Below, piece by piece: positions 1 through 64,000 of a stretch of DNA of 64,000 nucleotides. Under the pieces are notes generated by a model. It did not search any database. It saw only the letters and a list, made by a program, of their open reading frames with translations, and was not told the DNA's origin. Source of the DNA: Candidatus Eremiobacteraceae bacterium (GTDB lineage: Bacteria > Vulcanimicrobiota > Vulcanimicrobiia > Eremiobacterales > Eremiobacteraceae); the NCBI GenBank assembly GCA_035710745.1, contig DASTCX010000039.1, positions 1-64,000 of the forward strand. The letters run 5' to 3'. Numbering within the stretch: the stretch's first letter is position 1; each line of letters begins with the position of its first letter. The position numbers were made by a program, and so were the translations under genes.

Positions 1-141
1 GAGATGGTCATGCCGGGGGACAACGTGCGGATGATCGTCGAGCTGATCACGCCGATCGCGTGCGAGGAAGGCTTGCGCTTCGCGATCCGCGAGGGCGGCC
101 GGACGGTCGGCGCAGGCGTCGTCACCAAGGTCATCGAGTAG
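1..141 (+). CDS. tuf: Elongation factor Tu, C-terminal end (partial)
   Basis: The window opens inside a reading frame encoding the last 46 residues of EF-Tu, the GTPase that delivers aminoacyl-tRNA to the ribosome. The end reads [19 protein letters not shown], then [18 protein letters not shown], which is the domain III signature of bacterial EF-Tu, ending at TAG. Only the 3' end is present, so GTPase motifs cannot be checked. It lies directly upstream of rpmG, tRNA-Trp, secE and nusG, a common bacterial order. Confidence 0.95.
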
Positions 142-151
142 GCGAGCAGAG

Positions 152-316
152 ATGGCGAAGAAAGAAAACCGGGTCATCATCACGCTCGCGTGCGGCGACT
201 GCAAGCGCCGCAACTACACGTCGATGAAAAATCGTCAGCATACGACGGCGCGGCTGGAGATCAAGAAGTATTGCAAGTGGTGCAAGTGCCACAAGCCGCA
301 CAAAGAGACGCGATAA
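152..316 (+). CDS. rpmG: 50S ribosomal protein L33
   Basis: A 54-residue basic protein starting [18 protein letters not shown]. It keeps the CxxC...CxxC cysteine pairs (CGDC near residue 14, CKWC near residue 42) of the zinc-binding form of L33. The ORF lies 10 nt after tuf, with a purine-rich GAGCAGAG before the ATG. Length and the YTSMKN core fit the family. It is a component of the large ribosomal subunit near the E site. Confidence 0.95.
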
Positions 317-334
317 GGAGAGGACCGGCGGCGT

Positions 335-410
335 AGGGCGGTAGCTCAATTGGTAGAGTAGCGGTCTCCAAAACCGTTGGTTGCAGGTTCGAGTCCTGTC
401 CGCCCTGCCA
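335..410 (+). tRNA. tRNA-Trp (anticodon CCA)
   Basis: A cloverleaf can be drawn. The acceptor stem pairs AGGGCGG with CCGCCCT, the D arm contains GCTCAATTGGTAGAG, the anticodon loop CTCCAAA places CCA at positions 34-36, and the T arm is CAGGTTCGAGTCCTG. The 3' CCA is encoded. Its location between rpmG and secE is the usual place for tRNA-Trp in many bacteria. Confidence 0.97.
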
Positions 411-412
411 GT

Positions 413-727
413 ATGTCGCCGGAAGCAGGAAGCAAAGTCGTGAAAGGCATCAAGGATCCGCCCGACGGCAAGACGTCGAACGTTATGAAGAACGATCCGA
501 AGCGGGATAAGGCTGCCGAGGCGCGCGTCGAAGAACGCGAGCGCCGCTATCGGGCGTTTCAGGACGGCTTGCGCGCGATCGTTTCGGAAATGAAACGCGT
601 GACGTGGCCGAGCCGCGAAGAGTGGGTATCGGCGACACTCGTGACGATCGGTCTCGTGCTCATCGTCGCGGTCTGGACGACGGCGATCGGCCAGCTCGCG
701 GTCTGGATCTTCAAGACAGGGCAATGA
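413..727 (+). CDS. secE: Preprotein translocase subunit SecE
   Basis: Single-pass SecE of about 104 residues. The conserved amphipathic motif EMKRVTWPSREEW precedes one hydrophobic segment (ATLVTIGLVLIVAVWTTAIG). SecE clamps SecY in the plasma membrane. The charged N-terminal region is long. The ATG at 413 lies just 3 nt after the tRNA and lacks a clear Shine-Dalgarno; an in-frame ATG at 485 would give a shorter SecE of more typical length, so the start is uncertain. The stop overlaps the nusG ATG. Confidence 0.9.
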   Translation: MSPEAGSKVVKGIKDPPDGKTSNVMKNDPKRDKAAEARVEERERRYRAFQDGLRAIVSEMKRVTWPSREEWVSATLVTIGLVLIVAVWTTAIGQLAVWIFKTGQ

Positions 728-1467
728 CGGACGAAGTGGTGGAAGAGCTCGAACAGCGCGACGAGGCACTAGCGGCTTCGGACGACATCCTTGACGTCGC
801 GAACGAGGGCGCCGACGCGAGCGCGCTCGAGATCGAGAGCGAAGAGGCGGCCGAGGCCGCAGAGGTAGACGAATCGGTCGTGGATTCTGACGAACCTGCC
901 GCGGAACCGGCGGAGCCTGTCGAGATCGTCGATCCGGATCGCAAGTGGTACGTCATCCACACGTATTCGGGCTACGAGAACAAGGTCAAGGCGAATCTCG
1001 AGCGGCGCATCAAGTCGATGGCCATGCAAGATTTCGTCTACCGTGTCCTCGTTCCGATGGACAAAGAAGTCGAGTTCAAGGACGGCAAGCGGCGCGAGGT
1101 CGAGAAGAAGGTGTATCCCGGCTACGTCCTCGTCGAGATGAAGATGACCGACGCGTCGTGGTACGTCGTGCGCAACACGCAAGGCGTCACCGGCTTCGTC
1201 GGATCGCCGGGCTCGGGCGAAAAGCCGCTTCCGCTCGCAGACAAAGAAGTGAAGACGATCCTCAAGCAGATGGGCATCGAGACGCCGAAGCTCAAGATCG
1301 ACTTCAGCAGAGGGGACCGCGTCAAGGTGACGTCCGGACCGTTCTTCGACTTCACCGGCACGGTCGACGAGATCGACCCGCAGAAGGAGAAGCTGCGCGC
1401 GCTCATATCGATCTTCGGCCGCGAGACGCCGGTCGAGCTCGAGTTCTATCAGGTCGAAAAGGTATAA
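724..1467 (+). CDS. nusG: Transcription termination/antitermination factor NusG
   Basis: A 247-residue NusG. Residues 1 to about 70 form an acidic, alanine/glutamate-rich extension not found in short NusG proteins. The NGN domain then starts at [19 protein letters not shown], and a C-terminal KOW domain follows ([19 protein letters not shown]). It binds RNA polymerase and couples to Rho or the ribosome. Translation is coupled to secE by an ATGA overlap. The acidic extension is reminiscent of some actinobacterial NusG proteins. Confidence 0.95.
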
Positions 1468-1469
1468 CC

Positions 1470-1889
1470 GTGAAGAAGGTCATCGCGAAGATCACGCTAC
1501 AGTGCAATGCCGGCAAAGCGACGCCGGCGCCGCCCGTCGGGCCGGCGCTTGGTCAGCACGGCATCAATATCATGGAGTTCTGCAAGACGTACAACGAGCG
1601 GACGGCCAAGGAAGCCGGCCAGATCATTCCGGCCGTCATCACGGTATACGAAGACCGCTCGTTCACATTCATCTTGAAGACGCCGCCCGCGTCGGAGCTC
1701 ATAAAGAAGGCTGCCGGCGTCGAGAAAGGCTCGGGCGAGCCGAATCGCAAGAAGGTCGGCAAGCTGACCCCGTCCGCGTTGCGCGAGATCGCGCAGAAGA
1801 AGATGAACGACCTCAACGCCAACGACATAGACGCGGCGATGAAGATCGTCGCCGGCACCGCGCGGTCGATGGGCATCGAAGTCGGATAA
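1470..1889 (+). CDS. rplK: 50S ribosomal protein L11
   Basis: A 139-residue L11 starting at GTG two bases after nusG, preceded by GAAAAGG. The signatures [20 protein letters not shown] and [19 protein letters not shown] are intact, and the C-terminal rRNA-binding domain ends in ARSMGIEVG. It forms the GTPase-associated centre with 23S rRNA and the L10/L7/L12 stalk, whose genes follow. Confidence 0.97.
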
Positions 1890-1947
1890 CCTCAGATATC
1901 CGTGGGAGGAGCGAGTCGCTCCGCTTGGACCACAAGGAGACTACAAG

Positions 1948-2652
1948 TTGAGCAAGCACGGTAAGAAGTATCTGGAGAGCGTCAAGTCGCTCGGCGAAGA
2001 GCGGCTCGTCGATCCGATAGGCGCCGTCAAGGCTATCAAGGCGACGGCGAAGGCGAAATTCGACGAGACGGTCGAGGTGCACATCCGTCTCGGCGTCGAC
2101 CAGAAGAAGAGCGATCAGAACGTCCGCGGCACGGTCGTGCTTCCGCACGGCACCGGCAAGACGAAGCGCGTCATCGTCTTCGCGAAGGGTGAGAAGGCGA
2201 AGGAGGCGACCGAGGCCGGCGCCGACGTCGTGGGCGACGATGATCTCATCGAACGCGTCAAGGGCGGCTGGGGCGATTTCGACATCGCGGTCGCGACGCC
2301 GGACATGATGGGCGCCGTCGGCTCGAAGCTCGGCAAGATCCTCGCGCAACGCATGCCGAACCCGAAGGTCGGCACGGTGACGAATAATCTGCGCCAGGCG
2401 GTCGGTGAGATCAAAGCCGGCAAGGTGGAGTATCGGCTCGACAAGACGGCGATCATCCACTGCATCGTCGGCAAGGCGTCGTTCACCGAAGAGGCGCTGC
2501 TGGACAATTTCACGGCGCTCATGGACGCGATCGTCCGCGCCAAGCCGGCGTCTGCGAAGGGCACGTACCTGCGCAGCGTTACGCTCGCGACGACGATGGG
2601 TCCGGGCGTACGCGTCGATCCGACGCGGCTCAAGTCCGCAACGGCGGCATGA
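1948..2652 (+). CDS. rplA: 50S ribosomal protein L1
   Basis: A 234-residue L1. The TTG start follows a strong AAGGAGA at a good distance. Diagnostic segments include [20 protein letters not shown] and [15 protein letters not shown], and the C-terminus carries GPGVRVDP. It binds 23S rRNA at the L1 stalk and in many bacteria represses its own operon. It is the second gene of the L11-L1 pair. A type B palindrome lies 15 nt after its stop. Confidence 0.97.
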
Positions 2653-2667
2653 CATAAAGATTTGAGG

Positions 2668-2690
2668 CGGTCGACCGTAAAGGTCGACCG
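2668..2690 (-). repeat. Interspersed palindrome, type B, reverse orientation, solo
   Basis: Inverted repeat with arms CGGTCGACC and GGTCGACCG around GTAAA. Read on the minus strand it is the type B unit with centre TTTAC, preceded by GGAA and followed by CCGCC. It lies between rplA and the L10 leader. Confidence 0.85.
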
Positions 2691-2697
2691 TTCCAAC

Positions 2698-2800
2698 CGG
2701 ACGTCCGATGACAGCAGGCCGCGCTCGCGCGCGTTAATCCCCGAAAGGGGACCTGCCGAGGAAGTGAACGGGTTTGACGGAGCCTCTCGCTCCGGACGGC
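2698..2800 (+). promoter_or_regulatory. Ribosomal protein L10 leader
   Basis: The 200 nt upstream of rplJ contain the two hallmarks of the bacterial L10 leader: GACAGCAGG on one side and the complementary CCTGCCGAGG on the other, separated by hairpins (for example CCCCGAAAGGGG). Known L10 leaders bind the L10(L12)4 complex and repress rplJL. The boundaries are approximate, set from the paired blocks and the downstream hairpins; a covariance-model search was not possible here. Confidence 0.75.
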
Positions 2801-2870
2801 ACGGGCGCTTTCTCGAGGACTCTCGAGAGGGCGTTCGTCACGTTCAGAGCGAGGAGGTGAATACACGACC

Positions 2871-3404
2871 ATGCCTACCGAGAAAAAGAACGAAGCGATC
2901 GAGGAGCTCAAGCAAAGGCTTGCGGCGCATCCGAACGTCTTCTTCACCGACTTCCGCGGACTGACGGTCACCGAGCTGCGCACGTTGCGAAACGCGCTCC
3001 GCAAGGAATCCGTCTCGTACGAAGTCGTGAAGAACACGCTCTTCGGCATCGCGATCGGCGGCGAGAAGCGGACGGAGCTCAAGTCCGTGCTCGAAGGACC
3101 GACCGGGATCGCCTTCGTCGGACCGGACCCGGTCGGTGCCGCAAAAGCGCTGACGCAGTTCGCGAACGACTCGAAGAAGCTGCAGATCAAGGCCGCGATC
3201 GTCGACGGACGCGTCATCGATCGCGCGCAGATCGAGGCGCTGTCGAAGGTGCCGCCGCGCGGCGAGCTCCTGTCGCGACTCGTCGGCAGCCTGCGCTCTC
3301 CGATCTACCGACTGCACGGAGCGATGCAAGGCCACCACCGTCGTCTGGTCTACGTGCTCAGCGCGATCCACGAGAAGCGCGCGCAAGCCGAACCAGCCGC
3401 TTAA
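2871..3404 (+). CDS. rplJ: 50S ribosomal protein L10
   Basis: A 177-residue L10 starting MPTEKKNEAIEELKQRL after a strong GAGGAGGTG. The N-terminal rRNA-binding domain contains FFTDFRGLTVTELRTLRNAL and VKNTLFGIA. The C-terminal helix that anchors L7/L12 dimers follows (YRLHGAMQGHHRRLVYVL). It is the base of the ribosomal stalk, probably autoregulated through the leader just upstream, and is followed by rplL. Confidence 0.96.
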   Translation: MPTEKKNEAIEELKQRLAAHPNVFFTDFRGLTVTELRTLRNALRKESVSYEVVKNTLFGIAIGGEKRTELKSVLEGPTGIAFVGPDPVGAAKALTQFANDSKKLQIKAAIVDGRVIDRAQIEALSKVPPRGELLSRLVGSLRSPIYRLHGAMQGHHRRLVYVLSAIHEKRAQAEPAA

Positions 3405-3420
3405 GCACTAAGAATTGTAG

Positions 3421-3459
3421 CGGTCGAGCTTTAGCTCGACCGGCCGAGCGCTGCTCGGC
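3421..3459 (+). repeat. Interspersed palindrome, type C, with second hairpin
   Basis: Arms CGGTCGAGCT and AGCTCGACCG surround TT (3421-3442). A second 17-nt hairpin follows at once (3443-3459), with stem GCCGAGC/GCTCGGC. The copy at 32636 has the same composite layout and the same TTGTAG prefix. It lies between rplJ and rplL. Confidence 0.88.
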
Positions 3460-3483
3460 ATGAGAAAGGAAATCAGGACAATC

Positions 3484-3861
3484 ATGGCTATCAGCGAATT
3501 GCTCGATCAGATCGACAAGCTCACGGTCGTCGAGCTCCACGAGTTCGTCAAAGCGCTCGAGGAGAAGTACGGCGTTACGGCGGCGGCACCGGTCGCGGTC
3601 GCGGCTGCGGGCGGCGGTGGCGCAGCAGCGCCTGCCGCGGAAGCGAAGACCGAATTCGACGTCATCCTCACGGCGGCCGGCGAGAAGAAGATCAACGTCA
3701 TCAAGGTCGTGCGCGAAGTCGTGCCCGGCCTCGGCCTCAAGGAAGCTAAGGACCTCGTCGAGGGTGCTCCCAAGGCCGTCAAGACCGGCGTCACAAAGGA
3801 AGAAGCCGACGCGGTCAAGGCCAAGCTCGAAAGCGAAGGCGCGAAGGTCGAGATTAAGTAG
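3484..3861 (+). CDS. rplL: 50S ribosomal protein L7/L12
   Basis: A 125-residue L7/L12. The N-terminal dimerisation domain ([20 protein letters not shown]) is followed by an alanine/glycine-rich hinge (residues about 35-55) and the C-terminal factor-binding domain ([35 protein letters not shown]). The start at 3484 is preferred because GAAAGGAAATCAGGA acts as ribosome binding site; an upstream in-frame ATG at 3460 would add an unusual leader. An intrinsic terminator follows. Confidence 0.96.
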
Positions 3862-3888
3862 TACGATCCGCAGGTCAACGAAACGGAT

Positions 3889-3919
3889 GCGCCGAGGGTC
3901 GCCCTCGGCGCTCTTTTTC
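3889..3919 (+). terminator. Rho-independent terminator after rplL
   Basis: A perfect GC-rich stem GCGCCGAGGG/CCCTCGGCGC with a very short loop is followed by TCTTTTTCT. It ends the ribosomal protein transcript. Confidence 0.9.
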
Positions 3920-3927
3920 TAAGCGGG

Positions 3928-3956
3928 TTCACAGACGTAAGCCCAGCTGTTAGGAT
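3928..3956 (+). promoter_or_regulatory. Probable housekeeping promoter for the DHA2 transporter
   Basis: TTCACA (3928-3933) and TAGGAT (3951-3956) are separated by 17 bp, close to the sigma-70 -35/-10 consensus. The GTG start at 3968 is only 11 nt past the -10 box, so the mRNA would be nearly leaderless. No Shine-Dalgarno is seen, which agrees with that. Confidence 0.5.
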
Positions 3957-3967
3957 ACTATAGAAGC

Positions 3968-5575
3968 GTGAGCAGCGCGACCATAGCACGCACGAGCGGC
4001 GTGCGCCAAGAGATCAACCCAGCCGAGCCTGGCCAGCGGCGCTTGGCTCTGATCAGCCTTGCCGTCATGCTCGGCATGATCATGGCGATCATCGACACGA
4101 CGATCGTCAATGTCGCGCTCAACCAGATCGGCGGCAATCTCGGCGCGTCGCTCGACGAGGTCGGTTGGGTCGCCACCGGATATCTGCTCTCGGCGGTCAT
4201 CATCATGCCGCTCAACGGGTGGTTGACCGCGAGGTTCGGACGCAAGAACTACTACGCGGTTTCGGTCGCGATCTTCACGATCGCGTCGGCGCTATGCGGT
4301 ACGGCGACGAACATCTGGCAGCTCGTCGCCTATCGCGTCATCCAAGGCATCGGCGGCGGTGCGCTCCAGCCGACCGCGCAAGCCATCCTCTTCGAGTCGT
4401 TCCCACCCGAGAAGCGTTCGCAGAGCATGGCGCTTTTCGGCCTCGGAGCGATGGTCGGGCCGGCGGTCGGGCCGCTTCTCGGCGGTTACCTCGTGTCGAA
4501 TTACAATTGGCCGCTGATCTTCTATATCAACCTGCCGATCGGCATCGTCGCATTCTTCATGGCGCTCGCCTTCATTGACGACCCGCACTACATCGAGAAG
4601 CACGAGCAGCCGCTCGACGTGCTTGCGCTCGGCTTGCTCACTATCGGCCTCGCGTCGCTCCAGTACGTCCTCGAGCGCGGACAACATGACGATTGGTTCA
4701 ACTCCCCGCTCATCATCGTGCTGACCGTGAGCTCGATCATCTGCCTCGTCGCGTTCGTTTGGCGTGAGCTGCGGGTGGAGAACCCGCTCGTCGACCTGCG
4801 CGTCTTCGCGAACCGGACGTTCACCGCCGGCAACATCGTCGGCATCGTCACCGGTTTCGGCTTGTTCGGACTGAGCCTCATCTTGCCGCTGTTCATGCAG
4901 GCGCTGCTCGGATGGGATGCGTGGCAGACCGGCGTCGCGTTGTTGCCCGGCGCGCTCGCGACGGCGCTGAGCATGCTCGTCATCGGGCGGCTGTCGAATC
5001 GCATCGATGCCCGCCTCATCATGGCCGCCGGGCTGGCGATGTTCGCGTTCTCGACCTGGGCGATGAGCCACCTGACGCAGCAATCCGGCTTCTGGGATAT
5101 CTTCTGGCCGCGGGCGTGGCAAGGTTTCGCGCTTGGCTTCATCTTCGTGCCGCTTTCGGTCGTCACGATCTCCGCGCTGCGCCGGGATCAGATCGCTAAC
5201 GCGACGGGCATCGGCACGTTGCTTCGGCAGATCGGCGGCAGTCTCGGCATCGCGTTTCTGACGACCTATCTTCAGGGCGACATCCAGCGCGTCTACGCCT
5301 CGCTTGCGTCGCAGATCAACGACGGCCGGTCGATCGTCCAACAGGCGATCGCGGCGGCAGCCGCCAGGATCATGGCGACCGGCGCGACTGCGACGGAGGC
5401 GCACCAGACGGCGCTCATGCAGATCGCTGGGCAGCTCCAGCTCAATGCGACGGCGATCGCGTACGAGGATCTCTTCCGGATCTCGGCGCTGCTCTTCTTC
5501 GTGACGCTGCCCGCGGTGCTGCTGCTCCAGAAGAGCAAGCGCGTCCCCGGCCCGGCCCCGCTGCACGCCGAGTAG
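3968..5575 (+). CDS. MFS drug efflux transporter, DHA2 (EmrB/QacA) family
   Basis: A 535-residue hydrophobic protein with about 14 predicted membrane helices. The first helix carries the DHA2 signature IIDTTIVNVALNQIGG. Motif A lies in NGWLTARFGRKN and motif C-like glycines in GLGAMVGPAVGPLLGGYLV. Such proteins are proton-driven exporters of drugs or other amphiphiles, usually pairing with an EmrA adaptor in diderms; none is adjacent. The GTG start gives an unstructured N-terminus of about 30 residues. The substrate cannot be predicted. Three palindromes follow the stop. Confidence 0.9.
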   Translation: MSSATIARTSGVRQEINPAEPGQRRLALISLAVMLGMIMAIIDTTIVNVALNQIGGNLGASLDEVGWVATGYLLSAVIIMPLNGWLTARFGRKNYYAVSVAIFTIASALCGTATNIWQLVAYRVIQGIGGGALQPTAQAILFESFPPEKRSQSMALFGLGAMVGPAVGPLLGGYLVSNYNWPLIFYINLPIGIVAFFMALAFIDDPHYIEKHEQPLDVLALGLLTIGLASLQYVLERGQHDDWFNSPLIIVLTVSSIICLVAFVWRELRVENPLVDLRVFANRTFTAGNIVGIVTGFGLFGLSLILPLFMQALLGWDAWQTGVALLPGALATALSMLVIGRLSNRIDARLIMAAGLAMFAFSTWAMSHLTQQSGFWDIFWPRAWQGFALGFIFVPLSVVTISALRRDQIANATGIGTLLRQIGGSLGIAFLTTYLQGDIQRVYASLASQINDGRSIVQQAIAAAAARIMATGATATEAHQTALMQIAGQLQLNATAIAYEDLFRISALLFFVTLPAVLLLQKSKRVPGPAPLHAE

Positions 5576-5592
5576 GCACCAACGCAAGGGAG

Positions 5593-5614
5593 CGGTCGAG
5601 ATTTATCTCGACCG
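5593..5614 (+). repeat. Interspersed palindrome, type A (array 1, unit 1)
   Basis: Arms CGGTCGAGAT and ATCTCGACCG surround TT; flanks are GGGAG before and CCGTGGCC after. First unit of a three-hairpin array between the convergent MFS and M48 genes. Confidence 0.88.
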
Positions 5615-5644
5615 CCGTGGCCATACCACTCAGATAGATTGAAG

Positions 5645-5667
5645 CGGTCGACCTTTACGGTCGACCG
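5645..5667 (+). repeat. Interspersed palindrome, type B (array 1, unit 2)
   Basis: Arms CGGTCGACC and GGTCGACCG surround TTTAC; followed by CCGCGGTC. It starts 52 nt after the first unit. Confidence 0.88.
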
Positions 5668-5696
5668 CCGCGGTCTTATCAAATGAGAGAATGTAG

Positions 5697-5718
5697 CGGT
5701 CGAGCTTTAGCTCGATTG
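5697..5718 (+). repeat. Interspersed palindrome, type C (array 1, unit 3)
   Basis: Arms CGGTCGAGCT and AGCTCGATTG surround TT, with the outer right arm mutated (CGATTG instead of CGACCG). It starts 52 nt after unit 2 and ends 12 nt before the stop of the M48 gene. Confidence 0.82.
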
Positions 5719-5730
5719 CCGGTGCCTCTG

Positions 5731-6585
5731 CTACGAGGGCTTGTAGATAAGGCTCGTGTCGGTTGTCGACTTCGTAAGACCGCTCGTGACCGTTAGTCTA
5801 CTCGAATACTTGCCGAACTGCTTCGGGTCGCTCTTAAAAAACTGCTCGATGCGCGAGATGCGATCGCTCGTCGCCGGGTGGTCTTGCACATACTGCTCGA
5901 AGCCGGCGTTGCCGTAAAGTTTTTCGAGTTTCTGGAAGAACCAGACCATGCCCCAGGGGTTGTAGCCTGCCTGGCCGGCGAGGATGACGCCCTCGTGATC
6001 CGCCTGGTATTCCTGTGCGCGGCTGAAGTTCAAAAACGCGTAGCTGCCGAGGTAATTGACGAGGTCGAACGTCATCTGATTGTGGATGAAGATGCTCAGC
6101 ACGCTGCCGATGATCTGGGCGGTCTGCGCTTTGTGGATCCGGTCCATGACGTGGCCGAGCACGAGGTGTCCGGTTTCGTGGCCGAGGACGCTGGCGAGCT
6201 CGTCCTCGTTCTCGGCCTGCGCCATGAGCGCATCGTTCACGTAGACGCTGCCGCCGGGCACCGAAAACGCGTTGACATCCTTACCCTTGACGAGGATCCA
6301 GTTCTGGTTGTACCATCGCGGCTGATTCGCGGCGGCGATCTTATCGCCCACCGCACGGAGCGCGGGATACCAGGGGGACGTGTCCTCGATCTGGTTCTGG
6401 CTGCGAAGCTGCTGGTAGACTTGGTTGCCTATCTGGCGTTCCTGATCGTGCGCGTCGGCCAAGGCTTCGCTCGGCAGCGCTGCTGCGGCGACTGCCGCGA
6501 TAGCAGCGGCGCCGGCACCCTTCAAAAGGTCGGATCGCTTGAGCAACGCGGGGTTGCAATGGAGGCAGTATTCGGCGGGTTTCAT
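5731..6585 (-). CDS. M48 family metalloprotease, exported
   Basis: A 284-residue zinc peptidase. The N-terminus has a basic patch (LLKRSD) and a long alanine-rich hydrophobic stretch (residues 22-44), resembling a signal peptide or membrane anchor. The zinc motif HETGH is at residues 136-140, with a third ligand candidate Glu192 in QEYQADHEG, the M48B pattern. The C-terminal DHPATSDRISRIEQFF is typical of BepA/YfgC/LoiP-like periplasmic M48 proteins involved in envelope quality control. No TPR domain follows. It lies downstream of the TonB-C gene on the same strand. Confidence 0.88.
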   Translation of the reverse strand: MKPAEYCLHCNPALLKRSDLLKGAGAAAIAAVAAAALPSEALADAHDQERQIGNQVYQQLRSQNQIEDTSPWYPALRAVGDKIAAANQPRWYNQNWILVKGKDVNAFSVPGGSVYVNDALMAQAENEDELASVLGHETGHLVLGHVMDRIHKAQTAQIIGSVLSIFIHNQMTFDLVNYLGSYAFLNFSRAQEYQADHEGVILAGQAGYNPWGMVWFFQKLEKLYGNAGFEQYVQDHPATSDRISRIEQFFKSDPKQFGKYSSRLTVTSGLTKSTTDTSLIYKPS

Positions 6586-6648
6586 CGCTCTGATAACGTC
6601 TCTTGTGTCAGGTTTGTCGCGAATACCGGCCGGAGGCTCACCAAATTC

Positions 6649-8166
6649 TCAGATGTGGTTTCGGAAGAAGGCATCGCCGCCGGGCTCGGAGAGAAACCCA
6701 TACGATGTCAGGACGACGCGAAGGCCGGTGCCAGGCGAGGCCTCGTAGCGGCTCTTCATTGCAGCTTCCACAGCCGCTCGGTCGAGGTCGTCGTATCCGG
6801 AGGAACCGACGACAAGCGATGCCACCGGTTTGCCTTTGGGGTCGATGATCGTATCGACGAATACCCGACCGGTCGAATGTGCACTGAGTGCAGCCGGTGG
6901 GAAAACCGGCTGCGCGATCTGCTGTCCGAATATCGCCGGCTTGACGTTGAAGACCGAAGCTTGCTCGGGTGCTCCGGCCCAGACTCGATATGCGTGCTTG
7001 GCCGCAGCGCTTTGGTCCACGACGGCGTAGAACTTGTCGCACGTCGTTTGGTGCCCGTCTGCGTATGTGATCTTGTCTACCCACACTTTGGTCAAAGCCG
7101 CCGCCGACCAAGCGAACGCACCACGTGCATCGAGGTCGTTGCCCGAAGCGCCGGGCGGATTAGCAAATGCCACTTGATTCCAAGGTATCGAGTATCTCGT
7201 GCCCGACGCATCTTCTGCCGCTACCTCTAGGCTCGTGATATTCGCGGCGGACGTCGTAGCCACGACTGTGTACCAATCCGTTTCACCCGACTGGCCGGCG
7301 TTGGACAACCAACCGAACGAGATTTGTGCTGGGCATGAGTCGCGCGGCGCCTCCGGGGCCGGCGCCGGCCATTTGGGAAATGCATAGACGACCAGTTCGG
7401 CACCATCCGGATCAGGCTTCCCGTCCTTCAGCGGCGGCGCATATCTTATTCTGCGCGCTTCTGCTAGCGCATAAGTGTCGAGTCCGTCGTCTTGGCTTGA
7501 ATCGAGAATTCGGAAGTCATTTGGGAGCCCTGATGCGTTAAAAAATATCTCGATGTTCACGACGCCTTGAATGCCTTTAAGCATCTCTTGACGCGGATAT
7601 CCGTATCCGAGATCGACATTTCCGGGTGTCTCGTACACGTGCTTGGCGAAGCTCTGAACCGACGGATCGATCACATGCGCCGAATCGAACGTATCGATTT
7701 CGGTGCTCGCGATTCCGAACTCGCTTTGAACGTCCGTGACCGATTGCCAAGCTAGGCTGCAATCGATCCCTGCAGAGGTCGGAGAAGTCACGACACGAGA
7801 TATCGATACAGCGCTGATGTCCGCGGTCGGTCGATCGAACGTGCCGAGCGCACGGGGAACCTGCCACTTGTACGCCACCCGCTTATCCTGGGCCAGTGTG
7901 ACGTCTTGCCAGGTCGTCTCGTCGGTAGTGCTAGAGCCTGATGTGCGTAGCAAGAAAGAGATAGAAGAGACCTGACCCGCGCCACCCGTCACCGTGACCT
8001 GATAGCTCTCGTAAGCGCCCGATGCGGCGCGTCCGACGTCGACAACGGATTCGAGCGTGATAGGGCAGGTTGCTGCTTCCCCTCTCCCTGTGCAGAACAG
8101 CAGTCCAACGGCGGTCAACGCAGACCAAGCAACAGGCGAGATGCGCAATCCTGGAAATCGGTTCAC
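6649..8166 (-). CDS. Secreted protein with two TonB C-terminal-like domains
   Basis: 505 residues with a signal peptide (cleavage likely near GRGEA). Two regions resemble TonB_C: one around residues 195-265 (GVVNIEIFFNASGLPNDFRI, then ALAEARRIRYAPPLKDGKP) and one around 415-500 (IAQPVFPPAALSAHSTGRVF, then DRAAVEAAMKSRYEASPG). There is no membrane anchor or proline-rich spacer as in energy-transducing TonB, so it is probably a periplasmic or surface protein that reuses the fold. It lies upstream of the M48 gene on the same strand. The function is unknown. Confidence 0.75.
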   Translation of the reverse strand: MNRFPGLRISPVAWSALTAVGLLFCTGRGEAATCPITLESVVDVGRAASGAYESYQVTVTGGAGQVSSISFLLRTSGSSTTDETTWQDVTLAQDKRVAYKWQVPRALGTFDRPTADISAVSISRVVTSPTSAGIDCSLAWQSVTDVQSEFGIASTEIDTFDSAHVIDPSVQSFAKHVYETPGNVDLGYGYPRQEMLKGIQGVVNIEIFFNASGLPNDFRILDSSQDDGLDTYALAEARRIRYAPPLKDGKPDPDGAELVVYAFPKWPAPAPEAPRDSCPAQISFGWLSNAGQSGETDWYTVVATTSAANITSLEVAAEDASGTRYSIPWNQVAFANPPGASGNDLDARGAFAWSAAALTKVWVDKITYADGHQTTCDKFYAVVDQSAAAKHAYRVWAGAPEQASVFNVKPAIFGQQIAQPVFPPAALSAHSTGRVFVDTIIDPKGKPVASLVVGSSGYDDLDRAAVEAAMKSRYEASPGTGLRVVLTSYGFLSEPGGDAFFRNHI

Positions 8167-8222
8167 GCGGTGCCTCCCCTTATGGGGTGCTGCCGTCGTC
8201 CTTCGCTCAAGCGCGGCCGCGG

Positions 8223-8244
8223 CGGTCGAGATAAATCTCGACCG
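8223..8244 (-). repeat. Interspersed palindrome, type A, reverse orientation, solo
   Basis: Arms CGGTCGAGAT and ATCTCGACCG surround AA. On the minus strand it reads as type A with the usual GGGAG prefix and CCGCGGCC suffix. It lies between hppA and the TonB-C gene. Confidence 0.87.
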
Positions 8245-8261
8245 CTCCCATCAACCGATAC

Positions 8262-10361
<2,100 letters not shown>

Positions 10362-10584
10362 CGGCTCGAACGTGTCTCCAATAGCTGTGAAGGCAAGCGC
10401 GGGCCGCACGACAACGCAGGGTACGACATGCGGCTAGGCCCTGACCGATTTGCGCGGGGCCTCATGTGCGTATGATGTTCGAGTCTGGTTTGCCCTCCAC
10501 CCGGGCCCTCCTGCGCCGCGGCACCGCTCGGCTGCCGGAGAATCGGCAGGGCCGTCGCGTCGAGCGGCTGGAAAACAGCGCATC

Positions 10585-11604
10585 GTGCTCAAGTTCTTCG
10601 CGCAGCGTGCAGTGCGCTTCATCGCGGTACTGTTCGCGATTTGCATCGTATCGTTCGTATTCTTGGGCGCGATCCCGGGCAATCCGGTGCAAGTGCTGCT
10701 CGGCCAGCACGCGTCGCGCGCGGACATCGAACGCGTGACGCACGATCTGCAGCTCGACAAGCCGTGGTACGTCAGGCTCGGCGCGTACCTGACACAAGTC
10801 GCGCACGGCAATCTTGGCACGTCGCTGGCCGACCATCAGCCGGTCGCGAGCAAGCTCGCGGAATATTTCCCGGCGACCGTCGAGCTGGCTCTCGCCGCGA
10901 TGATCGTCGCGATCGTGATCGGTGTGCCGGCGGGGATCATCGCCGCGCTCAACCATCGCAAGCCGCTCGATACGCTCGTCACGAGCGGCGCGCTGCTCGG
11001 CGTTTCGATCCCGGTCTTCTGGCTCGGCTGGATGCTTCTGTTCCTGCTCGCGTACGAGCCGACGAAGATCGGCCTCAACCTGTTCCCGGCCGGCGGCCGG
11101 CTCGACATCCGTTACGACTTCCCGGCCCACACGCACTTCATGACGATCGACGCGCTTCTCGCCGGCGACTGGCCCGCTTTCGCCGACGCGTTGAGCCACC
11201 TCGTCCTACCGGCGATCACGCTTTCGACGATACCCATGGCGATCGTCGCGAAGATGACCCGCGCAGGCATGCTCGAGGTGCTGCGGACGGACTACGTGCG
11301 TACGGCGAAGGCGAAAGGACTAGGGGCGTGGGCGGTCGTCGTCAACCACGGATTGCGCAATGCGATGATCCCGATCGTGACGGTCATCGGTCTGCAGACC
11401 GGCTCGCTGCTCGGGGGCGCCGTCCTCACGGAGAGCATCTTCTCGTGGCCGGGCGTCGGCCGGCTCGCATACGAGGCGATCAGCAACCGCGATTACCCGC
11501 TCATCAACGGAGCGGTGCTGTTGTTCGCGACGACCTTCGTCGTCGTCAACCTCATCGTCGATCTGCTCTACGCCGCGCTCGACCCGCGCATCCGCTACGC
11601 CTGA
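10585..11604 (+). CDS. ABC transporter permease, DppB/OppB type
   Basis: A 339-residue permease. VLKFFAQRAVRFIAVLFAI begins the first helix, GAIPGNPVQVLLGQ follows, and the cytoplasmic EAA-like loop is DYVRTAKAKGLGAWAVVVNH. This is the inner-membrane subunit that usually pairs with DppC, two ATPases and a periplasmic binding protein for peptides or nickel. None of these partners is adjacent, so it is an orphan here. The GTG at 10585 is preferred; the upstream extension has no family match. It is divergent from hppA. Confidence 0.88.
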   Translation: MLKFFAQRAVRFIAVLFAICIVSFVFLGAIPGNPVQVLLGQHASRADIERVTHDLQLDKPWYVRLGAYLTQVAHGNLGTSLADHQPVASKLAEYFPATVELALAAMIVAIVIGVPAGIIAALNHRKPLDTLVTSGALLGVSIPVFWLGWMLLFLLAYEPTKIGLNLFPAGGRLDIRYDFPAHTHFMTIDALLAGDWPAFADALSHLVLPAITLSTIPMAIVAKMTRAGMLEVLRTDYVRTAKAKGLGAWAVVVNHGLRNAMIPIVTVIGLQTGSLLGGAVLTESIFSWPGVGRLAYEAISNRDYPLINGAVLLFATTFVVVNLIVDLLYAALDPRIRYA

Positions 11605-11667
11605 CCGTTGACCTCAAGCACAGCGAGGACGGCCTGTGTCGGCGGTCACACGGGGCGTTCAGAGCGC

Positions 11668-11686
11668 ATGGTACGATAACTACCAT
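11668..11686. promoter_or_regulatory. Small inverted repeat upstream of the FHA gene
   Basis: ATGGTA and TACCAT are separated by 7 nt in the 108-nt gap before the FHA gene. It might be an operator, but the arms are only 6 bp and chance is possible. Confidence 0.25.
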
Positions 11687-11712
11687 AGTACGGGTTATGG
11701 GGGAACAGGCAT

Positions 11713-12291
11713 TTGAACGCGCGCATGCGATCGCGGATGGGCATGATGAAAGACCAAGACCGCGCCACACCTATCACGGTATATCCGGCGACGCGCAAAG
11801 AACAGCCCGCGCGCATTTGCTCGCGCTGCTTCGCGCGCAACCTTTCGGGTGAGACGTTCTGCAAGGTCTGCGGCGACGAGCTCCCGATCGCAGGCGTCGA
11901 TCTCGATCTCGGGGTCACGCGGCGCGTCGACGTCGGTGAGCTCAAGGCGACCTTGCTCATCCACGGGATCGGCGACGTCGGCGGCGACGTCGCGATCGAC
12001 CTCGAAAAGGACATATCCCTCGTCGGGCGGTCGTCTTCCGTCGACACCGTGCGGCCGGACGTCGATCTGTCGGCCTACGACGAGTCGCAGTACGTCTCGC
12101 GCCGGCACGCCTTCATCTTGCGCCGCCAGGGCGCGCTCGTCGTCGAAGACCTCGAGAGCGTCAACGGCACGTTCGTCAACGTGACGCAACAGCTGGCCCC
12201 GCACGTGCTCACCCCGCTGCGCGACGGCGACGAGATAACCTTCGGGCAGACGCGGTGCACGGTGCGCATCGCGGGCGGTACCGCCAGGTAG
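11713..12291 (+). CDS. Zinc-ribbon and FHA domain protein
   Basis: 192 residues from a TTG start. A CxxC...CxxC zinc ribbon (ICSRC and FCKVC, residues about 35-55) is followed by a basic/acidic linker and an FHA domain (residues about 95-190) with the phosphothreonine-binding elements GRSS, SRRHA and NGTFVN. Zinc-ribbon-FHA proteins commonly act as docking substrates for Ser/Thr kinases; no kinase gene is adjacent. The start could instead be one of several methionines in the first 12 codons. A terminator follows. Confidence 0.85.
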   Translation: MNARMRSRMGMMKDQDRATPITVYPATRKEQPARICSRCFARNLSGETFCKVCGDELPIAGVDLDLGVTRRVDVGELKATLLIHGIGDVGGDVAIDLEKDISLVGRSSSVDTVRPDVDLSAYDESQYVSRRHAFILRRQGALVVEDLESVNGTFVNVTQQLAPHVLTPLRDGDEITFGQTRCTVRIAGGTAR

Positions 12292-12314
12292 ATTCGTACC
12301 AAGCCACCACCTTG

Positions 12315-12350
12315 AGCGCCGGCCTCCGTGAGGAGCCGGTGCTTTGTTTT
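12315..12350 (+). terminator. Intrinsic terminator after the FHA gene
   Basis: Stem AGCGCCGGC with GCCGGTGCT (one G-T pair), inner CTC/GAG pairing, then TTGTTTT. It separates the FHA gene from the HTH-sigma operon. Confidence 0.7.
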
Positions 12351-12529
12351 GCCTGCGCTCCCAAGAGTGTGACGACGCGCAAATAATCGACGTTTTCAAA
12401 AAAAGGGTGAAAACCGTAAATAGCGAACCTCGCGACCCGGAACCGCCTGACGCGTCCCACGTCGATCGAATCCTGAGAATCGATTCGTGTGAGGGCATTT
12501 GCGTTATGATACGGAGGTCGTAGGCGAAC

Positions 12530-12784
12530 TTGGCTTCGAAGGCGCGTGGCCGGCCGGACCTCGGCAAACAGCCGAAGGAATGGATGACGTCCGGTGAGGT
12601 CGCCCGAGCGTTCGATATGACGGACGCCGCGATCCGTCGATGGGCCCGCGAAGGGCTTGTCGAGGCGATAAAGACGCCCGGCGGGCAGTACCGGTTCCGG
12701 CGCGAGTCGCTCGCCCGACTCCTTCAAGTCAAGCACCCGAACGGCACGCAGGCTACCGCCGAACGAAAGCGGACCCGGCCGTGA
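12530..12784 (+). CDS. Small MerR/excisionase-type HTH protein
   Basis: 84 residues from a TTG start. WMTSGEVARAFDMTDAAIRR is a helix-turn-helix of the MerR/HTH_17 type and GQYRFRRESLARLLQ is the following wing. Nothing follows the DNA-binding part, so it is a single-domain regulator. Its stop codon overlaps the GTG of the sigma factor by 4 nt, so the two are translationally coupled; it may control or modulate that sigma factor. The partner relationship is inferred from the overlap only. Confidence 0.8.
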   Translation: MASKARGRPDLGKQPKEWMTSGEVARAFDMTDAAIRRWAREGLVEAIKTPGGQYRFRRESLARLLQVKHPNGTQATAERKRTRP

Positions 12785-13617
12785 CGGCGCGTCTGCAGCC
12801 CAAGGACAAGTGCACGATCGGCGGGATGACGCTCACCCGCGAAGAGGTCATCCATAAGTATCTGCACTTGGTGAAGTACGTCGCCGGCCGGATCTCGATC
12901 AACCTGCCGCCGCACGTCGAGATCAACGACCTCATCAATGAAGGCATCCTCGGCCTCATCGACGCGATCGGCAAGTACGACGACTCGCGTGGAGTCAAAT
13001 TCGAGACCTACGCCATCACCCGCATCAACGGAGCGATCCTCGACGCGCTTCGCGCGCTCGATTGGGTGCCGCGCGCGGTCCGACAAAAGGCGCGCGAGAT
13101 GGAGCGCGTTTTCGCGGACCTCGAAAACCGCTTGGGCCGCGTTCCCGAGGACGATGAAGTCTCCGCGGCGCTCTCCATCACGGTCCGCGAGTACCACGGC
13201 TTGCTGCTCAAGATCCGGGGTACGTCGATCTTATCGCTCGAAGAGTTTCTGCCCAACGAGAAGGGCCACGACGTGGCTCTCATGGATACGCTCAAGGACA
13301 ACACCCCCGATCCGACCCATCTCATCGAGTCGAACGAAGTGCGCGGGGCGCTCGCAACGGCTGTCGACAGCCTGCCCGCGCAAGAGCGGACCGTCATCTC
13401 CCTCTATTACTTCGAAGGGCTGACGCTCAAGGAGATCAAGAGCGTTCTCGACGTCTCCGAATCGCGCGTTTCGCAGATACACGCGCAAGCCGTCATCCGG
13501 CTGCGGTCGAAGCTGAAGGCGATGCACGTCGACATGGGCTACCGCGAAGGCGACCCCAACGTCAAGCAGAAGTACGTCCGCAAAAAGCCGCAAGCCCCGC
13601 AAACCGCCTCGCAATAG
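12781..13617 (+). CDS. RNA polymerase sigma factor, FliA/WhiG (sigma-28) type
   Basis: 278 residues. Region 2 is HKYLHLVKYVAGRISINLPP through INEGILGLIDAIGKYDDSRG and FETYAITRINGAILDALRAL, with the WVPRAVRQKAREME start of region 3 that marks the FliA/WhiG group. Region 4 contains LPAQERTVISLYYFEGLTLK and a helix-turn-helix (DVSESRVSQIHAQAVIRL). The family drives flagellar, chemotaxis or developmental genes; FliJ/FliM/FliO-like genes lie 8 kb downstream. The GTG start overlaps the HTH gene. Confidence 0.92.
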   Translation: MTARLQPKDKCTIGGMTLTREEVIHKYLHLVKYVAGRISINLPPHVEINDLINEGILGLIDAIGKYDDSRGVKFETYAITRINGAILDALRALDWVPRAVRQKAREMERVFADLENRLGRVPEDDEVSAALSITVREYHGLLLKIRGTSILSLEEFLPNEKGHDVALMDTLKDNTPDPTHLIESNEVRGALATAVDSLPAQERTVISLYYFEGLTLKEIKSVLDVSESRVSQIHAQAVIRLRSKLKAMHVDMGYREGDPNVKQKYVRKKPQAPQTASQ

Positions 13618-13637
13618 CGCGGCCCCATTTGTTGTAG

Positions 13638-13659
13638 CGGTCGAGCTAAAGCTCGATCG
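13638..13659 (-). repeat. Interspersed palindrome, type C (array 2, inverted)
   Basis: Arms CGGTCGAGCT and AGCTCGATCG surround AA. On the minus strand it is the third unit (type C) of an inverted A-B-C array between the sigma gene and ftsY. Confidence 0.85.
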
Positions 13660-13684
13660 CTACAGACGCTCGACAAGGTCGTGG

Positions 13685-13707
13685 CGGTCGACCGTAAAGG
13701 TCGACCG
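13685..13707 (-). repeat. Interspersed palindrome, type B (array 2, inverted)
   Basis: Arms CGGTCGACC and GGTCGACCG surround GTAAA, which is type B read on the minus strand, with an ATGGAG prefix and a CCGCCACG suffix there. Confidence 0.88.
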
Positions 13708-13736
13708 CTCCATCTTTTTCTATGGCGCGATCGCGG

Positions 13737-13758
13737 CGGTCGAGCTATAGCTCGACCG
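13737..13758 (-). repeat. Interspersed palindrome, type A position (array 2, inverted)
   Basis: A fully symmetrical palindrome, arms CGGTCGAGCT and AGCTCGACCG around AT. It occupies the type A position of the inverted array and is followed on the minus strand by CCGCGATC. Confidence 0.85.
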
Positions 13759-13814
13759 TTCTATGGCGAGGCCTACCAAGGTCGAGTCGCGGCATCGTCC
13801 GAAACACCACGCAC

Positions 13815-14720
13815 ATGAGCTTCTTGTCGTCGCTGCGAGCCGGACTCGCGAAGACGCGCGACCAGCTGGCAGGGCACTGGAACGCGCTCATCGGCCGGCA
13901 AATGGTCGACGACGCGTTTTGGGAGGAGCTCGAAGAGACGCTCATCGCCGCCGACTTCGGCGTCGCCACGACGGAAAAGATCGTCGGTCAACTCAAGATC
14001 GCGGCGCAGCAACAGAATCTACTGGCGGCCGGCGACGTCATCCGCGTCTTCCGCACCGATGTCGCCGACTACCTCAACCACCCGTCGATCGCGCCGACAC
14101 CGCAACGCTCTAAACCGCACGTCGTCCTCGTCGTCGGCGTCAACGGCTCGGGGAAGACGACGACGATCGGCAAATTGGCCGCTCAGGAGCGGTCGCGGGG
14201 CAGGTCGGTCATGCTCGTCGCCGGCGACACGTTCCGGGCCGCCGCCGCCGAGCAGCTCGAGATCTGGGCGAAGCGGAGCGGGGCAGAGATCGTGCGCCAA
14301 CGCGAGGGAGCCGATCCGGCCGCGGTCGTCTTCGACGGTCTGGCGGCGGCCAAATCGAGGGGCGTCGACGTCGTCTTCGTCGACACGGCAGGACGACTGC
14401 AGACCAAGCACAACTTGATGGAAGAACTGAAGAAGATACGGCGCGTCATCGCGCGCGCCGTCGAAGGCGCGCCGCACGAAACGCTGCTCGTCCTCGACGC
14501 GACGACAGGACAAAACGCGATCTCGCAGGCGCGCCTCTTCCACGAGGCCGGCGACGTCTCGGGCATCGTCCTCACGAAACTTGACGGCACTGCCAAGGGC
14601 GGGATAATCGTTGCGATCATGGACCAGATCGATCTGCCGGTGAAGTACGTGGGCTTCGGCGAGCAGGTCGACCAACTCAAGACGTTCGATCCTCGATCGT
14701 ACGTCGAAGCGCTATTCTGA
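13815..14720 (+). CDS. ftsY: Signal recognition particle receptor FtsY
   Basis: A 301-residue SRP GTPase. The N domain begins MSFLSSLRAGLAKTRDQL. The G domain has GVNGSGKTTTIGKLAAQE (G1), DTFRAAAAEQLEIW, DTAGRLQ (G3), TKLDGTAKGG (G4) and GFGEQVDQLKTFDP. The C-terminus PRSYVEALF is FtsY-like and the M domain of Ffh is absent, so it is the receptor, which docks ribosome-SRP complexes at the membrane. The acidic A domain is missing, as in many short FtsY proteins. The start at 13815 is chosen because an upstream extension would run through the palindrome array. Confidence 0.93.
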   Translation: MSFLSSLRAGLAKTRDQLAGHWNALIGRQMVDDAFWEELEETLIAADFGVATTEKIVGQLKIAAQQQNLLAAGDVIRVFRTDVADYLNHPSIAPTPQRSKPHVVLVVGVNGSGKTTTIGKLAAQERSRGRSVMLVAGDTFRAAAAEQLEIWAKRSGAEIVRQREGADPAAVVFDGLAAAKSRGVDVVFVDTAGRLQTKHNLMEELKKIRRVIARAVEGAPHETLLVLDATTGQNAISQARLFHEAGDVSGIVLTKLDGTAKGGIIVAIMDQIDLPVKYVGFGEQVDQLKTFDPRSYVEALF

Positions 14721-14735
14721 TCGGAGAACGCATAG

Positions 14736-15773
14736 GTGTCTGACAAAGAGAAGGCCCTTGAGAACGCCGTCGCTCAGATCGAGCGTCAATTCGGCAAGGG
14801 CTCGATCATGAAGCTCGGCGAGGCCGCGGCGGCCATGCAGATCGAGGTCATATCGACCGGGAGCATCGCGCTCGACCTCGCGCTCGGCGTCGGCGGCATC
14901 CCGCGCGGACGCGTCGTCGAGATCTACGGGCCGGAGTCCTCGGGCAAGACGACGATCGCGCTCCACTGCATCGCCGAGGCCCAGTCCAACGGCGGCACCG
15001 CGGCGTTCATCGATGTCGAGCACGCGCTCGACCCGCTCTACGCGCGCAATCTCGGCGTCGATCTTGACAACTTGCTCGTCTCGCAGCCGGACACAGGTGA
15101 GCAGGCGCTCGACATCGCCGAGATGCTCGTCCGTTCGAACGCGGTCGACATCGTCGTCATCGACTCGGTCGCGGCGCTCGTGCCGAAGGCGGAGATCGAA
15201 GGCGACATGGGCGATGCCCACGTCGGCCTCCAGGCACGCCTCATGTCGCAGGCGTTGCGCAAGCTGACTGCGGCGATCAGCAAGTCGCGGACGACGATGA
15301 TATTCATCAACCAGATCCGCGAGAAGGTCGGCGTCATGTTCGGCAGCCCCGAGACGACGAGCGGGGGCCGGGCGCTCAAGTTCTACGCATCCGTGCGGCT
15401 TGACATCCGTCGGCTCGAGTCGATCAAAGTCGGCACCGACGTCGTCGGCTCGCGGACGCGCGTCAAGGTCGTCAAGAACAAGGTCGCACCGCCATTCAAA
15501 GTCGCGGAGTTCGACATCACGTACGGAAAAGGCGTCAGCAAGACCGGATCGCTCATCGACGTCGGCCTCGAGCAGAACGTCATCGGCAAGAGCGGGTCGT
15601 GGTACACGTACGGCGATCAGCGGATCGGCCAAGGCCGCGAGAACGCGAAGGCCTATCTCGAAGAGCATCCGGACACGGCGGCCGAGCTCGAAGAGAAGAT
15701 CCGCGCGCTAATCGCCAAGCCGTCGATCGCCGTCGAAAACGGCAGCCTGCGATACGCCGCCGTCGCGGAATAG
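14736..15773 (+). CDS. recA: Recombinase RecA
   Basis: 345 residues from GTG, with GGAG upstream. Walker A is GPESSGKTT, and the N-terminal [15 protein letters not shown] and the loop [20 protein letters not shown] are invariant RecA segments. It forms ATP-dependent filaments on ssDNA for strand exchange and SOS induction. It lies 15 nt after ftsY and is followed by recX, a usual partner. No SOS-type operator was recognised upstream. Confidence 0.97.
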
Positions 15774-15782
15774 CGGTCCTTC

Positions 15783-16273
15783 GTGCCCCAGCGAGCCGAC
15801 GGTAACGCGCTTGCGGCAGCCGTGCGGCTGCTGTCCGTCAAGCGACTCACGAAAGCGCGGCTAGCCGAAAAGCTCGGCGAGCGTGGCTATGCGCCCGATG
15901 CGATCAAAGCTGCCGTCGACGAGTGCGAGCGGCGCAAGTACGTCGACGATCGCGCCTTCGCGGTGCTGTACGTGCGCGGCGCGCTCGATCGCAAACCGGT
16001 CGGACGGCTCGTTTTGCTTCGAAACCTCGTCCGCAACGGGATCGATGAGGATCTCGCGAGCGAGATATTGGATGAAGCCGATCGCGACGAGGACGAACGG
16101 ATAGACCTGGCCCTCGCGCGTTTGGTCGCTTCGCGGCCCCAAGACGGTTACGGACAGCTCGGCCGGCGCCTCGAACGCGCAGGTTTCGGCGCGCCGTCGA
16201 TAGTTCGGGCGCTCCGCCGACGTGCCGAGAGCCGCGGGTCCGTGCCCGAGGCGGCATCCTTCGAGGAAATTTC

Positions 16274-16277
<4 letters not shown>
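15783..16277 (+). CDS. recX: Regulatory protein RecX
   Basis: 164 residues, starting at GTG nine bases after the recA stop. It has the RecX three-helix repeats: LLSVKRLTKARLAEKLGERG, then AAVDECERRKYVDDRAFAVL, and a C-terminal ERAGFGAPSIVRALRR. RecX binds RecA filaments and limits their activity. Its stop overlaps the next gene by 4 nt. Confidence 0.9.
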
Positions 16278-17068
<791 letters not shown>

Positions 17069-17134
17069 CACAGGTCGAACCGAATCGGGCCGCAAAAGGC
17101 TCGTGACTTTCGCTGAGGTAGGATTCAACGTCAT

Positions 17135-17851
17135 ATGACTGCGACGCAGCGAGTGCCGAGCATCCGCACCGCGCTCGTCGTCGACGACGAGCCGCACGTC
17201 GTCGAGCTCATCTCCGATGTTTTGACTTCGGAAGGCTTCGCCGTGACCGCGGCAGCCGATGGACCGGCGGCCCTTCGACGCGCGCGTGCGAGCCAGCCGG
17301 ATGTCGTCGTCCTCGACGTCGGCCTTCCAGGCCTTGACGGCTACGAAGTCTGTCGCGCGCTGCGCAAGGAAGGGCCGGTGCCGATCGTGTTCGTCACCGC
17401 ACGCGGCGCCGAGGTCGATCGCATCGTCGGACTCGAGCTCGGTGCGGACGACTACGTCGTCAAGCCGTTCTCGCCGCGCGAACTTCTCGCTCGCGTGCGC
17501 GCCGTTCTGCGCCGCAGCGGCGCACCGGAGCCGCCGCCGATGCAGCGCCGCGTCGCGGGCGACATCGCGGTCGACGCGGACAAACGAGAGGTGACGATCC
17601 GCGGCAAGCTTATCGATCTGAAGCCGCGCGAGTTCGACGTCCTCTGGCTTTTCGTCCGCAACGATGGGCGCGTGTTCACGCGGGAGCAGCTCATCGAAAC
17701 GTTGTGGGGTTTCGATTTCGAAGGCGACCCGCGAACCGTCGACGTCCACATCCGCCGCATCCGGCGTGCGCTCGGCGATCGAGCCGACCACCCGCGCTAC
17801 GTCCATACGATCCATGGCGTCGGTTACAAGTTCACGTCGTCGGCGGATTGA
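17135..17851 (+). CDS. Two-component response regulator, OmpR/PhoB family
   Basis: 238 residues. The receiver domain has acidic residues DDE near 17-19, the phospho-acceptor Asp61 (VVLDVGLPG) and the lysine in DYVVKPFSP. The winged-helix DNA-binding domain covers about residues 140-235 (LKPREFDVLWLFVRNDGRVF, then GDPRTVDVHIRRIRRALGD). The histidine kinase gene follows after 40 nt, so the two form a system. The stimulus is unknown. Confidence 0.93.
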   Translation: MTATQRVPSIRTALVVDDEPHVVELISDVLTSEGFAVTAAADGPAALRRARASQPDVVVLDVGLPGLDGYEVCRALRKEGPVPIVFVTARGAEVDRIVGLELGADDYVVKPFSPRELLARVRAVLRRSGAPEPPPMQRRVAGDIAVDADKREVTIRGKLIDLKPREFDVLWLFVRNDGRVFTREQLIETLWGFDFEGDPRTVDVHIRRIRRALGDRADHPRYVHTIHGVGYKFTSSAD

Positions 17852-17891
17852 CGACGCGTCGACGCCCCTGCCTCAGGCACGCTCGCTCGAG

Positions 17892-19001
17892 ATGCCGCTG
17901 CGAGCGCTCGCTCACGAGCGATGCGTCGCGCCGCTGCTCTTCGTAGAAGTGACCGGCCTCGGCGCGGGTTCGAGCGCTGTCCGTTCCGCCGCGACGAGCG
18001 CGATCGAGGACGCGCTGCGCGCGGCTGCGGGAACGCTGTTACGGCGCGACGACGTCGTCGTTTGCGGGCCCAACGCGAGGTGGTACGCCGCGCTCTTGCT
18101 CGACCGCGCGGTGGCGGCAAGCGCACGCGCGGCTGTCTCGGACGCGGATCTCGGCATCGTCGCCGCGCGGCTTCGCGCCTCGATCCGGAGCGCGCTCGAA
18201 AGTGCTATGCCGAGCGAAGCTCGGCGAGCTGGGGTCGTCAACCCCGCCGTCCGCGTCGGGTGGACGATCATCGAACCGCGCGACGCCGAGCGGCCGCTGA
18301 CCGAGCTGCGACACGCGCTCCGCGGCGCTGCCGTCGTCGGGCGAATCGAAGAACGTCGCGGCACGGTGCTTGCGGCCATCACGCATGAGCTGCGGACGCC
18401 GTTGACGTCCATAGTCGGCTTCGTCGAGCGGCTGCGCGAGGATGGCGACGCGAGCCCGAAGCGGCGCTCGCGAGCTTTGAGCATCGTGGCGGAGGAGGCG
18501 CGTCGGCTGTCGCGCCTCGTCGACGGCCTCATCGATGTCGGCGCCTGGCAGGCGGGAAGTTTGACCCTGCGTCGGCGCGCGGCCGACCTCGGGCAGATCG
18601 CAAGGAGGGCGAAAGCGCTCGCCGCCGAGGCGGCGAGGGAGCGTCGCGTTCGCGTGACGGTCAGCGGCGAAGCGACTGCCGACGTGGACCCCGATCGCGT
18701 GCTCCAAGTTCTCGTCAACCTCATCGACAACGCGATCCGGCACGCGAAAGCTCGAGGCCTCGTCGACGTCGTCATCAGCGGCGGTCGAAAAGGCGCGTCG
18801 ATCGTGGTCTCGGACGACGGCGAAGGGTTCGACTCCGAGACGATCGGGCGGATCGGCGTGCCGTTCGCGACCGGCTCGAACGGTAAGGTCGGGCTCGGAC
18901 TTGCGATCGCATCGATGCTGGTCGCTGCGCACGGCGGTATGATCGAATTCGGCGGCAGCCGCAGCCGCGGCGCACGAGTCACAATCCAGCTGCCACGCTG
19001 A
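17892..19001 (+). CDS. Soluble sensor histidine kinase
   Basis: About 369 residues from an ATG at 17892; upstream in-frame starts lie inside the response regulator and give non-protein-like sequence. There is no membrane segment. Residues 1-150 form a sensor region without a recognised fold. The H box is AAITHELRTPLTSIVGF with His165; the N box NLIDNAIRHAKA and the G boxes DDGEGF and GLGLAIA complete a HATPase domain. It is paired with the upstream regulator. Lack of membrane helices suggests a cytoplasmic cue. Confidence 0.88.
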   Translation: MPLRALAHERCVAPLLFVEVTGLGAGSSAVRSAATSAIEDALRAAAGTLLRRDDVVVCGPNARWYAALLLDRAVAASARAAVSDADLGIVAARLRASIRSALESAMPSEARRAGVVNPAVRVGWTIIEPRDAERPLTELRHALRGAAVVGRIEERRGTVLAAITHELRTPLTSIVGFVERLREDGDASPKRRSRALSIVAEEARRLSRLVDGLIDVGAWQAGSLTLRRRAADLGQIARRAKALAAEAARERRVRVTVSGEATADVDPDRVLQVLVNLIDNAIRHAKARGLVDVVISGGRKGASIVVSDDGEGFDSETIGRIGVPFATGSNGKVGLGLAIASMLVAAHGGMIEFGGSRSRGARVTIQLPR

Positions 19002-19016
19002 CGACGTCTTTGGGAG

Positions 19017-19038
19017 CGGTCGAGATTCATCTCGACCG
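19017..19038 (+). repeat. Interspersed palindrome, type A, solo
   Basis: Arms CGGTCGAGAT and ATCTCGACCG surround TC, with TGGGAG before and CCACGGTCTT after. It lies between the kinase and GH125 genes. Confidence 0.87.
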
Positions 19039-19111
19039 CCACGGTCTTGCGGGTTCCTGTGCGCGCCGTAACGCAGGAGCGAACAAACGTTTGCGGTAGT
19101 TTCGCAGCGAC

Positions 19112-20461
19112 GTGCACGCAGCGACCGCCGCCCGGATCTACGTACTGACGGCAGCAGCCTTCATCGTGTCCGCGTCGGTTTGCGCGTTCTCAAGACCGGC
19201 GAACGCCGTGGAGATCGTCGCGCTCGCGAAAGCGGCGGCCGAATACCACGGCGGCAACGTCGACACCGGTCAGCTCTACGCCCAATGCTTCCTGTCGACG
19301 ATCCGCAACGACGTGACGCTCACGCCGGATGGCACGACGTACGTCATCACCGGCGACATCGGCGCGATGTGGCTGCGCGACGCGAGCGCGCAGGTGCGAC
19401 CATACCTGTTCTTTGCATCCGATCCGGACGTGCGCTCGATGCTCCGCGGCGTCATCGCCCGCGAGGCGAAGGATATCGGCATCGATCCGTACGCGAACGC
19501 CTTCAACCGCGACTATAAAGTCGTCGAAGAGAAGTACGAGCTCGACTCGCTTCTCTACCCGATCCAACTCGCGTGGATGTATTGGAAGTCGACCGGCGAC
19601 ACGTCGGTGTTCACGCCCGACGTCAAGGCGTCGTACGAGAAAGCGCTCGCGGTCATGGAGCTCGAGCGCGACCACTCGCAATCGCACTATCGCCACCGGC
19701 AGCTGCCGAGCGATGGCGCGGGGAGCCCCGTCGGATACACCGGCATGATCTGGACGGGGTTCCGTCCGAGCGACGACCCGACGAAATACGGCTATCTCAT
19801 CCCCGACGAGATGTTCGCCGTCAGCGCTCTGGCGGAACTCGCCGAGATCGAATCGCTCGTCTGGCATGACGGCGCGAAAGCGCAAGAGGTGCTCGCATTG
19901 CACGACGGCGTCGCGGACGGCATCAACGATTTCGGCATCGTCTACACGCCGAAATACGGCTACGTCTACGCGTACGAAGTCGACGGGCTCGGGCATTCCA
20001 ACCTCATGGACGATGCGAACGTCCCGAGCCTCTTGTCTGCGCCGTACCTCGATTACGTCGACGCGAGCGACCCGATCTACCAGAACACTCGCCGGCTCAT
20101 CCTGTCGCCGGACAATCCATATTTCTTCGCAGGCAAGATCGCGCAAGGCATCGGCAGCCCGCACACGCCGGTGCATTTCGTTTGGCCGCTCGCGCTCGTC
20201 ATGCAAGGGTTGACGTCGACCGATCCGACGGAAGTCGCGGGCGTGCTCACCGAACTGAAAGCTTCGGACATCGGCGACCATCTGCTCCACGAGTCGTTCG
20301 ACGTCGACGACCCGACGCGTTTCACGCGCTCGAACTTCGGCTGGCCGTGTTCGCTCTTCTCCGAACTCGTCCTCGACCGCGTCATGGGAGATCCGCCGCT
20401 GCCGATGCTCGCCGTGGGCGACGCGCGAGCGTTTCAATCCGCTCGCGCGGGCGGTCGCTAA
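19112..20461 (+). CDS. Glycoside hydrolase family 125 (exo-alpha-1,6-mannosidase-like)
   Basis: 449 residues from GTG, with a signal peptide (hydrophobic residues 8-25, cleavage likely near ANA). GDIGAMWLRDASAQVRPYLF is the GH125 active-site signature, and LDSLLYPIQLAWMYWKSTGD, GMIWTGFRPSDDPTKYGYLI and RFTRSNFGWPCSLFSELVL also match the family. Characterised members remove non-reducing alpha-1,6-mannose without a metal. Together with the GH92 gene at 34.6 kb it suggests use of alpha-mannan or mannosylated glycans outside the cytoplasm. Confidence 0.88.
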   Translation: MHAATAARIYVLTAAAFIVSASVCAFSRPANAVEIVALAKAAAEYHGGNVDTGQLYAQCFLSTIRNDVTLTPDGTTYVITGDIGAMWLRDASAQVRPYLFFASDPDVRSMLRGVIAREAKDIGIDPYANAFNRDYKVVEEKYELDSLLYPIQLAWMYWKSTGDTSVFTPDVKASYEKALAVMELERDHSQSHYRHRQLPSDGAGSPVGYTGMIWTGFRPSDDPTKYGYLIPDEMFAVSALAELAEIESLVWHDGAKAQEVLALHDGVADGINDFGIVYTPKYGYVYAYEVDGLGHSNLMDDANVPSLLSAPYLDYVDASDPIYQNTRRLILSPDNPYFFAGKIAQGIGSPHTPVHFVWPLALVMQGLTSTDPTEVAGVLTELKASDIGDHLLHESFDVDDPTRFTRSNFGWPCSLFSELVLDRVMGDPPLPMLAVGDARAFQSARAGGR

Positions 20462-20566
20462 AGTCGGCCCGGCGCATGAAGCATCGGGCTTGACGGCGAA
20501 ACCGCCGACGCGGAGCAGCAACGCGAGACGCCACCAATCGAAGTGAAACGGAAGGTTCGGAGCTAG

Positions 20567-21841
20567 ATGCCCGTCACGCTAGTCGTCGGCGCCCAGTGGG
20601 GTGATGAAGGCAAAGGACGCATCGTCGACTATCTTGCGGCCGGGGCGGACGGCGTCGCGCGATTCGGCGGCGGTGCGAATGCGGGGCACACGGTGCGGGT
20701 CGGCGACAAGACATATAAGCTGCGCATCGTTCCGAGCGGCGTCATCGCCGGTGTCGCGTGCATAATCGGACCGGGCACGGTCGTTTCGCCTGCAGCGCTC
20801 GTCAAGGAGCTGACCTATCTCGAAGCTGCCGGCGTCGACACATCGCGCGTCTGGCTCTCGGACCTCGCGCATCTCATCCTTCCATATCATATCGAGCTCG
20901 ATCGCGCTTCGGAGCGCGCTCGCGGGGACGTGAAGATCGGAACGACCGGCAACGGCATCGGCCCCGCCTATGGCGACCGCGTCGCGCGCGTCGGCGTTCG
21001 TGCCGGCGACTTGCGCGACGAGCGCGCATGGCGAGCCGCCCTCGCGGCCCGTTGCGCGGCGCTGGCGGCCACGGGGATCTCGGTGGACGACGGCGCCATC
21101 GCGTCCGAACTTGCGACGCAGGCGAAACAACTGCTTCCGCACATCCGCGACACGGTCGAGCTCCTCAACGACCTCCTTCGGGGCGGCAAGCGCATCATCG
21201 CCGAAGGCGCGCAAGGCAGCTTGCTCGACGTCGGCCTCGGCACGTACCCGTTCGTCACGTCGTCGGTCACGGTCGCGGGCGGGGCGGGCGCCGGACTCGG
21301 CATCGGCCCGACGCGCATCGATTCGGTCGTCGGCGTCGTCAAGGCGTACGCGACGCGCGTCGGCGGCGGTCCGTTTCCATCCGAGCTCGACGACGCGACG
21401 GGTCAGCGGTTGCGCGAGATCGGCGGCGAAATCGGAACCGTCACCGGACGACCGCGGCGCTGCGGATGGCTCGACCTCGCTGCATTACGCTACGCGGTCG
21501 ACATCAACGGCATGACGCACCTCGCGATCACGAAGCTTGACGTCCTCGATTCATTCGACCGCATCGGCGTCTGCACGAGCTACAAGTCGGCGCCGGAGAT
21601 CTCGGTGCCGTTCGCGATCGCGCAAGGAGCATCGTGCGAGACGACCTACCTCCAGGGTTGGAAGACGTCGATCGGCGGCGCCCGATCGTGGGAAGACCTG
21701 CCGGCTGCCGCGCGCGACTACGTCACATTCGTCGAACGGCATCTCGACGTGCCGGTTTCGTACATCTCGGTCGGGCCCGAGCGATCGCAGATCATCGTCC
21801 GCCCGAACGCGCCTTTGCGAATCCCCGCGTCCGTCCGGTGA
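20567..21841 (+). CDS. purA: Adenylosuccinate synthetase
   Basis: 424 residues. The GTP/IMP-binding N-terminus reads VVGAQWGDEGKGRIVDYLA, followed by FGGGANAGHTV, GTTGNGIGPAYGDR and the C-terminal SVGPERSQIIV. It makes adenylosuccinate from IMP and aspartate in AMP synthesis. An ATG with GGAGCTAG just upstream starts it. The stop overlaps the GTG of the FliJ-like gene by 4 nt, an unusual linkage to flagellar-type genes. Confidence 0.96.
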   Translation: MPVTLVVGAQWGDEGKGRIVDYLAAGADGVARFGGGANAGHTVRVGDKTYKLRIVPSGVIAGVACIIGPGTVVSPAALVKELTYLEAAGVDTSRVWLSDLAHLILPYHIELDRASERARGDVKIGTTGNGIGPAYGDRVARVGVRAGDLRDERAWRAALAARCAALAATGISVDDGAIASELATQAKQLLPHIRDTVELLNDLLRGGKRIIAEGAQGSLLDVGLGTYPFVTSSVTVAGGAGAGLGIGPTRIDSVVGVVKAYATRVGGGPFPSELDDATGQRLREIGGEIGTVTGRPRRCGWLDLAALRYAVDINGMTHLAITKLDVLDSFDRIGVCTSYKSAPEISVPFAIAQGASCETTYLQGWKTSIGGARSWEDLPAAARDYVTFVERHLDVPVSYISVGPERSQIIVRPNAPLRIPASVR

Positions 21842-22203
21842 AACCGTCGCGGGCGCTGGCGACCTTTGCGACGCTCGAACGGCGGCCTGCCGCTGCGGTC
21901 TTCGCATCGAACGCCGAGCGGCGCCGAAGCGAGGCTGCGGCAGCGCGCGAGCACCAGTGTAACGTCGCGACTCGCACTTTCCTGGCCGCGCAGCCGCTTT
22001 GGACGTCCGAGCTCTGCTCGATCATAGAGCGGCGATTTGATCGAAGCTACGTCACGCTGCGAGACCTTGCGCGGTGTAGAGCGGCGGCGGAACGCCGCGG
22101 CGAGACCCACGAAGCACAGCGCCGCCGATGGGCGCGCATGGTTCGCGGGCTCGAGCGCCGGATCGCCCGCGCGGCGGAGCAGGAGCCGATTTGGCCAGAC
22201 TGA
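21838..22203 (+). CDS. FliJ-like coiled-coil protein
   Basis: 121 residues from a GTG overlapping purA. It is rich in Arg, Ala and Glu, with long helical stretches (EAAAAREHQCN, DLARCRAAAERRGETHEAQR). Small size, basic/acidic coiled coil and position just before a FliM-like gene fit FliJ, the export chaperone escort. No FliJ motif is strong enough for a firm call. It overlaps the next gene by 13 nt. Confidence 0.5.
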   Translation: MKPSRALATFATLERRPAAAVFASNAERRRSEAAAAREHQCNVATRTFLAAQPLWTSELCSIIERRFDRSYVTLRDLARCRAAAERRGETHEAQRRRWARMVRGLERRIARAAEQEPIWPD

Positions 22204-23378
22204 CCGAAGGCCAAGCGGAATCGCTCATATCGGCTCTGACGCGAGACACGGGCGTTTACGCGGCCACGAGCAGCGCGCCGAGCGATCCGTCGGCGTGGCA
22301 TCCGGCCGAAGGCGTCGAATCGCCGCCGACCGCGACGGAGACCGACACCGACGCTCGGCGGCTACGCGCGTTCGCCCGCGATGCCGCGAAGACCGATGAG
22401 GTCGGGCGCACGCTCACGCTCGATTTGGCTTCGTATTTGCGCCGTCCGGTGCGCTGCTCGCTGAACCGCGCGGCTCCGGCGATCGCATCATCGTGGCGCT
22501 TCGGTGCGAAGATCGACGGCGGAATGGCGTGGATTGACATCGACACCGGCCTGGCGTCGGCATTCGCGGACGCCATGATCGGCGGCGATGGCACGGCGCA
22601 GATCGGGCGCGGCCGCAAGGTGCGAGGGCTTGCATCGATCGTCGCTAAGCGCATGCTCGACGCGATCGCGGCAGCCGCGGCGGTCGGACTTCGAGGCCCG
22701 GTGGAAGCCACCGCACAAGCGGACGAACACGGTCCGGCGATCGCCGGCGGTTTTTGTGCTGTTGCGATCGATCAATTCCCCTGGGCGATCGGCGTCGCCG
22801 CGTCCGTGCCCTTGGCCGCGCAGGCGAGACCGTCTCCGGTCGACGATAAACGTCGACCGCTCCATACCACCGACCCAGAGGAGGCGTTGCGGAACGCGAT
22901 CGACGCCCTCGACACGCGGTTATCCGAGCTGACCCTCAACCGCGTGATCGCGCGGCAGGCGAAGATCGAGCGAATCGACGGGGCGGAAGTCGCCGGCCCT
23001 CCTGGTGTCATCCTCGGACTCGCTTTGACGGCCGGCGGCAACGGCGTCGTCGTCGCGTTCGCGGACGCTGCAGCCGTGTCGGGTATCGCCGGCGCGGCAG
23101 CGGGCGGCGCGGCCGCATCTGCGACCGGCGTTCCAGGCGAGATCGCGCTTGCGGCAGCCGAGGCGGTGGTCCGAGATGCCCTCGAGCGCGCGGTCGTAAA
23201 TCTGCCCGCCCTTGGCGACGAGGGCCACAGAATCGTCCGTCTCTCGGACGATCCGCTCACCGCCCGGACGCCGCATCACGCGGTCGACGTCGAGGTGTCG
23301 AGCGAGGGCAAAAAGGGAACGCTCAGGGTGCTCGTGCCGTCGTGGATGCTCGTCCATCGGGAGAAGAAGGGCCGTTGA
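22191..23378 (+). CDS. FliM/CheC-like protein with two tandem middle domains
   Basis: 395 residues from TTG. The N-terminus MARLTEGQAESLISALTRDT resembles the CheY-binding peptide of FliM. Residues about 60-210 look like a FliM middle domain (LASYLRRPVRCSL, AFADAMIGGDGTA, ASIVAKRMLDAIAAA). Residues 225-390 look like a second copy (VVAFADAAAVSGIAGAAAGG, AAAEAVVRDALERA, KGTLRVLVPSWMLV). I see no SpoA/FliN domain at the C-terminus. A type B palindrome lies in frame at the domain junction. If flagellar, it would be a switch component; only FliJ- and FliO-like genes accompany it. Confidence 0.55.
   Translation: MARLTEGQAESLISALTRDTGVYAATSSAPSDPSAWHPAEGVESPPTATETDTDARRLRAFARDAAKTDEVGRTLTLDLASYLRRPVRCSLNRAAPAIASSWRFGAKIDGGMAWIDIDTGLASAFADAMIGGDGTAQIGRGRKVRGLASIVAKRMLDAIAAAAAVGLRGPVEATAQADEHGPAIAGGFCAVAIDQFPWAIGVAASVPLAAQARPSPVDDKRRPLHTTDPEEALRNAIDALDTRLSELTLNRVIARQAKIERIDGAEVAGPPGVILGLALTAGGNGVVVAFADAAAVSGIAGAAAGGAAASATGVPGEIALAAAEAVVRDALERAVVNLPALGDEGHRIVRLSDDPLTARTPHHAVDVEVSSEGKKGTLRVLVPSWMLVHREKKGR
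22837..22859 (-). repeat. Interspersed palindrome, type B-like, inside the FliM-like gene
   Basis: Arms CGGTCGACG and CGTCGACCG surround ATAAA, followed by CTCCAT as in the other reverse copies. It is translated in frame as PVDDKRRP at about residue 218 and does not break the gene. Confidence 0.85.
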
Positions 23379-23608
23379 ACGCACTGCTCGCGGCGATCGC
23401 GAGGACGTTTGCGTTTCGGCGCCGGCACCGGATCGCGCAGGTCATCGAAGAGGTGCCGCTCTTCGGCGGCAGTGCGCTCCACGTCGTCGATGTCGGCGGC
23501 GAACGTCTTGTATTCGCGACGGCGCCCGGCGCGATATGTCTTTTGGCCCAATCTAAGCCGGTGACTTCTGCCGCACTCCGGGAGGAGGAATCGTGGACGT
23601 CCGTCTAA
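23375..23608 (+). CDS. FliO-like small protein
   Basis: 77 residues from a TTG overlapping the FliM-like stop by 4 nt, preceded by GGGAGAAGAAGG. The core RIAQVIEEVPLFGGSALHVV through VGGERLVFATAPGAICLLA matches the compact beta-rich C-terminal part of FliO/FliZ (positively charged start, lg-x-lhlv pattern, G-x-R-LvvG). The usual membrane helix is weak here, so it may be a shortened FliO. The call rests on pattern and context. Confidence 0.5.
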   Translation: MNALLAAIARTFAFRRRHRIAQVIEEVPLFGGSALHVVDVGGERLVFATAPGAICLLAQSKPVTSAALREEESWTSV

Positions 23609-23679
23609 AGCCGATATACGTGATAGGGCACAGCAGCCGCGAGGACGCTGGCGTGCGGCCCGAAGAGAGGATCAGTTGA
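23593..23679 (+). CDS. Possible 28-residue peptide with strong ribosome binding site
   Basis: A GTG at 23593 is preceded by GGGAGGAGGAATC, the best Shine-Dalgarno in this stretch. The frame encodes a 28-residue charged peptide beginning with residues corresponding to VDVRLKPIYVIGHSSRED. It starts inside the end of the FliO-like gene, and its TGA overlaps the TTG of the next ORF by one codon position. It may be a real small protein or a translational coupler for the downstream membrane protein. Confidence 0.4.
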   Translation: MDVRLKPIYVIGHSSREDAGVRPEERIS

Positions 23680-23864
23680 CGTTTCGGCGCGCGTACCCAT
23701 GGATGTGGACGGCTGCCTTCCTCGTGTCGGCCTTTGGCGCATATTGCCTCGTCCGTTCCCTGCTCGAACAGCCCGCTGAGAATCCGACGCGCGATCGCAT
23801 CCGCGCGCTCATAGACGAGGCCGACCAACTCCTCAAGACGCTTGACGAGCAGCGGCGCGGTTAA
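23676..23864 (+). CDS. Small single-pass membrane protein
   Basis: 62 residues from TTG. A hydrophobic helix (WMWTAAFLVSAFGAYCLV, residues about 9-27) is followed by a charged amphipathic tail (RDRIRALIDEADQLLKTLDE). The start overlaps the stop of the preceding small ORF, and the 3' end overlaps the methyltransferase gene by 23 nt. It has no recognised family. Context suggests it belongs to the FliJ/FliM/FliO-like operon. Confidence 0.55.
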   Translation: MTFRRAYPWMWTAAFLVSAFGAYCLVRSLLEQPAENPTRDRIRALIDEADQLLKTLDEQRRG

Positions 23865-25215
23865 GACCGACGCCGCATCCCTTGCGCGCGAGCCTCTAGT
23901 CCTCGACGATCTCCTCGAGAACGGACAGGGCGTCGGCCGCATCGACGGCCTCGTCACGTTTGTCACCGGCGGTCTACCCGGCGAGCGCGTCCGCATCGCG
24001 GTCGACGAGGTGAAGAAGAACTACGCCGGCGCCCACGTGATCGACATCGAGGAAGCTTCGCACGACCGCGTCGACCCCGGCTGCCCGGTATTTCCCCGTT
24101 GCGGCGGATGCCAGACGCTGCATCTGCGCTACTCCGCCGAACTCGAGTGGAAGCGAAGACGAGTCGTCGAGGCGCTCGCTCGTTTGGGGGGCATGAAGTC
24201 GGTCGACGTCGCCGCCGTCACGACGGCGCAAAGCGAAGCGGACCCCGGCTATCGCAATAAGGCGTCGCTCGTCTGCAAGCGAGATCGCGGCGCCGATCGG
24301 CTCGGCTTTTACGGCGCGCGCTCGCACAGACTCGTCGCGATCGAGAGCTGTCCGGTATTGCTGCCGCGCTTGCGCACGGCGGTCGAACGGCTTATCGCGT
24401 TCGCAAAGGAAGCGACACAAGCGATGCGCGACGTCGAGCACGTCGTCGCGCGCGCGAGCGCGACGGGAGCCGATCTCGTCGTCGCCTTCAGCGGCAAGGC
24501 GCCCAATCGCGCGCTGGGCGGTGCAGTCGAAGAGCTGCGCAGACGCATTCCAGAGTTGACGGGCATCGTGTCGGCTTGGGATCCTTCGAGCGAGAACGCG
24601 GTCCTCGGCCGTCGATCCGCTGTCTTGTGGGGATCGCCCGTCTTGCGCGAACGAGTCCTGGGCGCCGATTTCGTGTTCGGCATCGAATCGTTCTTCCAGA
24701 TCAATACCGCGCTGCTCGAACTGCTCGCCGGCCGGATCGTCGATCGGCTGAAGGGCGCACGACGTGTCATCGACCTCTATAGCGGCGTCGGAACGTTCGC
24801 CGTCTTGCTCTCGAAGAACGGCGCGGCGACGACCGGCGTCGAGACGTCGCAGCATGCCGTCGACGAAGCGGCGGCCAACGCAGCGCACAACGGCGTCACG
24901 AACGCCGCGTTCGAATGCGCGACCGCGGCGTACGCGCTTGCCGGCGAGCGCGGCCGGTCGCTTCTCGCCGGGGCGGACGCCGTCATACTCGATCCGCCGC
25001 GCAAAGGCTGCGAGGAAGGCGTCCTCGCTCCGCTCGCCGCCGCGGCCGTGCCGACGATCCTCTACGTCTCGTGCAACCCCGCGACGCTCGCTCGCGATGC
25101 GGCAATTCTCGCAAGTTCGGGGTACTCGCTGCGGTCGGTCCAGCCGTTCGATATGTTCCCGCGCACGGGGCACGTCGAGGCGCTTGCCGAATTCGAGTGG
25201 ACGGCACCGCACTAG
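23842..25215 (+). CDS. 23S rRNA/tRNA m5U methyltransferase, RlmD/TrmA family
   Basis: 457 residues from TTG. A TRAM-like N-terminus (DDLLENGQGVGRIDGLVTFV) is followed by a cysteine cluster CPVFPRCGGCQ for a 4Fe-4S centre. The Rossmann methyltransferase domain has DLYSGVGTFAVLLS, DAVILDPPRKGC and the catalytic-cysteine motif YVSCNPATLARD. Members methylate U747/U1939 of 23S rRNA or U54 of tRNA with SAM; which target applies here is not clear. It lies just before gatC. Confidence 0.9.
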   Translation: MTSSGAVKTDAASLAREPLVLDDLLENGQGVGRIDGLVTFVTGGLPGERVRIAVDEVKKNYAGAHVIDIEEASHDRVDPGCPVFPRCGGCQTLHLRYSAELEWKRRRVVEALARLGGMKSVDVAAVTTAQSEADPGYRNKASLVCKRDRGADRLGFYGARSHRLVAIESCPVLLPRLRTAVERLIAFAKEATQAMRDVEHVVARASATGADLVVAFSGKAPNRALGGAVEELRRRIPELTGIVSAWDPSSENAVLGRRSAVLWGSPVLRERVLGADFVFGIESFFQINTALLELLAGRIVDRLKGARRVIDLYSGVGTFAVLLSKNGAATTGVETSQHAVDEAAANAAHNGVTNAAFECATAAYALAGERGRSLLAGADAVILDPPRKGCEEGVLAPLAAAAVPTILYVSCNPATLARDAAILASSGYSLRSVQPFDMFPRTGHVEALAEFEWTAPH

Positions 25216-25227
25216 ACGAGGAGAGTC

Positions 25228-25515
25228 ATGGCCGACGTCCCCATCGACATCGCGTACATCTCGCGATTGGCGCGCATCTCGCTAACCGGCGAGGAGTCGT
25301 CGCGCTTCTCGGGGCAGTTCGTGCGCCTTTTCGATTTCATCCGCGAGCTCCAAGCGCTCGACGTCAGCGGCGTGCACGCGACCGCCCAGGTCATACCGCT
25401 TTCGAACGTCATGCGCGAAGACGAGCTCAAGCCGTGCCTGACGCAAGACGAGGCGCTCGCGAACGCGCCTGCCCGTGAAGGGCCGTTCTTCAAGGCGCCT
25501 CGGATCCTCGAGTGA
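25228..25515 (+). CDS. gatC: Asp/Glu-tRNA amidotransferase subunit C
   Basis: 95 residues, ATG with GAGGAGAG upstream. The pattern IDIAYISRLARISLTGEESS through LFDFIRELQALD and the C-terminal REGPFFKAPRILE is typical of GatC, which stabilises GatA-GatB. First gene of gatCAB, with the stop overlapping gatA. Confidence 0.95.
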   Translation: MADVPIDIAYISRLARISLTGEESSRFSGQFVRLFDFIRELQALDVSGVHATAQVIPLSNVMREDELKPCLTQDEALANAPAREGPFFKAPRILE

Positions 25516-26966
25516 TGGAAACCGGCCACGACATCCGCGATGCGATCGCCCGGCGCGACCGCAGCGCCGAAGAGGTGACTCGCGCGGCGCTCGACGCCAT
25601 CGGCCGCGTCGAGCCCTCGTTGCGCGCCTACATCACGCTCCTGCCCGAGCGGGCGATGGCAAAAGCGCGCGAAGTCGACGCGAAGATCGCCAAAGGCGAA
25701 GCGATCGGCAAGCTCGCCGGCGTGCCGACCGCCGTCAAGGATCTCTTCTGTCTGAAGGACGCGCTGACGACGTGCGGGTCGAAGATCCTCGCCAACTTCA
25801 AACCGCCGTTCTCATCGACCGTCGTGCAGCGGCTCGACGCCGCCGACGCCGTCATCGTCGGAAAGACGAACATGGACGAGTTCGCGATGGGCTCGTCGTG
25901 CGAGAACTCTGCGTTTTTCCCGACCCACAACCCGTACGATCTCGAAGGCGTGCCCGGCGGCTCGTCAGGCGGCAGCGCGAGCACGGTGGGCGCCAGGTCG
26001 GTGCCGCTCGCCGTCGGCACGGACACCGGCGGCTCGATCCGCGAACCCGCGTCGTTCTGCAACATCGTCGGCGTGAAGCCGACGTACGGCCGGGTCAGCC
26101 GTTACGGCATGATCGCCTTTGCCTCATCGCTCGATCAGGCCGGACCGATGACCGCCGACGTACGCGACGCGGCCGATCTGCTCGGGGCGATCGCCGGCTT
26201 CGATCCGATGGACTCGACATCGGTCGACGTGCCGGTGCCGGATTACGGCGCCGGCCTGCGCGATGATCTCAAAGGCGTCCGCATCGGCATCGTCCGCGAC
26301 TTCGAAGAGAGCATCGCGGTCGATCCGAAGATGGCCAAGCTCTATAAGGATGCGTACGAGGACCTCGCTAAGCTCGGCGCCACGTTCGTGGACGTGACGC
26401 TTCCCCACGCGAAGTACGGCCTGGCGACGTACTATCTCATCGCGCCGGCAGAATGTTCGTCGAACCTCGCGCGTTACGACGGCACGCGCTACGGCGTCCG
26501 CAAGGACGGCGACGCCGACGTCTATGCGATGTTCGACAAGACGCGGACGGCCGGGTTCGGCGATGAGGTGAAGCGCCGCATCATCCTCGGCACGTATGCC
26601 TTGTGCTCGGGATACTACGACGCGTACTACGTGCGCGCCCAAAAAGTGCGCACCCTTATGAAAAACGATTTCGACGCGGCGTTCGCCGCGTGCGACGTCA
26701 TCGCGTGCCCGGCCGTGTCGTGCCCGCCGTTCGAACTTGGAGCGAAGTCCGACCCGGTCGCGATGTACCTCATGGATTACTTCACGATCCCGATGAGCCT
26801 TGCGGGGATTCCCGCGATGTCGGTGCCCGGCGGCTTCGTCGACGGCCTTCCCGTCGGGTTGCAGATCTGCGCGCCGGCGTTCGAGGAAGCGCGCATGCTG
26901 GCCGTCGCGCACGCGTACGAGCAGGCGACGCGCCACGCCGACAAGCTCCAACCGGTGGTGTCATGA
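25512..26966 (+). CDS. gatA: Asp/Glu-tRNA amidotransferase subunit A
   Basis: 484 residues. The amidase signature triad is visible: Lys in GVPTAVKDLFC, Ser in the GGSSGGSAS loop and the cis-Ser in GTDTGGSIREPASFC. It releases ammonia from glutamine for transamidation of Asp-tRNA(Asn) or Glu-tRNA(Gln). GTG or the next codon ATG starts it, overlapping gatC. The stop overlaps gatB by ATGA. Confidence 0.96.
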   Translation: MMETGHDIRDAIARRDRSAEEVTRAALDAIGRVEPSLRAYITLLPERAMAKAREVDAKIAKGEAIGKLAGVPTAVKDLFCLKDALTTCGSKILANFKPPFSSTVVQRLDAADAVIVGKTNMDEFAMGSSCENSAFFPTHNPYDLEGVPGGSSGGSASTVGARSVPLAVGTDTGGSIREPASFCNIVGVKPTYGRVSRYGMIAFASSLDQAGPMTADVRDAADLLGAIAGFDPMDSTSVDVPVPDYGAGLRDDLKGVRIGIVRDFEESIAVDPKMAKLYKDAYEDLAKLGATFVDVTLPHAKYGLATYYLIAPAECSSNLARYDGTRYGVRKDGDADVYAMFDKTRTAGFGDEVKRRIILGTYALCSGYYDAYYVRAQKVRTLMKNDFDAAFAACDVIACPAVSCPPFELGAKSDPVAMYLMDYFTIPMSLAGIPAMSVPGGFVDGLPVGLQICAPAFEEARMLAVAHAYEQATRHADKLQPVVS

Positions 26967-28399
26967 GCGCCGAGATGGAGACGGTTATCGGACTCGAGGT
27001 CCACGTCGAGCTCAGCACCAAGAGCAAGATGTTCTGCGGCTGCCTCAACGAGTTCGGCGCAGAGCCGAACACGCACGTCTGCCCCGTCTGCCTCGGCATG
27101 CCCGGCACGCTGCCCGTGATCAACAAACGCGCGGTCGAGTACTTGTGCAAGTCGGGCTTCGCGCTCGAGTGCACGGTCGCACCGTTTTCGAAGTTCGACC
27201 GGAAGAACTATTTCTATCCGGACATGCCGAAGAACTATCAGATCTCGCAGTACGACATGCCGCTGACGACCGGCGGTCGCGTCGTGCTGCCCTCGGGCAA
27301 GGCGATCCGCCTGAACCGCATCCATCTCGAAGAAGACACGGGAAAAAACGTCCACGCCGGCGGTCACATGACGACCTCGGAAGCGACGCTCATCGACTAC
27401 AACCGTGCCGGCGTGCCTTTGATGGAGATCGTGAGCGAGCCTGAGATCGGTTCGCCCGATGAAGCCGAGCAGTACCTCATGGCGCTGCGCGACGTCATGC
27501 TCTACATCGGCGTGTCCGACGTCAAGATGCACGAAGGCTCGCTGCGCTGCGACGCCAACGTCTCGATCCGTCCTGTCGGCGCCAAAGAGCTCGGCACGAA
27601 AACCGAGATCAAGAACATGAACTCGTTCAAGTCGGTCGTCGCGGCGCTCGAGCACGAGATCTCGCGGCAACGCGCGTGCGCCGCGTCGGGCGAGCGGATC
27701 GTGCAAGAGACTCGCGGTTGGGATGAGGTGCGAGGTCTTACCTATTCGATGCGCTCGAAAGAGCAGGCGCACGACTACCGCTATTTCCCGGACCCCGACC
27801 TGCCGCCGCTCTCCCTCGACGAAGCGACGCTCAAGCGCTGGCGTTCCGAACTGCCCGAGCTGCCTGCGCAACGCCGCGAACGGTTCATGACTCAGTACGG
27901 TCTGCCTCAGTACGACGCCGGCGTGCTGACGCAATCGCGTTTCGACGCCGACTACTTCGAAGCGGTGGCGTCGGCGTCAGGCGATTCCAAGCAAGCATCG
28001 AATTGGCTCATGGGCGACGTCCGCAAGTCGCTCGAAGGGCACGGCCTCACGTTGTCGACGTCGAAGATGACGCCCGCGGCCCTCGGTCAGCTCATCTCGA
28101 TGGTGAAGAGCGGTGCGATCACCGGCAAGGCTGCCAAAGAGGTCTGCGACGTTCTCGTGGCGGACGGCGGCGATCCGAAGGCGATCGTCGAGCAGCGCGG
28201 TCTCGCGCAGGTGAGCGATGAGTCGGCGATCGCGGCGATCGTCGACAAGGTGATCGCGGCTCAAGCCGAGTCGGTCGCAGCGTACAAGGGCGGCAAGGCG
28301 AAGGCGCTCGATTACATCGTCGGGCAGGTCATGCGCGAGAGCCGCGGCCGGGCGAACGTCGACGTCGTCAAGCGGCTTCTCACGGAGCGATTGGGGTGA
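26963..28399 (+). CDS. gatB: Asp/Glu-tRNA amidotransferase subunit B
   Basis: 478 residues. It begins MSAEMETVIGLEVHVELSTK and has the cysteines of CGCLNEFG and CPVCLGMPGTLP, then DRKNYFYPDMPKNYQISQYD and the C-terminal YqeY-like helical domain ending GRANVDVVKRLLTERLG. It binds the mischarged tRNA and phosphorylates it. It completes gatCAB, implying indirect formation of Gln-tRNA and/or Asn-tRNA. The stop overlaps mutS2 by 4 nt. Confidence 0.96.
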   Translation: MSAEMETVIGLEVHVELSTKSKMFCGCLNEFGAEPNTHVCPVCLGMPGTLPVINKRAVEYLCKSGFALECTVAPFSKFDRKNYFYPDMPKNYQISQYDMPLTTGGRVVLPSGKAIRLNRIHLEEDTGKNVHAGGHMTTSEATLIDYNRAGVPLMEIVSEPEIGSPDEAEQYLMALRDVMLYIGVSDVKMHEGSLRCDANVSIRPVGAKELGTKTEIKNMNSFKSVVAALEHEISRQRACAASGERIVQETRGWDEVRGLTYSMRSKEQAHDYRYFPDPDLPPLSLDEATLKRWRSELPELPAQRRERFMTQYGLPQYDAGVLTQSRFDADYFEAVASASGDSKQASNWLMGDVRKSLEGHGLTLSTSKMTPAALGQLISMVKSGAITGKAAKEVCDVLVADGGDPKAIVEQRGLAQVSDESAIAAIVDKVIAAQAESVAAYKGGKAKALDYIVGQVMRESRGRANVDVVKRLLTERLG

Positions 28400-30849
28400 A
28401 CGGTCCGGGCGAGCGCTTCGGCGAAGCGACGCTCGCCACGCTCGAGTTCCCGCAAGTCATCGAGCAGATCGCGGCGTACGCGACGTGCGACCCGGGCGGT
28501 GGATCGGTGCGAGCGTTGCGGCCATATCCGGACCGCGCGCAGGCCGAAGAAGATCTCCGGCTCGTCGACGACGGCGTTTCCATGTTCCAAGCCGGAACCG
28601 AGTTCGCATTCGGTGGAGCAGTCGATGTCGCCGACGCGCTCGACCGCGCTGAGGTCGGTGGTGTCCTGGGAGGCGTCGAGCTGCGCGATATCGCGCGTTC
28701 TGAACGCGCCCTCGCGACCGCGACCACAAAGATCAAGAAGTATTCCGACGGGCGACCGAAAGACGCCGACCCACGCTCGACCTCGCAAAGAGAAAAGGGA
28801 GCGGTCGAGATTCATCTCGACCGTCGCGGCCTTGCAGTTTTGGCTGATCAACGCGCGGATACCGCAGCTTTAATCCGTCGCCTCGAAACCGCCGTCGACG
28901 GCGACGGCGCACTGACCGACGCCGCATCGTCCGAACTCGCGCGTCTGCGCCGCCAACAGCGCTCCCTCTCGGACGACATCCGAAAACGCGTCGACTCGAT
29001 CGTCCGCGATGCCTCGACCGCCAAACTGCTGACCGAGGCGATCGTGACGACGCGGGGCGGGCGATACGTCGTGCCGGTTCGGGCCGACGCCGCCGGGCAG
29101 TTCTCGGGCGTCGTCCACGGACAGTCCGCATCGGGAGCGACCGTTTACGTCGAGCCGATGGCGTGCGTCGAGGCGAACAATCGCCTGCGAGGGCTCGAGG
29201 CAGAGGAAGAGCGCGAGACGCAGCGCGTGCTCGCTGAGTTGTCCGCGCTCGTCAGCGGACACGTCGAGGCGCTCCGCTCGAATGGCGCACTCGTCGCGCG
29301 GCTCGACTCGATCGGCTCGCGAGCGCGCTGGGCGGTCGCGACGCGCGCGATCGCACCCCGGCTTATCGAGGCGAGGAGCGTCCGCATCGCGCATGGTCGC
29401 CATCCGCTGCTGCGTCGCGCGGCCGTACCGCTCGACGTCGAGGTAGGACGCGATGCCGACGCCGTCGTCATCTCCGGGCCGAACATGGGCGGCAAGACCG
29501 TCGTGCTCAAGACGATCGGTCTGTTCTGCGTTCTCGCGCACTCCGGCATCCCGCTGCCGGCGAGCGCCGGCACCGAGATCGGCGAATTCGATCACATCGC
29601 GTGCATCATCGGCGACGAGCAATCGATCGCGAACAACCTGTCGTCGTTCGCCGCGCACCTGCGAGCCTTGCGTGCGGCCATCGAGCGCGCCGGCCCGCGG
29701 TCCCTCGTCCTCGTCGACGAGATCGGCAGCGGCACCGAGCCCGGCGCGGGTGCTGCGCTCGCGCAAGCGTGCGTCGAGGCGCTCCTAGCGGCCGGCGCAC
29801 GGGTCGTCGTGACGACACACTACGCGCAGCTCAAGGTGTTCGCGGCTTCGCGCGATCGCGTCGCGAACGCGTCGATGCTCTTCGACGCGGCTACACACGA
29901 ACCGACGTACTTGCTCGCGATGGGCGTTCCGGGCCAAAGCCTCGCGTTCGCGCTTGCGGACTCGATCGGTATGGACGCGACGATCGTCCGGCGAGCCGAG
30001 ACGCTCCAAGGCGAAGATGCGCAACGACTCGAGCGTGCTTTCGCAAATCTCGCCGAGGAGCGCGAACGCCTGCACGAGCAGTCGGCGGCGGCGGAGCGCG
30101 AACTCGACCGGCTCCGCGGCGTCGAAACGGAGCTCCGCGAACGCGTCGCGGCCGCCGAGAAGGAGCGCCAGTCGTTCGAACGCCGCGCATCCGAAGCGCT
30201 CGATCGCGCCGCTCAAACCGTCCGCGACGAGCTCATCGCGAGGGCCGAGCGCAGCGAGAGCGATGCGCGCCGCCAGCGTACGGGAACGAACGTCGATGCG
30301 ACGGACGCGATACGCCGCACGATGGCCGACATCCGGCGTAGTCTCGGTCTCGACCAGAGCGCGCCGGCGAGCGCCGCGCCGAACGCGTACAGCGTCGGCG
30401 ATCGCGTCTACGTGAGGACGTTCGGCCAGACGGGCATCGTCAGCGAAGTCTTCGAGCGCGACGTGCTTGTGACGATGGGTTCGGTGAAGGCGGTGGTCTC
30501 GCGGGCGGATCTGACGCGCGATCCGGCGGTGACGACGAAGCAAGGCGCAAGCGGGACTCGTGCGACGTCGCTGCAGCATGCGGAGTCGCGCGTGGCGTCG
30601 CTCGACGCGTCGACCTCGATCGATGTCCGCGGCATGCGGGTCGACGAGGCGATGCCGATCGTCGACAAGGCACTCGATGACGCGAGCCTCGCGGGTCTTA
30701 CGACTTTGCGCGTCATCCATGGCAAGGGAACGGGGCAGCTCGGCCGCGGCATCCGCGATTTCCTCAAAGGTCACGCGCAGGTACAGGCTGCCGCGTTCGC
30801 GCCCGACAACGAGGGCGGCACCGGCGTCACCGTCATCACGCTCCGCTAG
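28396..30849 (+). CDS. mutS2: Endonuclease MutS2
   Basis: 817 residues from a GTG overlapping gatB. The core and clamp regions are followed by a MutS ATPase domain with Walker A GPNMGGKTVVLKTIG and DEIGSGTEPGAGAALAQA, then a long coiled coil (residues about 535-640), KOW-like segment and C-terminal Smr nuclease domain (SIDVRGMRVDEAMP, VIHGKGTGQLGRGIRDFLKG). MutS2 acts in ribosome rescue or recombination control. A type A palindrome is translated in frame near residue 136 (GAVEIHLDRR), between the N-terminal helices. Confidence 0.94.
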   Translation: MNGPGERFGEATLATLEFPQVIEQIAAYATCDPGGGSVRALRPYPDRAQAEEDLRLVDDGVSMFQAGTEFAFGGAVDVADALDRAEVGGVLGGVELRDIARSERALATATTKIKKYSDGRPKDADPRSTSQREKGAVEIHLDRRGLAVLADQRADTAALIRRLETAVDGDGALTDAASSELARLRRQQRSLSDDIRKRVDSIVRDASTAKLLTEAIVTTRGGRYVVPVRADAAGQFSGVVHGQSASGATVYVEPMACVEANNRLRGLEAEEERETQRVLAELSALVSGHVEALRSNGALVARLDSIGSRARWAVATRAIAPRLIEARSVRIAHGRHPLLRRAAVPLDVEVGRDADAVVISGPNMGGKTVVLKTIGLFCVLAHSGIPLPASAGTEIGEFDHIACIIGDEQSIANNLSSFAAHLRALRAAIERAGPRSLVLVDEIGSGTEPGAGAALAQACVEALLAAGARVVVTTHYAQLKVFAASRDRVANASMLFDAATHEPTYLLAMGVPGQSLAFALADSIGMDATIVRRAETLQGEDAQRLERAFANLAEERERLHEQSAAAERELDRLRGVETELRERVAAAEKERQSFERRASEALDRAAQTVRDELIARAERSESDARRQRTGTNVDATDAIRRTMADIRRSLGLDQSAPASAAPNAYSVGDRVYVRTFGQTGIVSEVFERDVLVTMGSVKAVVSRADLTRDPAVTTKQGASGTRATSLQHAESRVASLDASTSIDVRGMRVDEAMPIVDKALDDASLAGLTTLRVIHGKGTGQLGRGIRDFLKGHAQVQAAAFAPDNEGGTGVTVITLR
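28802..28823 (+). repeat. Interspersed palindrome, type A, inside mutS2
   Basis: Arms CGGTCGAGAT and ATCTCGACCG surround TC, with GGGAG before and TCGCGGCCTTG after, the same flanks as the solo intergenic copy at 19017. The mutS2 frame stays open across it. Confidence 0.88.
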
Positions 30850-30889
30850 GCGAGGGATGAACGGTCGCGAGGACGTACAGAGCGCATCG

Positions 30890-32083
30890 ATGACAACGAA
30901 CCCGCGCGCGCAAGTCGAAGCGCTTTGCCGCCGCTGCGTCGACGTCGTTACGCGAGAGGACCTCGAGCGTCGGATCGCGGCCGGCAAGCCGCTCAAAGTG
31001 AAGCTCGGCATCGACCCTTCGGGGCCGATGCTCCATCTCGGGCACGCGGTCGTTCTGCGCCAGCTCCGCGATTTCCAAGACTTCGGCCACGAGGCGATCC
31101 TCGTCGTCGGCGATTTCACCGCGCAGATCGGCGACCCGACCGGGCGGCTCAATGCGCGCAAGCCGCGCACGCGCGAAGAGATCGAGTCCGACATGCGCTC
31201 GTATGCGCAGCAGGCGTCGGCCATCATCGACATCGCGCGGACGCGCGTCGTCTACAACAGCGAGTGGCTGTCGAAGCTGACCTTGGCCGACATCATGGGG
31301 CTCGTCGCGAAGACGACCGTCGCCCGCATGCTCGAACGAGACGACTTCTCGAAGCGCTACGCAGAAGGGTCGCCGATCGGCCTCAACGAGTTCCTCTATC
31401 CATTCGCGGTCGCGTACGACTCGGTCGTGCTCGACGCGGACGTCGAACTCGGCGGCAACGAGCAGCTGTTCAACCTGCTCATGGGCCGGCGGCTGCAAGA
31501 CGATCTGGGCAAGCCGCCGCAGATCTGCATGACGCTGCCGATCCTCGAAGGGACCGACGGCGTCCAGCGGATGGGCAAAAGCCTGAACAACTTCATCGCG
31601 CTCGGCGACGAGCCGAACGACATGTTCGGCAAGGTCATGTCCGTGCCAGACGGCTTGCTGGAGCGTTATTGGACGCTGACGACGACGGCGAGCGACGAAG
31701 AGATCGCACAGCAGCTCGCTGCCGGACCCCGCGACGCGAAGGTCGCGCTCGCGGCGGCGATCGTGACGCTCTATTGGGGCCACGAGGCGGCGCGGAGCGC
31801 CCGCGAGCATTTCGAGCGCACGGTCGTCAACAAAGAGCTGCCGGATGAGGTCCGAGAGCTCACCCTGACCGCAGACGATTCGAGCGCGAACGTTTCGAAG
31901 CTGCTCGTGCTCGCCGGCTTCGCACCGTCGAATCGCGAAGCGCAGCGGCTCGTCTCGCAGGGCGCAGTGAAGATCGACGGCATCCGTGTGGATGACGCGC
32001 GTCACACCGAGTCCTCTTGGGACGGCAAGGTGCTGCAAAAGGGCAATCACCAGTTCGTCCGCCTATCAGCAAGACCGCGTTAA
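30890..32083 (+). CDS. tyrS: Tyrosine--tRNA ligase
   Basis: About 397 residues. The HIGH motif appears as LHLGHAVVL, the class signature GDFTAQIGDPTGR follows, and the KMSKS loop is RMGKSLNN. The C-terminal S4 RNA-binding domain is NREAQRLVSQGAVKIDG. GFTAQIGDP and the loop form suggest the TyrZ/longer subgroup. The start at 30890 (MTTNPRAQVEAL) is chosen for fit; an in-frame ATG at 30857 is possible. It lies 40 nt after mutS2. Confidence 0.94.
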   Translation: MTTNPRAQVEALCRRCVDVVTREDLERRIAAGKPLKVKLGIDPSGPMLHLGHAVVLRQLRDFQDFGHEAILVVGDFTAQIGDPTGRLNARKPRTREEIESDMRSYAQQASAIIDIARTRVVYNSEWLSKLTLADIMGLVAKTTVARMLERDDFSKRYAEGSPIGLNEFLYPFAVAYDSVVLDADVELGGNEQLFNLLMGRRLQDDLGKPPQICMTLPILEGTDGVQRMGKSLNNFIALGDEPNDMFGKVMSVPDGLLERYWTLTTTASDEEIAQQLAAGPRDAKVALAAAIVTLYWGHEAARSAREHFERTVVNKELPDEVRELTLTADDSSANVSKLLVLAGFAPSNREAQRLVSQGAVKIDGIRVDDARHTESSWDGKVLQKGNHQFVRLSARPR

Positions 32084-32131
32084 AAACGCTTCATCAGCCG
32101 ACCACTAAGAGTAGAGAGGGTCGGCATCAAG

Positions 32132-32608
32132 ATGAACATCCGCATCGTCACCGCATGTGCAGCGCTCGCAATGATTTCAGCAACGGCGGCGTATGCGCAA
32201 GATCAATTCTCGGTCACACCGCCGAGTGGGTGGGTGCCGGCAGGCGGCCCCGCCGGCGTGCTCGGACTGTGGGTCGATCAAAACCCGAACGACTTCAGAC
32301 AGAGCATCAACCTCGTGTCCGAGGCGTACCCCGGTTCGCTTGAGGAATACGTCGCCGACAATCGCGCGGCACTCGCGCATCAGGAGCAAGGTCTCAAGTT
32401 CGGACCGGAAGCGGACTCGACGACGTGCGGCGGCCATCCCGCGCACTTCATCACATGGGAAACGACCCTTCTCGGCCACGATCTACTCTTCGAGCAGATG
32501 ATCTCCGTCTGGAACGGTCGCGGTTACGTGCTCACATATACGCGTCAATCGGGCGAGCCCGAGCTGACCTCAGCCCGCGTAGCGCTCACAACCCTCTGCA
32601 TCCGCTAG
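32132..32608 (+). CDS. Secreted protein of unknown function
   Basis: 158 residues. A signal peptide (MNIRIVTACAALAMISATAA, cleavage after AYA) is followed by a small alpha/beta-looking domain with SVTPPSGWVPAGGPAG, SLEEYVADNRAALAHQEQG and GRGYVLTYTRQSGEPELTSA. The layout resembles PsbP/DcrB-like periplasmic domains, but the match is weak. No obvious operon partner. Confidence 0.65.
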   Translation: MNIRIVTACAALAMISATAAYAQDQFSVTPPSGWVPAGGPAGVLGLWVDQNPNDFRQSINLVSEAYPGSLEEYVADNRAALAHQEQGLKFGPEADSTTCGGHPAHFITWETTLLGHDLLFEQMISVWNGRGYVLTYTRQSGEPELTSARVALTTLCIR

Positions 32609-32635
32609 AACTAACCAACGCAATTGATCTTGTAG

Positions 32636-32674
32636 CGGTCGAGCTTTAGCTCGACCGGCCGAGCGAAGCTCGGC
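32636..32674 (+). repeat. Interspersed palindrome, type C, with second hairpin
   Basis: Arms CGGTCGAGCT and AGCTCGACCG surround TT (32636-32657), then a second 17-nt hairpin (32658-32674), stem GCCGAGC/GCTCGGC around GAA. Same composite layout as the 3421 copy. It lies between convergent genes and ends 2 nt before the hslO stop codon. Confidence 0.88.
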
Positions 32675-32676
32675 AA

Positions 32677-33552
32677 TCATGACGCCGACTCTAGGATCTC
32701 TTTGATCGCGTCCGGTGAGAAGTAGTAGCGCTGACCGCAGAAGTCGCACCGCGCCTCAGTGTCTTCCGATGACGACGCCATTTCGACGAGCGCATCGTGT
32801 CCGAGGCCGACGATCGCCTTGGCGACGCGCTCGGCGTTGCAGCGACATGCGAACTCGATCGGATGCGTGCCGGCGATTCGCGGCTCGAGCCCATCCGCGA
32901 GCTTACGGACGAGATCTTCGGGCGACAGACCATCTCTTACAAGCGCGCTCACTTGCGGCATGGAACGAGCGCCGCGCTCGAGCACATCGATCGTCGAGGT
33001 ATCGGCGCCCGGCAGCAATTGCGCGATGACCCCGCCGGCGGCGAGCACGCCGGCCGGGTTCGCGAGGACGCCGACCGCGACGACGGTCGGGATCTGTTCC
33101 GATGAGGCGAAGAATTTTGCGAGGTCCTCGCCGATCTCGCCCGTCGCGAGCGGCACGGCGCTCGTGTACGGTTGCCCGGTATCGAAGTTTCGAGTGACGT
33201 GAAGCGATCCGCGGCCGACGAGGCCGGCGACGTCGAATTTGCCGCGCGAGTTCAGCGGGCGTTCGGCCGTCGGGCGTAGCGGAAAGCCGCGAACGCGGCC
33301 GCCGGCAGCGACGTCGGCGACGAGACCGCGTACGGGGCCGTCGCCCGAGATCTGCAGCGTGATGCGCTCGTTGCCGTTGAGCGCATGGCCCATGAGGGCT
33401 GCCCCCGTGAGCAATCGTCCGAGCGCAGCCGTGACGGTCGGAGAGCAATTGTGGCGCGCCTGCGCCTCTCGCACGAGCTGCGTCGTCCGCGCCGCGATGA
33501 TGCGCACGGTATCACCCGCTGCGAGCGCGGATACCGCGTAGTCTTCGGACAT
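32677..33552 (-). CDS. hslO: Redox-regulated chaperone Hsp33
   Basis: 291 residues. The C-terminal redox switch has the four cysteines as FACRCNAERV and CDFCGQRYYF (CxC...CxxC). The N-terminal domain shows LLTGAALMGHALNGNERITL and GDGPVRGLVADVAAGGRVRG, all typical. Hsp33 is an ATP-independent cytoplasmic holdase activated by oxidation and unfolding. Single gene on the reverse strand. Confidence 0.94.
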   Translation of the reverse strand: MSEDYAVSALAAGDTVRIIAARTTQLVREAQARHNCSPTVTAALGRLLTGAALMGHALNGNERITLQISGDGPVRGLVADVAAGGRVRGFPLRPTAERPLNSRGKFDVAGLVGRGSLHVTRNFDTGQPYTSAVPLATGEIGEDLAKFFASSEQIPTVVAVGVLANPAGVLAAGGVIAQLLPGADTSTIDVLERGARSMPQVSALVRDGLSPEDLVRKLADGLEPRIAGTHPIEFACRCNAERVAKAIVGLGHDALVEMASSSEDTEARCDFCGQRYYFSPDAIKEILESAS

Positions 33553-33616
33553 CGAGTGATTTCTTCATCGGTCGCGCCGACAGGTCCGCCCTGCGAGCCG
33601 CAAGAAGCCGCCGCGC

Positions 33617-34078
33617 GTGAAAGGCAGACGAAGCAACCGCTCGATCGCGGTCATTCATGGGCCGAATCTCAACTTGCTCGGTACGCGCGAGCCTGCCGTT
33701 TATGGAACGATGACGCTCCGCGATGTCGACGCGGCGATCAAGAAGCTCTGCAAGAAGCTCGGATGCGCGGTGACGACCGAGCAGCACAACGGTGAAGGCG
33801 ACATGATCGATGCGGTCCAAAAAGCTGCCGCGCGCGGCAGTGCGATCGTCATCAACCCCGGCGCGCTCGCGCACTACTCGTATGCTTTGCGCGATGCGCT
33901 TGCCGCAGCCGCAGTGCCGAAGGTCGAAACGCATTTGACGAACATCCAAGCACGAGAGCCGTTCCGCAGGCGCAGCGTGACCGCGGCAGCGGTCGACGGA
34001 ACCGTCGGCGGGCTCGGCGTCGACTCCTATCTGCTCGCGATTCGCGCGGTAGCGGCCCGTCTCGACTCGCGAAGCTGA
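33617..34078 (+). CDS. aroQ: 3-dehydroquinate dehydratase, type II
   Basis: 153 residues from GTG. The family core IHGPNLNLLGTREPAVYG contains the catalytic Tyr; also QHNGEGDMIDAVQ, NPGALAHYSYALRDAL and HLTNIQAREPFRR. It forms a dodecameric cytoplasmic enzyme of the shikimate pathway that removes water from 3-dehydroquinate. No other shikimate genes are adjacent. The final AAVDGTVGGLGVDSY is also typical. Confidence 0.94.
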   Translation: MKGRRSNRSIAVIHGPNLNLLGTREPAVYGTMTLRDVDAAIKKLCKKLGCAVTTEQHNGEGDMIDAVQKAAARGSAIVINPGALAHYSYALRDALAAAAVPKVETHLTNIQAREPFRRRSVTAAAVDGTVGGLGVDSYLLAIRAVAARLDSRS

Positions 34079-34156
34079 ACGAACGTCCGACCGGAGGAGA
34101 AGGCATCGCCTGGTCTAACGCAGGCGGAAATATTTTATGTGCCGGGGGAGACGACG

Positions 34157-34444
34157 ATGACGAAAGCAGAGCTGATCGAAGCCGTTGCCGAGAAGACCGA
34201 GCTGACGAGACGCGATGTTGGCGACGTCGTCGATACTCTGTTGGAGGTCGTCAAGTCCGCCCTGCAGCAGGACAAGAAAGTGCAGCTCATCCCGTTCGGC
34301 AGCTTCGAAGTGCGCGAGCGTCAGACGCGCGAAGGCCGCAATCCGAAGACGGGCGAGCGGCTGACGATTCCAGCACGCCGCGTGCCGGCATTCCACGCGG
34401 GCAAAGATCTCCGCGACGCGGTCAACAAACCGAAGAAGAAGTAA
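34157..34444 (+). CDS. HU-family DNA-binding protein
   Basis: 95 residues. The start MTKAELIEAVAEKTELTRRD follows GGGGGAGA. The DNA-binding arm has the signature GSFEVRERQTREGRNPKTGE, and the tail ends in a lysine-rich KPKKK. HU bends DNA and organises the nucleoid. An upstream in-frame GTG at 34139 is less likely. A three-palindrome array follows. Confidence 0.93.
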   Translation: MTKAELIEAVAEKTELTRRDVGDVVDTLLEVVKSALQQDKKVQLIPFGSFEVRERQTREGRNPKTGERLTIPARRVPAFHAGKDLRDAVNKPKKK

Positions 34445-34456
34445 AATGCCTGGGAG

Positions 34457-34478
34457 CGGTCGAGATTTATCTCGACCG
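34457..34478 (+). repeat. Interspersed palindrome, type A (array 3, unit 1)
   Basis: Arms CGGTCGAGAT and ATCTCGACCG surround TT, with TGGGAG before and CCGCGGTCTTTC after. First unit of an array between the convergent HU and GH92 genes. Confidence 0.9.
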
Positions 34479-34509
34479 CCGCGGTCTTTCGATGGCGCAG
34501 AAAATGGAG

Positions 34510-34532
34510 CGGTCGACCTTTACGGTCGACCG
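34510..34532 (+). repeat. Interspersed palindrome, type B (array 3, unit 2)
   Basis: Arms CGGTCGACC and GGTCGACCG surround TTTAC, with ATGGAG before and CCGCGGCCTTTC after. It starts 53 nt after unit 1. Confidence 0.9.
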
Positions 34533-34562
34533 CCGCGGCCTTTCGAAGCGACAGGTCGGCTC

Positions 34563-34584
34563 CGGTCGAGCTAAAGCTCGACCG
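34563..34584 (+). repeat. Interspersed palindrome, type C (array 3, unit 3)
   Basis: Arms CGGTCGAGCT and AGCTCGACCG surround AA, followed by CTACAA. It starts 53 nt after unit 2. Confidence 0.9.
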
Positions 34585-34599
34585 CTACAAACAATTTTG

Positions 34600-37500
34600 C
34601 TAGCGGGCGAAGCTCATCGGACGGTCGCCGAGCGGGATCGGCGCACCGGCACGCAGCGTTGCTAGATCGATCGGCAAACAGTCATTGTCGTCTTGATCGA
34701 CGACGAAGAGCGTCGAACCCGAAGCATCAAGGCCGACTGCCACCGGATCGAGCCCTGCCGGAATAGGCGCAAGCGCGGTCATCGTCGTCAGATCGATGCG
34801 TGACACCTCGTTCGACCCGAAGTCGGCGACGTAGAGGGTCCGATTGTCGGGCGAGACGACGAGCCCCCTCGGCGCCACGCCGACCGGGATCGGCGGCCCC
34901 GGCTTGCGCGTCGCGGTGTCGATCGGCGTGACGTCATTGCCCGCGAAATCGCTGATGAATAACCGGCGACCGTCTGGTGAGATCGCGATGCCGCGCGGAT
35001 GCGCTCCGACGATGATCGGCGCGAGCGGCGTCTCCGTGCGCGTGTCGACCGGCGTCACGTCGCCCGAATTGACGTCGACGACCCACAGTATGGAGCCGTC
35101 CGGCGAGATCGCGATGTCCTCGGGATTCTGTCCGACCGCGATCGCCTTGCCGACGACATACGTCGTCGCGTCGATCGGCACGATCGTGTTGTCGGCGCCG
35201 TTGGCGACCCAAACGGTCGAGCTGTCCGGCGACACCCGCACGCCCCACGGCGATCGGCCGACGGGGACCGTCGCTATGACCGACTGCGACGCCGTGTCGA
35301 TGACGCTCACCTGGTTCGCGCCGTTGTCGCTCGCGTAGACCCGACGCCCATCGGGGCTGATCGCGACCTCGCGCGGCAGCTCGCCGACGACGATCGGCTG
35401 ACCGACCGCGTGCGTGCGCGGATCGAACGGTGCGATCTCATTGTCGAAGAAGTTCGACACGTACGCGAGCGCAGGGGCTCGATCGCCGGGACCGATGACT
35501 CGGACGACACCGGTGACATGCGCGAGCGCAGCGCCGCTCGCCGATACACCAGAAATCGAGAAATCGTACAGTCCGCTCGGCGTGCGTGGCGCCACCGAGA
35601 CGGTCGCGTTCACCGAGCTTGCGGCAGCTGCTGCAGCGTCGAGGTGACCGCTCAAAGGCGAAATCGTCAACGGGTCTAGTGCCTGCGCCGTCCACGCGAT
35701 CGTATCAGGCGTCGTGCTCGCGTTGTCGACGGCGAATCTGAACGACGCCGACGTGCCGGCCATTAGCAATAACTCCGCCGGCGCCGGCTGCATGAGCGAC
35801 GACGCGGTGAACGCCGGGAACTTCGGTGAGCCGGCGGCATACGACGGCGGCGCGTCGGACAGTGCGCTTGCCCAGTACCGATTCGGTGTCGCGCTCGCGG
35901 CCACGAGAAGCCGCAGCGGCTTAGAGGCGTCGAACATGACCCAGCTTCGCGTCCATGGCGCGCCATCGAAGCGCACCGACCTCACATACGCGGCATCGGC
36001 AGATGCGCCCGGTGCGATGACGTCGATCGCCGCGCCGTGCGGCACGCGCACGCGTGCATACGGGAAAAGCGGCGTGCCGAGATCGAGCACAGGCGCCGCG
36101 ATATCTTGCGGATACAACCCGAGAGCGCACCATACGTACCAGGCGCTCATCGTGCCGAGATCGTCGTTGCCCGGAATGCCATCCGGCGTGTCGCCCCACA
36201 ACTGCGTCATGACATCGCGGATGACCGATTGCGCTTTCCAGGGCGCACCGGCGGCGAGATACGCCCACGGGCTGCCGATGCTCGGCTCATTGCCCATCCA
36301 CGCATACGGTTCGGCTTGGCCGGCGTCGATCTGCGTGAAGAACGCGTCGAGCGCCGCGACCGCGCGCTCGCGGCCGCCAAGCCCATCGATGAGCGCCGAA
36401 TAACCCTGCGGCACCATCCACGTGTATTGCGCTGCCGTTCCCTCTTGAAAACCGCTCTGCCCGTTCTCGGTGAGCGGCGCGCGCTCGAACGCCCCGTCAC
36501 GGTCGCGCGGCGTGATGAGTCCGCTCCAGCCGTCGAAGAGATTCGTCCAGTTCTCGGAACGCGCGGCCATCACCGACGCGGTCTGCGAATCGCCGAGCGA
36601 GCGCGCGAGCTGTGAGATGGAATAGTCGTCGAGAGAATATTCGAGCGTGAGCGACGCGCCGTTCGCGAGCGGGGCGACGTTCGTCGTATGATCGTTGACG
36701 ACGTAACCGCGCGAAAGATACTCGTCAAGACCTGGGCGTTCGACATACCAACCTTGCCCCAGCGGGCCACCCGAACGCGTCGCGCCCTTCACCATCGCGC
36801 TAAGCGCAGCGCGTGCGTCGAAATCGCGCGCTCCAAACGCGTACGCGCCGGCGATGATCGGATCGGACGGATCGCCGCCCATGACCGCCGTCTCCGCGTT
36901 GACGAGCGACCACTTCGGCAGCCAGCCGCTTTGCGCAGCCGCATGGACGAGCGATCGCATCATGTCACTCGTGCGAACGGGCTCGAGCATCGCGAGCAAC
37001 GGCACTTCGGTCCTGTAGATATCCCATCCGGAAAACGTCGCGTATTCGACGTGACCGCGATCGACGAAGTGAACTCGACCGTCGAATCCGCGATAGTGGC
37101 CGTCCGAGTCACTGTAGATGTTCGGATGGAGCATCGCGTGATAGAGCGCGGTGTAGAACACGCGGCGCTGAAGGTCGGTGCCGCCGCCGACAAGGACGCG
37201 GCCAAGTTCGCTATCCCATGCCCGATGGGTCGAGGCGCGGACCGCGTCGACATCCCACGAGTGCGCCTCGGCGCGTAGATTCGCGCGAGCACCGTCGACG
37301 CTCACCCACGAAAGTGCAGCCCTGACATTGACGGTCGGATTGACGGTCGTATCGAAAGACACCCACGCGCCCGAGCCGATACCGTTCGCTTCGTCCGCGC
37401 CTGTGTTGATCGTCTTCGCAAGCCACGTGCCGTGCGCCGCGAACGGACGATCGAAGTCGAGCACGAAGTAGACTGTGTACGTTCCCGGCATGCCGCAGAA

Positions 37501-38106
37501 CCATCCGCTCGACGCCGAGCCGACGATCTCCGTCGAGCTCGAGACGCGCACGTCGGACGTCGAGACGCCGTTCTGATTCGACGACGCATTGACAAGGATA
37601 TCGGCTTGCGGCGACGGTGGGAACGTGAAGCGGCCGAGGCCGGTGCGCGACGTCGCGGTCAGCTGGACGCGGACGCTCGGCATACCGACACGGATCTCAT
37701 AGTAGCCAGGTGATGCGATCTCCGATGCGTGCGAGAACGCCTGGGTCGCCGCTGCGGGAGCCGTCACAGGTCCGATCATCGGAAGGATGCCGGCGTCGCC
37801 GAATACGTTACAGCCCGGACCGCTCAGGTGCGTCAGACTAAATCCGGTGATGGCCGAATCGCTATAGTTGTATCCGCCGCCTGCCGGCTGCGATGGCGTG
37901 TCTGGGCTCCACTGCACCATGCCGAAGGGCGCGTCGGCGCCGGGAAACGTGTCGATCGCTCCATCGTAGCCGTTGCCGGACGTGCCGATAAGCGGATCGA
38001 CAAACGCGGCCGGATCTGCGACGACAGCGGGCGCGGCCGAGATGGGAGCGGGCGCGGCGATGAGCGCCAGCGTCATTGCGAAAGCGATCATGCGCGTCGC
38101 TTTCAA
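34600..38106 (-). CDS. GH92 alpha-mannosidase fused to a YVTN-type beta-propeller
   Basis: 1168 residues with a signal peptide. Residues about 30-760 are a GH92 exo-alpha-mannosidase: [77 protein letters not shown]. GH92 enzymes are Ca2+-dependent and act on alpha-1,2/1,3/1,4/1,6 mannosides. A beta-sandwich-like linker (about 780-880) follows, then six or seven YVTN repeats (about 885-1168), for example [20 protein letters not shown]. The propeller fusion is unusual for GH92 and may bind substrate or partner. Divergent from the rhomboid gene. Confidence 0.9.
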   Translation of the reverse strand: [1168 protein letters not shown]

Positions 38107-38193
38107 TGGGCGCCGTGGCCGGTCCCGTCAATCGTGTCTCGCCGCCGTCGGGTCGGCAGTATCTCGACGCGACCGCGTTGTAACGTGGAGGTC

Positions 38194-38862
38194 ATGATAC
38201 CGCTCGGTGACGCCTCGCGACGTCTGACGTCCGCGCCGGTCGTCACGATCCTGCTCATCGCGATCAACGTGGTCGTATTTCTCGTCGAACTCGCTGCCGG
38301 CGATAAGTTCGTCGCGCAGTGGTCGGTCACGCCCGCCGATATATGGGCGGGGCACGACCTCATCACGATCGTGACCGCGATGTTCCTCCACGCGAGCTGG
38401 TCGCACATCCTCGGGAACATGGTGTTCCTCTACGCCTTCGGCCCCGAGATCGAAGACGCAATGGGGTCGGTTCGGTACCTCGTGTTCTATCTCGTCGGCG
38501 GAGCGATCGCGATGCTCACCCAAGTCGCGGTCGACCCCCACTCGACCGTGCCGAACCTCGGCGCGAGCGGCGCCATCGCCGCTGTCATGGGCGCGTTCAT
38601 CGTCACCTATCCGCGCGACAACATTCGGACGCTGCTCTTTTTCTGGTTCTTCATCCGCATCACGTTCATATCGGCGTGGGTGCTCATCGGCCTGTGGTTT
38701 CTCATACAGCTTTTCGACGTCGGTGTGGTCGCAAGCTCGCAAACCGGAGGCGTCGCATATATGGCGCACGTCGGGGGCTTCATCTTCGGCGTCGTCTTCG
38801 GACGATTGTTCGACAACAGCGCGCGGCTTGCGAGCCAGACGCTCAATACCGACGACTCATAG
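38194..38862 (+). CDS. Rhomboid family intramembrane serine protease
   Basis: 222 residues with about six membrane helices. The catalytic Ser lies in NLGASGAIAAVMGAF and the catalytic His in AHVGGFIFGVVFGR; the L1 loop contains MFLHASWSHILGNMVFLYAF. This is the GlpG/YqgP-like architecture. It cleaves transmembrane substrates in the inner membrane. The ATG at 38194 has GTGGAGG just upstream. A terminator hairpin follows. Confidence 0.92.
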   Translation: MIPLGDASRRLTSAPVVTILLIAINVVVFLVELAAGDKFVAQWSVTPADIWAGHDLITIVTAMFLHASWSHILGNMVFLYAFGPEIEDAMGSVRYLVFYLVGGAIAMLTQVAVDPHSTVPNLGASGAIAAVMGAFIVTYPRDNIRTLLFFWFFIRITFISAWVLIGLWFLIQLFDVGVVASSQTGGVAYMAHVGGFIFGVVFGRLFDNSARLASQTLNTDDS

Positions 38863-38865
38863 AAC

Positions 38866-38890
38866 ACGGCCCGCCGAGTTGGCGGGCCGT
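38866..38890. terminator. Terminator hairpin between convergent genes
   Basis: Perfect 10-bp stem ACGGCCCGCC/GGCGGGCCGT around GAGTT. The T-tract is short (GCTTGT). It could serve both the rhomboid gene and the convergent OMP gene. Confidence 0.65.
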
Positions 38891-38921
38891 GCTTGTCGCT
38901 GTACAGATCGTAGGCGAGGTC

Positions 38922-39464
38922 TTAGAGGTGGAAGCCCACCTCGACGCCGAGGCCGCTCGGGTTCACGCCGAGCGTCTGCGGCACGATGTGATAGTCCAGC
39001 TGGAGCGACGCGTTGCTGCCGAGGTTGAAGCCGGCGAACACCTTGCCGCCCGGGCCCGTCCGGCTATTCGACGTGCCGTCGCCAAGCCGGACCGACGTGT
39101 TGTACAGGCCGACGCCCGCACCGAAGAACGTGGGTCCCGTCATGCCGCGGACATCGAGGCCGAGTCCGCCGCTATGGACGTAACCCGAGTTGCGCGCGCC
39201 GCCCAAGTAGTCGAAGTAGGCGTCCGTCGCGCTCGGCGTCAGGCCACCAGAGGCCGACAAGCGGTAATCGAGACCTGCTGTCAGTTGCGTCTCGCCACCG
39301 AAGAACTTGTCGCCGCTCGAGCCCGGGAAGAACGCGCCGAGGCGCAGATCCATCGAGTTCACCGGCCACAAGCCGGTCGTCGTCGTCGAAGCAAGGGCCT
39401 GCGGAGCGAACATCGCCGATGCCGCCGCAAGACCGATCGCGGTTATCAGAAATTTCTTCAACAT
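38922..39464 (-). CDS. Outer-membrane beta-barrel-like protein
   Basis: 180 residues with a signal peptide (MLKKFLITAIGLAAASAMFA, cleavage near ALA). The mature part alternates hydrophobic and polar residues in strands: MDLRLGAFFPGSSGDKFFGG, QLTAGLDYRLSASG, GGKVFAGFNLGSNASLQLDY, VEVGFHL. The terminal strand ends in Phe-His-Leu, close to the usual C-terminal Phe of outer-membrane barrels. This supports a diderm host. No named family. Confidence 0.65.
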   Translation of the reverse strand: MLKKFLITAIGLAAASAMFAPQALASTTTTGLWPVNSMDLRLGAFFPGSSGDKFFGGETQLTAGLDYRLSASGGLTPSATDAYFDYLGGARNSGYVHSGGLGLDVRGMTGPTFFGAGVGLYNTSVRLGDGTSNSRTGPGGKVFAGFNLGSNASLQLDYHIVPQTLGVNPSGLGVEVGFHL

Positions 39465-39673
39465 GCGTTTGTCTCCGATCTTTCAGATTTGCCCGTCGTA
39501 CATTGTTCCCGGCATGTGACAAACGGTAACGCAGCATATGCGCGTCCCGTACGCGTGAGCGGTACGGGACGAAACGTGAAGTCGCTCGAAGTCGGGTGTC
39601 CGGAAGTGGGCGCGTCAAACGTCGTAAGGTCGGAGAACAACTCCACCTATAAAATCACAAAGGAGCACGAGCC

Positions 39674-40009
39674 ATGAGTGACTTTCTTTTCCTCTATAGA
39701 GGCGGTCAGCGCGCCGCCGACGCGGCCGAGTCGGACAAGGTCATGCAGAAGTGGGTCGCTTGGATGGAAGATCTCGGGTCCAAGGGTCACCTGAAGGATC
39801 GCGGCCAGCCGCTCGACCCCGCCGGCAAAGTCGTCCGCGGCAAGCAGAAGGTCGTCACCGACGGCCCGTATCCGGAATCGAAGGACGTCGTCGGCGGCTA
39901 TACGCTCATCACCGCACGCGATCTGGCGCAGGCAGCCGAGTTGTCGAAGGGATGCCCGATCTTCGACACCGACGGCGTCGTCGAAGTGCGCCCCGTTATG
40001 GAGATGTAG
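39674..40009 (+). CDS. YCII-related (DGPF) domain protein
   Basis: 111 residues, ATG with AAGGAG upstream. The ferredoxin-like YCII fold shows FLYRGGQR, WMEDLGSKGHLKDRGQPLD, the VTDGPYPESKDVVGGYTL loop (DGPF motif) and the C-terminal GVVEVRPVMEM. These proteins are characteristic partners of ECF42-type sigma factors; the sigma gene follows, overlapping by 1 nt. Confidence 0.9.
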   Translation: MSDFLFLYRGGQRAADAAESDKVMQKWVAWMEDLGSKGHLKDRGQPLDPAGKVVRGKQKVVTDGPYPESKDVVGGYTLITARDLAQAAELSKGCPIFDTDGVVEVRPVMEM

Positions 40010-41271
40010 TGGTCGAAGAGCCGCTCTTTAGGCGCGAGTCGGGGCGGATGATCGCCGCCCTGACCCGCATCTTCGGGATCCACAACCTCGCGTTGGCAGA
40101 AGACGTCGCCCAGGACGCCTTCTGCCGCGCGCTCGAGATCTGGCGTCTGCGCGGTGTGCCAGATAATCCGGGCGCGTGGCTCATGACCGCAGCGAAGCGC
40201 CGCGCGATCGACGTGTTGCGGCGCGAGCGAACGGCGCGCCGGTTCGCGCCGGATCTCGGTCGCCTACACGAAAGCGAATGGACCCTCGTCCCTACGCTCG
40301 ACGCGTTGTTCGAGCCCTCGGCGATCAAAGACGACCAACTGCGCATGATGTTCTCGTGCTGCAGTCCGCGGCTTTCGGAAGAAGCGCAGATTGCGCTCAT
40401 CCTGCACCTTCTCTGCGGCTTCACCGTCGGGGAGATAGCGGCCGCGTTCTTGAGCGGTCATGCGGCGATCGAAAAGCGCATCACGCGCGCGAAACACGCG
40501 CTCGCCCAGTCATCGGGGCTCTTCGATCTTGCCGACCGCGACCTGCCGAAACGGCTCGCGAGCGTGCAGCGCAGCCTCTACCTGCTGTTCAATGAGGGCT
40601 ATCACGGCGCCTCACCTGAATCGTCCGTCCGCACCGAGCTATGCCGCGAGGCGATGCGCCTTGGAGCGCTCCTCGCTGACCATCCATCGACGTCGACGCC
40701 CGCGACGCTCGCGCTTTGCGCGCTCATGGTGCTCAACGCGTCTCGACTGCCCGCGCGGGTCGATGCGGTCGGCAATCTCAACTCGCTGGCGGACCAAGAT
40801 CGATCGCTCTGGGATAGGGCGCTCATCGCACGAGGGATCGAACTCCTCGATCGGTCAGCCATCGGCGATGAGCTGAGCGAATACCACATCGAGGCGGCCA
40901 TTTCGTCGGTCCATGCGCGCTCGTATGCCGCTGCAGAAACGGACTGGAAGAAGATCGCCTCGCTGTACGATCTTCTGATCCGCGCCAAGCCATCTCCCGT
41001 CGTCGCGCTCAATCGGGCCATCGCATATGGCCACGCCGATGGGCCGGACTGCGGGCTGGCCGAGATCGCCGCGATAGACGACCTGTCAAGGCTCGAATCG
41101 TATCCGTTCTACCACGCTGCGCTCGGCGAGTTCGAACTCCGCCGCGGCGATGGCGTCAAGGCGCGCGACCATTTCGAGGCGGCGCGTAAAGTCGCCCGCA
41201 ATGCAGCGGAGCGGCGATTCCTCACGCAGCGCGCCGAGGCGTGTGATGCCAAGAGCGGGGCGAGCGTGTGA
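40009..41271 (+). CDS. ECF sigma factor, ECF42-like, with C-terminal extension
   Basis: 420 residues from GTG at the YCII stop. Region 2: LTRIFGIHNLALAEDVAQDA and PGAWLMTAAKRRAIDVLRR. Region 4: LSEEAQIALILHLLCGFTVG then a helix-turn-helix (AAIEKRITRAKHAL). A C-terminal extension of about 200 residues with TPR-like helices (ADQDRSLWDRALIARGIELL) marks the ECF42/DUF6596 group, which lack a classic anti-sigma factor and use the extension for control. Its YCII neighbour is the expected target/partner. Confidence 0.88.
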   Translation: MVEEPLFRRESGRMIAALTRIFGIHNLALAEDVAQDAFCRALEIWRLRGVPDNPGAWLMTAAKRRAIDVLRRERTARRFAPDLGRLHESEWTLVPTLDALFEPSAIKDDQLRMMFSCCSPRLSEEAQIALILHLLCGFTVGEIAAAFLSGHAAIEKRITRAKHALAQSSGLFDLADRDLPKRLASVQRSLYLLFNEGYHGASPESSVRTELCREAMRLGALLADHPSTSTPATLALCALMVLNASRLPARVDAVGNLNSLADQDRSLWDRALIARGIELLDRSAIGDELSEYHIEAAISSVHARSYAAAETDWKKIASLYDLLIRAKPSPVVALNRAIAYGHADGPDCGLAEIAAIDDLSRLESYPFYHAALGEFELRRGDGVKARDHFEAARKVARNAAERRFLTQRAEACDAKSGASV

Positions 41272-41789
41272 AGGCCAAGCCCGTCGTCGACCGCGGCGAG
41301 CGTACCCGCAAGAACCATCCGCGCATCGCTAAGCCCACGCTCTCAGATCACCTCGCGGTCATGACGCGTGCGATTTTCCAGGCCGGCCTCAGCTGGGCTC
41401 AGATCGACGCGCAATGGGAGCGTCTTGTCGAGGCCTTCGAAGGCTTCGATCCGGTTAGGATCTCTCGCTACGATCACGACGACGTGCGCCGGATCCTGGC
41501 CACGCCGGGGATATTGCACAGCGAACGCAAGATCCGCGCGGCGATCGACAACGCGAAGGAGATGCTCGAGCTCGATCGGGAGCACAAAGCGTTTCGGGCT
41601 TATCTGCGCTCGCATGATACGTATGCCGATTTGACGGCCGACCTGCGGCGCAAATTCAAATACGTCGGCGACGTGAGCGCGTACTACTATCTCTTCAGGG
41701 TCGGCGAGAAGGTGCCGCCATTCGGGCGCTGGATAAAAACTGTCGAAGGCGACCATCCACGAATCCGCGAGATGGTCAAACAAAAATAG
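41268..41789 (+). CDS. DNA-3-methyladenine glycosylase-like protein
   Basis: 173 residues from a GTG overlapping the sigma gene by 4 nt. LAVMTRAIFQAGLSWAQIDA, EGFDPVRISRYDHDDVRRIL and IRAAIDNAKEMLEL match the Tag/HhH-GPD-like fold in which helices surround the DNA lesion. The zinc-binding Cys/His set of classical Tag is not evident, so this is a divergent family member. Base-excision activity is inferred. It is probably co-transcribed with the ECF42-like sigma. Confidence 0.7.
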   Translation: MKAKPVVDRGERTRKNHPRIAKPTLSDHLAVMTRAIFQAGLSWAQIDAQWERLVEAFEGFDPVRISRYDHDDVRRILATPGILHSERKIRAAIDNAKEMLELDREHKAFRAYLRSHDTYADLTADLRRKFKYVGDVSAYYYLFRVGEKVPPFGRWIKTVEGDHPRIREMVKQK

Positions 41790-41799
41790 AGATGGGGAG

Positions 41800-41821
41800 C
41801 GGTCGAGATTCATCTCGACCG
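41800..41821 (+). repeat. Interspersed palindrome, type A (array 4, unit 1)
   Basis: Arms CGGTCGAGAT and ATCTCGACCG surround TC, with GGGGAG before and CCGCGGTTAG after. First unit of an array between the convergent glycosylase-like and DUF72 genes. Confidence 0.9.
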
Positions 41822-41853
41822 CCGCGGTTAGACCCAATGAAGTGTGGATGGAG

Positions 41854-41876
41854 CGGTCGCCCTTCACGGGCGACCG
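41854..41876 (+). repeat. Interspersed palindrome, type B variant (array 4, unit 2)
   Basis: Arms CGGTCGCCC and GGGCGACCG surround TTCAC. The inner arm differs from type B at two paired positions (ACC to CCC on one side, GGT to GGG on the other), a compensated change. ATGGAG before, CCGCGGTCTG after. Confidence 0.88.
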
Positions 41877-41920
41877 CCGCGGTCTGACCTGTGCGCGATA
41901 TCGAGCTGGAGGCCCGTCTC

Positions 41921-41942
41921 CGGTCGAGCTAAAGCTCGACCG
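41921..41942 (+). repeat. Interspersed palindrome, type C (array 4, unit 3)
   Basis: Arms CGGTCGAGCT and AGCTCGACCG surround AA, with GTCTC before and CTACAG after. It starts 67 nt after unit 2, wider than in the other arrays. Confidence 0.88.
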
Positions 41943-41951
41943 CTACAGGTC

Positions 41952-42734
41952 TCAGGAGAGCGCCTCGATGCGGGCGACCAAGTCTTCGCACGTCGTCGGC
42001 GAGTGCCCGGCATAGTCGTCGCTGACGTAGACGAAGAGATCGTCGACGTTTTTGCGTGCCTTCGCGAGCAGCCGCGCCCAGGCGTCGAGCGACTCGCTTC
42101 GGTCGACCTGAACCCGATCGTAGTGCTCGAACGCGGTCAGACCCATGAGCCGTGCATAGGCGAACCCGAGTTCACTGCCTTGCTCTTCGAGCACTCGCTG
42201 TGCGAGCTCGAGGGTCGAATGCGGGCCTTCGGTCGCGGCGAGAGCGAAGCGCTGGCTGCGTGCGGCCTCGAACAGCGCGTCATCGAACCAGTCGCGGTGA
42301 CGAAGCTCGAGGACCGTGTTGACGTCGGGCGGCAGATGCTCGTCGAGGAACGTGTAAAGGCGCGTTTTGTTCGCGGGCGTCGGGCGAAAATCGCCGCCGC
42401 ATTGGAGCAGGAGCGCTCCGAGTCGCGGGCCGAGGAGCCGCGCGCGGTCGACGAACCACGTGAAGCTCTGGCCGGCATCTTCGAAATGTTTTTTATGCGT
42501 CACTTCGCGCGACACTTTGAGCGCGAACGTGAACTCTTCGGGTGCGGCGTCGCGCCATGCGACGACCGTCGACTCGCGCGGCCGCCCGTAGAACGTCGAG
42601 TCGACCTCGACCGACGAAAAAAGGCGTGCGTAGAGCGCGAGCATGTCGGGCGGTTTTGTCTCGGCGGGATAGACGGAACCGATCCAGTCCTTCTCTTGCC
42701 ACCCCATGCAGCCGATGTGAAGGCGACCCGACAT
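41952..42734 (-). CDS. DUF72 (YecE-like) family protein
   Basis: 260 residues. The family pattern is clear: IGCMGWQEKDWIGSVYP, YARLFSSVEVDSTFYGRP, FTFALKVSREVTHKKHF, GALLLQCGGDFRP, LELRHRDWF and VYVSDDYAGHSPTT. DUF72 proteins adopt a TIM-barrel-like fold; the molecular role is not established. It follows the SDR gene by 2 nt on the same strand, suggesting one transcript. Confidence 0.9.
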   Translation of the reverse strand: MSGRLHIGCMGWQEKDWIGSVYPAETKPPDMLALYARLFSSVEVDSTFYGRPRESTVVAWRDAAPEEFTFALKVSREVTHKKHFEDAGQSFTWFVDRARLLGPRLGALLLQCGGDFRPTPANKTRLYTFLDEHLPPDVNTVLELRHRDWFDDALFEAARSQRFALAATEGPHSTLELAQRVLEEQGSELGFAYARLMGLTAFEHYDRVQVDRSESLDAWARLLAKARKNVDDLFVYVSDDYAGHSPTTCEDLVARIEALS

Positions 42735-42736
42735 TG

Positions 42737-43471
42737 CTAGTGGCTGTTCATCTGCTCGAACAGCACCCCGCGCTCTTCGGCAGACGCGTTCATCGACTGG
42801 ACCGAGAATCCGTACGTCACCTCACGTTTGCCCTCGCGAAGCTGCTCGAAGGCCGAGTCGACAAAATCCTCGAGCGGCACACCAAATGTGTGGAGGCCAA
42901 CGCCGCCGAGGTCCGTATCGACCGCGGGAGGGATGATCTCGATGACCTCGACCGAGGTGTCCGCGAGCTGATGTCGCAACGACAGCGTGAACGACCGCAT
43001 GGCCGCCTTCGTGGCGCAATAGACGGGCACGGCCGTGCGGGGCACGAATGCGAGTCCGGACGTCACGTTGAGGATCGCGGCGTTCGGTCGTTTGGCGAGC
43101 CGCGGCGCGAACAGAGTCGACAGATGGATGGGCGCCTCGAGATTCGTCGCGATCTCTTTATGCATCGCCGGCCAACCCGGATTCTCAGCCAGCTGCAGCC
43201 GGTTCTGTATGCCCGCGTTGTTGATGAGGACGTCGAGTTCGGGGAACTCGCTGAAAACCCATTCGGTCAGTTCGACGCGGTGTTCCGCATCGGCCACGTC
43301 GCAGACGTGCGTCCGTAGCGCGCGATGTTTCCCGTGTGCTTCCTCGAGCTTGTCGGCTCGGCGCCCGCAGAGGATGACCGTATTGCCGGCCCCGAGAAAC
43401 CGCTCCGCGAGCGCGAAACCGATGCCGCTTGCGCCGCCGGTGACGAGTATGGTGTGTCCGCTGATATCCAT
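42737..43471 (-). CDS. Short-chain dehydrogenase/reductase
   Basis: 244 residues from MDISGHTILVTGGASGIGFA, the glycine-rich NAD(P)-binding motif TGGASGIG. The NNAG motif is INNAGIQN, and the catalytic Ser-Tyr-Lys set is LNVTSGLAF and VPVYCATKAAMRSF. C-terminal FEQLREGKREVTYGF resembles the DltE/YdfG-type SDRs. Substrate unknown. An upstream in-frame start at 43504 would add 11 residues without family match. Confidence 0.9.
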   Translation of the reverse strand: MDISGHTILVTGGASGIGFALAERFLGAGNTVILCGRRADKLEEAHGKHRALRTHVCDVADAEHRVELTEWVFSEFPELDVLINNAGIQNRLQLAENPGWPAMHKEIATNLEAPIHLSTLFAPRLAKRPNAAILNVTSGLAFVPRTAVPVYCATKAAMRSFTLSLRHQLADTSVEVIEIIPPAVDTDLGGVGLHTFGVPLEDFVDSAFEQLREGKREVTYGFSVQSMNASAEERGVLFEQMNSH

Positions 43472-43686
43472 TCCGCTGGATACACCTTCGCGTCGCCGCC
43501 CCACCTTCAGAATCGGTAGACCTGTCCCGGCGACTTCGAAGAACGGAAGCGCGGGCGCGTGCGAGAAAACGGTGGCGCGTTAGCTCGGCAAACAGCGGGT
43601 TGAGCCTCGCATTCCGAAGCCACGCTCGAACTTGACATGTCCGCGGCATTGAAACGCTACCATGCCGTCTGATAAACTATAGCCTC

Positions 43687-44283
43687 ATGAGCCGACTCGA
43701 GTTCTGGTTCGACTTCGCGAGCACGTACTCGTATGTCGCCGCGATGCGCATCGACGATCTGTGCCGAGACGCGGGCGTCGCGCTCGAATGGGTGCCGTTT
43801 CTTCTCGGCCCGATCTTCCAGCTTCAAGGGTGGAACGACTCGCCGTTCAATCTCAACGAGCGGCGCGGCGCCTACATGTGGCGTGACCTCGAACGCTTGA
43901 CGGCGAAATTCGGCCTGCGTTGGAAACGCCCGACGATATTTCCGCGTGCGTCGACGCTTGCCGCACGCGTCGCATCTTCGGTCACCGACGAGGTGTGGTG
44001 CGGCGACTTCGTCCGCGCTGTCTACGTGGCGAATTTCGGCGACGACCTCGATATCAGCGACGAGCGGGTCATCGTCGGAGTGCTCGACGGGCTTGGGCGC
44101 GACGGCAGCTCGATCGTCAAACGAGCGCTCGAGCCCGAGCGGCGCGGCCTGCTCCGCGTGAACACAGAGCGCGCGATCGAACTCGGTATCTTCGGCGCGC
44201 CGAACTGCATCGTCGGCCGCGAACTGTTCTGGGGAGAAGAAGCGCTCGACGACGCGATCGCGTGGTCGCAAAAGGAGAGTTGA
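43687..44283 (+). CDS. DsbA-family thioredoxin-like protein (HCCA isomerase type)
   Basis: 198 residues. LEFWFDFASTYSYVAAMRID replaces the CxxC of DsbA with a serine-rich ST-Y pattern, as in 2-hydroxychromene-2-carboxylate isomerases and related kappa-class GSTs. PIFQLQGWNDSPFNLNERR, FGAPNCIVGRELFWGEEALD are typical. These are glutathione-dependent isomerases in aromatic degradation, but many relatives are uncharacterised. Three nt upstream of the PQQ-propeller gene. Confidence 0.85.
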   Translation: MSRLEFWFDFASTYSYVAAMRIDDLCRDAGVALEWVPFLLGPIFQLQGWNDSPFNLNERRGAYMWRDLERLTAKFGLRWKRPTIFPRASTLAARVASSVTDEVWCGDFVRAVYVANFGDDLDISDERVIVGVLDGLGRDGSSIVKRALEPERRGLLRVNTERAIELGIFGAPNCIVGRELFWGEEALDDAIAWSQKES

Positions 44284-44285
44284 TA

Positions 44286-45614
44286 GTGCGTCATGGCGTG
44301 CTAGCGGCGTCGCTCTTGTTCTTGACCGCATGCGGTCCGGCATACGCCGGCGACGCGACGACGTTTCGCGGCGATTCCGCGCATTCAGGCGTCTACCAGG
44401 GCACCGGAGTCACCAAGCTCGCCGGCGTCAAGTGGACGTTCCACACGCACGGCTACGTCAACTCGAGCCCCGCCGTGTCGAACGGCGTCGTTTACGTCGG
44501 AAGCACGGACGGGAATGTCTATGCCGTCAGCGCCGATACGGGCACGTTGCGCTGGAAGTTCGCGACGGGCAGCCGCGTCGTCTCATCACCGGCGGTGACG
44601 AACGATGGCGTCTACCTGCTGAGCTATGACGGCTTTTTCTACGCGCTCGACAATGCGAACGGCAAGGTGCGGTGGAAGTTCAAGACGGGCGGCGAGCACC
44701 GCTTCGAAGCGCCGCATCTCCACGGCACGCTGCCCGTGAACGAGATCATGCCGGACCCGTTCGACATGTACCTATCGTCGCCGGTCGTCACCGACGGCCT
44801 CGTCTACTTCGGAAGCAGCGATGGGAACGTCTACGCGCTTGACGCGGCGAGCGGGGCGCTGAGCTGGAAGTTCAAGACCGGCGACGTCGTCCACGCCTCA
44901 CCGGCGATCGCGGGCGGCACGCTGTACGTCGGCAGCTGGGATAGCTATTTCTACGCGCTCGATGCGAAGAGCGGGAAGGTTCGTTGGCGTTTCAAGACCG
45001 GCGCGGACCCGGTCATCCACAACCAAGTGGGGATACAATCATCCGCGTCGGTCGGTCGAGGCATGGTCTACTTCGGCTGCCGCGATTCGCACCTGTATGC
45101 GCTCGACGCTGCGACCGGCGCTCTTCGCTGGTCGATCCCGACGCACGGGTCGTGGGTGATCTCGTCGCCGGCGATCGACGGCGCACACGTCTATTTCGCG
45201 ACGTCTGATAGCGGCCTGTTCTATTCAGTCGACGCGCGCACGGGCAAGGTCGGTTTCTCGCTCGACTTCAAGCAATGGCCGATGTTCTCGTCGCCGGCGA
45301 TCGCGGGCCATATGGCATATATCGGTTCGCACGACGGCAAGCTGATCGCGATCGACGTCGACCGCGGGGCAGTCGCCTGGACGTTCCGCACCGATGGGCA
45401 GAAGAAGAGCGGGGCGACGTATACGAACGCCGACGGCACGCCGAACTACGAGGCAGCGTATCCCGGTACTTTCTACGACGACCTCATCGTCGGATATTCG
45501 CGGCTCATGACCGTCGGCGCCATCATCTCATCGCCGGTCGTCGACGGCGATTCGCTCTATTTCGGGAGCACGGACGGGAATCTGTACGCGCTTCAGGTCC
45601 GACAGGACGGATAG
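44286..45614 (+). CDS. PQQ-like beta-propeller lipoprotein
   Basis: 442 residues from GTG. The N-terminus ends in LFLTACGPAYA, a lipobox with Cys near residue 17. At least seven repeats of the PQQ/BamB type follow, each with a core like GNVYAVSADTGTLRWKFATG or GNVYALDAASGALSWKFKTG. Such propellers act as enzyme scaffolds (quinoprotein dehydrogenases) or envelope assembly factors (BamB). No quinoprotein active-site features are obvious, so the role is open. Confidence 0.85.
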   Translation: MRHGVLAASLLFLTACGPAYAGDATTFRGDSAHSGVYQGTGVTKLAGVKWTFHTHGYVNSSPAVSNGVVYVGSTDGNVYAVSADTGTLRWKFATGSRVVSSPAVTNDGVYLLSYDGFFYALDNANGKVRWKFKTGGEHRFEAPHLHGTLPVNEIMPDPFDMYLSSPVVTDGLVYFGSSDGNVYALDAASGALSWKFKTGDVVHASPAIAGGTLYVGSWDSYFYALDAKSGKVRWRFKTGADPVIHNQVGIQSSASVGRGMVYFGCRDSHLYALDAATGALRWSIPTHGSWVISSPAIDGAHVYFATSDSGLFYSVDARTGKVGFSLDFKQWPMFSSPAIAGHMAYIGSHDGKLIAIDVDRGAVAWTFRTDGQKKSGATYTNADGTPNYEAAYPGTFYDDLIVGYSRLMTVGAIISSPVVDGDSLYFGSTDGNLYALQVRQDG

Positions 45615-45618
45615 AACG

Positions 45619-45897
45619 ATGCACGTCGTGATGAATATCCACAAGCCGCTTCCTGGTAAGGGCGAAGCTCTCAAGGCCTCGATGCGCCGGTACGGAGCCG
45701 CGGTGCGAACGCAGCCCGGCCTCATCGATGTCTACGCGATCGAAGCGACCGACGGAGCGCTTATCGGGCTAGCGATGTGGGAATCAAAAGAGGCGTGCGA
45801 TGCGGGTCGCCTGGCGGGCCGCGCCGCAGTCGAAGACGATCCTTTCGATGAGTGGGAATCGGAACCGGTCATCGGTTTCGAAGGTGAAGCGCGGTAA
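45619..45897 (+). CDS. Antibiotic biosynthesis monooxygenase (ABM) domain protein
   Basis: 92 residues: MHVVMNIHKPLPGKGEALKA, VRTQPGLIDVYAIEATDGA and LAMWESKEACDAG fit the small dimeric ferredoxin-like ABM fold. Members include heme-degrading or quinone-handling monooxygenases, but many have unknown roles. It lies 4 nt after the PQQ-propeller gene and shares its transcript. A terminator follows. Confidence 0.8.
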   Translation: MHVVMNIHKPLPGKGEALKASMRRYGAAVRTQPGLIDVYAIEATDGALIGLAMWESKEACDAGRLAGRAAVEDDPFDEWESEPVIGFEGEAR

Positions 45898-45918
45898 GCG
45901 CGCCGTCGATCAAGAAGA

Positions 45919-45952
45919 GAGAGGCGAATCGAATCGTTCGATCGCCTCTTTT
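45919..45952 (+). terminator. Intrinsic terminator after the ABM gene
   Basis: AGAGGCGA pairs with TCGCCTCT across an AT-rich loop containing ATCGTTCGAT, followed by TTTG. It ends the three-gene run from the DsbA-like gene. Confidence 0.7.
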
Positions 45953-45969
45953 GTACGTCTAGGCCGCGG

Positions 45970-45991
45970 CGGTCGAGCTAACGCTCGACCG
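45970..45991 (-). repeat. Interspersed palindrome, type C variant, solo
   Basis: Arms CGGTCGAGCT and CGCTCGACCG surround AA; the inner A-T pair is lost. Read on the minus strand it has TGTAG before and CCGCGGCCT after. It lies between the convergent ABM and S53 genes and is the last clear copy before a copy-free 18 kb. Confidence 0.82.
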
Positions 45992-46007
45992 CTACAGCTA
46001 CACGCGA

Positions 46008-47393
46008 CTAGAAGGCGCCGGTGCCGTTCGGCGAGCCGAGTCCGGTCGGCCCGTCCCAACCGCTGCGAGCGTTGCAGAGATCGGTTCCGCAGCCGCCGTT
46101 GCTTCCGGACGTGACGTCGTTGAGCGAGCCGGTGTGTGCGTACGGATACGACGGACCCGTGCTGCCCGGGTTGCCCGCGAGCGCATACACCGACGCGACG
46201 ATCGGCGACGCGACGCTCGTTCCGCCGAACACGAGCCATCCGCTGCCGCCATCGGTATCGTAGACGGCGACACCCGTGTTAGGATCGGCGACGGCCGACA
46301 CGTCCGCGTACGCTCGGCGCGCACAGACGCTCGTGATGTTCGATATCGTCGATTGCCAGCTCGGCTGCGCGACGATGCCGCTGCAGCCGCTGCCGGCTCC
46401 GCTCCATGCGGTTTCGGAGCGGGGGCTCGTGCTTTGCAAGCTCGTGCCGCCGATCGCTGCGACGCTCGTCAGGTCCGCCGGGAATTGCGCCGTCGGACTG
46501 AATCCACTGTCGCCAGTGCTCGCGGTGATCGTGACGCCCGCGTGGTTGTAGTTGGGGCCGTACGTGGCGACGATGGCCGAGCTTTCCGATCCGCCGTAGC
46601 TATTGCTCACGACGTTCGCGCCGAGCGATACGGCCGTGTTCTCAGAGGTGGCGAGATCGGCGAAGCTGTTCGTCGTGCCCTCGACGAGCAGGATGTGGCA
46701 GTTCGGGCAGACGGCCGACGCCATGTCGAGATCGAGCGAGATCTCTTGGGCCCACCCGGTGTTGTTCGCCGGATAGTTGCCTTGGACGCCGCTCTCATTG
46801 ACTTTGCGGAAGCAACCGTTCGCGGTCGTGCATGCGGCCAAACCGAACGTCGAGCGATACGTCGCCAGGTCAGACTCGGCCGTCGGATCATCGAACGCGT
46901 CGACGATGCCGACCGTCTCCCCGGATCCGCCGGTCGACGATGGCAAATTGTACGCGGTCTGGAGATCGCACGGTTGATAGCCGCTGATCGACTGCACCGG
47001 ACAGTTGCCGCTCGAAGGTGACGGCGAGGGCGACGGCGGCGGCGATGGTGACGGCGATGCCGACGGAGTTGGCGTCGGCGAAGGATTCGGCGTCGGACTC
47101 GGACTCGGCCGCGGCGTATGATGACGGTCCGGCGTCACACCGAAGTCCGGACCGACAGCCGACACGGTTCCGATGTCCGTGCGCCGGATCGCGTGACAGC
47201 GCGCGAAGCCTGGGCCGACCGCGCGGCACACCGCCGCGGCGGTGCCGGGGAATATCCGGGAACCGTGCTCGATCGGTCCGGCGCCGCCTGACCCGAAGCC
47301 GGGGATCGCGTTTGAATTGCCAGTGCAGGCGGCACTGATGAATGCGACGATGACGCCCGCGCCCATCGCGAGGAAACGCATTGCCCTGCTCAT
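46008..47393 (-). CDS. Secreted S53 (sedolisin) family serine-carboxyl protease
   Basis: About 461 residues; a lipobox-like ISAAC follows the signal hydrophobic segment. A low-complexity linker rich in Pro, Ser and Thr (residues about 95-130) separates it from the catalytic domain. The catalytic Glu/Asp lie in WAQEISLDLDMA and the nucleophile Ser in GGTSVASPI; the oxyanion Asp is likely in STGDSGFSP. The C-terminal Ca2+ site resembles DVTSGSNGGCG. The classical long propeptide is absent. The GAGG before ATG at 47393 favours that start over 47405. Confidence 0.88.
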   Translation of the reverse strand: MSRAMRFLAMGAGVIVAFISAACTGNSNAIPGFGSGGAGPIEHGSRIFPGTAAAVCRAVGPGFARCHAIRRTDIGTVSAVGPDFGVTPDRHHTPRPSPSPTPNPSPTPTPSASPSPSPPPSPSPSPSSGNCPVQSISGYQPCDLQTAYNLPSSTGGSGETVGIVDAFDDPTAESDLATYRSTFGLAACTTANGCFRKVNESGVQGNYPANNTGWAQEISLDLDMASAVCPNCHILLVEGTTNSFADLATSENTAVSLGANVVSNSYGGSESSAIVATYGPNYNHAGVTITASTGDSGFSPTAQFPADLTSVAAIGGTSLQSTSPRSETAWSGAGSGCSGIVAQPSWQSTISNITSVCARRAYADVSAVADPNTGVAVYDTDGGSGWLVFGGTSVASPIVASVYALAGNPGSTGPSYPYAHTGSLNDVTSGSNGGCGTDLCNARSGWDGPTGLGSPNGTGAF

Positions 47394-47500
47394 GCCCAAC
47401 CTCATTTCATGTGCGGAAACGGAAGCGAAAGAATAAGCTTGCTTCGTTTCGCGCAGCCATGAGCGGCTTCCTCACGCCGAACGCTCGCTTGGAGTACTGC

Positions 47501-47974
47501 CTAGTGCTCCGACCAAGTCCACGACATGATGCGCCAGCCGACGGACGACTTGCCGAGGACGAGCGTGAAGACCGAGGCGGGCTCGACGCCGGGCTTTCCG
47601 CTTTGAAGCCAATTGAACTTGACCGGCACGACGACGTAGGCGCGATCACCGTCGATCATGAGCTGCCAAGGTTTTCCCATCGTGACGGTGCCGTTCGTGA
47701 TATGGTTCTCTCGCGCGTTGTTCTGATATGCCTTACCCCAGTCCGCACACGCCGTCGCTCCGGTCCAGATGTGCGGGGCGAACTCGTCGACGACCGTCGC
47801 CGGCGACGCGCACGCTTTCGCGGCTGCCGTGAAGTCTGCGCGATTGTAGCCGTCGACGAACTGATTCACGGTCGCCATCACGGCCGACTGATCGGATGCG
47901 TGCGCCGAAGTCGGTGCAGCGACGATGGTCAACATCGCGGCGACCGCCGGTACCGCGAAACGCCTGTAGTCCAT
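47501..47974 (-). CDS. Exported NTF2/SnoaL-like fold protein
   Basis: 157 residues with a signal peptide (AVAAMLTIVAAPTSA, cleavage after AHA). ATVNQFVDGYNRADFTAAAK, WTGATACADWGKAYQN and a beta-rich C-terminus (VGWRIMSWTWSEH) give the NTF2-like DUF4440 pattern. Such domains may bind ligands or be enzymes; no function can be named. Same strand as the S53 gene, about 100 nt upstream. Confidence 0.75.
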   Translation of the reverse strand: MDYRRFAVPAVAAMLTIVAAPTSAHASDQSAVMATVNQFVDGYNRADFTAAAKACASPATVVDEFAPHIWTGATACADWGKAYQNNARENHITNGTVTMGKPWQLMIDGDRAYVVVPVKFNWLQSGKPGVEPASVFTLVLGKSSVGWRIMSWTWSEH

Positions 47975-48069
47975 ACGAACCTCCGATGTACGTGTGCAGA
48001 GCGGCGATGCAAAACCGCTCGGCGTGGTTGTCGAGCGGCTTCGATTCGCTATTCGTCCGGTCTTTCAGG

Positions 48070-49389
48070 TCAGGGCGTCAACGAGAACACCGTGCCGCAT
48101 CCGAAGCCAGACGAACATGCAGGCCTGCCGCCGAACTGCGTCGCGCCGTAGAGGTTGCCATCGGGCCCGAATATCAGCTCGCCGTAAGGAACATAACCAT
48201 CGGCGCCGTGGAGAAATGTGTGGAGCACGGTCTCGTTCCACACGCCTGAGCCTCCAGGCTTCGTCAACGCAAAAGCGACGCCGCAGCCCGATCCCGTGCA
48301 TCCGTTGCCGATCCCCCAGATCTGCGTCGTACCGAACACCATGCCGCTCGCGCCGACGATGACGCCTGCTAGGGGAGTTCCGCCATCCCCGAGACCTTTG
48401 AATCCGTAGAGGATCGTGTGACCCCACACTCCGTTGGCGCCCTGGTGGAGACGGAACACCGTGCCGCACCCGGTGCCGTAGCAGCCTTGAATGCCGCCCG
48501 AACTCGTCGTGCCGAAGAGATCGCCGCGCGAATCGAACGACACGCCGGCAGTCGGGTCGAAGCCGTCGGACTGGCTCTTGAACGAGTAGATGTCTCGATA
48601 CGTCCACTTCCCGCCCTGCGTCGGCGGCAACAGCTCGAAGACCGAGCCGAGATGAAAGTCGCCGTCTTCGTACGACGTGCCGTAGACGTTACCGGCGCCG
48701 TCGAGCGCTACGCCGCCGCCTGTTCCGCCGGACGCCTCGAAGCCGCTGCCATGCGCGGGAAAACTGTGGAGGATCGTCTCAGCCCAAACGCCGCCGGTTT
48801 TCGTCAGCTCGAAGACGGTGCCGCAACCGCCTTCACAACCACCGGTGCCGCCGGACGCGGTCGTGCCGAAGAGATGCGCCCCTTGAGCGTCGATTGTGAC
48901 GTCAGCGCGCGGATTGATACCGTCGCGTCCGTCATCTTGAAAATCGTGGATGATCTGGTAACGCCAACGAGCGCCTTGTCGCGTCGGAGGCGAGAGTTCG
49001 AAAACGAGACCGCACGATCCGCACGTGCCGCCAAGCCATGCCGTGCCGAACAGGTTGCCATTCTGGTCGATCGCGAGTCCGCCCCACGGAGAAAGGCCGC
49101 TCGCGATGCTGTGATATGAGAACCGGTGGATGATCGTCTCGCTCCACGTACCGCCCGGCAAAGCAGGCGGCGACATCGCGAAGACGACGCCGGCGCCCCC
49201 TGACGAATTGCCGCCCCAAAACGTCGTGCCGTAGATATTGCCGGCTCTGTCGAAGACAACGCCGCTCCTCGGTTCAAAGCCGTCGAATCCGGCTTGGAAC
49301 TTGCGAAGGACGGTTTCCTGAGACTGCGCATGCGGGAAGGAGAAAAACGTCGTGAACGCAGCGATGACCGCGAGCAGAGCACTATGCAT
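48070..49389 (-). CDS. Secreted GloVer-repeat beta-propeller protein
   Basis: 439 residues, signal peptide (LLAVIAAFTTFFSFPHA, cleavage near AQS). Seven repeats each carry a GNIYGTTFWGG-like blade and a GTVFELT-like strand (for example GNLFGTAWLGGTCGS, AHLFGTTASGGTGG, GDLFGTTSSGGIQGC), matching the GloVer tandem repeat. Seven copies suggest a seven-bladed propeller. Role unknown; probably surface or extracellular. Confidence 0.82.
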   Translation of the reverse strand: MHSALLAVIAAFTTFFSFPHAQSQETVLRKFQAGFDGFEPRSGVVFDRAGNIYGTTFWGGNSSGGAGVVFAMSPPALPGGTWSETIIHRFSYHSIASGLSPWGGLAIDQNGNLFGTAWLGGTCGSCGLVFELSPPTRQGARWRYQIIHDFQDDGRDGINPRADVTIDAQGAHLFGTTASGGTGGCEGGCGTVFELTKTGGVWAETILHSFPAHGSGFEASGGTGGGVALDGAGNVYGTSYEDGDFHLGSVFELLPPTQGGKWTYRDIYSFKSQSDGFDPTAGVSFDSRGDLFGTTSSGGIQGCYGTGCGTVFRLHQGANGVWGHTILYGFKGLGDGGTPLAGVIVGASGMVFGTTQIWGIGNGCTGSGCGVAFALTKPGGSGVWNETVLHTFLHGADGYVPYGELIFGPDGNLYGATQFGGRPACSSGFGCGTVFSLTP

Positions 49390-49477
49390 GGCGAAGCCCT
49401 CCGGTCAGGCATTGTATCATACCAATTTGATAACCGGCTGAAAAAGGGCTTCATACGTTCTGGCCGTAGGTGGCGCC

Positions 49478-50059
49478 ATGTTCCTTAAAGATGCACCGGC
49501 GGCCGATGACGCCCGTTCCTGGCTCGACGAGAGCGCCGCTGCCGACGGCTATTTGGCGAACCATACTAGACTATGGGCGTGGCGCCCGGATATGGACCGG
49601 GACTTCCTCGGGCTTCGGGAACGACTGCTCGCGACGACGTCGCTGAACGGACGCGAGCGAGCGCTTATCGTCAGCGCAGCAGTAAGCGAGCTAGGCGATT
49701 CCTATTGCTCGATCGCGTGGGGCACGAAGCTCGCTTCGCTCACCAGCGACAGAGATGCCGCGCTTGTCATAGCGGACCGCGATCCTGAATCGTTGACGAC
49801 GCGTGAGAAAGCTCTTACAAAGTGGGTACGCGTGACGGTGCGCGATCCTAACTCGACGACGAAAGCAGATGTCGAAGAGCTCCGCTCGGCCGGTCTTAAC
49901 GATCGCGAGATCTTCGAGGCAACGCTGCTCGCTGCGTACCGCCTCGCATTTTCCACGGTCAACGACGCGCTCGGATGTACCCCGGACCGCGAACTGTACG
50001 ACGCCGCGCCGCCTGAGCTGAGGAGCGCCGTCACGTTCGGCCGCGGGGTACACCCATAG
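49478..50059 (+). CDS. Carboxymuconolactone decarboxylase/AhpD-like protein
   Basis: 193 residues. WRPDMDRDFLGLRERLLATT, ERALIVSAAVSELGDSYCSI, LTTREKALTKWVRVTVRDP and LNDREIFEATLLAAYRLAFS give the all-helical CMD/AhpD fold, as in peroxidase-related proteins. The usual redox CxxC is reduced to a single cysteine in SYCSIAWG, so alkylhydroperoxidase chemistry is uncertain. Confidence 0.75.
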   Translation: MFLKDAPAADDARSWLDESAAADGYLANHTRLWAWRPDMDRDFLGLRERLLATTSLNGRERALIVSAAVSELGDSYCSIAWGTKLASLTSDRDAALVIADRDPESLTTREKALTKWVRVTVRDPNSTTKADVEELRSAGLNDREIFEATLLAAYRLAFSTVNDALGCTPDRELYDAAPPELRSAVTFGRGVHP

Positions 50060-50069
50060 AGAGCGCATT

Positions 50070-50270
50070 CTACCAGACTACCTGGGCGTAGGGTTTGCAG
50101 CCATCGCTCGGCGAGCTCCAGGTCTCGGACGAACCTGAGATCTCGATCGTGGTCGCTATATCGTCTGGGTAGTATCGCGACGGGCACGTCGCCGGGGTCG
50201 TTTGCAGCCCGTGCAATGCGCTGCTGCTGAGGACCGCCGTGAGCGCGAAGATCGGTAACCATGTGCTCAT
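50070..50270 (-). CDS. Small secreted protein
   Basis: 66 residues. AGGAGGT is spaced well before the ATG, so expression is likely. A signal peptide (LPIFALTAVLSSSALHG) is followed by about 40 residues with two cysteines (ATCPSRYYPDD and SDGCKPYAQVVW) that could form one disulfide. No family recognised. Confidence 0.65.
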   Translation of the reverse strand: MSTWLPIFALTAVLSSSALHGLQTTPATCPSRYYPDDIATTIEISGSSETWSSPSDGCKPYAQVVW

Positions 50271-50372
50271 CTGTGTTTACCTCCTGTCTTTCTTACACAG
50301 CGAGTACACCGCAGCAGACGTGAAGGTTCAAAAGAGATCTCGAATCGCGCATCACACTGAGAGCACACGACG

Positions 50373-50398
50373 AAAAAAGGACCTCGCGGTCCTTTTTT
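50373..50398. terminator. Bidirectional intrinsic terminator
   Basis: AAAAAAGGACC, loop TCGC, GGTCCTTTTTT: a stem flanked by A and T tracts, so it can terminate on both strands. On the minus strand it sits downstream of the start of the small secreted gene's neighbour and could end that upstream transcript. Confidence 0.8.
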
Positions 50399-50443
50399 CA
50401 TCTCGGGAAACTTAAAGGCTTCGGTTCGGCTCCGTGAGGGCGC

Positions 50444-51451
50444 CTAGTACGAACCGTGCGGGCTCGTCGCGACGCCGAACGCCGACGTGATGGTGTTCGT
50501 GATCGAGTTGAAGTGCGTGCCGCTCGGATAGCGGACCTCGTTGACGGCAGTGAACGGCTGAGTTATCCAAAGCCGATCGCCGCTCGCTGTCAGCGCGAGG
50601 TCGAACGCGAGCGAGAAGCCGGTGATCTGCTTCGACGGTTTGGTCTGGCCCGGCGGAAAGACATCGACGCCCGGGATGAATTGATCGACGACTAAGAGAT
50701 CCTGGTTCGAGTCGATCGTGGCGCCGCCCGCATTTCCGATGTGGATGCCAAGATTGGTTCCGGTCGAGGATCCAGGCGCGAACTCGAGCACTTCGCCATC
50801 GTTGAACGTGTTGTCGTTATAGGCGAGGAATAGATCGTTGTTCTTGTCGAGCGCGAGGCCCTCGGGACCGCCGTTGATGTCGATGATCTGCGATGGCGAA
50901 GAATGGTGGGGCGCATACTCGACGAGTCGCCCATTCGTACCCGAGTCCCAATCGGAGACATACACCGAGCCATCGAGTCCGACGACGACGTCGATCGCCG
51001 AACCTGCTCCCGTGAGCGTCCGGAACGGCGTTATCTGCCCTCGATGATAGACTGTCACCGTGCCGCCGCCGAAATTACAGACGTACAGATTTCCATTTGC
51101 ATCGACAAACAGCCCATTCGGCGCCGCGACGCCGCTCGTGATCGCTCCGACCGGGGACTGATTCTGTCCGAGCTGCGGGAAGATGTATACGGTCTGACCG
51201 CCCTCATCCGATACATAGATGATATGCTGGGGCAGCGAGGCGCTGATCCAACCTGGTCCAGGATTCGCTCGCCAGACGAGTTCGCGATTGCGCTCGCTTG
51301 GTGCGAGGAAGTCCAGACGATGACTGAGTGACGCGCCTTGAGTCGGTTGCGCGGGAGGCGCCGCGAATTGCGGGCCCGCAAGCGAACAGCCGGCGAGCAA
51401 TACAATGGCAGTCGCCGTGACAATTTTCCAAGCCTGTGTCGTGGGAGCCAT
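50444..51451 (-). CDS. NHL/SMP-30-like beta-propeller lipoprotein
   Basis: 335 residues. A lipobox VLLAGCS (Cys near residue 22) suggests membrane anchoring. Repeats of the NHL/YVTN type follow: GGQTVYIFPQLGQNQ, PNGLFVDANGNLYVCNFGGG, GLDGSVYVSDWDSGTNG, ATIDSNQDLLVVDQFIPG. No catalytic residues are evident. It is one of several secreted propellers here, and its start has GGAGGGACGG upstream on the minus strand. Confidence 0.82.
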   Translation of the reverse strand: MAPTTQAWKIVTATAIVLLAGCSLAGPQFAAPPAQPTQGASLSHRLDFLAPSERNRELVWRANPGPGWISASLPQHIIYVSDEGGQTVYIFPQLGQNQSPVGAITSGVAAPNGLFVDANGNLYVCNFGGGTVTVYHRGQITPFRTLTGAGSAIDVVVGLDGSVYVSDWDSGTNGRLVEYAPHHSSPSQIIDINGGPEGLALDKNNDLFLAYNDNTFNDGEVLEFAPGSSTGTNLGIHIGNAGGATIDSNQDLLVVDQFIPGVDVFPPGQTKPSKQITGFSLAFDLALTASGDRLWITQPFTAVNEVRYPSGTHFNSITNTITSAFGVATSPHGSY

Positions 51452-51576
51452 TTGCCGTCCCTCCTCAAGAATGGCAAGTGCGAAGAGCGACGGCCGGCGA
51501 AGCTCTTCAAGGGGCGCTCGGCTTCGGGAATCGAAGCGAGCGGTCCTTACGTCGCCGCTTCAAACCTCGGCATCAT

Positions 51577-52668
51577 ATGACGAGAGTGTTTAATGTGGAT
51601 TTCAGCTCGACTCGGATGTTCACCGCGCTTTTCATGACGGGCGCCATGCTTGCTTGGGCGACTCCCGTCCGAGCGGCCGGCGATCTCATCATCTATCCAT
51701 GCGCCGGCAGCGCGACGCCGAGCGACGTCGTGCCTCACGGCCCAGGCCTGATCCTCATGGGCGGCGGCAACACTGTCGATCCCGCCTTCGAATGGATGCA
51801 CGACACCATCGTTGGATCGCATTGGAAGCGCGGAGGCGACGTCATCGTGCTCACCGCGTCCGAGGGCGATGAATACACCGACTACATCATGAAAATCGCG
51901 CCGTTCAACTCGGTGCGCTCGATTCAGATCGGTCCGAACGCGACGCCGGCCGATCTCAAGCGGGCGGCTTCGTATGTCGACGCAGCGCAAGGCGTGTTCT
52001 TCTCAGGCGGCGATCAGGCGCACTACGTCAAGTGGAAGGGGTCGGCGTTGATCGCCGCGGTGCAGCGTGTCTACGACCGCGGGGGCGTCGTCGGCGGCAC
52101 GAGCGCCGGCCTAGCCATTCTCGGCGAGTACGCATTCGATGCTATCGCTGAGGACAAGATCGGTCCGGACGTCAACGTCACGACGACGAACGCCATGGCA
52201 GACCCGAGCGAACCGATCATCAGCTTCACGCACGATCTGTTCGAATTTCCGCCGATGCGCGGTATCCTGACCGAGACCCACCTCGTCACGCGCGATCGTC
52301 TCGGCCGTCTTATCGTCTTTCTAGCGCGTCTGAGCTCGGACTCGAAGACGCCGCTGCTCGGCGTCGGATTGAACGAGCATAGCGCTCTCGTCGTCGATCG
52401 CAACGGCGTCGGCACGCTCATGCTCGAGCATCACACCGGAGAAGCACTGCTGGTCCGGCTCACAAAACCGACGCCGATCAAGCCTGGTACTCCGTTCACC
52501 GCGCACAAGGTGCTGATCACAGTGCTCGATCGCGATGGCGATCAGGTCGACTTTCGGACCTGGCATGCGGACGCGCGAAGCTTCTTCATCGATGTCGACG
52601 GTTCAAAGCGGCCGTACTACACGCCAAGCGATCCATACACGACTCCTACGAGTTCCGATCGAGATTGA
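51577..52668 (+). CDS. Cyanophycinase-like S51 family protein, exported
   Basis: 363 residues, signal peptide near residues 12-33 (MFTALFMTGAMLAWA, cleavage near VRAA). The class I glutamine-amidotransferase-like core has GLILMGGGNTVDPAF, GVFFSGGDQAHYVKW and the nucleophile loop GGVVGGTSAGLAILGE; HDLFEFPPMRGIL supplies further conserved residues. S51 enzymes cleave cyanophycin or aspartyl dipeptides. Cyanophycin synthetase is not seen here. Start uncertain: the ATG at 51577 lacks a strong Shine-Dalgarno. Confidence 0.82.
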   Translation: MTRVFNVDFSSTRMFTALFMTGAMLAWATPVRAAGDLIIYPCAGSATPSDVVPHGPGLILMGGGNTVDPAFEWMHDTIVGSHWKRGGDVIVLTASEGDEYTDYIMKIAPFNSVRSIQIGPNATPADLKRAASYVDAAQGVFFSGGDQAHYVKWKGSALIAAVQRVYDRGGVVGGTSAGLAILGEYAFDAIAEDKIGPDVNVTTTNAMADPSEPIISFTHDLFEFPPMRGILTETHLVTRDRLGRLIVFLARLSSDSKTPLLGVGLNEHSALVVDRNGVGTLMLEHHTGEALLVRLTKPTPIKPGTPFTAHKVLITVLDRDGDQVDFRTWHADARSFFIDVDGSKRPYYTPSDPYTTPTSSDRD

Positions 52669-52678
52669 AGGTACGAAT

Positions 52679-52765
52679 ATGACTTGGGAAGGCATCAGCG
52701 GCGCAGCCACGGTCGCCACGACCCTCATCATCGCGGCGACGGCGATCGCGGCGATCGGTAAATAG
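52679..52765 (+). CDS. 28-residue membrane peptide
   Basis: ATG at 52679 is preceded by GAAGGT nine bases upstream and gives MTWEGISGAATVATTLIIAA with a short end AIAAIGK. Residues 8-26 form one membrane helix. It begins 11 nt after the cyanophycinase-like gene, so it is probably on the same transcript. It is too short for homology judgement; I call it on ribosome binding site, helix and spacing. Confidence 0.5.
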   Translation: MTWEGISGAATVATTLIIAATAIAAIGK

Positions 52766-52864
52766 GCTAGCGCCCTTCGCACGTAGCCGGACGTCAGGGC
52801 TTCACTGGCTTTTCAGCGCCGTGATGTATGTTCCCATTTTACCCGGTCGTTCAGGAGGTTCAGG

Positions 52865-53866
52865 ATGTCTCAGTACCCACTTAGGGGCATTGCGCTGGTT
52901 GTTCTTGCAGCTTTGGTCATATCGACGCTCAAGGCGCCGGCCCAAGCGTCGCCCATTTCGTCATCCAGACACGGCGCTGTCCTCGCCGACAACTCCACCA
53001 CTCGCTCACCCGCATTCATGACGCGCGCTGGAGCCGACGCGAGAACCCCAGCCCTCTTTGTATCCGACGATGAAACCAACGCCGTGTACATCTTGAATCC
53101 CGACAACATCAATGGCGCCCCGTTGGGCAAGATCACCGACAGTATTAACACCCCGACAACGCTGTACGTCGACGGAAGCGGCGTGCTGTACGTGAACAAC
53201 ACCTTGAACAACAGGAACTATGCTGCGTTGTATCAGCCCGGCTCGGTCCATCCCTCGCGAATCATCCGGTTCGCCAACACGCTCGGCGGGATCGTGACCG
53301 TCGCCCTGGATCGATCGGTGGTTATCGAATCGCAGCAAAGCCAGCTATTCTCGTCGGCCGTGCTCCATATTTTCGACAAAGGAAGCAGCACGGAGACGCG
53401 CAAGGTTACCATCTCGCTCAATGGCAATGATTTCGTCCGCGTTCGTGGCGCCGCATTTGACGCCGCTGGCAATCTGTTTCTTTCGGTCGCTAGGTATCCG
53501 ACGCCAGGTGGAATGTTCGAAGTTCCCGCCGGTTCGACGCAGGCGGTTCAAGTTGCTACCGACCCTGGTTTCGGCGAGGCATTTGACGCCGCCGGCAACC
53601 TTTACGTAAGCTTCGGGAGTGCGATCGTCGAATTCGATCACGAAACACAGCATGTCACGCGGCTCATCACGGATGGCCTCATCGACGTGCTCCAAAGCGC
53701 GGTGACACCAGACGGCCGTATTTTCGCCCCGAGCGTGGAAACGTTTGACTTCAGCCGTAACCAAGACATCCCAGGCAACCTCATCGAGTACGGATCGCAG
53801 AGCATTCATCCGAGGCAATTGACAACGAATCTGGTCGATCCTCAGGGCGCAGCGTTCAGACCATAA
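52865..53866 (+). CDS. Secreted NHL-like beta-propeller protein
   Basis: 333 residues, ATG with AGGAGG upstream. A signal peptide (GIALVVLAALVISTLKAPAQA) is followed by repeats: LYVDGSGVLYVNNTLNNRNY, AAFDAAGNLFLSVARYPTPG, EAFDAAGNLYVSFG, VTPDGRIFAPSVETF. This resembles the NHL/SMP-30 propeller. Function unknown. A hairpin follows. Confidence 0.8.
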   Translation: MSQYPLRGIALVVLAALVISTLKAPAQASPISSSRHGAVLADNSTTRSPAFMTRAGADARTPALFVSDDETNAVYILNPDNINGAPLGKITDSINTPTTLYVDGSGVLYVNNTLNNRNYAALYQPGSVHPSRIIRFANTLGGIVTVALDRSVVIESQQSQLFSSAVLHIFDKGSSTETRKVTISLNGNDFVRVRGAAFDAAGNLFLSVARYPTPGGMFEVPAGSTQAVQVATDPGFGEAFDAAGNLYVSFGSAIVEFDHETQHVTRLITDGLIDVLQSAVTPDGRIFAPSVETFDFSRNQDIPGNLIEYGSQSIHPRQLTTNLVDPQGAAFRP

Positions 53867-53890
53867 GCCCACGGCTGCGCCACCAATGAA

Positions 53891-53913
53891 GCGGTCGGCG
53901 TTTTGCCGACCGC
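53891..53913 (+). terminator. Hairpin after the propeller gene; terminator or degenerate palindrome
   Basis: GCGGTCGGC and GCCGACCGC pair around GTTTT, followed by TTTCG. The outer arms CGGTCG/CGACCG are the same as in the interspersed family, but the inner arm and loop differ. It may simply be the intrinsic terminator of the upstream gene. Confidence 0.5.
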
Positions 53914-53993
53914 TTTCGTGCGCGGCGCCGAGCTTAGTGGAGCCAGGGGACCCTCGACAACCGCAAGAAGCGTAACAACAATATACACGGCGT

Positions 53994-54068
53994 CGGGCCG
54001 TAGCGAAGCCTGGTTATCGCGCCTGTCTGGGGGGCAGGAGATCGCTGGTTCGAATCCAGTCGGCCCGA
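53994..54068 (+). tRNA. tRNA-Pro (anticodon GGG)
   Basis: The acceptor stem pairs CGGGCCG with CGGCCCG, with A as the discriminator base. The D arm is GCGAAGCCTGGTTATCGC and the anticodon stem CCTGT/GCAGG holds the loop CTGGGGG, placing GGG at positions 34-36. The T arm is CTGGTTCGAATCCAG. No 3' CCA is encoded (AT follows). It is an isolated tRNA gene with a hairpin downstream. Confidence 0.95.
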
Positions 54069-54084
54069 ATCGCATTACACCGGA

Positions 54085-54113
54085 CACCGCAAGATATTTG
54101 CGGTGTTCTTGTT
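54085..54113 (+). terminator. Terminator after tRNA-Pro
   Basis: ACACCGCAA pairs with TTGCGGTGT around GATAT, followed by TCTTGTT. It sits 17 nt after the tRNA and could also act against the convergent gene at 54118. Confidence 0.75.
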
Positions 54114-54117
54114 CCTC

Positions 54118-55371
54118 TCACTGAACAGTGACTTTGACTGCGACGCTGTTGCCTGCACCATCGGCGATCGTCACTTTGCACGTGCCGACTCCCACGGACG
54201 TCACCTTGAAAACGTTGGCCATCCCGCCTTGGGCAACGGTCGCAATTGCCGTGTTCGACGACGTCGCTGTCCACGCAGAGACCCCGTTTTCGGCCACCGT
54301 GACATTCTTGGTAAGGCCGGTACTTGTAAACGTAAGCGACTTCGGCGTGACTGTCATCGGGTTGAAGACGAGCACGTCGACGTGCCCGCCGACCGTATCG
54401 ACCCAGACGTTGCCATCGGGCCCGGCTGAGAGCGCGTCAGGCCTCTCCCCGCTCACGAGTGGGGGGTTGAACGACGTAATCGTCTGCGTCGCCGTGTTGA
54501 CCCGAAAGACAACATCGCTCGATCCGCTTGCGAACCACGGCTCGCCATCGGGTCCACGCGCGCCGAACTGTTCTGTCTCGTTAGAATTGAAGGCTCCGCC
54601 GCCCGTGAACATGTTCACGGTGCCGTTCGGCTTCACGCGCCCGATCATGCCGGAAAGTTGAAGGCACGCGAACCAGACATTCCCATCCTTTGCCTCGACC
54701 ACAGCGGCCGGTGCGCAGCCTGCCTGAACGGCGAACGGAGTGATATGTCCAGTCGTCGGGTTCACTTTACCGATGTAGTTAAGACCGGAATGAGCGAACC
54801 ACACGTTGCCATCCGAGCCCGTCGTGACGCCACCGCAGCAATTCACCGATGACGAGTCCGGATAGGCGAACTCGGTAATGACCCCCACGGGTGTGATTTT
54901 CGCGATGTGTGACCCTTCGACGAACCACACGTTGCCATCGGGCCCGATGCCGTCGGAGCCGAGCTGCGTCGTGTCGCTGCTCGGAATTGTGAACGTCTTC
55001 AAAGCGCCCTTGGTCGTCACTTGCGTTACGTGCGTCGATTCACTGAGGACGTAGAACTTGCCATCAGAACCGACGGCCATCGCGACGCCGCTCACACCGA
55101 TCGGAAACACCTTTACCGCGCCCGACATAGAGATCCGGACGAGCGAATCCGAGTTCTCTTCGAGGAACCATAGATTGTGGTCGACGCCAGTGACTATCGG
55201 CCCGAAGTTAAACCCCGGCGTGTTCGGACCGAACTGTACCCACTGGGCGCCGCCGCCTTTTTGGAGAACGAACGGTACGAGCGCGGGAGACAGCGCCGTG
55301 TGCGCACCTTCGGAGGAGCAACTCGCCAGAGCCACACAAGCCACAAATAACACGAATATCCGACGGACCAT
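54118..55371 (-). CDS. Virginiamycin B lyase-like propeller lipoprotein with Ig-like tail
   Basis: About 417 residues. GAGGGAGG precedes ATG at 55371. A lipobox (VALASCSS) anchors it. Vgb-like repeats follow, e.g. GPIVTGVDHNLWFLEENSD, IGPDGNVWFVEGSHIAKITP, TTGSDGNVWFAHSGLNYIGK and AGPDGNVWVDTVGGHVDVLV. The last 80 residues form a bacterial Ig-like (Big2-type) domain (TPKSLTFTSTGLTKNVTVAE). Vgb itself is a lyase, but catalytic residues cannot be confirmed, so I do not claim enzyme activity. Confidence 0.8.
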   Translation of the reverse strand: MVRRIFVLFVACVALASCSSEGAHTALSPALVPFVLQKGGGAQWVQFGPNTPGFNFGPIVTGVDHNLWFLEENSDSLVRISMSGAVKVFPIGVSGVAMAVGSDGKFYVLSESTHVTQVTTKGALKTFTIPSSDTTQLGSDGIGPDGNVWFVEGSHIAKITPVGVITEFAYPDSSSVNCCGGVTTGSDGNVWFAHSGLNYIGKVNPTTGHITPFAVQAGCAPAAVVEAKDGNVWFACLQLSGMIGRVKPNGTVNMFTGGGAFNSNETEQFGARGPDGEPWFASGSSDVVFRVNTATQTITSFNPPLVSGERPDALSAGPDGNVWVDTVGGHVDVLVFNPMTVTPKSLTFTSTGLTKNVTVAENGVSAWTATSSNTAIATVAQGGMANVFKVTSVGVGTCKVTIADGAGNSVAVKVTVQ

Positions 55372-55528
55372 AACGCGCCCTCCCTCGTGCCTGGAGCATT
55401 CGCGCCGGTTTCTCGGCGGCCTTGGGGACAATGGTCATGGGGACGCGGATCGAGGTCGTCGTCGCGAGGCGGCAACATATATGAAGAGCTTCGCGTGGAG
55501 GCGCACCCGCGGGCGGCTGCGACCTTCG

Positions 55529-55816
55529 CTACCGACTTCCGGTTACGCGTGCGTGTTTGAGCCCTTCGGGCGCGTGGCTCGGCGAAAGACGTGACGAGAC
55601 GCTGCGATAGCGATGACGCATCGCGTCGCCGAGAAGCGAGGAGATCCGGAACAGCCCGTCACCCGAGAGCCGCAGCGCCATCCACGGTGTACTTTCGTGC
55701 CGTTGCACCAACAAGTACGTTTGCGCGCCCACCGCGTACACAGCAAATTGCTCGGACTCGGCGATCTTTTCCAGATCCTCGACGGCCGATGGTTCGATCT
55801 GTTCGATGAAGTCCAC
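55529..55816 (-). CDS. Small hypothetical protein
   Basis: 95 residues from GTG, with AGGAAGA upstream. It has a compact alpha/beta look: VEDLEKIAESEQFAVYAVGA, TYLLVQRHESTPWMALRLSG. No family recognised. The C-terminal part is basic. The 55.4-55.5 kb gap beside it holds no other clear gene. I judge it real on frame length and ribosome binding site, but not certain. Confidence 0.5.
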   Translation of the reverse strand: MDFIEQIEPSAVEDLEKIAESEQFAVYAVGAQTYLLVQRHESTPWMALRLSGDGLFRISSLLGDAMRHRYRSVSSRLSPSHAPEGLKHARVTGSR

Positions 55817-55852
55817 GATACGGGTCTTCCTAATTCTCTAGCGAGAAATGAG

Positions 55853-55873
55853 ACAGGCCGGTAGACGGCCTGT
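55853..55873 (-). terminator. Possible terminator hairpin
   Basis: Perfect 8-bp stem ACAGGCCG/CGGCCTGT around GTAGA, followed on the minus strand by TCTCATTTCT. It lies just downstream of the secreted glycine-rich gene. The T-tract is weak. Confidence 0.45.
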
Positions 55874-55903
55874 TACTCAAGTGCGGCGCCGGTGCGAGTA
55901 TGT

Positions 55904-56515
55904 TCAGTGTCTGGTCGCCTGCGCGACCGTCCCAGAGCTCAACAGCGCGACGGATTGCCGGACCTCGGTGACGACCACGGATCCCTGGCGTAAGGACACG
56001 TTCGTCTTCTTGTTGTTGGCGAAGAGAGCACCGGCGATGAGTCCCGCCGGGCCGCCCAGGCTCGACTTGAAGATCGTCTTGCCGATCATGTTGCCGACGA
56101 TCATACCGCCGAGCGCGGTGACGGCGACGTTCGTCATGTTGTTATGGCGCTGCGTCTCTTGCGATTGGACGAACATCGAGACGTTGGCGTGGCGCCCGTT
56201 GGTCAACATGATGCGGTCGATGTTGAAGGCGAGGACAGGACTGCGGCCTTGGCCGGCGGTCGTGACGCTCGTGACGTGTCCAAACAACTGCGCATTGGTG
56301 TAGACGCCGTTGTTGCTTGGGTACGGCGTCAGGACGGTCATCGAGAACTTGTCGCCGACGTGCGCGCTGCCGGAATCGATAGTCGAATTCATCTTCGACG
56401 TGACCATGTTCCCGGCGCTCAGCTCGACAGGATTGGAATTCGCCGATGCGGCGAGCGGCAGGATGAGCGCGACCGCGACGGCGGTCGACGCGATCGTGAG
56501 ATAGAGGGGCTTCAT
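55904..56515 (-). CDS. Exported protein with glycine-zipper-like segment
   Basis: 203 residues, signal peptide (ASTAVAVALILPLAASA). A beta-rich first part (AHVGDKFSMTVLTPYPSNNG, FGHVTSVTTAGQGR) is followed by a hydrophobic glycine-rich stretch (VAVTALGGMIVGNMIGKTIF, GGPAGLIAGALFA). This resembles exported proteins with an SH3-like or TolB-like start and a glycine zipper that inserts in membranes. Function unknown. Confidence 0.7.
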   Translation of the reverse strand: MKPLYLTIASTAVAVALILPLAASANSNPVELSAGNMVTSKMNSTIDSGSAHVGDKFSMTVLTPYPSNNGVYTNAQLFGHVTSVTTAGQGRSPVLAFNIDRIMLTNGRHANVSMFVQSQETQRHNNMTNVAVTALGGMIVGNMIGKTIFKSSLGGPAGLIAGALFANNKKTNVSLRQGSVVVTEVRQSVALLSSGTVAQATRH

Positions 56516-56626
56516 GGGGCTCCTTAGATAGCGGTTCCGAAGTGGTTTTTACCGCTCTTCTCTCGTTATGTTATCGCGAGCGTTGACCTTTACGCTTCGG
56601 CATGGCGAGACTGTTATCAGGTAATA

Positions 56627-57022
56627 TCAACGCGACTCTGTTTCAGTCGCTGCGACGAGATCCGATAGCTTCGCGAGCGCCGCGTTGCGGTCGTCCGCGT
56701 CGAACCCGGCGAGCGCGTCAGCCGGCGTCGGATATACGCCGAAGACTCGCGCCAATGCGGTCAATTTGATGTATCGGAGCGCTTTTGGATTCTCGATGAC
56801 AAGACGCACCGAGCCGCCGATCTCGCCGATCTTGCGATGGATCACGATTACCGTACGAATCGTTCGCGCGTCGACCTCATGGACCGCTCGAAGGTCGATG
56901 ATATGATGCGGCTCGTCGCGTTCGATGTGCGCTTTGATCGCCTCGATGAGCGCTTCGCCGGCGGTTTCGTCGAGATGACCGGTTGGAGTGGTGACGATGG
57001 GCGGGGCAAGAGACTTGACCAT
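56627..57022 (-). CDS. STAS-domain anti-sigma factor antagonist-like protein
   Basis: 131 residues from ATG at 57022, with AAAAGGAT upstream. The STAS fold shows IVTTPTGHLDETAGEALIEA, PHHIIDLRAVHEVDARTIRT and VRLVIENPKALRYIKLTALA. The phosphorylatable serine of SpoIIAA/RsbV (in a D-x-S motif) is replaced here: DLRAVHEVDARTIRT has no serine at the expected place, only threonines. It is divergent from the sigma gene at 57243. It likely belongs to the partner-switching set. Confidence 0.8.
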   Translation of the reverse strand: MVKSLAPPIVTTPTGHLDETAGEALIEAIKAHIERDEPHHIIDLRAVHEVDARTIRTVIVIHRKIGEIGGSVRLVIENPKALRYIKLTALARVFGVYPTPADALAGFDADDRNAALAKLSDLVAATETESR

Positions 57023-57242
57023 TCGGTGGGATCCTTTTGGCGTGCGTGCGTCCGAACGGAAGCACTTCGACAGCGGCCGCGTTAGGCCTGTGTTGATGGT
57101 GGGTGACGACGCCTTCGTCATAGTTGCCTGATAGCAATGAGCGCTTTGGCCGCAAACAAGGACCGCCTACCGCATTCCCAAAGAAAGAAGACGTGCGGCA
57201 CCCTGCCCGCCTTTAAGTGAGGATCATCTGTCAGCGCATCAA

Positions 57243-57872
57243 ATGAAGCATCAAAACGACCGCGCGGAGCGTGACGAGCTTGTGACGCAAAATCTTGGAC
57301 TCGTTCGCAACATCGCGAATCGGTTCGCGAATCGCGGCGAGTGCACAGAGGACTTGCGGCAAGTCGGCTATATCGGCCTACTCAAGGCTGCGGATCGCTT
57401 TGACCGAAGACATGGTGTGGCATTCGCAACGTACGGCTACGTGAAGATCATCGGCGAAATCCGGCGTTACTTTCGCGATAAGTGCTGGTCGATAAGGATT
57501 CCGCGCAAGGTGCAAGACTTGTTGCGATCGAGCGACGTACCAGGACCCTACCGGCCACTTTCCCTCGACGCCTCCTTGAGCGACGGCGGTAAGCCTTTGA
57601 CCTTGCTCGATGTTCTCGGAAACGTTGACCACGGGATCGAGGAGGCAGAGTCGCGGATCGACATTTCCGCCGCATGCACGTGGCTGAGCCAGCACGAGCG
57701 GTCGATCTTGCGGTTGAGGTTTTTTGACGAGCTGACTCAAAAGGCTATCGGTCGCGCGCTCGGCAGATCTCAGATGTACGTTTCGAGGTTGGAGAAAAGA
57801 GCGCTGAGCAAACTACGCGATCGTCAAAACAGAGCTATCTCAAGCGATTGGCGGTCGGCAGCTCAGGCTTGA
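57243..57872 (+). CDS. Sigma-B/F-like RNA polymerase sigma factor with shortened region 3
   Basis: 209 residues. Region 2: HNLGLVRNIANRFANRGE-like segment (residues about 17-35), LRQVGYIGLLKAADRFDRR and VAFATYGYVKIIGEIRRYFR, then WSIRIPRKVQDLL. Region 4: LSQHERSILRLRFFDELTQK with HTH IGRALGRSQMYVSRLEKRAL. Sigma-B/F factors usually have about 250-260 residues; here the 45-residue stretch between regions 2 and 4 is too short for a full region 3. Flanked by STAS and PP2C genes, so likely controlled by partner switching. No clear Shine-Dalgarno. Confidence 0.82.
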   Translation: MKHQNDRAERDELVTQNLGLVRNIANRFANRGECTEDLRQVGYIGLLKAADRFDRRHGVAFATYGYVKIIGEIRRYFRDKCWSIRIPRKVQDLLRSSDVPGPYRPLSLDASLSDGGKPLTLLDVLGNVDHGIEEAESRIDISAACTWLSQHERSILRLRFFDELTQKAIGRALGRSQMYVSRLEKRALSKLRDRQNRAISSDWRSAAQA

Positions 57873-57897
57873 GTACTTCGACCGAAAATGCGACCAG

Positions 57898-58056
57898 CTA
57901 TTGGCCGCCTTCGTCGAACCAACCGCCCAGAGCGTCCTTTTCATTTACACTCGATTCGTGTGGCCGAGCCGGTTTCGAAAGAGTTGCGGCGAGTTCCCGG
58001 CGGATCAACGCCACCGTTTCCGAAAAGCGTGGTCTACGCGATGAAATTTTTCCCAT
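57898..58056 (-). CDS. Possible 52-residue protein in the sigma-PP2C gap
   Basis: The 306-nt gap between the sigma factor and phosphatase genes holds one candidate: an ATG at 58056 on the minus strand giving MGKISSRRPRFSETVALIRR and ending DEGGQ. It has a basic N-terminus and an amphipathic helix. There is no strong ribosome binding site, third-position GC is low, and no family is recognised, so it could be spurious. Otherwise I see only promoter-like TTTAAG sequences in the gap. Confidence 0.3.
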   Translation of the reverse strand: MGKISSRRPRFSETVALIRRELAATLSKPARPHESSVNEKDALGGWFDEGGQ

Positions 58057-58178
58057 CTTGATCGCTTCGCGCTGACGCGCCCGAACGCCCGTACGGAAAA
58101 TGTTTAAGTTCCGTCGGACGGAGGCGACGTAGCATCTACTACGTCGGAATAGGTCACCGCAGAAGGCAAAGCGATCAC

Positions 58179-58955
58179 TTGGCGAAGGTCTACGGACTTG
58201 CGCGAATTCTCAGTCCGTCACGAGTCGTGGAGACCCAAGCTTTGGCGACCGATATCAGACCGAACATCCTCGGCGTCCGATCAAATCCTTCGGCAGAAAA
58301 ATTCCCTACGAGCGAGCGTGTGCGCTTTAGCGCCGTCAATGTCCCCGCAGCGTGCTGCGGTCTCACGGGCGGCGACTGGTACGATGTCATTCCGATAAGC
58401 GATCGGCGACTTGTTGTCTCGATCGGCGACGTCGCGGGCCATAACGTAGAGTCGGCCGTCGTCATGACTCGCGTGAAGCGATCGATCAGAACGCTCGCCA
58501 AGGAGGTCGCGAGTCCGCGGCTTCTCCTGCACCGTCTCAACGCGACATTGTGCGAAGATGCTTTCCGCGGCTTTGTAACGACGTTCTTGGGCTACCTCGA
58601 TCTTGAGGCGCGCACGCTGACGTACTCCAACGCCGGTCATCCTCCCCCGATCGTCCGCCGCAGCGACGGAACGGTGACGATGTTCGATACCGGCGACGCT
58701 CCGCTGGGATTGAAAAGTTCAGACCTTAGGGTCGAAAGCACGATCGCACTCGATTCCGGATCGCTGCTCGTTCTCTACACCGACGGCCTCACAGAGGTCC
58801 GGCGAAATGTTATTCTTGGCGAGCGAATGGTATGTGAAGCCGTCCAGTCAGGCGTTGTCGCGCACGCCGATGATCCCGCGGATGCGTTGCGGCAGCGCGT
58901 GGTACCGCACGGCTCTCATGACGATGTGGCTATCCTCACCGTCATGCTGATGTAG
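58179..58955 (+). CDS. PP2C-type (SpoIIE/RsbU family) serine phosphatase
   Basis: 258 residues from TTG. GGDWYDVIPISDRRLVVSIG, DVAGHNVESAVVMTRVKRSI, FLGYLDLEARTLTYSNAGHP and LLVLYTDGLTEVRRN give the SpoIIE phosphatase motifs with metal-binding aspartates (GDWYD, GDVAGH, YTDGL, HDD). There is no sensor domain ahead of it. In partner switching it would dephosphorylate the STAS protein. Terminates 30 nt before a small reverse-strand gene. Confidence 0.85.
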   Translation: MAKVYGLARILSPSRVVETQALATDIRPNILGVRSNPSAEKFPTSERVRFSAVNVPAACCGLTGGDWYDVIPISDRRLVVSIGDVAGHNVESAVVMTRVKRSIRTLAKEVASPRLLLHRLNATLCEDAFRGFVTTFLGYLDLEARTLTYSNAGHPPPIVRRSDGTVTMFDTGDAPLGLKSSDLRVESTIALDSGSLLVLYTDGLTEVRRNVILGERMVCEAVQSGVVAHADDPADALRQRVVPHGSHDDVAILTVMLM

Positions 58956-58983
58956 CGCCTCGGGCGTAGTCACCCTCGGACGC

Positions 58984-59286
58984 CTACTTTCTGCGAAGTG
59001 TCGCGCCGAGCTCTCGCAGGATCACTCCGAGCATCGCATCGTCGCCGCGTGCAAAGAACATGGTGAGCGCGACCTCGACGATGGAGCTCTCGCTCAGTCT
59101 ATGCGCATACGCTAAGCTTCTTAGACGCTCGGAGATGTCGTGACCGACGTTGACTGAAAGTTTGTTCCGGGCCGAGACATCCGGCGCAGCCTGTGTCTCA
59201 AAACCCGCCGTGTGGTCGGTGTGCAGTGCTTCTTGGCCCGCCAGCTTCGTTTCAAGTTCGGTTGGAGGGCCGACTGCTTTCTTCAG
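58984..59286 (-). pseudogene. Ribbon-helix-helix-like gene with no conventional start
   Basis: The minus-strand frame ending at TAG 58984-58986 encodes NKLSVNVGHDISERLRSLAY, AHRLSESSIVEVALTMFFAR and GATLRRK, parallel to the next gene (LRKLAYEQNTSESSIIECAV). No ATG, GTG or TTG occurs in frame upstream for more than 150 nt; a CTG at 59284-59286 is the best start. An ATG at 59290 in another frame opens MPEESSRPSN and stops soon, so a frameshift may have broken the gene. It is absent from normal gene calls for this reason. Confidence 0.55.
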
Positions 59287-59362
59287 GCATACTTGCGGGT
59301 TACTTCTGGACTGCCGTGTAGGCTTCCCTGTTGAGCCGTTGAGCGGTGCCGCGCGAGGGGTT

Positions 59363-59656
59363 TCAGGACCGTCGGCGGCGCGGCGCTATATCGGCTCGGT
59401 CCATCAATCGTAGTACGTTGGCATCCGATCCCTTCTCGAAGAAAAGCCAAACGGCGCATTCGATGATCGAGCTCTCGCTCGTATTCTGTTCGTATGCGAG
59501 CTTACGAAGCCGTTTCGCCAAAAGCGAACTCATGGAGTGTGACAGTCGCACGACCGTAGTGTCTGCGGCCTGAACCGTGTCCACTGCGCTGGCGGGAAAT
59601 CGAACTCTGCTCGCGGGTATCTTGCCGTTTCGGACGGTGCTGTTCCGACTTGCCAT
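59363..59656 (-). CDS. Ribbon-helix-helix-like DNA-binding protein
   Basis: 97 residues from ATG at 59656. After a basic N-terminus, TTVVRLSHSMSSLLAKRLRK forms a short strand and helix, and QNTSESSIIECAVWLFFEKG gives the second helix, as in Arc/MetJ-type repressors. Similar small genes flank it. It could be an antitoxin-like or stress regulator; no toxin gene is seen next to it. An upstream in-frame start at 59761 is possible. Confidence 0.6.
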   Translation of the reverse strand: MASRNSTVRNGKIPASRVRFPASAVDTVQAADTTVVRLSHSMSSLLAKRLRKLAYEQNTSESSIIECAVWLFFEKGSDANVLRLMDRADIAPRRRRS

Positions 59657-59851
59657 ATTCTTACTCGATTTTCTTGAACGTGCGGGCGGTATCGGTACTA
59701 GCCTTCGATAGCTTCGCGACCAGGCCTTGGGAGGCGTCATCTTCGCTACTATTATCTGCAACTGTTATTATCTTGCGTTCGTCGGGGAACAGCTCGATGA
59801 TTGCCGAAGTGTGACCGGTCTAGGCATAGCCTAGTCAAGGAAAGCGCTCAA

Positions 59852-60022
59852 GTGGATTATTCAAAAGCGCTCGACGATCTCGATCCCATCCTTCGCAGTC
59901 GTCTCCGCGCGGTTGCGCGCATCGCCGGCATGAGCGAGATAGAGGCGTTGAGAACGATCGTCGAGACGTCGCGTGGTAAAATCAACGGTGATACCGGGCT
60001 TGCGCCCGAAGACCCGCGATAG
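59852..60022 (+). CDS. Small ribbon-helix-helix-like protein
   Basis: 56 residues from GTG at 59852, with AAGGAAAG at good spacing. DYSKALDDLDPILRSRLRAV and ARIAGMSEIEALRTIVETSR form a helix-helix pattern like the C-terminal part of RHH proteins. An upstream TTG at 59801 would add 17 unremarkable residues. Four nt upstream of a secreted-protein gene. Confidence 0.55.
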   Translation: MDYSKALDDLDPILRSRLRAVARIAGMSEIEALRTIVETSRGKINGDTGLAPEDPR

Positions 60023-60025
60023 ATC

Positions 60026-60409
60026 ATGATGTCGGTTCGACTCGTCACCCTTACCGCGGTCGCAGTTATCTGCCTGTTCTCGAGCCAGTCGATTGCGCAC
60101 GCCGCCCCTGTCTCAACCGCAGACCAGAACGTCGTCCTCAATCATCGGCTTGCGTTGATGGCCCTCGCGCCCGCTCCGTCCAGGATAGCCCGCGCGTCTG
60201 AGCTCGAAGATCTATTCTCGCGGACTGCTGCGGACGAGCACCGCAAACCGGATTGGTGGTCAAGCGTGACCTTCAAGGCTATCGCATCTCGCTTCATCTC
60301 GGCAGAACGCTTCCTGCACTTTCGGCAGGGCGGAGTCGACGCGAATTTCTGGGGCGTCATGAACCGGGGCGGCAGCCTTCGGATCAAGTACTCGGTTCGG
60401 CTGCGCTAA
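60026..60409 (+). CDS. Small secreted protein
   Basis: 127 residues. A signal peptide (LVTLTAVAVICLFSSQSIAH, cleavage near AHA) is followed by a mixed helical domain, ELEDLFSRTAADEHRKPDWW and a beta-like end (GSLRIKYSVRLR). Start MMSVRL follows the RHH-like gene by 3 nt. No family recognised. A terminator follows. Confidence 0.6.
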   Translation: MMSVRLVTLTAVAVICLFSSQSIAHAAPVSTADQNVVLNHRLALMALAPAPSRIARASELEDLFSRTAADEHRKPDWWSSVTFKAIASRFISAERFLHFRQGGVDANFWGVMNRGGSLRIKYSVRLR

Positions 60410-60438
60410 AAGGCTACCGAGCCCGACGGCCGAGTTAG

Positions 60439-60470
60439 AACAGCGGACGCATCTTGCGTCCGCTGTTTTT
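60439..60470. terminator. Intrinsic terminator, likely bidirectional
   Basis: AACAGCGGACGCA pairs with TGCGTCCGCTGTT around TCT, followed by TTT. It separates the convergent secreted-protein gene and the propeller gene. Confidence 0.8.
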
Positions 60471-60488
60471 GGCTCACGCGAAGCGGAT

Positions 60489-61622
60489 CTATCGACTCAG
60501 AAGCATGAGCGTGTTCTGCGCGTCGTCGACGAAGTAGAGGCCACCGCCGGGTCGCAACGCGAGCCCGAACAGCGCGCCGGCACCAGGCGGACTACCGCTG
60601 TTGTCGAGCAGCAGTTTGTTCATTTGCATTCCCTGCGGATTCGTCCGCACGAGGAAGCCGTCGTTGCCGTTGACCGTGAGGATGTCGCCGTTCGACGCCG
60701 TCGTAAGGCCGAGCGGATCGTTGAGCGCGCCGCCCATCGTGAGCGTCCGGCCGTTTCCGGACGAACCCATGCGAGACATCGGATTGGCGATGACGGCGAT
60801 GCGATTGTTCACGCTGTCCGCGACGTACAGCGCACTGCCATCCGGCGAGAGGCCAAGCCCCGTCGGTCCGACGACGAGCGCCGCGGGATCGGTTCGCTCG
60901 GAAAACCCTGACCCGACGACCGTCATCGCGCGCACGTGCGGTTTGTCGTTCATCGACGTCTGGACGTCGAGGCGGACGATGGTTCCGCGATTGACGACCT
61001 TACCCTGACCCGCGACGGTTCCGTTGAGGACGTTGGAGACGAAAAGCGTCACATGGTCTCCCTGATCGACCGCGGCCATATCCCACGGCCCATTGATCGG
61101 ACTGCCGGAGATCGTCTCGACGACCTCACCGCGACTGTCGAGTACGAGCACGCAGCCCGCATGCGCGGTGTTCGACATGCCGTTGCTCGTCGGCAAGCTG
61201 CCGACGAATACCCAGCCCGAACGCGTGACGGCGAGCGCGGTCGTCAGACCAATGCCACCGGGGCAATCGCCCGGCAAGCGGTGCGCGTTGATGTGCGCGA
61301 AGACGCGCAGGCCGCCGTTCGGCGAAATCTCGACGATCGTCGTTCCCGTGCCTTGCAAGTTTTGAGAATCGTTGAAGTTGCTGATGAGGACGTCACCCAT
61401 CACGAGCGAGCCCATCGACATCGGCACGACCGCGGTGCCGTACGGATTGACGTCGCCGTTCGGCGGTACCGTCGAGCCGATCGTCGATATCCGATTCGAA
61501 AGATCGGAAGAAAGCGGCAGCGCCGGCACCGGCTGTGCGGCGAGCGCGATCTGCGCGGCGCCGATAACTGCAGCAGCAGTCGCGGCCGCTGCCAGAAAAC
61601 GTTGTTTAGGCATCATGTTCAT
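60489..61622 (-). CDS. Secreted NHL/SMP-30-like beta-propeller protein
   Basis: About 377 residues from MNMMPKQRFLAAAATAAAVI, a signal peptide ending near ALAA. Blade-like repeats: GVFVG-type segments such as AVTRSGWVFVGSLPTS, TLFVSNVLNGTVAGQ, GLGLSPDGSALYVADSVNNR, LTTASNGDILTVNGNDG, ALRPGGGLYFVDDAQN. An extra in-frame extension to 61673 is unlikely. Function unknown; one of seven propellers in this window. Confidence 0.8.
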   Translation of the reverse strand: MNMMPKQRFLAAAATAAAVIGAAQIALAAQPVPALPLSSDLSNRISTIGSTVPPNGDVNPYGTAVVPMSMGSLVMGDVLISNFNDSQNLQGTGTTIVEISPNGGLRVFAHINAHRLPGDCPGGIGLTTALAVTRSGWVFVGSLPTSNGMSNTAHAGCVLVLDSRGEVVETISGSPINGPWDMAAVDQGDHVTLFVSNVLNGTVAGQGKVVNRGTIVRLDVQTSMNDKPHVRAMTVVGSGFSERTDPAALVVGPTGLGLSPDGSALYVADSVNNRIAVIANPMSRMGSSGNGRTLTMGGALNDPLGLTTASNGDILTVNGNDGFLVRTNPQGMQMNKLLLDNSGSPPGAGALFGLALRPGGGLYFVDDAQNTLMLLSR

Positions 61623-61736
61623 CTCACTGACTCCATGGAGCTTCCAAGAAGAAGGACGAGATAAGCTACCCACGGCTCCTGAAGAATCACTGAAAATCGC
61701 AAGGTCGCTCGTCAGGGACGCAAGAAAGCGGCGCGG

Positions 61737-63164
61737 ATGGAAAGCGGCGGCGGTGCGCTGCGGCGCGAGCTGAACCCGACCGGCGCGATCTCGATCGTCG
61801 TCGGAACCGTCATCGGCACCGGCATCTTCCTAAAGTCTGCGGTCATGTCGCAGCTGCTCGGATCGTCCGAGTGGGTGCTCGCAGCGTGGGCCGCTGCGGG
61901 CCTGCTCTCCATCGCGGGCACGCTGACGTACGCCGAGCTCGGCGCGATGTTGCCGCATGCAGGCGGCCCGTACGTCTACTTGCGAGAGGCGTACGGCAAA
62001 CTGCCCGCATTCCTATTCGGCTGGAAAGAGCTCTTATCGACGAAGGGCGCGAGCAACGCCGCCGTCGCGATCGGCATCGTCATCTTCCTCAACGCGCTCG
62101 TGCCGTGGAACGCGGTCTGGTTTCAGCACCCGATCAAGATCCTCGGCGAGACGATTCCCTGGCAGTTCGGCTCGCATCAGCTCGAGGCGATCGCGATCAT
62201 TATCATCTTGTCAGTCGTCAACTCGTTCGGCGTGGCCGCGGGCGGTTGGACGCAGACGATTCTCACCGGCGCAAAGCTAATCGGCATCGCGTTCCTCATC
62301 ATCGGCGCGTTCTTCGTGGCGCAAGGCGGATCGGTGTCGAACTTATTCGCGGCGCCGGCGAGCGGTCACGCGCCTGGAATACAGGCGTTCGGCGCAGCAA
62401 TGATACAAGTGTTGTGGGCCTACTCCGGCTGGGGCGACCTCGCGCTTGCTGCGGGCGAAGTCCGGGCTCCGGGTCGCAACGTGCCGCTCGGGCTCATCGG
62501 CGGCATCCTCATCGTCATGACTGCATACCTCTTGACGAACGCCGCGTATGCATACGTGTTGCCGTTCAGCCAGATAGCGACCGCGAACTCCACCGCCTTC
62601 CCGGACGCCCCCGCCGTGGCAGCGAGGGCGGCGGCCGCGTTCATGCACGGCGGTGGGGCGCTCTTATCCATCCTGTTCGTCATCTCTGCGCTCGGCACGC
62701 TCAACGGCGGCATCCTCACCGGCTCTCGCATCCCGTTCGCGATGGCGCGCGACCGGCAGTTCCCCGAAGTTCTCGCGAAGGTAAACCCGAAGACGCGAAC
62801 CCCAGTGACGAGCATCATCTTGCTCGCGATCTGGGCGTGCCTGCTCACCGTTTCGGGCTCGTTCGATCAGCTGACGACGCTTGTCATCTTTGTCGACATC
62901 ACGATGGATATATTCGGGTCCGCCTCGATCTTCGTCTTGCGGCGGAAGATGCCGTCGGCCGACCGTCCGTATCGAACCCCGCTCTATCCGATCGTACCGC
63001 TTGCCTACCTTGCCACGCTCATCTGGCTGGTAGGCAACACCATCAAGACGACACCTCTCGAAGCACTCGGCGGGGTCGTCATCTTGCTGCTTGGTCTGCC
63101 CGTGTACTGGTACTACCGCAGCCGCCCAGCCCAGGGAGCGGTCCCTTCTCCGGCCAACTCCTAA
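61737..63164 (+). CDS. APC superfamily amino acid permease
   Basis: 475 residues with about 12 membrane helices. The start ELNPTGAISIVVGTVIGTGI carries the GxGI motif of APC/LAT-type transporters; LTYAELGAMLPHAGGPYVYL is the second signature, and SALGTLNGGILTGSRIPFAM the third. This fits LAT/SteT-like exchangers or permeases of amino acids. The substrate is not predictable. The last helices and the C-terminal tail are short, as usual. Confidence 0.92.
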   Translation: MESGGGALRRELNPTGAISIVVGTVIGTGIFLKSAVMSQLLGSSEWVLAAWAAAGLLSIAGTLTYAELGAMLPHAGGPYVYLREAYGKLPAFLFGWKELLSTKGASNAAVAIGIVIFLNALVPWNAVWFQHPIKILGETIPWQFGSHQLEAIAIIIILSVVNSFGVAAGGWTQTILTGAKLIGIAFLIIGAFFVAQGGSVSNLFAAPASGHAPGIQAFGAAMIQVLWAYSGWGDLALAAGEVRAPGRNVPLGLIGGILIVMTAYLLTNAAYAYVLPFSQIATANSTAFPDAPAVAARAAAAFMHGGGALLSILFVISALGTLNGGILTGSRIPFAMARDRQFPEVLAKVNPKTRTPVTSIILLAIWACLLTVSGSFDQLTTLVIFVDITMDIFGSASIFVLRRKMPSADRPYRTPLYPIVPLAYLATLIWLVGNTIKTTPLEALGGVVILLLGLPVYWYYRSRPAQGAVPSPANS

Positions 63165-63200
63165 GGACGAGGTGAACTCCTCGGAGAGGTAGGTGTCGCT

Positions 63201-64000
63201 ATGTCGACACGTGCCGCTCGCGTTATCGCGGTCGCAATCATCGTCCTCATTTGTGCACTACCGCGAACACAAGCGCGAGCAAAGGGCGTCGACATGGATC
63301 CGCCGTCGGGTATAGTCCCGACGACTGCGACGTTGGAGCAAGTGCTCACAGCGCATGCGAAAGCCGTCGGAACGCGCGCTGATCCAAATGACGCGGTTAT
63401 CGAGGACGAGACGTTCACCGCGAACGGTCTCAGCGGCACCAGTCACGACGTCTCCTATAAAGGCGACTACATAAGCACGACGACGACAGGGTCATTCGTC
63501 ACGAGCGAGGGCACGGTTGATGGACGTTCCTGGTCCGAGGACGTCAACGGGCAAGTGGTCGACATCAAAGGGGTCCACGAACGCGGAGAGGTCGACGCTC
63601 GAGCGCTTGATGACGCGCTCATACATCCGGGCGAAAACGTGCAGCTGCTCGGCGAGGTCGCGAGCCCTATCTCGGCCTACGTCGTCGAGGTCAACCCACC
63701 TAGTGGGCGCCCCCAGTGGATATTCTTCGACAAGTCGACTGGCCTCATCGATCGCACCGAGACGGTCATGCCGACGAGCCGAATCGTCGAGTCGTTCGCG
63801 GACTACAAGACAAGCTATGGGCGGATGGTCGCGTGGTCGGGCCACTCGTCGGACGGCCACCCAGATAACGACACAGACTGGCATGTGACGTCGCTCCGCG
63901 TCCAGCCGTCGATCGCTCGCTCGCTCTTCGCCCGGCCGCACTGCCGGACGTTTGTCGAGATGCCGCCGGGACTCATCCGCGCGAAGCTGCCGGCCTACAT
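63201..64000 (+). CDS. Exported protein, truncated at the window end
   Basis: ATG at 63201 with GGAGAGGTAGGTG upstream opens a frame that runs past the window end (at least 266 residues). A signal peptide (VIAVAIIVLICALP) precedes LEQVLTAHAKAVGTRADP, GTVDGRSWSEDVNGQVVDIK and GRPQWIFFDKSTGLIDRTE. This layout resembles the N-terminal part of exported retropepsin-like aspartic protease proteins, but the catalytic DTG would lie beyond the window, so this is only a guess. Confidence 0.7.
   Translation, partial: MSTRAARVIAVAIIVLICALPRTQARAKGVDMDPPSGIVPTTATLEQVLTAHAKAVGTRADPNDAVIEDETFTANGLSGTSHDVSYKGDYISTTTTGSFVTSEGTVDGRSWSEDVNGQVVDIKGVHERGEVDARALDDALIHPGENVQLLGEVASPISAYVVEVNPPSGRPQWIFFDKSTGLIDRTETVMPTSRIVESFADYKTSYGRMVAWSGHSSDGHPDNDTDWHVTSLRVQPSIARSLFARPHCRTFVEMPPGLIRAKLPAY

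What the first reader, a model, noticed from the sequence alone, without database searches (positions are those of the whole stretch)
2668..45991. A 20-copy family of modular palindromes, apparently undescribed
Twenty sites share outer arms CGGTCG/CGACCG, with three inner-arm types: A (GAGAT/ATCTC), B (GACC/GGTC with TTTAC centre) and C (GAGCT/AGCTC). The inner pairs differ between types but keep complementarity (for example ACC/GGT versus CCC/GGG at 41854), which is covariation expected for a DNA cruciform or RNA hairpin. All starts are listed as features. Flanks are also shared (GGGAG or ATGGAG before; CCGCGGTC after types A and B; CTACAA after type C). I know of no named family with this pattern, but a named REP-like family cannot be excluded without a search.
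Basis: partly seen in the sequence, partly recalled or inferred. Interest (0 to 1): 0.88.

Follow-up and report, generated by a model that had tools for sequence, protein, structure and literature searches.

The report
REP palindromes spread by RAYT transposases
The twenty palindromes are copies of a repeat present about 600 times in this uncultured Eremiobacterota genome, and they belong to the known REP class of tiny passenger elements moved by RAYT transposase genes, two of which the genome carries, each flanked by its own palindrome type.

Summary
The window holds 20 copies of a hairpin with outer arms CGGTCG/CGACCG, in three inner types. The genome has about 600 copies, against 0-3 for a control pattern. 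A same-genus genome has 377. Most other relatives have background numbers.

The kind of element is known: repetitive extragenic palindromes (REPs) of the GTAG superfamily, mobilised by RAYT transposases. Evidence:
- Each hairpin has a 5' tetranucleotide head, GTAG (type C) or GGAG (types A and B), and a 3' tail CCGCGG.
- 101 of 103 sampled copies are extragenic, mostly between convergent genes, just past stop codons.
- The genome has exactly two RAYT genes, both above NCBIfam's REP_Tyr_transpos cut-off.
- One RAYT is flanked in inverted orientation by type A REPs only, the other by type C. The same pairing holds in the sister species.

So this is a new member of a known kind, in a phylum where the papers searched report none. 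Three features add interest. Two 61%-identical paralogous RAYTs pair with REPs that differ by one stem pair and one head base. Type B has no RAYT of its own. Head-to-tail arrays dominate, unlike in most described REP genomes. Mobilisation is inferred, not shown.

The parts
2662..2694 (-). REP type B (head GGAA, degenerate tail)
   Evidence: core
3417..3448 (+). REP type C (GTAG head), followed by hairpin GCCGAGCGCTGCTCGGC
5589..5620 (+). REP type A (GGAG head)
5641..5673 (+). REP type B (head GAAG)
5693..5724 (+). REP type C, 3' arm degenerate; closes an A+B+C+ head-to-tail cluster
8217..8248 (-). REP type A, exact consensus
13632..13663 (-). REP type C, 5' arm degenerate (CGATCG)
13679..13711 (-). 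REP type B
13731..13762 (-). REP type C (degenerate head)
19013..19044 (+). REP type A
22831..22863 (-). type-B-like palindrome CGGTCGACGTTTATCGTCGACCG inside ORF 22191-23378; present at the same place in the sister species
28798..28829 (+). REP type A; aligned with a type B REP in the sister species, distal flanks dissimilar
32632..32663 (+). REP type C, followed by hairpin GCCGAGCGAAGCTCGGC
34453..34484 (+). REP type A, exact; first of an A+B+C- module
34506..34538 (+). REP type B, exact
34557..34588 (-). REP type C
41796..41827 (+). REP type A, exact; first of a second A+B+C- module
41850..41882 (+). REP type B with compensated stem change (CCC/GGG)
41915..41946 (-). REP type C
45964..45995 (-). 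REP type C; aligned with a type B REP (CTCC head side) in the sister species

Best explanation
The palindromes are REP elements: non-autonomous passenger elements of a RAYT (TnpA_REP) system. Each unit is a GGAG or GTAG head, a 9-bp stem with a TTYA loop (TTTAC in type B), and a CCGCGG tail. When single-stranded, for example on the lagging-strand template, the head-bearing strand folds into a hairpin. A cognate RAYT, a one-tyrosine HUH nuclease, recognises the head, stem and loop, cleaves next to it and moves or copies the unit to new, mostly extragenic, sites. In this genus an ancestral RAYT/REP pair duplicated: RAYT-A works on type A (GGAG, loop closed by A-T) and RAYT-C on type C (GTAG, loop closed by C-G). 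Type B is either a variant served by RAYT-A, whose GGAG head it shares, or the remnant of a third, lost RAYT. Shown: anatomy, copy number, extragenic placement, presence of RAYTs, flanking association, conservation of the pairing, and copy and type differences between species. Inferred: recognition, cleavage and mobilisation.
For: Two Y1_Tnp genes in the genome. Both exceed NCBIfam NF047646 'REP-associated tyrosine transposase' (89 and 95 bits, cut-off 80), and RAYT-A matches PDB 4er8 TnpA_REP (E 8e-4). RAYT-A is flanked by 3+3 inverted type A REPs; RAYT-C by 2+2 inverted type C REPs, with a type A beyond. The sister species repeats this with 2+2 A and 2+4 C. Orthologous RAYTs are 82-85% identical and paralogues 61%. 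Head and inner stem co-segregate: A 60 GGAG to 1 GTAG, C 4 to 38, Fisher p about 2e-22. 101 of 103 sampled copies are extragenic (14% expected) and 65 of 97 lie in convergent gaps (23% expected). Orthologous loci of two species at 88-89% identity differ in REP number and type. Relatives carry RAYTs flanked by their own GTAG/GTGG hairpins with TTTA-type loops (G012, G002); about 300 near-exact copies in G012.
Against: No transposition was observed. Type B (97 strict copies, 51 of them exact) has no flanking RAYT in either genome. Genus g4 holds 159 related hairpins in G004 with no RAYT detected. RAYT-C has NPRRAN where the published RAYT motif NP(L/V)(R/K)xG expects G. Head-to-tail arrays dominate rather than inverted pairs.
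Confidence: 0.93

Rival explanations
1. The hairpins are host elements now kept mainly as transcription terminators or mRNA 3'-end stabilisers between convergent genes; the RAYT link is historical.
For: 65 of 97 copies lie in convergent gaps, many 8-30 bp past a stop codon; either strand can form the hairpin.
Against: Does not explain the strand-specific GGAG/GTAG head and its tie to the inner stem, the inverted flanking of RAYT genes, or copy and type differences between species. No conserved T-run follows the stem. Selection against insertion into genes and promoters explains the placement equally well. Co-option of some copies is compatible with the REP reading.
Confidence: 0.1
2. The palindromes are duplex binding sites of a chromosome-organising or regulatory protein, the types being affinity variants.
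For: Near-perfect palindromes, hundreds of copies, spread over the genome.
Against: The asymmetric head and tail, tandem arrays, type-specific association with RAYT genes and near absence from sister genera do not fit a conserved architectural site.
Confidence: 0.03
3. They are MITEs of a DDE-type insertion sequence.
For: Short, repeated, intergenic, palindromic.
Against: The unit is a single hairpin with a head, not a pair of terminal inverted repeats; the genes bounded by these palindromes are HUH/Y1 transposases. I did not search for DDE transposases.
Confidence: 0.01

Closest known systems
GTAG-superfamily REPs (24 families; Di Nocera et al. 2013, PMC3733652)
   Same: 20-40 bp hairpin, tetranucleotide head at one end, hundreds of copies, extragenic, mostly convergent or unidirectional gaps near 3' ends, several types in one genome, complementary stem variants, short loops.
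   Different: Stem sequence not found in the text of that paper (its figure is not held); two of three types have GGAG, not among the head variants the text lists (GYAG, GYRG, GTRG, GTMG, GTGG); [quoted passage not shown] Eremiobacterota not in its list of phyla.
Group 3 REPtrons (S. maltophilia Sm, Marinomonas Mb; Corneloup et al. 2021, PMC8266576)
   Same: Short, perfectly palindromic REPs directly after the tetranucleotide, important loop bases, cognate RAYT flanked by inverted REPs.
   Different: Different sequences and phylum; RAYT group not assigned here.
Stenotrophomonas and Pseudomonas RAYT/REP classes and 'orthoswitch' (Nunvar et al. 2010, 2013; PMC2817692, PMC3686654)
   Same: Several RAYTs per genome, each with its own REP class; REP classes without a resident RAYT occur and are explained by RAYT loss or by mutation of the RAYT-flanking REPs.
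   Different: Here two paralogues of 61% identity pair with REPs that differ by only one stem pair and one head base.
E. coli REP/BIME with TnpA_REP (group 2)
   Same: GTAG head, extragenic clusters, homologous transposase (4er8).
   Different: E. coli REPs are longer with a bulged stem; these have uninterrupted stems.

Membership tests
REP (GTAG superfamily) | 20-40 bp hairpin with a conserved unpaired tetranucleotide (GTAG or variant) at one end | tested here: met
   GTAG (type C), GGAG (types A, B) directly before the stem in nearly all copies. GGAG is a variant not in the published list read here.
REP (GTAG superfamily) | High copy number, tens to over a thousand per genome | tested here: met
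   about 600 in 2.97 Mb; 552 by strict type patterns
REP (GTAG superfamily) | Extragenic, mainly downstream of genes | tested here: met
   101/103 extragenic, 65/97 convergent, 5/97 divergent in a 364 kb sample with a home-made gene caller
REP (GTAG superfamily) | Clusters of regularly spaced units (BIME-like) | tested here: met
   spacing mostly 46-55 bp; clusters of 2-7; mostly head-to-tail, which is atypical
REP / RAYT system (REPtron) | RAYT gene flanked by its REPs in inverted orientation | tested here: met
   four REPtrons in two species
RAYT | IS200/IS605-like Y1 HUH domain with RAYT-type signature | tested here: met
   PF01797, NF047646 over cut-off, HIH/HVH motif and tyrosine before NP; NP(L/V)(R/K)xG only approximate (NPFRAG in A, NPRRAN in C)
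RAYT | Usually one copy per type, in a genomic position shared by relatives | tested here: inconclusive
   one copy of each type per genome; synteny of the RAYT loci not compared
REP / RAYT system (REPtron) | RAYT cleaves and joins the single-stranded cognate REP | not testable with these tools
   needs a biochemical assay
REP / RAYT system, type B | Cognate RAYT present | tested here: not met
   only two RAYTs in the genome, neither flanked by type B; the one inverted B pair with a suitable gap that was inspected holds no RAYT remnant
Rfam RNA families | Match to a curated family at gathering score | tested here: not met
   only two tRNAs in the window; weak sub-threshold chance matches at the RAYT loci

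The most novel reading that the evidence does not exclude
Two paralogous RAYTs in one lineage have split their substrates by a minimal change: one loop-closing base pair plus the second base of the head (GGAG or GTAG). A third type (B) persists as near-identical copies without its own transposase by parasitising RAYT-A. Unlike classical REPs, the elements spread as head-to-tail arrays by adding units at about 50-bp intervals next to existing ones.
Probability: 0.25. Interest if true: 0.55.

Novelty: new member of a known kind. Interest (0 to 1): 0.36.

Why it matters
It extends the REP/RAYT system to an uncultured phylum (Eremiobacterota/Vulcanimicrobiota) where the papers searched report none, and shows that several genera of one family each carry their own REP sequence next to their RAYT. 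The A and C pairs are a near-minimal natural experiment on how a single-strand transposase tells its REP from another: 26 fixed protein differences against three changed bases in the DNA. That makes REP recognition and the origin of new REP classes directly testable.

Tried and rejected
Rfam: no match at gathering score and only chance matches below it. Literature searches for the arm sequence, for REPs in Sphingomonas (an early wrong guess at the organism, made from GC content and gene content) and for palindromes or transposases in Eremiobacterota returned nothing on this element. A third RAYT for type B: not found with a protein search at E up to 1, and an inverted type B pair 347 bp apart on contig 26 holds no RAYT remnant. 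A RAYT in genus g4, which has related hairpins: none found. Decayed type B: rejected, since many B copies are exact in both species. Head-to-tail clusters as simple tandem duplication only: rejected as the sole cause, since 20 of 43 head-to-tail neighbours are of different types and their spacers differ.

Full report
Check of the observation. An exact search finds 18 with both outer arms intact; a mismatch-tolerant scan with oriented motifs finds 20 in the window, all between 2662 and 45995, with no hits for the reversed motifs. They are far above chance: 647 CGGTCGN8-12CGACCG in the 2.97 Mb genome against 3 for the backwards pattern. With the head included and at most one mismatch there are 259 type A, 196 type C and 97 type B, controls 0.

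Anatomy. Head and inner stem co-segregate: A has GGAG 60 times and GTAG once, C has GGAG 4 times and GTAG 38 times.

Host. A RAYT-A relative at 82% identity was found in 'Candidatus Eremiobacteria bacterium CRAIB_MAG119', contig JANWLL010000039.1 of 29,810 bases. The same-genus genome G001 has its RAYT-A on contig C39 of 29,810 bases, so G001 is probably that MAG, and the window comes from an uncultured member of the same genus in Eremiobacterota/Vulcanimicrobiota (lineage for the phylum).

Distribution. Of 100 relatives only G001 (377) and G004 (159) have the CGGTCGA...TCGACCG hairpins in number; G011 has 12 and the rest 0-6, i.e. background. G004's hairpins have a shorter stem (CGGTCGAA/TTYA/TTCGACCG), again mostly with GGAG or GTAG heads. 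Other genera have different hairpins beside their own RAYTs: GTAG-GGCGGACC/TTTAT/GGTCCGCC in G012 (about 300 near-exact copies genome-wide) and a GTGG-headed GGGTGGCAC/TTTTA/GTGCCACCC in G002.

The transposases. The genome has two Y1_Tnp genes and no third at E up to 1 with convincing similarity. Both pass NCBIfam's REP-associated tyrosine transposase cut-off; RAYT-A matches the solved E. coli TnpA_REP 4er8. RAYT-A lies between three type A REPs upstream and three downstream, in inverted orientation; RAYT-C lies between two and two type C REPs, with a type A copy further out. In G001 the RAYT-A orthologue has 2+2 type A and the RAYT-C orthologue 2+4 type C. A-A identity is 82%, C-C 85%, A-C 61%; the tree groups the four with good support, A with A and C with C, so the duplication predates the two species. 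There are 26 fixed differences between the paralogues, including P65F beside the HUH motif.

Placement and dynamics. In a 364 kb sample with a simple coding-potential gene caller (87.7% coding), 101 of 103 typed copies are extragenic where 14% of random positions are; 65 of 97 sit between convergent genes (23% of intergenic positions) and 5 between divergent ones; many start 8-30 bp past a stop codon (binomial tests). Two species at 88-89% identity show orthologous gaps with different numbers and types of REP: for example A-B-C against A-A at 5593, type A aligned with B at 28802 and C aligned with B at 45970. The distal flanks at 28802 are dissimilar, so independent insertion and conversion cannot be told apart. 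This fits gain, loss or replacement, but no clean single-unit insertion with an empty site was isolated.

Arrangement. Neighbours within 160 bp are head-to-tail in 43 of 57 cases, with heads outside in 13 and heads inside in 1, mostly 46-55 bp apart. Twenty of the 43 head-to-tail pairs join different types, and A+B+C- modules recur (two in the window). [quoted passage not shown] The sample was not drawn at random, but the window and several arbitrary stretches agree.

Type B. Neither genome has a RAYT flanked by type B, yet 51 of 97 strict copies in G000 are exact. One inverted B pair with a gene-sized gap was checked and holds no RAYT remnant. Published surveys explain such orphan classes by RAYT loss or by mutation of the RAYT-flanking REPs (PMC3686654); both remain open, as does use of B by RAYT-A, whose GGAG head B shares.

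Mechanism. By homology with TnpA_REP (PMC8266576), RAYTs recognise the head-bearing strand of the REP as single-stranded DNA and cleave at a dinucleotide beside it. Complementary changes in the stem are therefore expected from folding of single-stranded DNA and need not mean a structured RNA. This step is inferred from family knowledge; no assay was possible.

Verdict. A genuine, well-described pattern; the kind is known; the sequence family and host phylum appear new; the paired paralogues with minimally different substrates are the most useful part.

Noticed in passing
window 3443-3459, 32658-32674; L047, L052, L066: A second short hairpin, GCCGAGC-GAA-GCTCGGC, usually after TGTAGTAG, occurs 7-8 times with a GNAG head in 364 kb of the own genome and 5 times in 108-124 kb of the sister species, often near type C REPs; possibly a fourth REP type.
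   Followed up: partly
window 22837-22859: A type-B-like palindrome lies in frame inside ORF 22191-23378 (read as PVDDKRRPL) and is present at the same place in G001, like the REPs inside genes described in other bacteria.
   Followed up: partly
G004 (L059-L065): A related genus carries about 159 copies of a shorter hairpin CGGTCGAA-TTYA-TTCGACCG with GGAG/GTAG heads but no detectable RAYT: an apparently orphaned REP family.
   Followed up: partly
L034/L118 (G012:C59 about 95727-96164): RAYT of genus g3 preceded by eight tandem GTAG/GTGG-headed copies of GGCGGACCTTTATGGTCCGCC at about 34 bp spacing, each followed by a T-rich stretch, which might act as terminators.
   Followed up: no
window 53892-53912: Isolated hairpin CGGTCGGCGTTTTGCCGACCG with a GAAG head, about 26 bp after gene 53018-53866 and ahead of the tRNA at 53994; either a terminator or a far-diverged REP.
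   Followed up: no

Follow-up and report, generated by a model that had tools for sequence, protein, structure and literature searches.

REP hairpin arrays and their RAYT genes in a genome of Candidatus Eremiobacterota

The hairpin array and its units

The window, the whole 64,000-nt stretch of DNA that was analysed, belongs to a genome of Candidatus Eremiobacterota of 2.97 Mb (G000), which was compared with its one congener (G001). Three hairpins of types A, B and C were identified between convergent genes for an MFS transporter and an M48 peptidase (array 1; Table 1), at the positions and with the 52-nt distance between starts that an earlier note on this DNA had claimed. The A and B hairpins were found to have perfect 10-bp stems, with G-T wobble present at two stem positions of the C hairpin. 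Folding as ssDNA gave -12.4, -13.5 and -8.5 kcal/mol for A, B and C, respectively (z of -5.0, -4.5 and -2.9). Arrays 2 and 3 of the window were likewise located with hairpin starts at 34457/34510/34563 and 41800/41854/41921, as previously described. The recurrence of the A-B-C order reported in the earlier note is correct, with the orientation of units, which it had left unread, now giving A+B+C+ for array 1 and A+B+C- for the other two.

Each hairpin was identified as the core of a directional unit consisting of an unpaired 5' head, a stem-loop and the tail CCGCGGYCTT. This unit, a REP (repetitive extragenic palindrome), is approximately 40 nt in length, with a GGAG (types A and B) or GTAG (type C) head, a hairpin of 9-10 bp and a loop of the TTT/TTC type. 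The head was GGAG in 80 of 85 type A units and GTAG in 48 of 54 type C units. Type C possesses the GTAG-like 5' head and GC-rich palindrome of REPs of the GTAG superfamily, whereas the GGAG head of type A is unlike the published GTAG/GYAG/GYRG/GTRG/GTMG variants of this superfamily at its second base.

Table 1. REP units, arrays and neighbouring genes identified in the window
Feature	Position	Strand	Remarks
Single REP type B	2668..2694	-	
REP type C, then directly a type-D-like hairpin (GCCGAGCGCTGCTCGGC)	3417..3459	+	D-like part 3443-3459
MFS transporter gene (PF07690)	3968..5575	+	left of array 1, its end lying shortly ahead of the array
REP type A (array 1)	5588..5627	+	GGAG head, hairpin 5592-5615 (GCGGTCGAGATTTATCTCGACCGC), CCGTGGCC tail
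REP type B (array 1)	5640..5678	+	GAAG (degenerate GGAG) head, hairpin 5644-5668, CCGCGGTCTT tail
REP type C (array 1)	5693..5728	+	GTAG head, hairpin about 5696-5719, degenerate tail
M48 peptidase gene (PF01435)	5731..6585	-	right of array 1, convergent
Single REP type A	8223..8248	-	
Mosaic array C- B- C+	13638..13762	.	orthologous site in congener: C+ C+ B- C-
Single REP type A	19013..19038	+	
Single REP type B variant	22837..22863	-	kept in congener
Single REP type A	28798..28823	+	orthologous site in congener: type B
REP type C with adjoining type-D hairpin	32632..32674	+	D part 32658-32674; congener: C present, D absent
Array 2, A+ B+ C-	34452..34588	+	between convergent HU-like (34139-34444) and GH92 (34600-38106) genes
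Array 3, A+ B+ C-	41795..41946	+	between convergent methyladenine glycosylase (41268-41789) and DUF72 (41952-42734) genes
Single REP type C	45970..45995	-	

Several of the REP copies in the window are singles that do not follow the A-B-C order. A hairpin with a REP-like stem of different sequence (AAGCGGTCGGCGTTTTGCCGACCGCTT) was found at 53889-53915, just ahead of a tRNA at 53994, and may represent a terminator or else a REP in decay. Tandem imperfect repeats of 66-70 nt (families D2 and D7), spaced 120-192 nt apart, were also identified at 44463-45593.

Copy number, placement and order of the REP types

A search with a strict pattern (GCGGTCGA-N8-TCGACCGC) identified 319 copies in the genome of the window and 195 in its sole congener, with 0-2 copies in each of 59 other relatives and no matches for the backward control of the pattern. 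Exact copies accounted for 82% of type A, 65% of type C and 43% of type B in the genome. Statistics on arrays rest on 864 kb of stretches of this genome, on which 186 REPs (85 A, 47 B and 54 C) were found at 112 places, 67 of these being singles and 45 being clusters of two to seven units; a mononucleotide-shuffled copy of the same 864 kb gave no matches. With simple, rough gene calls (coding fraction 0.855), 111 arrays could be placed, twelve inside called genes and 99 outside. The intergenic arrays were distributed over convergent (50), co-directional (44) and divergent (5) gaps, yet convergent gaps make up only 98 of the 454 gaps. High copy number, extragenic position and restriction to one lineage, as known for REPs of the GTAG superfamily, were thus all observed.

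A fourth REP-like type, D (GTAGTAGGCCGAGCGAAGCTCGGC), was identified with 59 strict copies genome-wide and 38 core copies in the congener, with none found in 12 other members of the family. It often adjoins type C, and one such C-D pair of approximately 50 bp (G000:C25:74393) is missing from the orthologous site of the congener.

The order of types was found not to be random, in agreement with what the earlier note had anticipated. The arrangement A+B+C- occurred three times among the 45 multi-REP arrays of the sample compared to 0.24 expected (P 0.001), and twice in the congener compared to 0.2 expected (P 0.015), although these P values are to be taken as guides only, as local duplication is not accounted for in the shuffles and the congener sample was picked for its REP content. 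This excess is driven by the inverted pair B+C-, observed 11 times in the sample (2.5 expected) and six times in the congener (2.3 expected). Furthermore, A+A+ was seen 23 times (8.4 expected) and C-A+ was never seen (4.7 expected), with the congener displaying the same tendency in order and polarity. Many orders besides A-B-C are present in the 864 kb. Clusters of REPs and inverted pairs of A+ or B+ with C- both occur, with tandems of the same orientation at least as common as the latter.

Comparison of spacers showed the A-B spacer cores of different arrays to have an identity of 0.42 (0.41 when shuffled), with B-C spacers reaching 0.54 between arrays (0.44 when shuffled). Spacers inside one tandem array were near copies of each other, at 0.87 for A+A+ and 1.00 for C+C+. 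The spacer of the B+C- pair is 29 nt long (IQR 28-30) and has shared ends (CCGCGGYCTT ... GTCGTCTC), with middles that differ between loci. Type C units within pairs of A+ or B+ with C- often carry a GAGACGACC tail that replaces CCGCGG.

RAYT genes and their cognate REPs

Two Y1 transposase genes coding for REP-associated tyrosine transposases (RAYTs) were identified in the genome, at C25 (RAYT-C) and at C31 (RAYT-A), their products being 61% identical. Both lie above the cut-off of the NCBIfam model REP_Tyr_transpos (NF047646; 89.2 and 94.6 vs 80 bits), retain the HUH motif (D-H-I/V-H) and the tyrosine, and have TnpA_REP (4er8) as their only PDB relative by sequence. The gene at C25 is situated between inverted type C REPs and that at C31 between inverted type A REPs, the same being the case in the congener. 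A Y1/HUH protein of RAYT-type profile flanked by two inverted cognate REPs is the arrangement published for the association of RAYT genes with REPs (PMC2817692, PMC3733652).

The A and C clades of RAYTs each unite the two species (supports of 0.99 and 0.96) and, as judged from this grouping, are older than the split between them. The flanks of both genes are orthologous in the two genomes, with chromosomal position kept, so that both genes can be regarded as old residents. The pairing of the A clade with A REPs and of the C clade with C REPs, along with the presence of other REPs in each related genus, is the pattern expected of RAYT-REP coevolution.

RAYTs were found in 10 of 14 genomes of the same family using a family-profile search, which performed better than scanning genomes with the RAYT protein itself, as the latter reached close relatives only and found few of them (five). 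Nearly every RAYT checked in this family is flanked by inverted hairpins of its own sequence, with one copy (L039) having upstream hairpins only at the threshold used. The heads of the flanking REPs across the family are GTAG, GGAG, GAAG or GTGG. Those at L028 (G003), L029 (G002) and L030 (G009) are GAAG, GTGG and GGAG, respectively, indicating that the head varies within one family. Two REPs of related genera were counted, one with 194 copies in G005 only and the other restricted to its genus, with 187 copies in G012 and 15 in its congener G003. Decaying RAYT genes were also observed, with an in-frame TAG in L024 (G007) and, in L037 (G010), a second copy that is truncated.

A search for a third RAYT able to serve type B found none, and neither type B nor type D was found to have a cognate RAYT in either congener. 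Having no RAYT of its own, type B may be an older family whose enzyme has been lost, or else be served in trans by RAYT-A, whose type A REPs it matches in head and tail.

Turnover and origin of the arrays

The earlier note had suggested that A-B-C is one composite element and had proposed examining whether its copies move as one unit. At the orthologous sites of the congener, the four A-B-C arrays of the sample were found to correspond to A+A+, A+, A+C- and A+A+A+, meaning that all four differ in composition and none is A-B-C. The site of array 2 has A+ only, and that of array 3 has A+C-, with the B unit missing. Approximately 560 bp of unrelated sequence (L122 8160-8737) occupies the place of B and C at the former site. 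A hand count over 27 orthologous REP sites gave four with the same composition, 18 with REPs in both species but in different composition, and five with REPs in just one of the two. The differences between orthologous arrays concern single units. Fairly clean empty sites were few (C25:74393 and C102:6964), with the insertion junction not fixed to the base, and insertion of a whole B+C- pair with an empty site was not seen in this comparison of orthologous sites.

Array 1 is thus best described as a BIME-like cluster of REPs, a mosaic assembled unit by unit and spread by RAYTs, and not a composite element (probability of roughly 0.93). The mosaic nature of the arrays is indicated by congener sites that are never A-B-C and by A-B spacers whose similarity between arrays does not exceed that of shuffled sequence. 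Two transposase-like genes, the RAYTs being domesticated transposases, have probably scattered these REPs hundreds of times. Copy number, RAYT linkage, coevolution and unit turnover were observed among these genomes, with no movement observed.

By analogy with the RAYTs of E. coli, Stenotrophomonas and Marinomonas, each RAYT (HUH with a single catalytic tyrosine) would bind the hairpin of its cognate REP in single-stranded form. Cleavage would then occur at CT, a dinucleotide that the head selects, and be followed by strand transfer (PMC8266576), so that REPs, single or as inverted pairs, would be spread into ssDNA. The head bases A3 and G4, thought to select CT, are present in both GGAG and GTAG, and the conserved CT of the REP tail is only suggestive of such cleavage. 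Arrays may grow where a REP is already present, partly through local tandem duplication of one REP with its spacer, a step supported by the near-identical spacers within arrays. They may also change when single units, or a pair of A+ or B+ with C-, are gained or lost, which is supported by the congener comparison. The A-B-C order would then be a favoured outcome of turnover and not a mobile composite. REPs at intergenic 3' sites are probably retained for two reasons, insertions being least harmful in such places and hairpins being able to stabilise the 3' ends of mRNAs; this step is a surmise.

One reading that does not conflict with the unit-by-unit mosaic, and in part belongs to it, is that an inverted pair of A+ or B+ with C- constitutes a REPIN-like mobile unit, the leading A being separate. 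The excess of B+C- in both genomes, its tight 29-nt spacer with shared ends, the B-C identity of 0.54 and the altered tail of C would all fit such a unit; however, the spacer middles vary by locus, an empty site for a whole B+C- pair is lacking, and at array 3 the congener is without B only and retains A+C-. This pair can therefore be put forward only tentatively as a mobile unit, the odds being somewhat against it. That RAYT-A (GGAG) and RAYT-C (GTAG) would jointly excise or copy such hetero-pairs as a unit, with orphan B as a substrate of RAYT-A in trans, is rather unlikely; if true, joint action would yield the observed polarity, in which A+ or B+ precedes C- and the reverse almost never occurs.

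It is also unlikely, slightly more so, that the hairpins were selected as bidirectional transcription terminators between convergent genes. All three A-B-C arrays of the window and half of the intergenic arrays do lie in convergent gaps, and the hairpins are strong, but those of arrays 1-3 are not followed by a U-tract and 44 arrays occupy co-directional gaps. Selection as terminators would moreover leave unexplained why heads are specific to each type and why RAYTs are associated with the REPs, and relatives are without this REP family; termination could still hold as a secondary effect. A composite A-B-C element, inserted and copied whole, is very improbable despite the excess of A+B+C- in both genomes and the regular spacing, given that gain or loss of a whole array together does not appear in the site comparison, A-B spacer cores are as unlike as shuffled ones, the orientation of C in array 1 is opposite to that in the other two arrays, and many other orders occur. 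CRISPR-like arrays, known regulatory RNAs or arrays of protein-binding sites share short and regular repeats with these hairpins and can practically be dismissed, as tRNAs were the sole matches of an Rfam search, copies are dispersed genome-wide and the palindromes bear transposase-linked heads.

As a mosaic of REPs, the arrays resemble the REP/BIME and RAYT/TnpA_REP systems (REPtrons) of E. coli, Stenotrophomonas and Pseudomonas (PMC2817692, PMC3733652, PMC8266576) in their head tetranucleotide, GC-rich palindrome and short loop. Shared as well are the more than 100 copies, the inverted cognate REPs around the RAYT, the lineage-specific REP sequence, the mixed-type clusters and the bias towards convergent and co-directional 3' gaps. 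They differ in the GGAG head of types A and B, in types B and D being without a cognate RAYT, and in the frequency of head-tail tandem pairs, which are scarce in most known REP families. REPINs (PMC3116915) share an inverted REP pair of conserved spacing as the likely replicating unit, whereas the pair described here is a heterodimer of two types, with no RAYT found for B and a variable spacer middle. The HUH single-tyrosine transposase family and hairpin recognition are shared with IS200/IS605; unlike these, RAYT-C scores 33.5 bits against an IS200 cut-off of 55 and both RAYTs are positionally fixed in the congeners.

The hairpins are an ordinary REP/BIME/RAYT kind of element in an unusual host. 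The REPtron literature cited above does not name Candidatus Eremiobacterota, and no prior report of REPs in this phylum turned up in the literature searched. The known range of REP/RAYT systems is hereby widened to an uncultured phylum, one family of which holds several independent RAYT-REP pairs. The paralogous GGAG/GTAG pair of RAYTs represents a natural experiment on head reading, a step tested with few enzymes so far, and the congener comparison indicates that the turnover of REP arrays proceeds by single units while their sites stay fixed.
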